This document shows positions 1 to 37,655 of a stretch of DNA of 37,655 nt, in pieces (the stretch's first letter is position 1; the number at the start of each line of letters is the position of its first letter). Source of the stretch: Lasiodiplodia sp. COLG20 (Eukaryota > Ascomycota > Dothideomycetes > Botryosphaeriales > Botryosphaeriaceae); NCBI GenBank assembly GCA_009801085.1, contig VNWV01000062.1, positions 1 to 37,655 on the forward strand. The letters run 5' to 3'. Position numbers and translations under genes: made by a program. The notes below the pieces were generated by a model that made no database searches, was not told the origin of the DNA, and saw nothing but the letters and a program-made list of their open reading frames with translations.

Positions 1-216
1 CAGATCTATAGTCCCCTCTTGCAGCCGATGGCTAGCGTAGATTTATTTTCTGCTCATACCATACGTAGTTGAAGCGTAGTTGAAGCTGTCGTCCGGATGA
101 GAATGTATAATTAAAAATTCGACATTCTCGTCCGGACGATAGCTTCAACTACGTATGGTATGAGCAGAAAATAAATCTACGCTAGCCATCGGCTGCAAGA
201 GGGGACTATAGATCTG
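1..216. mobile_element. Foldback MITE-like element, copy 1 (near-perfect palindrome)
   Basis: Bases 1-106 and 122-216 are inverted copies around an AT-rich loop. They differ by two mismatches and one 11-nt tandem duplication (GTAGTTGAAGC twice, in the left arm). The outer 30 bp of each arm begin TAGTCCCCTCTTGCAGCC and end in GGCTAGCG, and the same ends recur at 3624 and 6782. The element proper lies inside a TA duplication, as in Tc1/mariner-type non-autonomous elements. Symmetry continues six bases past the TA on both sides, which fits insertion into the palindromic target CAGATC-TA-GATCTG. No transposase is present. The superfamily call is inference from the TA target and terminal repeats. 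Confidence 0.8.
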
Positions 217-307
217 CTAAGGGTCTTTCTGAGGACACTGATATCCACGGGATCAACGACGTCAGCAGCCATAACAGTGGCTCCATTGTTTCTTTGTAAA
301 ATACTGC

Positions 308-2595
308 TCATCTGAATCTCAGTGCATTCCACACTTCTGGCGATGTATATTGGGTAATGGGGAAAGTGTCGTCAGTGGACATATGTGGACCAACATTTTC
401 CGCGCTGTCCCATGCAGAGACAAATGCACCACAGTCTGAGGAGCTTCTTAATCTTCCACCTTCATCCCTTTCCCAACGATGCGTATTTCCCTCAGCTAAT
501 GCCGAAAGCATAACCTCCTCCAACAAAGGTGGTGGAGGTTTCAGTTTCGGGTGGGCTGAGTCCTCCAGGTCAATCACAGCAAGTCGATCTCGCCATTCGG
601 TGATTGGAACGCTTCCGTCGCAACACTTCCATGGCCCGACTCCGAGTTCCTCGTGCGCCAGACGCTGGAGTTGAAGGGTTTCGTTCATAGTCCATTCAAA
701 GCGGGTGTGGACATCCAGACCATGTCGATGTTGTATCCAGCAAGCAAGAGGCCCCAGCACGTAGGACAGCGTAATGATCAGGCCACCAACGATGAAGACA
801 ACGGCGAGCCCGAAGACTGAGAAATTTGTGTAAGCGGTGCTTCGTATCATCTAGACAGTTGTCAGCATTTCACTCTTATAATTCAGTGTTTCTGGTTGTT
901 CACACCTGACTCTTGCACAGGCGCTTCACTCTGTCGTTGGGCGGCGGTGATAGCAACTCGCGCATTGCGGTATCAACAGTTCCGGTTGCTGTGTCGATGA
1001 ATAGTTGTTGAAGCCTCGCCATTGCTATGTTAAGCCATTTCTCGACATCCAACTGCCACTGATTATTTGCAATTGGGCCCTGGAAAAAGGTTGCTCTTCG
1101 AGAGCTGGACTCCAGTGACAGTTTCCTCAAAATCTCTAACACGGACGAAACACTAGTCTCCCATCTTACCGCAAGCTCGTAATTCCAGTGTGCTGCCTCG
1201 AGGTCGGCCATATCTTGCCACAGTACCGAGGTGATACTACGATTGTCAGACGGAAAGAACTGCGTGCAATATTTCCCTGGAGGCAGATTTGGATTGCATA
1301 GCTGAGATCTCTCCAAGCATCCTAAAGGGGATGCAGGCTCATTGCTCTGATAAAACTGAAAATCAAAACCGTCTGTATCGTCGCCGGTGTACGGGGAATT
1401 CGCGGAGTACCAAATATCACTCGAATTTTCCGCAAAGATGACCCCGTTCGTAGAGAGGAAAACAATGATCACTCTTGAATCCTCGATTTTCAACTCATCG
1501 ATTGGCTGAAAGTTTGAATCGTCAGACCAGGAGCCATTTAGGTATCTGCTGGCATCCAGGGCACTACAAAAATACCATTAGCGGTACAGCTTAAACAAAA
1601 AAAACCTCCTCGACTGACTGTAAAGTAAAATCCGGAGCATCTCCGAAGAGATCGAGCCAGGACGTTCCAATTGGGTATTGGTATGTATAGTTGTTTTCAC
1701 CAGTATTTCCGTAGAAATACTGCATTACGCTTTCTTTCCGGCTGCCATTGGCGTACACCAGGGTTTCGTTTCGGGAGTAACCCTCTGTCATCAACGGAGC
1801 ACAATGCAGCAAGCGCCTGTAAAGGAAGCGTCCATCTTGAGGCGTGTTGAGACCCATATCTTCTCGACTGTCGATGAAGCCAGTGTCAATAAGAAGGTTG
1901 GAGTCTTGGCTTTTGCAGATTTTAGGGTCGAATGGACAAGCTGCGGCTTGGTTCGCTTTCGTGTGGATGTTTCTTCTTACAAACTTCCTACAACCAACTT
2001 CATTGAATTTCTCCGAATAGCACTGCTTTGCATAATTGGCGCTCGAAGAAATGGCTCCAGAGAGATGCGGAATGTATCTCAAAAGTAGGGCGGCCATGTC
2101 AAGGTCGCTCTTATAACCGGATAAGGGAACCTTGCTGCAGCCATTTCCTGCGAGAAGTACTTGGGTCTCGTCAGCACTCAAAATTCGAGACGAAAAAGTG
2201 CTGGCTAGAGCGAAGGCGATTATGGTGATCGATGCGAGAACGATTGGCGGTATAATCCGGCGGTAAGGATTTTTCGCAGTTTTGCGCCATGCATATAAAA
2301 TTTGGCAGAAGCTCCATAGGCCAGTAGTTCCGTTTGCTGCATTCCGCAAAATTGCTTGTCGTTGGTGGTATAGCCCATCGCGAGGGGCGCCTGTCGAATA
2401 GACACAGTGGACAATGAAACATCCGATCCTCCAAAATCTGGTGCCAACGATAGCGACGAAGAGGGATATAAAAGCAATGAGTAAGCTTCCATGAGTGCGC
2501 GTTGTCGTCAAGGTAGCGCCAAACAACCTCCCATCCGCCCAATTTGTCCAGACTCCTGTATAGATGCTGCTGTCGTACTCTGGCAAAGAAGCCAT
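308..2595 (-). CDS. Fungal-specific membrane protein with large ectodomain, unknown function
   Basis: Proposed join of 2595-1619, 1563-906 and 850-308 gives 725 aa. The two introns are 55 nt each (donors GTCAGT and GTGTGA, acceptors GTAG and CTAG). The start at 2595 has a good context (gccATGgc). Membrane segments are predicted at about residues 38-56 and 115-137, with a third at about 557-577. Between TM2 and TM3 lies a Cys- and N-glycosylation-site-rich domain that should face outside, and the C-terminal tail is about 150 residues. This layout is common in families of uncharacterised Pezizomycotina proteins, often expanded and poorly conserved. Function is unknown. The stop lies about 95 bp from foldback element 1. 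An alternative first donor is GTTTTT at the GAG-GAG codons, but it gives an early stop. Confidence 0.75.
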
Positions 2596-3621
2596 GGCGC
2601 GTTCCGTTAGAAGGACTTCAAATGACTCTGCTCCGTTCGTGTTATCACAAGTTGCCGGTTGGCTGTCGCTAGCACGAGCGACGATGGGTTTGGCAGTCTC
2701 TTCATGTTAGGTTGTCTAGAATAGCCTTGTTATTTTCAAGATGATGAAATTGTTAAGATAGGCTTGCTTCATGTGCATGATTCAAGCCACATCACATAGT
2801 ATTGTTGCCTGAGCTTTTGCCATGTCCGCGTTTCCAGCTATTTGGCAACAAATGAACCACTATAATGTTGGCGATGTTGCTGCAAGGCTCAAGGCCATCA
2901 CTCTCTACATTTCCAAAACAGTAAATGGTGTATATCAGCAGCTGATTCTGCGTTCATGCAAGAAGATGTTTTCGTGAAAAAGGGTCTAAAGGCTCACATC
3001 AGCGTGGCCCAGGTATGTTGGATGCAGCTGGTTTGCACCCAGCCAACCGGGGCTCAGGCTTGGTTCCTACGACAACGTAAGCAGCTGAAATGCAGGAAGT
3101 GAGGAGCTGAGCTATCACTCCTCCTTTCAAAAAACATGTGAATTCAGAGTATATTCGATATGCAAGGATGTAGATCCAGTAAGCATACTGCGGATTGAGG
3201 CGTTCAGTGATTCTATATCTTCCTGTCGTTGTGACAGCCAGTTTGCGCACCAAATGCTGACAGGCTGATTAACTCAAAATGGCTTTGGAAGCCTGCAATG
3301 ATCTCGACGACAGTTGTAGTGCAAGGCTGAAGATAGCCGCTCTCTTACCACGCACGCCGGCGGCCCCTATTAATGGAAACCCCCCTAAAGTTGCCGACGA
3401 TAGACGCCATCAGTCCGACGGAGTAGTGGTAGACGTAACGTCTAGTCACGCACGCCGGGGGCATTACGTGTGTCCAGTTCTAGTCAGTCAGTGCTGGTAC
3501 ACCATGCCGCGTGTACGCCAGCTAACTCCCGAAAGGGCCAGCGCCTCAAACGTGACCTCCAACGCCTGTCCACCAGAGCGTTAGCAAAAGATCGACCGGG
3601 TCGGCCTGTCGTGTGGGAATT
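2596..3621. other. Intergenic, no supported gene
   Basis: About 1 kb between the divergently placed membrane-protein start and foldback element 2. Short open frames here lack family resemblance or splice continuity. Visible local structure: a near-palindrome TAGACGTaACGTCTA at about 3430 and two copies of CACGCACGCCGG about 100 bp apart (3350 and 3448). The first few hundred bases presumably hold the promoter of the gene ending at 2595. Confidence 0.5.
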
Positions 3622-3912
3622 TATAGTCCCCTCTTGCAGCCGATGGCTAGCGTGGATTCTTGCTCATGTCATGGGTAGTTGAAGCTACTGTCCGGACGTC
3701 AATGTTTAATTATTAATTCGACGTTTACATCCGGACGATAGCTTCAGCTACCCATATTTATATTTTTTTTTTAAAAAAAAAAGGACAGAGGCATACCTAC
3801 GCTATGTTTTTTTTCTAAGGGGAAAAAAGAAGAGAAGAGAATTGTGAGGCATAGTTACGCCTGGGACCTTACTATTCTTCATGCTAGCCGTCGGCTGCGA
3901 TAACCCCCTGTA
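3622..3912. mobile_element. Foldback MITE-like element, copy 2, upstream of SAS2-like gene
   Basis: The left end reads TA then TAGTCCCCTCTTGCAGCC, running to GGCTAGCG. The right end is the inverted, diverged form (GCTAGCC..GGCTGCGATAACCCCCTG) followed by TA, giving a TA duplication at both borders and an element of about 287 bp. Inside, 3671-3755 forms the family hairpin: GTAGTTGAAGCTACTGTCC pairs with GGACGATAGCTTCAGCTAC across the loop TTTAATTATTAATTCG. After the hairpin comes a run of T then A, and two near-repeats of GAGGCATAnnTACGC at about 3788 and 3848. There is no coding capacity. Confidence 0.75.
3671..3755. repeat. Conserved hairpin core inside foldback copy 2
   Basis: Inverted repeat of about 35-bp arms around an AT-rich loop. 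The same arm sequence recurs at about 57-165 (within copy 1), 6855-6942, 6991-7040 (one arm only) and 37596-37655 (one arm, cut by the window end). The hairpin core is better conserved between copies than the sequence between it and the element ends. Confidence 0.8.
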
Positions 3913-4166
3913 GCGAGTCTTCGGTACAAAAAGATGGTCAACGGAAGACAAAATTCAATGATGAGGTTGATGGAGGTGGTGAGGAGCTGCGACGGCTGGG
4001 AACCCCGCACGGGCGGCAGCCAGAGCACGCGTTCGCCGAACTTGGCGCTTCCGGCGCGACGTGCGCAACCTCACAGCACGAGAAGCGCCAGGCCGCAGCC
4101 AAACACGATGTGATTGCGAGCGACGGAGGGGGCCAGAAAACACGTCCACGACCCGCGTCGCCCCCC

Positions 4167-5481
4167 ATGGGCCCCGAAACCGCCTCCCGACCGGGCGCGA
4201 GCCCCAATGGTGCGCCGCCGCCCGGCGACACCACCGCAGCTGCCGCCGCAACGACCATGACCGTACCCACGCCGACCATGGCCACTGCTGTGCCGCCATC
4301 CGCACCCCAGCCGCAATCGGCCACCAAGCAGGACCCGCGCCCGCAGCCGCAGCAACAGCAGCGGCCCGCCGCCATGGAGCCCAACGTGCTGAACGTCGTG
4401 CTGGGCGACCTGCTCGTCAAGCCCTGGTACCCGTCCTTCTACCCGGAGGAGCTGGTCGGCCGCCGCGTCGAGCGCCTGTACGTGTGCCAGTGGTGCTTCA
4501 AGTACTCGAAGGAGCTGATTCCCTTCCTCGGCCACACGGTCCGCCCTTCCATACAACCCTTTTTTGCGTGCGGCTGAGGAGGCTGATGCGCGTAAGCAGA
4601 AGGTGTGCAGCCTCAAGGACGCCCCACCGCCGGGCACCAGAATCTACGCCAAGGACTGCTACTCGATACACGAGGTCGACGGCGAGGAGCACAAGGTGCG
4701 TGTGTCGATCCTTCCAAAGCGCCACCGCATGCCAATATTGCTGACGCCCCCACGCCCAGCTCTACTCGCAGAATCTGTCCCTGTTCGGGAAGCTGTTCCT
4801 CGACACCAAATCCGTCTTTTACGATGTCACCACCTTTCTGTACTACTTGCTCGTCAACACCAACCCCATGACCGGATCGCGCCAGGTCATTGGCTTCTTC
4901 AGCAAAGAGAAGATGAGCTGGGACAACAATAATTTGGCCTGCATTCTGGTCTTCCCGCCGTGGCAGAGGCAAGGTCTGGGGCAGATGTTGATGGGCGTGA
5001 GCTACGAATTGAGCCGGCGAGAAGGACGCATTGGCGGTCCGGAAAAGCGTGAGTATCAACTTTACTCATTCCTCCTCTTATTTCCCTTTTTCGCGTACTG
5101 GGTCAAGGTCTAACGGTCTTGGCAGCCCTTTCGGAGCTTGGCCGTCGTGGCTACACGGCGTACTGGTCTGCTACAATCGCAAGGTACATCTTGTCCGTTC
5201 CGATGAAGCGCAACGTCACGTTACGCGATGTCAGCGCCGCAACATACATCCTACTGGAGGATATCGTTACCACGCTCAAGGAGATGAAGGTGTTAGAGCA
5301 TCGACCGAACACCAACAAAAAGTCCAATTCGGCCCCTGACGAAGTCCCTGTTCTCAACAAGGCCAAGGTGCGGAGGTGGGCGCTGGAAAATGGCGTCGCC
5401 CTGGTGCCGCCTGTCGACGCAAATGCGTTAACCGTGGAGTGGACGGCGCGGGACAGGAGGGAGGATGCCGGAGGTGACTAG
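4167..5481 (+). CDS. SAS2: MYST-family histone acetyltransferase, SAS2-like
   Basis: Proposed join of 4167-4538, 4600-4695, 4760-5048 and 5126-5481 gives 370 aa. Residues 1 to about 70 are Pro/Ala/Gln-rich and disordered. The MYST C2HC zinc finger is C107, C110, H123, C127. The acetyl-CoA loop is QRQGLG (225-230). The conserved active-site Cys is C217, the catalytic-base Glu is E251 (in GPEKPLSELG), and the auto-acetylated Lys equivalent is K173 (LFLDTK). No chromodomain or tudor-knot is present, which argues for SAS2 rather than ESA1. Yeast Sas2 acetylates H4K16 in SAS-I and limits spreading of silent chromatin; that role here is inferred by family. The first intron has a weak donor (GTCCGC). 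ATG 4167 is the first ATG in frame. Foldback element 2 ends about 255 bp upstream. Confidence 0.82.
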
Positions 5482-5928
5482 AAAAAAAAAAAGCTTGCAT
5501 TAGGTGTTCTTGCGTCTATTTTAGAGGGGGCTCCGTGGCGTGGGAATCTGTTTTTTGATAATATACCCCGGGCATAGAAGGTACGTCGAGCACTGCATGC
5601 GAGGCTACACACAGCCTCGTGCGTTAATATAATGATGGTGTCAACCGTCAGTTTTAAAGAAACTTAACAAAACGGTGATGCGGAGCTACGTGGACGCCTT
5701 TCCACCTCCTTATCTATTTTGTTGTTTTTCAGCGAACAGCCCCACCGTATGCTGTCGTATACGTGGCTCAGGTTCGCTTTAATCTTTGATTCAATGCCTG
5801 ATGCCGCATCGTGCATTTGCTAATATTCTTAAATTGCTTATATATTAATGGTTAGTTTTGAAATAAAAATCACTTGAGAAATCAACTTCAGAGTATCAAT
5901 ACAATCACCACCAGAGAAGGTCATCACA
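5482..5928. other. AT-rich intergenic region
   Basis: It starts with an A-run right after the SAS2-like stop and holds that gene's 3' end plus the promoter of the next gene. No open frame of interest and no repeat of the foldback family seen. Confidence 0.5.
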
Positions 5929-6801
5929 ATGACAGAAACCCTCGCCAATCTCTTCGCCCGCCTCTCCGGCCTCCTCCCGCAATCCGTATCCGACCAGGCA
6001 TCCAAGATGTTCGTCAAGCGGCTGCTCAAACACTTCTTCGACCGCCTCGAGGAACTCTTGGCTCAGATGTGCTGGGCCGCGCTGGCCGGACTTTTCCAGG
6101 CTTTCTGGTTGCTGGTGTTTCAAAACGTGGCGGGGAGAGCTGCTTCTGCCGTTACTTCTGCCGCTACATCGCCCGCGCCGTCGAGCAAGAGGAGTTCGCG
6201 GGCTTCCTCGACACCACCCGCTGCTGCTGCCGCTGCCGCTCCTGATATCGAGGGACCAGGTTGTGCTTCTTCAACGGGAATTGATTCATTGGCCCCCACC
6301 GCGCCGAGTGCTGATGCAAAGCATGTGTTGAATCAATGCTTGGACTGCGCTGCGAGGCCTGCAGACGCTTTGGGCACTGAAGATACAACGGCGAGTACGC
6401 AGGAGGCGAGGAACAAGGAAAAGATGCCAGCTAAGCTACCTTCTCCTTACAGTCGTGGCAGCGGTCACAGCGGAGATGGTGAGGCGAGCAGGAGGTCTAT
6501 GAGTCCTGAAACACTGAGCAAACACCTCAGTTCAGCTTTTGATCGCTCAGTAGCGGAAAGTAAGGTGAAGGAAAAGGCAATCTTGAAGGAGATCGGGACT
6601 AGAATGGACCTGATTCAAGACTTGGTGACAGCCCATAAGCGATTGGTGGATAGGAGGCTTGCATTCGAGGGTGGTTCTATCAGCCTTAAATGGAGCAGGA
6701 AGTTCGAAAATTTGAGAGAGTTACGGGACGAGGAGCGGCGCAGGGGCATGAGCGAGGGGTCAGTAGTGGAGGGGGGAAGTACAGCCCCCTCTCGCAGCTG
6801 A
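5929..6801 (+). CDS. Hypothetical protein, C-terminus encoded by foldback element 3
   Basis: Single exon of 290 aa starting at ATG 5929 (cacaATGac). Residues 1 to about 70 are amphipathic and hydrophobic, rich in Leu/Phe, and may bind membrane or a partner. The middle is Ala/Ser/Pro-rich and disordered. Residues of about 200-275 are charged and helix-prone. I recognise no family. The last six codons (Thr-Ala-Pro-Ser-Arg-Ser) and the TGA stop lie inside the left terminal repeat of the transposable element starting at 6780, so the original C-terminus was different or longer. Whether the product is still functional is unknown. No intron is needed. Confidence 0.5.
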   Translation: MTETLANLFARLSGLLPQSVSDQASKMFVKRLLKHFFDRLEELLAQMCWAALAGLFQAFWLLVFQNVAGRAASAVTSAATSPAPSSKRSSRASSTPPAAAAAAAPDIEGPGCASSTGIDSLAPTAPSADAKHVLNQCLDCAARPADALGTEDTTASTQEARNKEKMPAKLPSPYSRGSGHSGDGEASRRSMSPETLSKHLSSAFDRSVAESKVKEKAILKEIGTRMDLIQDLVTAHKRLVDRRLAFEGGSISLKWSRKFENLRELRDEERRRGMSEGSVVEGGSTAPSRS

Positions 6802-6854
6802 TGGCTAGCACGAAGAATAGCAGGGCTCCCCAGCTCTGCCTAAAAAATAACATA

Positions 6855-6942
6855 CATGGGTAGCTGAAGCTATCGTCTGAACGAGAATGTCGAATTTTTA
6901 ATTCTACATACACGTCCGGACGAGAGCTTCAGCTACTTATGG
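6855..6942. repeat. Hairpin core of foldback copy 3
   Basis: CATGGGTAGCTGAAGCTATC at the left pairs with the inverted GAGAGCTTCAGCTACTTATG at the right, around a loop containing CGAATTTTTAATTC. Several mismatches show the copy is older than copy 1. Confidence 0.7.
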
Positions 6943-6990
6943 TATGTGCCCTTTTCTATCTTTCAATTTTTTTTTCCATACGAATAACGA

Positions 6991-7040
6991 CATATGTGGG
7001 TAGTTGAAGCTATCGTCCGGACGCGAATGTATAATTATTT
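6991..7040. repeat. Solitary arm of the foldback hairpin
   Basis: It reads CATATGTGGGTAGTTGAAGC, then TATCGTCCGGACGCGAATGT and the loop start ATAATTATT, but the complementary arm is missing. The arm is very close to that at 37596-37655. Confidence 0.7.
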
Positions 7041-7195
7041 GTTTGCGCGTTGGTGATATGGGTGCTAGCTTAATTGCTGGATGCTGGATAGAGTATGCTT
7101 CGCGATAGCTGACCGTCTCGAATGTGCGAGCGTCCGTGATGGTAGGGTGATGCTCGCTGTTTCACGTAGAGGCGGGTAAGCTTTTCCAGATTCTC

Positions 7196-7776
7196 CTAGA
7201 TCTTGTCCTGCGAGACTTCCCCGAGGTTGCCATATATATCACGGGCCTCGATTAGCGACACCTGGACGCCGTACAAGTGTTCCAGAATGCCTTTAACGGT
7301 CTCGGCATCCTCGGGGATGTTGACTACTCGGTCGGTGCCGACCTTCTTGTCGAGGTATCAGCATTGCGCTCACGGTGAGAGAGTGTCAACCTACAACGAA
7401 GCCTCGGCTGCAGCAGTGGTTGAAAAAGGTATTGCGCTCACAGACACTACGGGACGAACTCAGGTCAGCATGCGCAATCCTTCAAAAGCGTCCGCACAAG
7501 AGTGACATACATGGCGCGGTGAGCCTTGATTATGACATCGCCATCACAAACGATGGTGAGGTCGGCCCAATACTTGCTTTTGTAGAGGCCAAACTTCATC
7601 TTAGCTGCGCGTGCCAGAGAGTATCGATGGGAGCTACTTACCGTTGGCAGATTTCTCCCATAGTTTGCGCTTGAGAGCCCTGCGAGGGGCGATCGCGCCC
7701 CATACCTTTCGTCGTCACGCTGCTTGCGGCCGTGGCGTGCGATGGTGTGGAGGGTATGGAGGGTATGGAGGTTCAT
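7196..7776 (-). pseudogene. BTB/POZ-domain gene, truncated by an in-frame stop
   Basis: Proposed join of 7776-7511, 7446-7395 and 7345-7196 gives 155 aa. Intron 1 is 64 nt (GTATGT, branch GCTGAC, GTAG) and intron 2 is 49 nt (GTAGGT, branch GCTGAT, AAG). Spliced, the protein reads across a BTB core: YWADLTIVCDGDVIIKAHRA, IVCERNTFFNHCCSRGF, then VVNIPEDAETVKGILEHLYG. BTB domains mediate dimerisation or Cul3 adaptor binding. The TAG at 7198-7196 falls before the usual final helices, yet the same frame continues with ENLEKLTRLYV, as expected of an intact BTB end. I therefore read it as a nonsense-truncated copy. The N-terminus is uncertain: it carries a LHT triplet repeat from a 9-bp tandem repeat, and translation could begin at an internal Met just before the BTB core. 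Confidence 0.6.
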
Positions 7777-8759
7777 GTCGAGGATGACCGGTATTTATAG
7801 ACAACGAGCAGCAGAAGATCTTCGGGCAAGATCAGTTGCACGGAAGGAAGTAAGGTGCCCACCTTCCTCATTTGACCACACTTGCCCGCAGCGTTTTTGA
7901 GTCGATGACTTCGGAAGTCGCGTATCTCACATCCGCTGACTTTCCGGCTTCTATACGATAGGCGCCGAAGTCCAGCTAGGTGCTGGTGAAAGTTGACCTT
8001 GCGTTCTCTGAAAATAGTTTGTAGTGCACATCAGACGTCCGCGACGAACGTAAGGAGACATTAGGCAGCGCATTATTTAATTATATCATAGTCTAACCCA
8101 GGTTACCAACCGCGCTAAGACGTTCTCTTGTAAGGTGTAGCGGAGGATCAAGCGCCGCTAGCTATATAAATACTAAAGAGCCAGGCTCTAGAGCAGACAG
8201 AGAGCAACGAAGGGGAAAAAAAAACTATATCGGAGTCCGCTTAGACAACTACGAGTACATATCTCGGAATCGCTCTGTTACGGCCTTCATTTTTCTTTAG
8301 CCATCGAGTAACACACTGGAGCGAAGGCTTGGTTATGTCACCCTTGCCCGAGGACCGGGTGCTAAACCAGACGCTGAAGAGCTTCTTTTATGGCAGTTCG
8401 AAACCAGGTGAGGTCACTGCCTAGCTGGAAAGTAACCCAATTGGGTGCATGCAAACTGACATGCGCAAACCACTGGGCTAACCTACCTGTGATGTAGGTT
8501 TAATTGACATCCTAACCTTTGAAACACCGCGTCCGCCCCGCGTCCGCACCGCGCCTTGACAACTCCTCGCCCGCCGTAGCATGCCTCCTGCTCACATCTT
8601 GTTCAGCCCGTCCGTCACCCACACGCACGATATAGCAAGCCAGACATGACTTTGCTTGATCATGATTCAAGCCACCTCATTCATTGCGGGTATCTAGTAT
8701 TCGGTTCACACCATCAAAGAAAGACAACGCCAGGCCCAATGTTTTCCTTTCCCGCTCTA
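7777..8759. other. Gene-free interval with possible degraded LTR
   Basis: No credible open frame. A TATATAAATA box at about 8164, then a TGTTACGGCC motif at 8276 and GTAACA at 8311, resemble the promoter and end signals of fungal LTR retrotransposons, but no second LTR, clear target duplication or gag/pol is seen. A perfect 7-bp hairpin AACCTAC/GTAGGTT lies at about 8480-8502. Confidence 0.25.
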
Positions 8760-9839
8760 TCATGCCTTCTCTGATCCTGCGCTGTCCCCGCGCTTGAACA
8801 TGGCGTAGACACTTCTCTGCCCCGCCGGCGCAATCTTAAGGTTCGAGAAGCCCGCCTCCGGTAGCCGTTTGCCCGCTCGGATGCTCTCAATCACCCATTC
8901 CACGCCGACGTATTTTAGGCCTTGTCCCCCGACGCGAGTTATCTCCTTCTGTAGCTTCCCACCCGCAAGACCCCCGCCAGCACCACCTGCGCCGCTACGG
9001 CCAAGTATCACATGTGTTATGGTGCGACGGCCCAATGCGATTGAAGTACTCGTGCCGTGCATCGCCAGCAACTGCCGCAACTTGTGGTCCGAAATCGTCG
9101 GCGCCGTCGAACCGTTGATGTAGAAGCAGAGCCCGCGAAAGATTTGCTTCGACGTTGGAACTACCTCCTCCGCACTCTCCACATCGACGGAACTTCCCTC
9201 AGGATTATCGTGGCGCTTCCCTGCAGGCTCCCCTGTTCGATCCACGGCCTCTCCCGCGCGGCCGTCGTCACTGCCAAAGCTTGTCTCGTCCGCGCCCTGG
9301 CCGCGCACCGATTGGCCGCGGCGACCATCTCCAAGCTCTCCCTCCGCCTTCCTCTTCTTCGACGCGCGCTCCATGGACTCCCATATGGCCAGCTGCCCCT
9401 TGCCCCTCAGGCCCGGCGCGCCCCCTTTCCAGCCTCCGTTGGCCTTGCGGCCATCCTTGCCAAAGCCCTCACTCCCGGCCCCCACAGTGTCCGAAAGCCT
9501 CACGCCACCGCTTGCACCGCCGGCGAACTGTGCCGCAAGCTTCGCGTTGCGGGACTCGCGCCACGACGTGCTTCCCGCCAGCCGATTTTCTGCGCGCTGG
9601 TGACCGGTCGACGACGAGTTCCAGGGATCAAAGTGCTGGCGCGTGGGTTCTGCAGGGCGGTCGGGGCGCGGGATACCCCGGCTTTGAGACGCGTGCCTTG
9701 CTGCGGAAGCCGGCGAGCGGGGTGGCAAGGGTTGTGCGGATGGCGGAGGAGATTCTGACGGATGGCGTGTCAGATTTTGTTTCGGCGTGTAGGGGTTCAC
9801 CGGAGGAACCGCAGGTCGCGCTGGCCGCTCTTGGGGCAT
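8760..9839 (-). CDS. BRCT-domain protein
   Basis: Single exon of 359 aa, ATG at 9839 and TGA at 8762-8760. The N-terminal two thirds are Pro/Ser/Arg/Gly-rich and disordered, with a basic patch (ASKKRKAEGE) that could be a nuclear localisation signal. The last 125 or so residues form one BRCT domain. It starts IFRGLCFYINGSTAP, continues LRQLLAMHGTSTSIALGRR and THVILG, and ends with the conserved Trp segment LKYVGVEWVIESIRAGKRL. BRCT domains bind phosphopeptides or other BRCTs in DNA repair and checkpoint proteins. The start of this domain is reminiscent of Rev1-type BRCT, but no polymerase domain follows, so the gene is not REV1. The role in DNA repair is inferred. Confidence 0.78.
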   Translation of the reverse strand: MPQERPARPAVPPVNPYTPKQNLTRHPSESPPPSAQPLPPRSPASAARHASQSRGIPRPDRPAEPTRQHFDPWNSSSTGHQRAENRLAGSTSWRESRNAKLAAQFAGGASGGVRLSDTVGAGSEGFGKDGRKANGGWKGGAPGLRGKGQLAIWESMERASKKRKAEGELGDGRRGQSVRGQGADETSFGSDDGRAGEAVDRTGEPAGKRHDNPEGSSVDVESAEEVVPTSKQIFRGLCFYINGSTAPTISDHKLRQLLAMHGTSTSIALGRRTITHVILGRSGAGGAGGGLAGGKLQKEITRVGGQGLKYVGVEWVIESIRAGKRLPEAGFSNLKIAPAGQRSVYAMFKRGDSAGSEKA

Positions 9840-12800
9840 TTTGAGAGAACAGAGAGTAGAAAAATGGTCGTCGCAACGGCGCTGTGCGAATTAGCAAAAG
9901 CGTGTCGATGGACGGGCACGACGCGACGACACGCAGCCACGTGAGCCCGCAATCAGCGCAATCAGCAATGACATCACCGCGCCGATTGAATAAGGAAAGC
10001 TCAAGTAAGGGACGCGCGGCTTAACCCTAAAGCAACTCCAAGCTCTTTAATCCCACTTCTCCTCGCTGTTTTCTGGACTTCTTTACGTCTTGATTTCGTC
10101 CTGGCATCGAAAGCTGCCAAGCAATCAGGAATATGCGGAGGTCACCCACCACGCGCCCATAGGATCTCCGTTAAGATCCCAGCCCGCATGATCTTCCGCA
10201 TCGCTGCGGACGGGCCAGACGTCATCTCCATCTCTTTTGGGCTTCTTTCAACCAGCAAATGCATTCGAGCGCCTGTAGTCGTTTGCCGAGGCACGCGCTC
10301 GAAGCATATTCCCCCAGATCCACGCGGCAAGCTTTAGGCTGATAGACGGATCACTGCACGCTTAACTGGATAAGGCCAGACCGGCGTCTTTTCCACACCA
10401 AAGCTCGAGGCAAAAATAGCCAATGGCACACACGTGCCGACGCCAGCAACAAGATCCACACAAGCAGAAAAATGAGGAAATATTCTGCGCTACCTGTCCC
10501 CTGAGAAGACCGGAGGTAGTCGCGGCAGTTCAGGCAGATTGTCCTCGGTTACTCAGCTACGGATCCTTTCGTCCGACATTTTCCGATTTCGTCTACCGCT
10601 CTCGCGAGTCCCTGTCGGAAATCCTTGCACGGCGGATCCCTCTCCTCACAACAACATCCACATCAAAGAGCTTGGACACACCAAAGGGAGGTTTCATGCG
10701 CCTGCTGCTGACCGGTCAGCGCGCTGAATGACACGACCATGCAGGGCGCAAACGGCGCTTCCCAGCCTTGCGGCCGAGAGATACTACTCTTGTGCGTGCT
10801 ACCAGCGTCTACGTTTACGAAGATCCTGTCTACTCCACCCTTGCTGACGTCGCCATGATCAAGTTGTGGACCGTTGGACGTGTGAGAGAGGCTGTGCCGG
10901 CTATTATGGGATCGAGCTGTTCCGTTATCCTCGTCGCAGCCTTGTGACAAAGATCTGCTCTATCACCTGAGAGTTGATCTTCGCGAGCGGTTTCGTCTCA
11001 CTTCACAGAGTAATGGGATCGAACATCCAGTCGTTTTCGGAAAAGAGGTGCAGAGATCTCGTCTCGCGTCCATCAGACATACGATGTGCAAGTCATCACC
11101 TGGTGCTGGGGCTGTCTCTCGTTTCGAAATGCACGATTCGTTGTCGAGGGCATCGAAAAGGGCCGTGTCTCGCGCCCCCTGGCACGCCCGACGGAAAATA
11201 TGGCTACCTGACGACCCCTGTCACGAGATTTCGACTACTGTGTGTAGCAGCAACGCCTACTTGCTGCGCAGTCAGCTTTGCTCGCAAAAGCCACTGCCGG
11301 GCCGTCTTATACTCGATGATGCCGGCAAACGCGCAAAAAGAAATGCACCTATCACTGTCGCACGCCCGCGCGCCCACCGGTCCGACGGCGCCTTGGCTCT
11401 GCATCCTGGTGAGCTAAACACGACGGACAAAGGCAAGACCGGCAGCAGCACGACTTAGCGACCATCTTGCTCGCGCCCCAACAGCCCCTCCGCCACCGGG
11501 AAATTACAGGTACCGCAAGATACCGACAGCCCTTCGCGTATCGCCACGCACATCATCTCGGAATGCGGAAGAGGTCCGACGACTGCCAGAGGAAAACAAC
11601 GTTAAGCGTGCATTGCAGGAAAAGCGCTTAAGCAAATAGTTCATGCACCCCAGATCCCAAGAAGCGCGCTCTCCGAAAGGCCAGCACGCAGCGCCCGCCG
11701 GCAACTGCGGCCGTTTCAGTGTCACACCACCCCACCTTGGCTCGCTACCTTTTCCTCCGGTCTCCCCTGGAGCTCGACTCACGCAGGGAGGTCCTGATGA
11801 AGAAGTCCAAACGATTCCACCGCACCAAGAGGCACGCTTCGCAAACCCCACCGTATAAGTCACCGCCACTATTATGATAATCGTCGGGTGCCGACGGTGA
11901 GTTCTCCGGTTCCGCAAAATTGCGCACAGAGCGCCCTCAGGCCCGCGCCAATGCAGCAAAGCACCCGGCGAACGGACTTGTTGGACGTGCGAACAGACGT
12001 TGGACGACGACAGCGACCATTCTGGACAATGACGACTTGTCGACGTACCCATGCTAACACATCTCCGCGCTTGCCTTGTCCCCATCCCCTGCCCTCTGTT
12101 CTCCACCTACTCCTTTCACCTGACTGCTCCCTGCATCCCCTCCCTCATCCGCGCGCGCGTCGCCCAAACACGTCCTTCTACTGCTCTCGGCATCTCTTCC
12201 TGTCTTTCTCTCTGCTACCTAAATCCGACCCCGGAGACCTTAGCTCCGCCCTAGGGTCTACGGCCAAGTTCTAAGCCTTTCTTCGGCATCTGCTCCTCTC
12301 CAACCAGCTGCTTTGAACTGCTCGTTCCAGAAACCTTCGACGGGGTAAAATTTGAGGCAAACAAGGCTCCCTGCCAGACTTGCACAGCCATCCCAGCAAC
12401 GCTAAGCAGAGAAGGGACAAATCGAGCGTGCCGCGCCGGCCGGGTGTGCACCGAGCGGCAAGCTGCGACCCACATCTCCGGGGTTAATTCCTGTCCCCGA
12501 CGTCTCCACGAGTGAGGTCTGTCACTAACTGTCCACTTTCTCTTGCTTGCTTTTTTCCTTTCTCTCCACATGCCGCTCCCGCGATCGGCATAATGACAGC
12601 TCTACTATAATCACAAAGTGGACAAGCTTCGAGTCCACACCCTCTTTTTCCAATTTTTTCCCCTCTCGTCGTGACTTTTTGCTGTTGTCTGCTCGGTAGC
12701 AACGCCTAGGCCTGGCGGGGCTTGACTTCATCTGGCGTCGCTCTTGGTCTGTCTTGGTTCCTGCCCCCCATTCCGCCCCACCCTGCTTGGCCACGCACGC

Positions 12801-14915
12801 TCACGAGATAACTGTTGATCCGTTTTTTTCTGATCGAAACAACAATCCGATGGTAAACGAAGTTATGACATTTGGGCACCACCCATCCCCATTCGCACCG
12901 TTTTACGTATCCACACGCTTCGGAAGAGACTTCCCGCAAGCAGCGTCCCCCTGCTCTTTTTCCCTTGTGCTCTCACACCACCCTCATTTCCGCATTTCGC
13001 CTGCATCCAGGAAACAAAAAGAGTGGGACGACATGACCGTTCTGAGACCTCGTCAAACCTACTAAGGTGGTAGTTAGTGCATAGTGCATTTTTTCGTCAG
13101 GTGGTCTCTCGTCCACGCGCTCGGAGAAGAGCGAAGGAAGAGAGGAGTGCGATAAAGAAATAATAATAGAGACAACTAAGCTTTGTTTTTTTTTTTTTTT
13201 TTTAGTGACTCGCTCATCCTCCGGATACACCGCTCAGCATCCTTTAGTGCCGGTCCGTTTACCGTTACCCGCCTCCCATGTTATTTTTTTTAAACGTCAT
13301 TTGTGCCTCTTACTTAACTGCATGGCGCTATGTCACTTCAACACGCCACATCCGTAGAACCTTGTCTCATTCACCAGGGAACCCAGTGATACTCTGCATC
13401 TGAATAGATAGCTATTTCTTTGACTTCAAAAATGTCTCAGTATAAGCGAAGGAGAAAAAGGAGAGGACTATACAGCACAGAGTGGGTCTTGCTCTTCCTT
13501 CCAGGGAGCTCAGACACCAGCGCAGCAGGATCTAGACGCCGGACACCAACGCATAATCACGAAGATCTAGAAACAACAGGAAAATCCCCTACACGAATCA
13601 TTTTTGGCAGTCATGAATCGTTTTGCTGAGCGCCGGGTTTCTGAATCATGTAGGTACTACGTGTATATCTACAGAATACGAAAAGTGGACCGCCCCCGTC
13701 AAGCCTACTTTGTTTTTGTTTTTCCTTTTTGCTTAACAATCGCGACTCAGACGGGACCGAGTTTTCGGCGAAAATGGGATAAGGCAGGACAACCGTCCCC
13801 TTTCATTTCAGACAGGCCAATTGTCACAAAAAATTTTCAACAACATGGGTATCTCAGTGCGTGTGTATGTGTGTGAAGGTGTGTGTGTGTTGGTTAAAAA
13901 GATGGCGTCATTCGTTACTTTTTGCGTGATCCGCTTTCGTGAATATGCATCGTAAAATTTCAAGTGATACATGAAGAAAAAAAATTACAAGAAGGTAAAG
14001 AAAAGGCCAGAGAAGACCAAGAAAAACCAAGCAAGACCTCGGAAACCTCTGCCTCCGTCGTATGCATAAGGCACTCGAGGTCCTGAGGCGGAATTGCGCA
14101 GTGTCGCTTGGAACGCCACTGCCGAATCGACGACCTCGATGGGGAGAAGGAGCTGGAAGAAAGGGGACAGGGATCTCGAGTATTGAATGCGCGTGCGTGG
14201 ATGAGCGGCAGCGCGCGGTGAGCGCGCTGTACCCCGCAATCCCCTTTCCCTTTTCCGAAATTCCAGGCACCGGGGCAACTTGGAAATAGCCGGGCCACTC
14301 ATCCCAGCACATCTCATCCCGCTGCTCCCGTGTCGTCACCCACCAAAGGGCCACGGCCCCAAGGCCAGAAAGGAATCCAGACTGCAAACCTGCATGCAGG
14401 GCCCTGAAGAAGTCGATCGGCACAAGCACCTGCATATTGGCACCATCAGGCACCATCTCAAAAAGTGTCAGCTGGCCCCCAGCACCCCGCCTTCCACAAG
14501 CGCGACTCCAATGATTCCTTCTCGTTTTCCTCACCCCCCCTGTTCCACGGTGGGGATAGTTTAGATCGCACTTGCCGCCGGGCTGAGGGCCTGCATCTGG
14601 AAGCCAAAAAGAGAAACTCGAGGGGAGTGGCGCCCAGGGTATCCAATGAGAGAGCCGCGTCCATCGCGTCATACGGATAAATTGGCAACACAGCCGAATT
14701 CCCCATTGGACGGACGGGTGAAAGATGGAGGTGTCATAAGACGAGGGGCTGCAAAACCTGTACGCGGAGGTGGCGCAACAGGGCTAGCCTACCTCGTAGC
14801 ATCGTGGGTGTGGGGCGGGGTGTTTTGCTGGAAATGTTTGGGGACAGGAGATGAAAGGTCCGCGTCCGCGTCGAACGTGGGTTGTATTGATGAGGTGCAT
14901 TGAGCACATCCCTCA
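9840..14915. other. Five-kilobase stretch without a convincing gene
   Basis: Open frames of 60-250 codons occur on both strands, but none shows a recognisable domain, a spliced continuation or low-complexity bias typical of real fungal proteins. Notable contents: a pyrimidine-rich tract at about 12060-12260 like those in fungal promoters and 5' UTRs, a T-run of about 20 at 13185-13203, a (GT)n tract at about 13857-13890, and AACCCTAA, a telobox-like octamer, at about 10024. The left end should hold the BRCT gene promoter and the right end the 3' UTR of the regulator. The middle could hold non-coding RNA. Confidence 0.4.
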
Positions 14916-17403
14916 TCAAACCTTCAAGCCCGCAGATCGCAAGAACATTTGACGTCGTTCCTCAGCCTCGCGAATGATCTCGGCCGACAGACGGAGGCTG
15001 GGCGCCAGATGGGCGTAGCGCTCAATTTCGAGGACCACGTCGTTTATGATAGAATCCATGGCTGTGATAGACGTCAGTGTGCGTGCGTAGCGCGCTAATG
15101 CGAGAATTTGTGCCCGTACCTGCTGGTGGCGGCAGAAGTGCCGAGAGCGAGGGCGACATAGTCGCCCCCATGACGAGCAGGGTTTGCGAAACGATTCTGC
15201 AGGAGATTGTTAGCCTCAAGTCACTCCCTCATGGACGGTTCTGGTCACTTACGACAGTGCGCCCTGCCACAGATAGGGAAGGTGGCCGGCATGACTGGTT
15301 GCAGGGGTCAGATGCGACTTATTTCCTTTGCGAAGCTGATCATGGGTCACTTACTGCGCGGAGATATGCTCCAATTGGCGGATGCAGGCTTCCAGGCACC
15401 GTCGACAATTCTCCTGCACCACCAAGTCCATGGCTGCCGATTCGTCATTGAGCACGGCGAGGATGTATGGCCGGAAAATAATGGTTCTGCATGCAAAGTA
15501 TCGCAGGCGCAGCACCGTCTGTACGGGATTCGACAGCGGAACTCTGCTGTGCGGGAACTGCACCGGAAGAGGCAGGCCCTCATACCACTGCGTGAGCTGA
15601 AAGTCTAGCTCGGCGACCAAGGGCTCCAACGATGCAATGGATGTGTTGGTCGACGTCTTGGTGTAGATGAGGTGGCTGACGCGGTTGAGGAGCCGTCGCA
15701 GCGCGATTTCCGCGAGAAAGTACCACAACTCGTCGCGGCCGGCCGGCGGCTCGTCGCCCTCGTCCTCGAAACCGCCGGGTAGGCCCACGGTTTCCTCGAA
15801 CTGGACGATGCCCGAGTGGGGGAGGTCAAGCTCGGCGAGCAGATCGCTGTGGAAGATTAGCTTTTGTCTGACGGAATTATTGTTGCTCATTACCTTTCAA
15901 AAAGCAGCGTGTTCCAGTACACTCTCTCGCTCAGTTCCTTGGCATGCGGGGGTAACCTGCCTGGTGCACTGAGCAGCAACTGAAGCTTCATGCTCGTGTT
16001 CGTCAAAAGGTTCCAGGCTTCAAGCGGCCTCACGATGTAGAAGAGGTAGGCTGAGGCCAGTATGTGGCATTGCGCTGCGAGCGTGTTGTTCCTGGTCATG
16101 AGGTTTGGAAGGAGGGCCCATGCGGCAGCGAAGTAAGACATGCCCGGCGGATCCTTATCTCGTGGCTGCTGCGATATGCTGCCCGCATTGCTCGCAGCAC
16201 CAAGTGCGAGGACCAGGAGGACGATGCAGCTCTCAGGCCCCTCGCGGAAGCCATTGGAAAGAGCAGTGCGGTAATACGAGTGCCAGTTGTACGGATTGAC
16301 GCAGGCATACCACACGTTGACACGGTCGAAGAAGGCATGGACGTAAATGTTGGTGTTGGACAGGTCGAGGCGTTGCGAGGAGTTCAGATGCAGCGGCTCG
16401 CGGGCCATTTCCAATTGCAGTAAGACTTGTGGGTCGTATGGCCGCGACACGAGGTCCCGGATCATGGGCCACTGCAGCAGGTGCAGGGCTGGGGTACTGT
16501 GGATCTTGGGCATGGTCGAAATGTTGTTGGATAGGGCGGTCGACCACGTTCCGAGTCCGTTGAGGGGGAGCATTCCCATGGCGGCACCGGGCCCCTGGCG
16601 CATCAGCACGTCTTCGCTGGTGCTGTTGCTGGCGGCAGGCGAGCCGGACGCGGCCAGGCCGCCGAAGATGCTGCTAGGTTGCTGCTGAGCGGTCATGTTG
16701 GTGCGCAAGAGGCCCTCGATGCGGTCCAGATGCTCGAGGATCAGCTTGTCGCCGGCATCCAGCTTGATGCCGGGCTCGCGGTAGACGCACTCGGCGTTGA
16801 GCTCGGTACAGAGCCTGCACTTGGGGCGGTTGCCATCGCAGCGGGACTTGCGCGAGCGGCAGATTTCGCACTGGAGCAGACGTCAGTCAAACGAAGCAGG
16901 GGGGCAAGGAGCCAGCATACCGCGATGGTGGCGCGCCTGCGCGGGTAGTCGATGGTGCCGTCGCTGGGTCTCTTCTTCGCGTTGGAGCTCTGGACGTCGG
17001 CGGTGCCGTTGGTGGTGCCATTGCTGAAGACCGAGTGCTGGTGCGGCGTGGCCTGCGAGTCCATGTTGGACTGCACATCCCGCTCGGCGCTCGAGGTGGT
17101 GGACATGTTGCGCGAACGCTTCTTGTAGTTGCCTGATCCGTTGAGGAAGGTATTGCTCATGGGCGAGAAGGGAAAGCAGGCGGGCGAGTCCAGCGGCAGG
17201 TGCGGCGACTTGAGGCTCGTCTTCAGCAGGAAGTTGCTGGCGTCGGGCAGCGTGCCGAGGTTGAGGGCAAAGGCATCACCAGCGCGCGAGTACTGGGCAT
17301 GCGAGAGAGCGGCGGTGGTTGTTGGTTCGGCTGACAGCGGGCTGACATCTGGGGACGGCGTGACCGGCGTCATGATTGGCGGGTAGGCCTGGAGCTGGCA
17401 CAT
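14916..17403 (-). CDS. Zn(II)2Cys6 fungal transcription factor
   Basis: Proposed join of 17403-16921, 16870-15894, 15846-15355, 15294-15253, 15196-15120 and 15061-14916 gives 738 aa. The five introns are 47-60 nt and all phases agree. The N-terminus (1 to about 160) is Ser/Thr/Pro/Asn-rich and carries basic stretches KKRSR and AKKRP. Splicing of intron 1 joins ATIA to the binuclear zinc cluster C162, C165, C172, C179, C182, C189 (CX2CX6CX6CX2CX6C, with RSRKSRCDGNRPKC inside). A short linker and a coiled-coil-like segment (KLILEHLDRIEGLLR) follow, which would allow dimerisation. The rest matches the middle homology region typical of this class, with conserved helices ending in SQTLLVMGATMSPSL. 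The target pathway cannot be told from the sequence. One exon is only 42 nt. The 200 bp upstream of the start are CT-rich, as in fungal 5' UTRs. Confidence 0.85.
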
Positions 17404-20400
17404 CGTCCGGCAGCGGCGCTGTCAGGGTGTGGCTGGAGGCTTGTCGAGGGCCTAGCCTGAGAGACGACAGGGAGCAATTTGGGCGTGTTCGGAGACGGCG
17501 AGAAATGGAAGGCTGAGCCGGACTGGAAAGAGAGAGGCCCGAGATGAAGGCCGAGAAGGGAGAAGGCTGAGAATGAGAGAGCTGGCGTATAGTCGACAGC
17601 GGCTCTGGCTGCATGGACTATTTATTTCATGACGGATACAGGCGTTGCAGCTGGAGGGCTTTTGCCGCCGCTGCGGGGCCGGGGAGCCTGGGGCCCTGGG
17701 GCCTTGAGCGGCGAATGAGACCAAAAACAACGAGAGTCATGCTGCGGTTGAGAGACAGCAGCATCACGTCGAGAGCGTGCCGTGGCGGTGGCAGCCACGC
17801 GAGTTGGCCGCAGTCGAGCTAAGCGAGCTTGTGGGGATGGGCGGCCGGGGGGCAGCGGTGTTGCATGAGTAGGACCGTTGGCGCCCTGCGCGCTGCAGCG
17901 CATCAAGCATGCGCCCACCACGCCTGGCCCGCGGCTAATCCCTCACCACGCACGCAGATTGACGGCGGATCACCATCGTGCCGCCGCCCGCGTTCCTGCC
18001 GCGCGGGCGGTGGCTGCCCCCCGAAGGCTGCCCTCACCACTGCAATAGATTAAGGCCAAGGCCTCCACTGTATCACTCGACCAGCACACACATACCCGCC
18101 CGCTGCGGGCCCCCCGGCCGGGCACCGAACTCTCCACATCGGAAGTGCGACCGAAAGAGCAGCATCGCTGCTCATCACCCTCGCCCGCAGCCGCCCTCGA
18201 GCTGTCCCCAACTTCTGTCTTTTGATTTCTTTTCGACCCACCGCATGCCGCCGCGCCTGTTGTATTACCATCGATGCAGACTCTGAAACCCATCATCTCC
18301 GATGACGCTTGGAGTCCCAGGTTTTTGCTCGACTGAGCAACCGCCCGTTCTCAGCCTATGAATCAGCCAACAACCATACCGCAAGCCACCCGCCACCGGA
18401 TGGCCTAAGCCTCGTCTGAGCATCGTCACTAACCGGCTTCGTCTCGGTCTCGCGCTTCCGCTATAAGCCAGCCACGCGTTCGGCCTCCACACGTGGTGCC
18501 CGTATATTACCTTCTGGAAGCCCAAAAGCACCGCTCTCTCGCACATCGAAACGTCGATCATCACAGGCTCCGCACATGGTACGAGCCTGGCCATATCCCT
18601 GACCCCTCCCCGTCGTCAGATGCAACATTTCGCACGGCCACGCCCGAGGCGAGCTAAAATTGACGCAGACGCGCCCTGCCGCCCTCATCCGCGCGCCGTA
18701 CGTATGTAGCATCAGCCTGGGAGCCGACGCCTTCCAGGGGGTGCGCCCTGTCCTGATCGGCGCGGTATTGTAAACGGCAGATCCAACTGGCTGCTGGACC
18801 GGATGTATCCGCTGCGGGTGATGGCCGCGGGAAGAACGGGACAGGCTCGCACGCCGAGACATTTCAAGGGGAATTGCAGACGGATGACGAGTGACGAGGG
18901 TGTCTACCAGGTACCAGCCCGCTCCCACGTTGGCATGTGCAGCAATCTGTGCTCTTCATATCCGATTGTACAACCCGCCCTGTATATTTCCTGGCGAAAA
19001 GAAAAAATGAAGAGCTGTGCACAGCCCGTCTGTCCTACCTTTGTGCCTGTCCTGTGGGGATCATGCGACCCGCTAACCTGCAGAATAAGCACTTTTGACA
19101 CACAACGTACATGCAGCTTGCGTGCATCCACTGAGGTCTCGGCTATGCCGACCACTGATAGGCCGCCGCCCTCCACATCAGAGCACTAGCTCGCTCCTCC
19201 TCGTGGCTTGTAGACAAGAGGGACCGGTGAGAAGACGTAGATGGCTGATTCAAGTGGTAACAAGGAGAAAGCGGGTCCTTTCTTACCGCTCCTTTTACAA
19301 CGTCCTCCACCTTTTCAGAACACCTCGCTTAACGCCTTCCAACGACCGATGCAGAAACATGGCCAGACGAAAAGTGGGCATTGGACCAGTTGCACGAGCA
19401 CACCGCAAGCCTTTGGTAAGAAGTCCGGTCCAGGAGCTAGCTCCTAATGTAATTCATCAGGGTGCATACCACTTGCAGACCCGCAGCTGCACCTGGACAC
19501 CAAGTCAGTCCCAGCCCCGCCATCCGGTCCAGACTCGTCAAATTTTTTGCGCTGATTAGACGTTGCAGGGCGGATCTGGATTGATTGGCCCTTGGTCCCT
19601 CCCGTCGCCCCGGGACGGATCATCTACAACTGTTCGATTGCGGTAGTTATGCCACCGAACGGGCAATGCGCTTCGCCTGAACGCTTCAGGGAGCTGGCGA
19701 GGCGACTACATTAGTGCTTCCTTGCGCACAGGCGGCGATTGTAGGTTGGCACTGACCACTGCTTGCTGCATCGACATGGCTTGGACAGACATCCCAGCTA
19801 CTTCGGCTTCTCAGCTAACAACCGTGAAAAGGAGCATAATGACGCCACGGGGAATAATACTGTCGACGGCGGATCCGCCAGGCTGGAAAACCGAGACCGA
19901 GTGGGTTCCGTATCCGCGCTGGCAACGGCCCCTTTGCTATTCCGCCTTTCTGATTACCTGGTATCGGGTTCAGGATTGCGGTCCCCCGCCAAGCCTTCAC
20001 TGTTGTTGTCCACATTCCGCCAGACTGAGCTCCAAGAATTCCGCCCACTTCGAACAGACGTAGACACGGCATACCGTCGCGGCAAGCGCAAATGGCAGGC
20101 GCCAGGCAATCCAGGGTCGCCGCTTCCTGTTTCACTCGCACTGTTGCAGACGAGCTTTCCCCCCCTGCCCGATCAAGTAGGCAGACACGACTCGCAAAGT
20201 GACGCCTTCCTTGACGCTCTCGCCTCCTGCCTGGAAGGATCTCGGCCGCTCTTCGCTCCCGCATCCTTGAGCTTTCATATCATTGCTGCCCAACGTCTTC
20301 AGAGCTAAAGATACCAGCGTGTGGTCATCATCTGATCCAAGGGTCACTCAGCCGCACTCCTCCAGCATGAACGAGCACGGTGGAAAGCCGGCCGCGTCCG

Positions 20401-21906
20401 CGGTAGATCAGCGCCCGGCAGACGACGCCTCTGGGCCGGGCCCAGCGGATCCCTCTGGTCACGTAGCCGAGCCGAGTGTGATCAACGATGAGGCGAGTGA
20501 AAATCCTCCATGTGGACCACAACCTTCAGCGTGACCGCTAACGGAACCAGAACGCCGTCATGCCCACGGCCGAGAATGTCGTCCGCTCCGTCCTGGCAGC
20601 AAGTGGACTGAGTCCATCTGCGAATAGCAGCGAAGCACCACGGGTAACAGGGGACATATCCGACAGCAGAAGGAACATCGTCTAACCCGAGGTGGGTCTA
20701 GGATACGACGCGCGCACCGGGCCGTATAGTGAGGGCCACGAGTGAGGCTGCAGATACCGTTGCCGATGCCGCCAGGGACGTGAAGAGCGCAATCTCGGGC
20801 TCGGCAGTGAAGGCTGGGAAGAAGCTCGATGACAAAGCCGAATCTTCCCTTGGCCCGTACGGCAGTCCAGGTACCTGCGTTCCCAGCGACCTAGATCCGC
20901 TAGCCGCAGCCGTGCATGCGGGACTCGACCTGGAAGCCGGTGCGTCCGAAAGCGACGAGGATGCCGGAGAAGGTCGGGAGAGTTGCGCTGGGGTGGATGC
21001 CCGGAACGGCAAGGAGAGGAGGGAATGAGACCTTTCTCTGCGACGTGGCGGCACCGAAGCAGGAAAATCAAGGGGTCTGGACGGGACCCCTGCCTGCCCA
21101 TCGGACGATTCTAGGACACCTTACTGCGGCACCTGTCAAAAAAGAAAACAAGTCACAAAGAGGTTCGCTACACCATAGGGCATGTTCCGCGCGTGCGAGG
21201 CAGAGACATTCTGAGGCGCGTACCACGACGAAGGAGCTGACCCTTAATCCTTTCACGGAGTAATTGATTGCCGGCTGCGGATGATGAAGAGGGACGTGCA
21301 GATGACCTGGGCTGTGGAGTTTTAGCTGATTAGTTGTGTCCAGGTAGTGGGTGGAGTCGGCAAGTGGGAACCGCCCAACGACGGCTACGCGCGCGTCTTT
21401 TCCTGTCTGGTAGACAAGTGTTTCCTTACCCGGGTGCCCACGTCGCGTTCGATTGCTTTTTTTCGCCGCTGACGGAAAGGCCCCACTGCGGAAGTGGCCG
21501 CTGTAACAAAAATCCTTTAGCACGTTTATAGTGGCGGCCGTGTGGAAATAGAGCAGCTACGCCACCTGATTGGCTGCCGTCCGCCGCGTTTTTGCTCTAT
21601 TCGGCCACTCGCGAATCCGTCTTCGCTGAAAGCATGAAAGATGTGCATAAGCCCTCATCCTTCTCGTACCGCACGTCAATTAGCTAAGTACGTAACAAAA
21701 GGCCACAATTTCATCTGCAGAGCGGTTCCGCTCGAAGTAAAAATAAGTGTGCAGGGATCGTAGTAGGTTCCGCTTTAGCTAGGCGCGGCGGCCGGCGAAT
21801 CAACACGCCGACCGTCGAGACCCTGGTAACTTTTTTTTCCCTGAGAAACTTCCGCCTTACCCCAGCAACGCCGCAGTCCATACCCACGGTTTTCGCATTG
21901 GTCAAG
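17404..21906. other. Long divergent intergenic region between regulator and DBP3
   Basis: About 4.5 kb upstream of both the Zn2Cys6 gene (minus) and DBP3 (plus). The part next to the regulator (17404 to about 18300) is GC-rich with CT tracts, consistent with a long 5' UTR and promoter. No intact gene is convincing. A probable decayed coding sequence at 20367-20980 is listed separately. The 360 bp before DBP3 contain a CCGCC/GCGG-rich stretch and CTGATTGG, an inverted CCAAT box, at about 21566. Confidence 0.4.
20367..20980 (+). pseudogene. Possible decayed small gene, Ala/Lys/Asp-rich helical protein
   Basis: Three adjoining frames read protein-like but are interrupted. From ATG 20367, frame A gives a Pro/Ala/Asp-rich stretch ending PCGPQPSA and a stop. 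From ATG 20560, frame B gives AENVVRSVLAASGLSPSANS and further residues to RRNIV, then a stop, then in the same frame PEVGLGYDARTGPYSEG. From about 20735, frame C gives ATSEAADTVADAARDVKSAI and AVKAGKKLDDKAESS, an amphipathic pattern like LEA or stress-protein repeats. The joins have no usable introns (gaps are too short). Either the gene is broken by at least one nonsense codon and one frameshift, or the resemblance is chance from composition. Confidence 0.35.
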
Positions 21907-24093
21907 ATGGGCAAGCGCACGGCCAGCCAGGCTGGCATAGTCAAGTCCGGTGAGTTACTCCGCAAGGGCGGAAAAGCGCAAATCCGCGCCCGCGTGCGGA
22001 GCGGTCCGCCGCGCTGCAGCTGACGCCCGAGTTGGCCGGGCAGAACATGCGCGCGCAGCGATTCTCAGGGATCAAGAGCGCTAGCTACGTGTGCTGAACC
22101 AATGCTTACGGTCGACCCTCTACTTCAGGCAAGAAATCTGTCGCCGAGACTCCGAAGAAGCAAAAGACCGGCGACGCCACGGAATCGTCCACCCCGACTT
22201 CTGCCCCCGCCGCCTCCGGTTCCGCCGATCTCTCAAAGAAGGCAGAGAAGGCTCTTCGCAAGGAGGAAAAGGCCAAGGCCAAGGAGGAAAAGAAGAGGCT
22301 GAAGCGCGAGGCGAAGCTGGCCGCCGAGGCGAATGGCGTGAGCAGTGAAGACGTCGACATGATCGACGCTCCCACCACCTCCGAGGATGTGACCGAGCAG
22401 GAATCATCCAAAGAGAAGAAGGATAAGAAGGAGAAGAAACCCAAAAAGGACAAGTCGGAGAAGAAAGATAAGAAGGACAAGAAGGAGAAGAAGGACAAAT
22501 CCGAGAAGAAGGAGAAGAAGCAAAAGAAGGAGGCTGGCAGCGCTGAGGATACGTCCGTCGAACCCGCGTCTGTTCCGGCGGTCAGCCGCACCGCGGCCGC
22601 AGCTGCGGAAGCGGCTCCGTCTGGCTATCTCGAGGATCCCGCGCTCTCTGCTCTGCCTCAGTCTGAGATTGATGCTTTCATGTCGAAGCACTTCATCGCC
22701 GTGACCGATCCCCTAAGCACTGCGACGAAGCTCCGCCCGATCGTTTCCTTCGACCATCTCCCCGTTACCGACGAGTCGCTGCGCGCTCCCTTTGCGAGCT
22801 TCACGGCACCCACTCCCATCCAGGCGGCAGCATGGCCCTCTCTGCTCTCTGGCAGGGATGTCATTGGCGTGGCTGAGACCGGTTCAGGAAAGACACTCGG
22901 TTTCGGTGTTCCCTGCGTCCGGCACATCATGTGCCAGCCCAAGAGCAAGGGTGTGAAGGCGGTCATCGTGTCTCCTACTCGCGAACTCGCTTCCCAGATC
23001 CATGAGCAGTTAGTCAAAATTGCGGAGCCCGCTGGCCTCAAGTCCGTCTGCATCTACGGCGGTGTTCCCAAGGACGAGCAGAAGATTGGGCTGAAGAAGG
23101 CGAGCATCGTCGTTGCCACCCCCGGTCGTCTGAATGACCTTATCGACGAGGGCGCCGCGGATATCAGCAAGGCCGACTACGTCGTTCTGGACGAGGCCGA
23201 CCGTATGCTCGACAAGGGTTTCGAAGATGCCATCCGTAAGATCATCAGCAGCACTCGCCCGCTTAACGAGCGTCAGACTCTCATGTTCACTGCCACCTGG
23301 CCCAAGTCCGTTCAGGAGCTCGCGTCCACCTTTATGAAGTCGCCCGTCAAGATCACCATTGGCGACAACCCGACCGGAGAGCTCCGTGCCAACACGCGCA
23401 TCAGCCAGACCGTTGAAGTTGTTGACCCGAGGGAGAAGGAGCAGAGACTCTTCCAACTCTTGAAGGAGCACACGGTGGGCAGCAAGAAGAATGACCGCAT
23501 TCTCATCTTTTGTCTGTACAAGAAGGAGGCCACGCGCGTGGAGGAGTCCATCCGTCGCAAGGGCTTCAGGGTTGGCGGTATCCACGGCGATCTCAGCCAG
23601 GTGCAGCGCACCGCCAGCTTGGAGAAGTTCAAGAAGGGCGAGATCCCTCTTCTGGTTGCCACGGACGTCGCGGCGAGAGGGTTGGACATTCCCGCCGTCA
23701 AGGTCGTCATCAACGTGACCTTCCCATTGACTGCAGAGGACTACGTCCACCGCATTGGCCGGTGAGTTACCATCGCGACCGGAACGACACACAGGTTACT
23801 GATACGAATTCGCAGAACGGGCCGCGCGGGACAGGACGGCAAAGCCATTACCCTCTTCACCGAGCATGACAAGGCGTTGGCTGGAGCGTAAGTCGCATTA
23901 TCCAATATTGTATTGATGCAAGCTAACGGATTCAAGGCTCGTCAACGTTCTCAAAGGTGCCAACCAGCCGGTTCCCGAGGATCTCATGAAATTCGGCACG
24001 ACCGTCAAGAAGAAGGGCCACGAGGCATACGGTGCCTTTTTCAAGGACACTACCGATATGAAGCAGGCGACCAAGATTACCTTTGACGACTGA
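21907..24093 (+). CDS. DBP3: DEAD-box ATP-dependent RNA helicase DBP3
   Basis: Proposed join of 21907-21949, 22129-23761, 23816-23887 and 23937-24093 gives 634 aa. The first exon encodes [15 protein letters not shown]. Residues of about 20-190 are Lys/Glu-rich ([14 protein letters not shown] runs), the usual charged N-terminus of Dbp3. The helicase core shows the Q motif ([13 protein letters not shown]), motif I AETGSGKT (263-270), PTRELA, TPGR, DEAD (369-372), motif III as TAT, ARGLD, and motif VI HRIGRTGRAG (555-564). The second intron splits motif VI between Arg and Thr. Dbp3 acts in the nucleolus in pre-rRNA processing at site A3 for the 60S subunit; this function is taken from the yeast family member. 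Intron 1 is 179 nt and the others are about 50 nt. Confidence 0.92.
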
Positions 24094-24507
24094 ACGACAT
24101 GTACAGATTAGTGAGGTCATGGCATAAAAAAGGCGTTCCTGGTCAAAATTGGGTTTTGTTGGGTAAAGACTATAGATAGATAGCTGTCTGGTCTGATCGG
24201 TACCTGCGGGATTCAGGCGTATGGATGCAATGCACTTTTTGACTTTATCTGTTGTTCTGTCCCCGAAATGTGCATCTTACTGTATCTCTTTTTGGGTTGC
24301 GGACGTCGTTCTAGCCCGAGCCCGGAACGGCGACCTCGGCGACCAACCAAAGATTCGCCGAACGTAGATCGTATATCTATCGCTCCACTTCCATCGCTCT
24401 TACCGACCTCCAGTCAACAGCATCCCGAAACAATCGGCTCGAATAAATCAAAAAAGCGCGCTCAGCATCATCGGCATAAGCTCCCCCGGCACCGAGAGAA
24501 AAGGACA
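24094..24507. other. DBP3 3' region and promoter of mini-protein gene
   Basis: The first about 150 bp are AT-rich, as expected of a DBP3 terminator region. The last about 100 bp are the likely 5' UTR of the 55-aa gene. No repeat or additional gene is seen. Confidence 0.45.
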
Positions 24508-25041
24508 ATGTGCAAAAGCGCCAGCTGCGAGACTTGCCGTAAGTGCACTCATCCGAGCAGATCCTATCCGAGCAGATCCCATGACCGCTTTCTCGGGAGT
24601 TTCTTGGTCCTCGAATCCGCTTTACACACAGCCGAATACGAAGGAGCCCTGGGCTTTAAGCTAACATGTATTATTGCGTGCAGAGAAGGCTACTTGGTGG
24701 GGCTGTACGTTAGGCCCTTCCTCCCCCCCCCTCCCAAAGCCCCGCAGATGCCCACTGCAACGGAGCTCCGTCTGTAAAGAGCTCGCTCATCCTTTTTCCC
24801 TTTTCCTCCCTTGCCTCGTTTCCCTTCTCCTCTCAAGGGAGTCCCTGCTCTTTCGTGCAGGAGCACGTGGCTGCTGTAGATTTACGTTGCAGGCAGTGCG
24901 CTAACACCATCCCGGTCTTATCTAGGTGGGAACCACGTGCCCGCCGTCATGGACAACGTCCCCAAAGAGGAGTGGTGCACGTGCGACCCCAAGGTCACCA
25001 AGGAGGGGAAGGAATACCCGCCAATGGGGAAAGTCAACTGA
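24508..25041 (+). CDS. Cysteine-rich 55-aa mini-protein, conserved type
   Basis: Proposed join of 24508-24538, 24684-24704 and 24926-25041. All three exons are small (31, 21 and 116 nt), so the gene is easily missed. Introns are 145 nt (GTAAGT, branch GCTAAC, GCAG) and 221 nt (GTACGT, branch GCTAAC, CTAG). The product has Cys at 2, 7, 10, 18, 35 and 37: an N-terminal CxxxxCxxC, then WWGCGNH, a VPAVMDNVP helix-like segment and CTCDP, ending EYPPMGKVN. This arrangement (CxxC, W-G-CG-H, P..RC.C) resembles a widespread family of tiny Cys-rich proteins in fungi and plants. The Cys/His set suggests zinc binding. Function is unknown. Confidence 0.75.
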
Positions 25042-25470
25042 CTATCCGTGTTCAAGTTCTGGTGAGGAGGGAGAAAGTTGGAAGCGAGGGAGTGTTATTG
25101 ACGGGCGTTGTGCGAAAAGGTGGAGATTGCTCCGGCGAGGTGGCGTGAGCTAGGTGAGGGAGTGGAGTTTTTATATTACTCGTGTCGATGCGAGGGTGAT
25201 CACGCATTGCTTTTTGCCGTTAATATGGGAATCTTGAGAATCGATGTTGCTGTATGTATATGCTTGTCTCGGCGACCCCGTGGGTGCGTGCATGCAGGTT
25301 GCGCGCCGATGACGTCGTTGATGCGCGCCGGGGGGAGAACACCGCCGATTACGCAAATGGGAATGTCGTGCATCATCCCCAACTTCATGTTCTTCGAGCG
25401 TCAGGCTATCAAGTTGCGGCTTCGTTTCCTATTGTGTGCCCGAATTCATCATCGCAGACAATTCGCCAAG
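25042..25470. other. Intergenic between two Cys-motif genes
   Basis: No gene seen. It holds the 3' end of the mini-protein gene and the 5' region of the next. The reading frame of the next exon is open upstream to about 25108, but there is no reason to extend the protein: that stretch has no domain and ATG 25471 has a good context (aagATGag). Confidence 0.4.
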
Positions 25471-26546
25471 ATGAGTTGGATGGACTCCTGGTCGCGGCCC
25501 TCTAAATCGCAAGCTACACCCCCGCCGCTCTATCTGGTCCCTGGCGGCGAAGCCACGCCTTACTGCAGGTCTTGTGGCAGGGTGATTAGTGAGTGCTCCG
25601 AGCGTCCGTGTATTCTGTGCGATTGCTCCATGTTTTTGCTTTCTAAACAGTCAATTGAAGATGGTTGGAGGCTGCTGAGTGTTCAATTACCCATATTCTG
25701 CCCAATGACCTCTGGATGTGACTGCTAATCCTCAAAGGCCACCGCAAATCTCACAACAAAGAAGCTACAAACACTCCCGCCAAATACTGCTCAAGTCGCT
25801 GCCGCAACCAAAAGCCCGGAAAGCTCGACCGCCAGATTGAAGATATCTTTGTCAAGTTTCTCAACGGGGAGGAGGATTCGCCGGATACGGAAGGTGGCGC
25901 TACTGGGGTCAAACCAAAGGAGAAAGCATCGAAGAAGAAGAAGGGCGAATCTCGCATCCTCGTCTCCTGCGACGCCGTCGAGAAGTCAGTCTTCGGGAAT
26001 CACTTCGATCCGGAGAAAGTCTACGGCAGAAGGCGGAACAGGGCCCGGCGCGGAGCGCCTGATGAGGAGGAATGGAAAAGCGTAGACATGCTCTCGGACG
26101 AGGAGCGTGCTACCGCGAGCGATGCTAGCACTTCGGACATCCCGATCGCGCCGGAAGCTAGTGCTGCAGGCGAGGCCGAAAATGCGGAGGCCATCACCAC
26201 GGATGGGGACGTGATGGCGCGATTGGCGGTCAGAAGCGGCACACGTATCCGGCCAGCTCAAGGGGTCTCTGAGGTCAATGGCAGCGTGGGTGGAGAGAAA
26301 GGATGGGCCGAGCGGGTAGATGAGACAAACGAGATGCTAGAGAGAAGGAGGCAGGGACAAAAGCGAGCGCATGAGAGGGAAATGGTCAGGTGCGCTGCCA
26401 GGAGAGGTGTGGCGTTTGGTTTCGTGGTCAAACAGGCGGGCGGCGATCAGACGGAGGCGAGGAGGAAGTGCGAGGCTGTGATGCACGGAAAGGTGGTGGA
26501 ATCGAGCTTCGCTAAGGGGGATTGGAGCGTTAGGTGGAGAGAATGA
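25471..26546 (+). CDS. Putative zinc-binding protein of unknown function
   Basis: Proposed join of 25471-25588 and 25738-26546 gives 308 aa. The single intron is 149 nt (GTGAGT, branch GCTAAT, AAAG). The N-terminal 65 residues contain C32xxC35 (YCRSCGRVIS) and C57xxxC61 (KYCSSRC), with conserved basic residues after each pair and then a helix KLDRQIEDIFVKFLNGEE. This spacing looks like a small zinc ribbon interrupted by the intron. The rest is charged and disordered, with KKKKGE and RRRNRARR patches, suggesting nuclear location. The C-terminal about 80 residues are again helical and Arg-rich (ERRRQGQKRAHEREMVR). I do not recognise a named family. Proteins with this N-terminal motif are annotated as hypothetical in related fungi, as far as I know. 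Confidence 0.7.
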
Positions 26547-28220
26547 CGGTATGCGTTGGTGTTGGTCCCTGAACATCAGTCGAGCAAGCAGATTTCCCCT
26601 GTCGATTGAGACAGGGCCATGAGACTTGTAAAACCGCTCCGCACGTCAATCATGCGATTAGTGCTAAGGCGGACGAAGCGGTCTTTTCTTGGACGCTGGT
26701 GGCGAGCGTCATGCTAAGATCTCCTTCCGGCAATCTTGGTGTCTCGGATGCGTCTTTTTCGGGACAGCCGATGGCGTCAGAGCGGGCGATCGAGGTGTTC
26801 TGGAAGTAAGCTTCATGCTTGCCGACCCGCTGCATGGCGGCTGCGGTGTAGCGGAGGGCGAGGGCCGGCGCGCTTCAGGCGGCGGAGCCTAGCCCGTCGC
26901 GTCGTGCTGCGACGGATGTCAAACGCAGGCACGATCAATTGCGGGTGTACCTGAAGGACCTGAAGACGGGCGGTTTCAGGTGCGGCCCTATATCGCTTGG
27001 CCGGCGAGCAGCGAGCGGCCTGCGCGTTTGCTGCTGGTGCGACGAGCTGGTAGAGGCGTTTGACGCGGCTTGCCAGCGGCACTCGACTCGCTGCAGGTGC
27101 TTCAGGCCGCTGGGCCAATGGCTGGGGCGGCATGCAGGCGGCTACGGAGCAGCCCTCTCGGCGGCCGCATCCATGCCGCGGGATTGGCCTACGAGACTCC
27201 ACAGCAATGCTAACAATAGGGTAGCCTTTTTTCCACGCTTCTCCCTCGTGGCCGCTCGAGTCTGCAGCGCCCCGTCTTTATCTAGCTGAGCTCTGCCGCG
27301 CCCAAGCCGCACGCACGCCGCAGGCTCTCTTCACCCCCGCCGCCCGCTCGCCTGTTCAACCCGCGACGCACCCGCCTCCTGGACCCCGCAGACCCGGCCC
27401 CTGGACCTACGCTGTGAGTTGTGCGCAGCCAAGCGGCGCCAGATAAACCGCGGCCGCTCCCAGCGCCCGAGTGACAGCAGCGCTGACCGCCCGCCCCAAT
27501 CAGCAGGGCAGACAGAGCCACCGAGCCCACCGCGCGTCTACCCCGCCGCCTGCGCCCTCACCTCATTTCCGCCGCGACCACCGAGCACCCAAGCACGAAC
27601 CCACCGCCCGCGCCCCTCGCCGCCGCCGCCGCGGCTGCCTGCATCCCGCTCCGAATCTTCACCTCTCTCTCAAGCCCGCACGCCGTCCGCCCACCGCACC
27701 TTCGACACACCCCCTCTCACGGCTGGTCGTGGAACAGCGAGTGTTGGCCCGGTCTAGATCAGTAGGACGAGCGTCCCTTTGGTCCCTGCTGGCGGATTTG
27801 TGTCACCCACGGACGAGGACGTCGCACACGATATCTTAGGTATGTTGCGGTGACGCTGCTCACTGGATGGGCCGTCCGCCTTGAATTTTCCATTTCTCTG
27901 GATTATGCGCCTGCTGGGCGCAAGCACTGGGCTCCCTGCGGAGCATCGCTCAGGCCCGCAAGTGTGCCACCTGCCCGACTTTCATTGTCTTCACTTTCAG
28001 CCTGCAAAGTGAACACAATAGAGACAATGGCTGCTGCTTGCGATTCTCCGGTCGCTCGGACCCACCTCAATCTCCAGCCGTCTGAAAAAGAGCTCTCTCG
28101 TTCCTCTCCGTCTTCTCTCCGCTTTCATCTGCTCGCTCGCTCCTTTACGCTGCGCCGACTCGTCTAACCCGCCCCACCTCACAGCTCCCGAATAGACTGT
28201 AATCCGCTCCCTCTTTCACC
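26547..28220. other. MAP kinase upstream region with probable 5' UTR intron
   Basis: About 1.7 kb without a convincing coding region. The right half (from about 27290) is strongly C-rich, then CT-rich, as in long fungal 5' UTRs. A good intron signature lies at 27840-28000: donor AG|GTATGT, and acceptor CACTTTCAG|CC after a pyrimidine tract. CCAAT occurs at 27113. The left half has many GC-rich short repeats of GCGGC type but no clear element. Confidence 0.4.
27840..28000 (+). other. Candidate 5' UTR intron of the MAP kinase gene
   Basis: GTATGT donor, a pyrimidine-rich 3' part and a TTTCAG acceptor delimit 161 nt, 220 bp upstream of the kinase ATG. No coding frame depends on it, so the evidence is splice signals only. 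Confidence 0.35.
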
Positions 28221-29447
<1,227 letters not shown>

Positions 29448-30077
29448 TTGATAGAGGGCCGATGCCGAAACGATAGCGCTTTACGTACACGAGAAATTCT
29501 TTCAACGGGCTGCCTGTGGCTAGTCATGTATGGGCGAATGGATTTGGGGGCCTTCATGATCCTAGTTCAGAGGGTCTGTTGTAGAGATGATGACAACGGG
29601 TTTCTTAACTCTTTACCTCTTCACTGCAGAAGACACGGATGTTTTTCTGACGATGGAGAGATTCTTTTCAAGATGCCTTCTAGGGTCTCGCATCATTGTC
29701 AGCGAGCGGTTGCAAAGCATTGCCTCAGAAGATAGGGATCTTCACATTGATTGTCAATGAAACTTGGATAGACTGCACCGGTAGACGTGATTTGAGTGTG
29801 TTTGTCGTTGGGGAGACGTGTTTATCGTTGTTTTGCTGGTATTAAACGACTGCTTAAATCGTACAAAGATATGCCGTTGCTCGTGCTGGTGTTAAACAGA
29901 CTACGAATATCTACCATACATTCGTCTAAACCATACATGTCTAGTTCGAGGGCTACAGAGGGCCGTCGTCTTCCTTTACCCAAACGCCATTTATGCATTC
30001 CATCCAGAGCAAATCTTTATAGAGGAGAGTGCCAGCCGCCCAGATGATACAAAGGAATTCGTCGCCATAAAAGGAAT
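29448..30077. other. Convergent 3' region of MAP kinase and ERV1
   Basis: About 630 bp between two stop codons facing each other. It is AT-richer than its surroundings, as expected of two terminators. A diverged direct repeat, TGCTGGTATTAAACGACT (about 29835) and TGCTGGTGTTAAACAGACT (about 29885), is visible. No gene supported. Confidence 0.45.
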
Positions 30078-30770
30078 TCAAGGATCGCACCTTCCGTCCT
30101 TCCAGCCCGTGTACCAGCGCTCCTCCCAGCGGTCGCAGTCGAACTTGTCCTTGCTCAGCTTGTCATTGACGGCGTTGTGGGCCTCGCACATCCAACGGCC
30201 GAACTCGTCGCGCGAGCTCACGCGCGGGGCGTTGCGGTCGTCCTCCAGCCAACGCTGGAAGTCCTCGGCGCAGGTCCAGCACGGGTACAGCTTGGCGAAC
30301 GTGTACATGAATCGGCGCGTGTCAGACTGCAGCTGCGGCGAGGGCCGCGCCGGGTAGTTGCCCGTGATGGAGTGCAGCAGCGTCCAGGACGAGCGGCCCA
30401 GCTGCTCGACGTCCGGGGGGCAGTCGCGTGGCGGTTGTTGGTCGGCGGCGCTTGCTGCGGCGAGGGCGGCGGCGGCGGTGGAGGTGGAGGTGGAAGCGCT
30501 GGAGCTGCTATTCTTGGTCTTTTCTTTGGCCATGGCGAACCACGAAGAGACGGACGTGCAGGTGCGGCAACTGCGAAGGTGGACATTGTGTGGTCAGCGA
30601 CTTGCCCGCGCGCGCACGCATGCACGCTGGTGGTTCACTCACGGCTTCCCGTCCGGGCCAAGCACTACGCCTTTCGGCAGCTTCTTGGACGCGTCCGCGC
30701 CGGCCTGGGTGTCATCGTTGCTGGTGTTGGAGCCCCGGGGAAGGGACGTGTCGAGTGGTTGCGCCGGCAT
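30078..30770 (-). CDS. ERV1: FAD-linked sulfhydryl oxidase ERV1
   Basis: Proposed join of 30770-30643 and 30570-30078 gives 206 aa. The 72-nt intron (GTGAGT/GCAG) falls just before the shuttle motif. The N-terminus KKLPKGVVLGPDGKP runs into C44-R-T-C47, the flexible shuttle disulfide. Then comes a low-complexity Ser/Thr/Ala linker (about 62-85) and the Erv/ALR domain: DCPPDVEQLGRSSWTLLHSI, catalytic C140-W-T-C143, FAD-binding CEAHNAVN, structural C171 and C188, and the terminal WEERWYTGWKDGRC. The enzyme reoxidises Mia40 in the mitochondrial intermembrane space and passes electrons to cytochrome c. Function is from the family. ATG 30770 is chosen because it directly precedes the conserved start; an in-frame upstream ATG at about 30840 would add 23 residues. 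It is divergent from HEM4. Confidence 0.93.
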
Positions 30771-31176
30771 GCCTGTTCTGGACTCTACGACACACAGGAA
30801 TTGGGAGAGGATGGGGACCTCGAGAGAGGTCACAGGCATGGCAAGGAAAGAAGGAAAAAGAAGAATATTTGTAAGAAAGTCGCCCGATTTGATCCAAGAG
30901 AGCAGGCACCCGGCTGTCCGTGCTTCCCGGGCAGTCGTCGTCCTCTCTGCGCGCGCGCAGACGGACCGGGGTTGCCCTTGCGGAATGACGCCCGCTGCCG
31001 GGTGCTGCCGAGCAAGATCAGAGCTGAGAAAGCTGTGAGCGCAGCTTGGCGCTGGGGTTGTTGGCGGGTTTTCTCTCTCCCACGACACATGGTCGCGCGG
31101 GGTCGCTCTTTTTCTTCGTTGCTCAAGGCTGGACTGGGAGGATTATGCCTCTGTCCCTCTTTTGCGTCCCTTCACC
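30771..31176. promoter_or_regulatory. Divergent ERV1-HEM4 promoter region
   Basis: About 406 bp between the two start codons, transcribed outward in both directions. There is no third gene. It contains a GCGCGCGCAGACGG stretch at about 30949 and a CT-rich run just before the HEM4 start. I see no defined heme- or iron-regulator site. Confidence 0.5.
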
Positions 31177-32202
31177 ATGAGCGTTTCTTCGAGTGCTACC
31201 GCCGCCGCCGCCGCCGCCTTCAATGCCGCTGCCCCGTCCGACCGCAAGGTTCCCGTCGTGCTACTCAAGACCAAGTCGACGCCGACGGATGGCTACGAAG
31301 AGTTCTTTGCCGCCGCGGGCGACGGCCGCTACGACCCGGTCTTCGTCCCCGTCCTCGAGCACCGCTTCCGGGCCGACGCGCTGAAGCAATTGCGCGCCGA
31401 CATTGCGCACGGCGGCTTCACAGGCGCGCAGCACGCCAAGTACGGCGCCATCATCTTCACGTCGCAGCGCGCTGTCGAGGCCTTCACGCAGGTGGTGCAG
31501 GACCTGCGGCGCGAGGGCGGCGCCCAGCAGCAGCACGACATGGACGCGCTGCTGCCCGCCTCGCTGCCGCTCTACGTCGTCGGCCCCGCGACGGCGCGGG
31601 GCCTGCGCGCGCTGGGCCTGCAGTGTCCCATCCTCGGCGAGGAGAGCGGCAACGGCGAGGTGCTGGCGAAGATCATACTGGACGACTACAACCGGCGGGT
31701 GCCACCACCACCGGCGCTCGGCGGCGCCGGCGGCAAGAGGAAGGCGGGCCTGCTCGAAAAGCTGCCCATCCTGTTCCTCGTCGGCGAGCAGCGCCGCGAC
31801 ATCATCCCCAAGACGCTGCAGGCGCCGGACCTGCCGGCCGAGCGCTACACGGCCGTTGACGAGGTCGTCGTCTACGAGACGGCCGAGATGCAGTCGTTCC
31901 GCCAGGACTTTGCGGCCGTCGTCGCGGGCAACCGGCAGGCGGGCGCGGAGCAGCAGTGGGTCGTCGTCTTCTCGCCCACGGGCGGGAAAGCAATGCTAGA
32001 GACGCTGGGGAAGGGGGAGGGCAGCGCGAAAACACCGCTGGAGGAGGGCGGGCTCAGGACGTGCATCGCGACGATTGGACCGACGACGAGAGATTACCTC
32101 GTGAAGTGCGGGTACGAGCCGGATGTGTGCGCGAAGAAGCCGAGCCCCGAGGGTGTGGGGAACGGCATTGAAGACTTTATGCATGGGTTTGCCGCCAATT
32201 GA
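31177..32202 (+). CDS. HEM4: Uroporphyrinogen-III synthase HEM4
   Basis: Single exon, 341 aa. The start is ATG 31177 (tcaccATGag); the frame is open a few codons upstream but has no ATG there. The enzyme cyclises hydroxymethylbilane with D-ring inversion to uroporphyrinogen III, the fourth step of heme synthesis, in the cytosol. Visible family signatures: VVLLKTKSTPTDGY at the N-terminus, VPVLEHRF, YGAIIFTSQRAVEAF, LYVVGPATARGLRALG, LPILFLVGEQRRDIIP, VVVYET and WVVVFSPTGGKAML, then IATIGPTTRDYLVKCGYEPDVCAKKPSPEG. The length is somewhat above yeast Hem4 because of an Ala-rich start and an inserted PPPPALGGAGGKRKAG loop. GC content and codon bias are very high, producing long false frames on both strands. 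Confidence 0.92.
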   Translation: MSVSSSATAAAAAAFNAAAPSDRKVPVVLLKTKSTPTDGYEEFFAAAGDGRYDPVFVPVLEHRFRADALKQLRADIAHGGFTGAQHAKYGAIIFTSQRAVEAFTQVVQDLRREGGAQQQHDMDALLPASLPLYVVGPATARGLRALGLQCPILGEESGNGEVLAKIILDDYNRRVPPPPALGGAGGKRKAGLLEKLPILFLVGEQRRDIIPKTLQAPDLPAERYTAVDEVVVYETAEMQSFRQDFAAVVAGNRQAGAEQQWVVVFSPTGGKAMLETLGKGEGSAKTPLEEGGLRTCIATIGPTTRDYLVKCGYEPDVCAKKPSPEGVGNGIEDFMHGFAAN

Positions 32203-32793
32203 CGACTGAAGACGGGCAGGTTGCCAGGAACAGGTACCCGGGGACATTCGCATCACTTCCGCAAGTATATGATACCTATTGACGGTCATGAGGACCGGAA
32301 AAAGAGAAGATTTTCATAGACAAATTAGGATAGGTTACGCAAATTACGCGATTACGGCCTTTTGCACATCTCCAAGTCCAGGTTTGTTGAGGGTGATGGT
32401 AGCAGAGCGGGGTTTGGACGGGCCAGCCACTTCGCTCGAATCCCGCCATCCGTGAGCTGCGCATCTAGACTTTGCATGAGCACTCACGTGCAAGCATGTA
32501 CGATGCATTCGACATGGCTAGAGGCTGGCTGGAACCAGCAGGCGCCCGAGACGCGGGAAGACGCGTTGCGATTGGATGACGTCAGTGACGCGCTGGAGCT
32601 AAAACGGCGCGTCACGGTACAGCTCCTCTTTAGCAGCTCCAACCGCTTGCGCTCTACCAACTTTCCTCTACGTCCCTCACAACTCTGTCAATCGCATTGC
32701 CTCATCGCAGTGCAGCTTCTGGAAGCTTCATTTCATCGTCACCGCGCGATTGAGCCGAGCATCAACCCCCACACACTTCGAATTTCTGTCAAT
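32203..32793. other. HEM4 3' region and promoter of the following gene
   Basis: About 590 bp. TGACGTCA-like TGACGTCAGTGACG at 32578 is a candidate bZIP/CRE-type site, about 200 bp before the next ATG. A CT-rich tract follows. The next gene's frame is open upstream to 32362, but the stretch lacks protein-like features. Confidence 0.45.
32578..32591. promoter_or_regulatory. CRE-like TGACGTCA site
   Basis: TGACGTCA is the palindromic consensus for CREB/ATF-type bZIP factors, followed by a second TGACG half site. It lies about 205 bp upstream of the proposed start at 32794. The match is exact, but function is inference. Confidence 0.4.
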
Positions 32794-34134
32794 ATGGTTT
32801 CCTCCACCAGGCAGTCTGCTCGTCTCGCCGAAAAGGGCGACAACGAGCCGACGGTCGAGCAGGAGCAGACATCGCCCAAGGGTACCAAGCGTAAGGCCGA
32901 TGCGGCTTCACCCACCAAGGGCCGTGGCGCAAAGAAAGCCGAGCCCGAGAAGAAGCAAAAGACTCTGGAAGAAACCATTGAAGGTACCGGTGCTCCCGAC
33001 GATATCGATATGATCGAGGCGGGCAAGGCAGTCGAAGGCATTGAGAAGAAGGCCGAGAGCAAGGGTGAGGAGGCGGATCAGAACGGCAAACAGGTCTCGG
33101 ATGAGAAAGAAGTTGCCAAACAGGCGGGTGAGGCACCGGGCTCCACCGAAACGGGCAAGTACCCATCGAGTAGCAGTGAATGGATCCCAACTGACGGTCG
33201 ACTACAGGTGGTGCTGTCAAGGAAGACACCGAACGCGAGCAAAATGTCCCCACCAGCATTGTTGAAAAGGGTGTCATCTACTTCTTTACCCGCAAGCGCG
33301 TGGGAATCAAAGATGCCGAAGGCCCGGAGGACCTGCAGCGGACATACTTTGTCCTTCGGCCTGTTCCCAAAGGTACCAAGCTTGAAGCTGCACCGATCGA
33401 GGATAGCGAGAACAATAGGCTGTTCGCGCTTCCGAAAAAGGTATTCCCGAAGAGCCACAGCGATAGGTTCATGGCATTCGCCGAGAAGGGCAAGACCACC
33501 ATCAAAGATCTCAAGGAGACTTTCTTCGCGGGAGCCACCCACGAGACAAAGACTCAGGGCACTCGCGAGGTTCCTCCAACAACTCCGATTGGCGAGGGTG
33601 TCTACGCAATCACGGACACCGGAAAGAGCTCCCATCTTGCCTACATGCTCACGATTCCGACTGAGATCGGTGATGTCCAGAAGGAACTGGGTCTCCGGAA
33701 CCAGGGCAGTTTCGTCATGAGTGTCAAGAACCCGGAGAGAAAGGGACCTGCCAGCGCCCAGCTCCCGCAGGGCCCCAATTTCCCGAAGGAGTAGGTGTCA
33801 TTTCTCTCGAGCTGAATGCAGTCAAACTGACCCGTTCTGTAGGATTATTGAGGAGTTCCGTGGCCTTGCTTGGGTGTCGGCGAAGCCGCAATACCTGAGT
33901 TACGACAACGTTCAGATCCTGCTCATCGGAGAGGGCACGGATGACAGTTTCGGACACGCGCTCGATCCCAAATCCAAGGACCAGAGGGAGGGCAAGGAAG
34001 AGCCGCGGGAGGAGCTAGAGAAGCTGGAGCATGAGGATGAGCTGCGGGTCGAGCACCTTCACGGCAACGACACGGTCTTCGATGACTTGAAGCTCAGCAA
34101 GAACGAGTATCCCCAGATTCCCACCACTTGGTAA
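32794..34134 (+). CDS. Conserved fungal protein of unknown function, likely nuclear
   Basis: Proposed join of 32794-33127, 33208-33790 and 33843-34134 gives 402 aa. Intron 1 (80 nt) uses GTGAGG and CTACAG, which keeps frame; the more obvious AAGTACCC donor does not. Residues 1-110 are disordered and basic/acidic (TKRKADAASPTKGRGAKK), an NLS-like region. From about 112 on is a conserved domain: VEKGVIYFFTRKRVG, DLQRTYFVLRPVPKGTKLEA, NNRLFALPKKVFPKSHSDRF, KTTIKDLKETFFAG and GEGVYAITDTGKSSHLAYML. The last exon adds EFRGLAWVSAKPQYLSYDN and an acidic tail. Relatives in other ascomycetes are, to my knowledge, hypothetical or loosely labelled BTB transcription factor; I see no BTB fold. No enzyme motif is visible. 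Confidence 0.8.
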
Positions 34135-35376
34135 ACGACCAAGTTCTCTGCGCGCTCTACCACCGTGTTCACGGAGTTGAGCTAGCACTCTATGAACAAC
34201 CGTCCATAGGAGCTGGTTACCGAGACTCGATTGCTTAAACCGGCGTTTAACGGGAGGATCAAAAAAGAAAAAAGCTCACCTCATCTGAGCTGAAGCCCCG
34301 CAAGCATTTCAAAGCTATGTGGGTACATGAAGTCGAACCTTTGAATTCTCGACAAAAAAAAATACGGCAGCCATAGCTCACTCGACAGAATATAAAACAA
34401 AAATGGTTAATATCACGTTATGCGGATGCTCTGTGCGTGAGTTTTTGCTTTACGAGGAAAGTGGAGAAGAACTGGGGAACCCGCATATCGCATGTGACTT
34501 TGATTTCCTGTTTCGGCAATGCGACAAGCACTCCTTGCTTACGCTTAAAGTGATGAGTTGCATGGCATGCGAGAGACGATGGGCGGATCGAATGATCGCA
34601 GCAAGTGGGCGTGCAATCGACGCATGTGAAGCGGCGTTTCGTGCGTGCTACGCCGTTGCACCGTTCGGACAGCCACAGGACGGTACGAATACGGGCAAGT
34701 GTCAGCCGTCAGCTCGAAGGAGGGTGGCATCGCAACTGAGGGCTGTTGCACTCCTGAAGTCGGAGTTTTTTGCGAAGGGCGGTGGTTACAGGCGGCGTAA
34801 ATCCCTTCACATGGAGACTAAATACTAATGGAGACCCCAAGGCGGGAAGCCCGAACCACAGTTGAGCGTGGATTGGCTGAAGATCGGGAGGCCGGGGGCC
34901 AATCGGATAGGATGGCGGTAACTGTTTCGAAGAAAATCAAGCAGGGATGACGTGGCAGGGGAGTCACGGTCGCAAGCCTGAACAGTCAGTTGCCATCGAG
35001 ACAGAGACAGTCGCAAGCCATGAGACATCAGAGGGTCTGGAGCTCTAGATTGTGGCTGGTTCGGTATCTGCATACCGACGACAGGGAGATCGACATCGGG
35101 AATCCCGGTCGACCTACGCTTTTTAGATTGGCACGCGGAGGGGGGTTCCTGTTTCCATCGTTGGGAGATTTCCTTTCCTGTACAGCTCAACCACAGCAAG
35201 CTGCCGGCTTACGCAGCCCGGGGCGTTTTTCGACGAGCTGGACGCAACGCTGCGTATACCAGTGGCCTCAGGCGCTACTCAGCACTAAATAAGCGGATCC
35301 CTCGTATCCCGCGCACGTGTTGGCTATATATATCTTTAGCCCGCGTAAGCCCGGGCGCGCACCCATCCGCTCCATC
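34135..35376. other. Intergenic, no supported gene
   Basis: About 1.24 kb. The left part has A-rich runs (34260, 34355) typical of a terminator region. A 141-codon frame from ATG 34403 is discussed under rejected items. The right end has a TATATATATC stretch at about 35326, 50 bp before the next start, which may act as a TATA element. Confidence 0.4.
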
Positions 35377-36584
35377 ATGTTCAAACCACAGACGAAGTCG
35401 GAGTGGGCCTTTCTGGGCACCACGGCCACTCAAGCGGGCGTGAATACCGCGATCCAGCTGTCAGTCCGGGAGCCCCGTCCTTTGAGTCCTGTTCTCACCG
35501 CTCTGCAGCTATGTCCTGGACCGTTATCTGCGGTGGGTGAACCCGAACGTCTATCAGGTCGCGCGATCATACACGATTCCCGTCACCTTTGCCATCTTCG
35601 TCTTCGGCGTCGTCTACCAGTTTTTGCTGGCGTGGGACTCGCTCCGCAGCAAAAACAACATCCAGCTGTTCGCACAGGCCGTCTGCAATGTCTGCCTCTT
35701 CATATCAGCCGTCCTGCAGTACGAGCAGGTCAAGGACGTGGTGCATGGACTGCCGCCGAACCACGATGCGCAGGACAAGCCGCTGGTCAAGCTGGACGTC
35801 GACATATGGGCCCAGATCCACCCCGCCTTGATCGCCTTCATCGCCGTCTTTGCCGCCTGCAGCGTGGCCATGTGCGGTCTAGCCTACAAACTCCACAAAC
35901 AGTTTGCCTGGGCCTTGTATAAGGACATCAACGCCGACACGAGCCTGAGGACTCGGTATCTGATTTATCAGGTAACACTATCCGGACCTTCCGTCGGACT
36001 CTCGTGCTCACTTCCTCCAGATATTCTTAGTCCTGATGAAACTGTCCTTTTACTTCCTCGTGTCTTTCGTCATCATCTACGGTTTCGTGGATGTGCACTA
36101 TGAACAACCCGAGTTCGCCCTCACCATGGCCATCATCCCGGTGGCCATGCTCCAGATCCTCCTCTCAGCCTTTGCAGCAAGGCACGAGAACAGATTCTTC
36201 ATGTTAATCTCCATTGTAAGTATGGATCTGATACAAACGTGACAAGACACACTGACACGCATCCTTCAGTTGGTATACGCCGGAGGCGTGGCCTACCTGG
36301 TCAGCCGGATCATCCTCCTCGTCGGCGACGGCCCGCGCTCGATGACGATCATGAAGGACGAAATGATGTTCTTCGCCGTCGTGTCGCTGATCCTCATCGC
36401 CTCTAGCCTCGTCGCGTCCATCCTGTGCATGATCAACTTCGGCCACGGCCTGAAGCCGCACCTGCTCGGCATGACGGCCAAGAAGGCGCCGCAGGACCCG
36501 GAAGATGCGTATCGATTCGAAAGGCTGTCTCACGCCGCTCCTCCGCCCGAGTTCCTCTCCCCTCGCCGCTTCGCCTTGGATTGA
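35377..36584 (+). CDS. Seven-TM membrane protein, UPF0658-like
   Basis: Proposed join of 35377-35459, 35509-35971, 36021-36215 and 36270-36584 gives 351 aa. All introns are about 49-54 nt with GTCAGT, GTAACA and GTAAGT donors. Seven hydrophobic segments are visible: YTIPVTFAIFVFGVVYQFLL, LFAQAVCNVCLFISAVL, LIAFIAVFAACSVAMCGLAY, KLSFYFLVSFVIIYGFV, TMAIIPVAMLQILLSAFAA, ISILVYAGGVAYLVSRIILL and FFAVVSLILIASSLVASIL. The start MFKPQTKSEWAFLGTTATQA and the WDSLRSKNNIQLFAQ loop resemble UPF0658 proteins, assigned to the Golgi membrane in fission yeast. Function is unknown. The short C-terminal tail (KAPQDPEDAYRFERL) is likely cytosolic. The family call is from memory of the pattern. Confidence 0.75.
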
Positions 36585-36709
36585 ACCCGACAAACGCCAT
36601 CTTAACATAGGACTTGACACCTTATTACTCCCAGCCCTTTCCTCATCTCACGCCGGTCCTCCTCATTCCTCCTCCTCCACCTTCTTCTCCCCCCTCCTCT
36701 TCTTCCCCC

Positions 36710-37136
36710 TCAAATGCACCGGCCTCTGCTCATCCCCGGCTCCACGCACCGCTCCAACGGAACATCACGGCCGTCTGCACCACGGTACCCGGCTTCTATC
36801 TGCGCCATCTGCTCGGCGTCGTACACCCCCGTCGCGCGGAAAGCGGCGACGTGCTCGGCGATCTGCGCGGGCGACAGCGCCCGGTGGTCGAGCACGGTAC
36901 CATCGCCAGAGTAACTGCGTAGGATTCCGTCGCTGCCCAGGTGCAGGCACCCCGCCCCGGTTGGGTCTTTTTTGAGCGTTCGGCCGGGTGAGGGGAGGCG
37001 GACGCAGGAGGAGCAGGAGGGGGAAGTGGTGGTGGTGGGGGCGGAAGGCTGAGGGTTGATGTTAGTTTTGGATGGAGATGGAGGAGGAGGAGGAGAAGGA
37101 GGAGGATCGGGACTGGTTGCGTACTTGGTCGGACAT
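36710..37136 (-). CDS. Small hypothetical protein with 12-nt first exon
   Basis: Proposed join of 37136-37125 and 37048-36710 gives 116 aa. The first exon encodes only Met-Ser-Asp-Gln. The intron (76 nt) has donor GTACGC, a perfect AACTAAC branch site and acceptor CCTCAG. This reading restores an ATG start, whereas the continuous frame has none. The product begins with a Ser/Thr/Pro/Cys-rich segment (SPSCSSCVRLPSPGR) and then a compact region: GCLHLGSDGILRSYSGDGTV, LDHRALSPAQIAEHVAAF, GVYDAEQMAQIEAGYRGADG, and RCVEPG at the end. I do not recognise the family. The 3' end lies 125 bp from the end of the oppositely directed UPF0658-like gene. Confidence 0.6.
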
Positions 37137-37594
37137 GGCGGTTGGCTCACTACTTTCCAAGGTGGTTTTCTCTCTTGCTTGTTGTCCTTTTCAGGGCTTG
37201 AAGGGGCGGCTTGAAGCGTCTTTATGAGAGGACGAGTGGGTGGGGGCGCCTGCTGACACCTTGGAGATCGTCGAAGGATTCGCCTGACATTCCATCAGGC
37301 AGCAGCAGCTTTGTCGATGTGGATGCAAAGCATGGAGACTCTCATTGGTAGATACAGTGGGTGACCATGATTCAGCTCTGCCAGAACTTTCCTTCGAATA
37401 TATGGGAAGTCATCCAATGTCTGGGTGGATTCGCACAATTTCAAGCTCACATTTATGTCGGATATGTGCTTCGTAGGAACAGGAGAACTCGAATCTTCTA
37501 CAATTGTGATGCCTTGCTGAATCGTTGATAAACTCAGCAAGAGAGCGGCCTTTATTGCAGAGTGCAAAGCGCACGCCAAAAATAAAAATAAAGA
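37137..37594. other. Interval before the terminal foldback arm
   Basis: About 460 bp. It should hold the promoter of the small protein gene ending at 36710. An open minus-strand frame (37600-37295) begins with a hydrophobic stretch but starts at the border of the foldback repeat and has no support. Confidence 0.35.
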
Positions 37595-37655
37595 CAACAT
37601 ATGGGTAGTTGAAGCTATCGTCCGGACGTGTATGTACAGTTATTAATTCGACATT
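37595..37655. mobile_element. Foldback family copy 4, cut off by the window end
   Basis: It reads ACATATGGGTAGTTGAAGC, then TATCGTCCGGACGTGTATGT and the loop GTTATTAATTCGACATT. The arm matches the left arm of the other hairpins, and the window stops at the first bases after the loop, so the other arm would lie just outside. No outer terminus of the family is seen to its left, like the solitary arm at 6991. Confidence 0.75.

Follow-up and report, generated by a model that had tools for sequence, protein, structure and literature searches.

We analysed a window of 37,655 nucleotides that makes up an entire contig (C59) of the genome of a Lasiodiplodia-like fungus (43.5 Mb in 88 contigs). In this window a hairpin arm occurs eight times (≤3 mismatches; chance mean 0.00) and a terminal sequence three times (chance mean 0.04), and the units to which they belong are listed in Table 1. 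An earlier note on this DNA had placed the same unit at four locations. Arms and ends indeed recur there beyond chance, but two ends are present only in units 1 and 2; unit 3 has one recognisable end, the left one, and unit 4 is truncated by the end of the contig. Of the arms thought to occur alone, the one in unit 3 is truly single, whereas that in unit 4 belongs to the truncated hairpin. The right end of unit 2 is similar to a second terminal type. The outer 75-nt arms of unit 1 (1-75 and 142-216) are 100% complementary, including 8 bases of flank, and because this complementarity reaches into the flank at the contig start, the left half of the unit may be a fold-back assembly artefact.

Table 1. 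Units, hairpins and arms in the window; A and B are the two unlike halves flanking the hairpin, and U stands for unclear orientation
Feature	Position	Strand	Remarks
Unit 1, B-B palindrome at contig start	1..216	.	Element 9-208; TA 7-8 and 209-210
Unit 1 hairpin, 77 b	76..152	.	DNA fold -33.6 kcal/mol, z -14.5
Unit 2, 287 b	3624..3910	-	B end left, A half right; TA 3622-3623 and 3911-3912
Unit 2 hairpin	3675..3751	.	Orientation state U because inner stem diverged
Unit 3	6782..7049 (right limit ~7049)	+	A end 6782, TA 6780-6781; complete hairpin, then half hairpin 140 b on
Unit 3 hairpin	6860..6936	.	
Single hairpin arm, partner arm missing	7000..7023	+	
Unit 4, hairpin cut by end of contig C59	37587..37655	+	Arm 37605-37628

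A search of the whole genome for arm and end, which the earlier note had proposed, found both to be abundant. We counted 1559 arms (≤3 mismatches in 24), equivalent to ~780 hairpins, 294 exact matches to a 19-base arm sequence, 382 type-1 ends (≤3 mismatches in 31) and 250 type-2 ends, with 0 matches for the reversed-pattern control in each case. The family end reads CAG[T/C]CCCCTCT[C/T]GCAGCC and is preceded by TA. The end first noted, TAGTCCCCTCTTGCAGCC, does recur but is a local variant, with three exact matches genome-wide, all within contig C59. Terminal inverted repeats are paired in 50 two-ended elements, which measure 145-241 b overall and 196-241 b in 49 of the 50. TA is found on both sides of 40 of these elements, none of which has a longer duplication (0/40). 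The elements are short, non-coding and present in many copies, and their proposed MITE-like nature with TA flanks is thus borne out. Ends of ~29 b and spacers of unequal length surround a central hairpin. Transposition would carry the copies into new TA sites, presumably with a transposase acting in trans.

To look for such an enzyme, we compared five DDE_1 (L070-L074) and three DDE_3 (L075-L077) loci with their fetched flanks against the type-1 end and the hairpin arm. No 29-base type-1 end (≤7 mismatches) was present in these flanks, and weak matches of 18 bases with 4 mismatches occurred in L073, L075 and L076 only. Hairpin arms were seen only at L075, apart from a single arm with 7 mismatches in L076. 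The single hairpin element at L075 has type-2-like ends and lies beside a transposase relic, not around it; at L071 and L072 the inverted ends are of another kind, and the 47-bp ends of L076, a Tc1-like element, differ from those of the family. A partner Tc1/mariner transposase with the ends of the family was thus found at none of the eight loci examined. PF01359 (Transposase_1) matched neither the genome nor the controls and is therefore uninformative.

Because halves A and B differ, the orientation of the hairpin between them can be scored. The 77-bp hairpin is forward (F) in 40, inverted (R) in 17 and unclear (U) in 5 of 62 A/B full-type copies, and the corresponding numbers in the end-sampled subset (n=38) are 26, 10 and 2. 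All orientation comparisons were made between different loci of one assembly. Between the copies C1:4536254 and C1:6233656, only 2 of the 150 flank positions that could be aligned are different (in addition to indels), and their hairpins are identical at 77/77 positions when one is inverted, versus 60/77 when compared directly. In a second pair (C34:1057886 and C3:334774), with 3 flank differences in 140 positions, 74 hairpin positions match in inverted and 63 in direct orientation. A hairpin-associated small inversion is recognised by a stretch bounded by inverted repeats, as seen in the first pair, and by recurrence (homoplasy), which is found in the orientation changes on the flank tree and in an AU test. 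A tree calculated from the flanks only, in which many inner branches are weak (of 59, 31 are open and 6 starred), requires 11 orientation changes, with a bootstrap range of 10-14 and a mean of 14.9 after shuffling. Starred branches force at least 3 of these changes, and 13 are needed when the unclear rows are left out. As few changes were needed in 8 of 500 (F) and 3 of 500 (R) shuffles, and orientation is therefore partly inherited. These comparisons between different loci show that, as the family spread, the hairpin changed its orientation between the A and B halves many times, and the inversion probably took place in place. The repeated inversion supports an earlier proposal that the hairpin is a recombination hot spot.

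Assembly trouble at the hairpins does exist, as four contig ends lie within the element. We inspected 45 contig ends in the 88-contig genome and found the element in 4 and in none of the other 41, but an estimate of enrichment from these numbers is not free of bias, the 4 positive ends having been known beforehand and most ends lying outside the sample. A shared edge of 7 b is probably too short for the usual assembler flip.

If the R copies were one old subfamily, no repeated inversion would be required, and they are indeed partly clustered on the flank tree. Their origin in a single clade is however rejected by the AU test (p=1.7e-30), and opposite hairpins occur within near-identical flanks, making this explanation highly improbable. 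The arms themselves record how the inversion may have occurred. Among the 17 R copies, the marker at arm position 5 has moved with the core in five (T,C in 4; G,T in 1) and has stayed in one (C,T); the arms are matched in 5 (C,C) and uninformative in 6 (T,T). The arms agree at this position in 11/17 R versus 11/40 F copies (Fisher 0.016, with the relatedness of the copies ignored). According to these arm markers, the switch points differ among copies, as predicted by template switching between the arms, and we consider this process, in replication or in break repair, the most likely mechanism of inversion. A polymerase would quit its template within one arm and would then copy the complementary strand of the hairpin, re-entering in the other arm. 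The position of the two switches in the arms would decide whether the inversion covers the entire hairpin or the core alone, and sequence lying between switch points that are unequal would become a perfect match. The clean full inversion has retained imperfect arms, with an edge of ~7 shared bases. According to PMC8755829, template switching is hard to apply with very short or imperfect flanking inverted repeats, and microhomology-mediated break-induced replication is proposed there. Because the arms stay imperfect and the edge has only ~7 shared bases, this model explains our clean full inversion at least as well. Reciprocal arm recombination, cruciform cutting or ectopic conversion from another copy could replace template switching altogether. 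The copies are numerous, and conversion with an inverted hairpin from another copy would give the same picture, just as recombination would yield an equally clean full inversion in which neither arm variant is lost; PMC12928735 moreover describes chloroplast inversions of 5-50 bp at 11-24 bp inverted repeats as recombination products. We regard this origin as possible but unlikely, as arms of 24 b and an inverted segment of 77 b compare with a minimal homology of 50-250 bp for eukaryotic recombination (PMC8755829), and as the matched C,C class (5/17 R copies) fits copying between arms. Taken together, it is likely that the family is a TA-inserting Tc1/mariner-type MITE of a Lasiodiplodia-like fungus, in which a 77-bp hairpin flanked by the unlike halves A and B forms a mutational hot spot inverted many times, most probably via template switching.

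The hairpin could also, as the earlier note had considered, spread as a mobile unit of its own that is housed in the larger element as well; it would then be either a captured hairpin or a minimal MITE nested in that element. Twelve of 71 fetched exact-arm hairpins (C1-C11) are without recognisable ends on both sides, and these solo hairpins are no more diverged (1.73, 11 measured, versus 1.59, 41 measured). Arms outnumber recognised ends (1559 versus 632, at unequal thresholds), 15 adjacent hairpin pairs occur among 153 hairpins, and in a few end-less hairpins GGTAG or GGGAG directly follows TA at the left edge and CTACC directly precedes TA at the right edge. Most solo copies, however, have an arm edge without TA, their ends may have decayed or been deleted, and neither an empty site nor a consistent target duplication was found at solo-hairpin loci. 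The one hairpin-less element retains part of the hairpin edge and thus looks like a deletion, not an empty site. We therefore consider a separate mobile hairpin doubtful. Doubtful as well is a self-standing hairpin that flips often in living cells by ongoing DNA inversion and is also copied alone to new places, the MITE being the carrier of this smaller hairpin element. We do not claim separate movement by target duplication, since TA lies beside the arm in the flanks of a few solo copies and is absent in others. The solo hairpin at L007, considered as a coding empty-site test, is located ~80 b behind an open frame, not inside it.

The hairpin had further been described as more conserved than its surroundings and as a selected sequence, possibly a small-RNA precursor. 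Outer-arm identity in 36 end-sampled copies is 0.879 versus 0.825 and 0.843 for the spacers, an excess of 0.036 to 0.054; the ends reach 0.975 and 0.939, values biased upward since the ends served for sampling. In ten-base blocks from 39 full elements (mixed sampling), the hairpin and the B spacer overlap in conservation. Conservation of the hairpin thus lies below that of the ends and exceeds that of the spacers slightly at most. A functional RNA would be consistent with the stable fold of the hairpin, for which z ranges from -6.6 to -14.5 among three copies in the window. Yet in 24 hairpins chosen by their ends, 73 stem changes are one-sided and 9 both-sided versus 8.7 expected, so that compensatory changes do not exceed chance. 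In a set of 118 hairpins, which is biased because most loci were picked by the exact arm, the same change is found in both arms 20 times (20.4 expected for any both-arm change), and the summed arm difference was as low in 149 of 5000 permutations. No Rfam family matched the window at its gathering score, and half hairpins and one hairpin-less copy exist. Selection for pairing is not supported, and in view of the independent drift of the arms we reject a small RNA maintained in this way. That the hairpin represents a functional RNA or some other selected sequence is thus very unlikely, and this part of the earlier note did not hold.

A literature search found the six arm and end strings in none of the papers searched. 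The titles and opening abstract lines that it returned, including those of PMC3169594 and PMC7584159, contain no account of a MITE whose internal hairpin flips. Chloroplasts and vertebrate genomes are known to undergo small inversions at inverted repeats, the mechanism of which is disputed (PMC8755829, PMC3123225 and PMC12928735). Here, one genome offers several hundred copies of one hairpin with markers outside (A/B) and inside the arms, making inversions and switch points countable. It thereby becomes possible to tell template switching from recombination between arms and from break repair in a eukaryotic nucleus, where repeated inversion leaves a record of DNA hairpin rearrangement. A MITE consensus or tree in which such a hairpin is included therefore combines sequences of two orientations.

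We compared the family to known systems. Tc1/mariner-type MITEs have a TA target and short inverted ends, and our family shares these features together with a size of ~0.2 kb, the lack of coding capacity and hundreds of ends. It differs from them by its central asymmetric 77-bp inverting hairpin, and by a transposase with matching ends being absent from the loci examined. In Foldback (FB) elements, long inverted arms form most of the element; the general inverted-repeat architecture is similar, but here the ends are short (~29 b), the hairpin is internal, the spacers are unequal and the target is TA. Hairpin-associated small inversions in chloroplasts span 5-50 bp between repeats of 11-24 bp and are recurrent and homoplastic (Kim and Lee 2005, cited in PMC12928735; PMC3123225). 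Our family resembles them in its short inverted repeats (24 b) and in its recurrent homoplastic flips, whereas its inverted segment is 77 bp long, nuclear and part of a dispersed transposon family, in which arm markers reveal the switch positions. Human-chimpanzee microinversions of 17-33 nt are likewise clean and flanked by inverted repeats, and template switching or break repair is discussed for them in PMC8755829. Those events are found at scattered loci, whereas here one 77-bp hairpin has apparently been inverted in many copies.

The assembly comprises 43.5 Mb in 88 contigs, of which the window is one (C59) in its entirety. Here, a DEAD-box protein at 22338-23765 shares 98% identity with Lasiodiplodia theobromae dbp3, all remaining matches being at 91% or below (among the best 120 of 7996), and a protein at 1591-2595 has a 99% match that carries no name, the organism-named entries among the matches listed being Diplodia seriata and Macrophomina phaseolina at 42-43%. 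These matches point to Lasiodiplodia as the genus. The hairpin arm occurs eight times in the window when up to 3 mismatches are allowed, against a chance mean of 0.00. Across the genome we counted 294 exact 19-base arms, 1559 arms at up to 3 mismatches in 24, 382 type-1 ends (TACAGYCCCCTCTYGCAGCCGATGGCTAGCG) and 250 ends of the second type (TACAGAGGGGTRYTGCAGCCGAWGGCTAGCG), both end types at up to 3 mismatches; the reversed-pattern control returned 0 in each case.

In the usual layout, a TA is followed by the A end, an A spacer of variable length, the 77-bp hairpin, a B spacer containing CATGACATGAGCAAAAAACAAATCC, the B end and a second TA. Fifty elements have recognisable type-1 ends at both termini; 40 of them are flanked by TA on either side, and in no case among the 40 does the duplication extend beyond TA. 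The 50 elements measure 196-241 b, with a single exception of 145 b. This element, starting at C1:6967633 (contig:position), lacks the hairpin, and its B side CATGTCATGGGTA directly joins its A side TGTGTTAATT; because part of the hairpin edge is retained, it reads as a deletion rather than an empty site. Two copies that we read (C1:6970572, C1:8183303) have a half hairpin left by a deletion that begins at the hairpin centre. Three fetched loci (L031, L036, L038) and unit 2 of the window have unlike termini, CAGTCCCC-type at one end and CAGAGGGG-type or similar at the other, as if two families had recombined via a common inner part. Double-hairpin copies, spaced by 135-142 b and with partly similar spacers, are found at C1:7596768, C1:8375122, C2:1094269 and at 6860 in the window, where one hairpin is joined by one half hairpin; they perhaps form a separate subfamily.

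The two sides of the hairpin's inner stem differ (TGTATGTAG versus AGAATGTCG), which reveals its orientation with respect to A and B. We sampled 150 segments, the window among them (285,812 b in all, 153 hairpins), and retained the 62 hairpins with standard spacing, recognisable A and B halves and both ends, leaving out those with other spacing (14 of 153) or an unrecognised half or end. Forty are forward, 17 inverted and five unclear. In the best pair, C1:4536254 (inverted) and C1:6233656 (forward), the flanks differ at 2 of 150 aligned positions, with additional indels that are biggest in the A spacer, and the hairpins match at 77/77 positions when one is inverted versus 60/77 directly, private arm variants included. 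A second pair (C34:1057886, C3:334774) has flanks differing at 3 of 140 positions and hairpins matching at 74/77 versus 63/77. On a maximum-likelihood tree built from flanks only, 11 orientation changes are needed (bootstrap 10-14; shuffled labels 14.9); equally low values were reached by 8 of 500 shuffles for forward and 3 of 500 for inverted. The starred branches of this tree force at least three changes. Without the unclear rows 13 changes are needed, and the AU test rejects the best tree that unites all the inverted copies as a single clade (p 1.7e-30). The tree changes, shuffles and AU rejection together thus indicate that orientation is in part inherited and in part altered over and over. 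The central three bases are AAA or TTT in either orientation (forward/TTT 22, forward/AAA 11, inverted/AAA 10, inverted/TTT 6 among the 62 copies), which suggests a smaller inversion nested within the larger one.

Position 5 of the arm provides a marker for the inversion; the base in the A arm is written first and that in the B arm second. Among the 40 forward copies T,G (14), C,T (13) and T,T (9) predominate; the 17 inverted ones comprise T,T (6), C,C (5, thus C in both arms), T,C (4), G,T (1) and C,T (1). In the T,C and G,T inverted copies the marker thus travelled with the core, both switches lying outside position 5, and in the C,T copy it stayed put, both switches lying inside. A polymerase could quit one arm at one position and re-enter the other arm at another, and the stretch between unequal exit and return positions would become matched; moved, stayed and matched markers would therefore all be predicted. 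Both arms carry the same base at position 5 in 11 of the 17 inverted and 11 of the 40 forward copies (Fisher 0.016, without allowing for relatedness). Arm-to-arm copying also fits C1:6127901, whose private changes match between the arms and whose flank has a patch from the opposite half, and C1:6465567, with a patched inner stem. Break repair or cruciform processing would also fit a clean full inversion, which has just ~7 b of shared edge. PMC8755829 argues that recombination requires longer homology, and that template switching tends to make imperfect repeats perfect and is difficult to invoke for repeats that are very short or imperfect; it proposes break-induced replication instead.

Among 36 copies chosen by their ends, mean pairwise identity is 0.975 and 0.939 in the ends, 0.879 in outer and 0.909 in inner arms, and 0.825 and 0.843 in the A and B spacers, values lowered because A-runs in the spacers align poorly. 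Outer arms exceed the A spacer by 0.054 (bootstrap 0.022-0.077) and the B spacer by 0.036 (0.009-0.063); in a previous set of 39 full elements with mixed sampling, B-spacer blocks (0.905-0.947) overlap hairpin blocks (0.79-0.96). In 24 hairpins picked via ends and not arms, 73 changes affect a single arm and 9 affect both, versus 8.7 expected under independent arm drift. The hairpin DNA folds strongly (z -6.6 to -14.5 in three window copies), and no Rfam family reaches gathering score in the window.

At 71 fetched exact-arm hairpins on contigs C1-C11, we found both halves in 43 cases, neither in 12, only B in 10, only A in four, B-B in one and a cut copy in one. The 12 solo hairpins do not look older, since their arm divergence (1.73, 11 measured) resembles that of complete copies (1.59, 41 of 43 measured). 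A few hairpins have TA immediately outside GG...CC. This leaves room for hairpins also spreading on their own. Among eight loci with DDE_1 or DDE_3 transposase domains, we found no transposase with the family ends. One of them (L076, C88:711370-712818) is a Tc1-like element: its inverted ends are perfect over 47 bp and unrelated to the MITE ends, and its 426-aa transposase frame is open.

Copies of the element in the window
Unit	Position	Features
1	1-216	two B halves; 75-nt outer arms, 100% complementary, extending over 8 bases of flank at the contig start
2	3624-3910	
3	starts at 6782	begins with A end; hairpin 6860-6936; half hairpin at 7000
4		hairpin truncated by the contig end

The palindrome of unit 1 is likely an assembly fold-back. 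B-B palindromes can be real events, because a similar one at C45:199665, whose two sides each carry 52 b of inverted flank, sits inside a 3.2-Mb contig. At its locus (L075, C45:197433-200777), a Tc1-like (DDE_3) transposase match containing five stop codons lies ~0.33 kb away. Four contig ends (C2, both of C59, C60) lie within the hairpin element, all spotted before the test, and 41 further contig ends examined gave 0. A mechanically called ORF at 5929-6801 terminates in unit 3, where the MITE end at 6781-6801 provides both the final residues (TAPSRS) and the stop; the element may therefore furnish the terminus of a gene.

As a TA-type MITE family the element is of an ordinary kind, and the open-access literature searched yielded no description of the family of these copies. 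The flipping hairpin is the part of the finding that deserves follow-up. Excerpts of PMC12928735 and PMC3123225 link recurrent chloroplast inversions to hairpins, and that of PMC3123225 mentions bird hot spots without stem-loops; the flipping hairpin is a new variation of this known theme.
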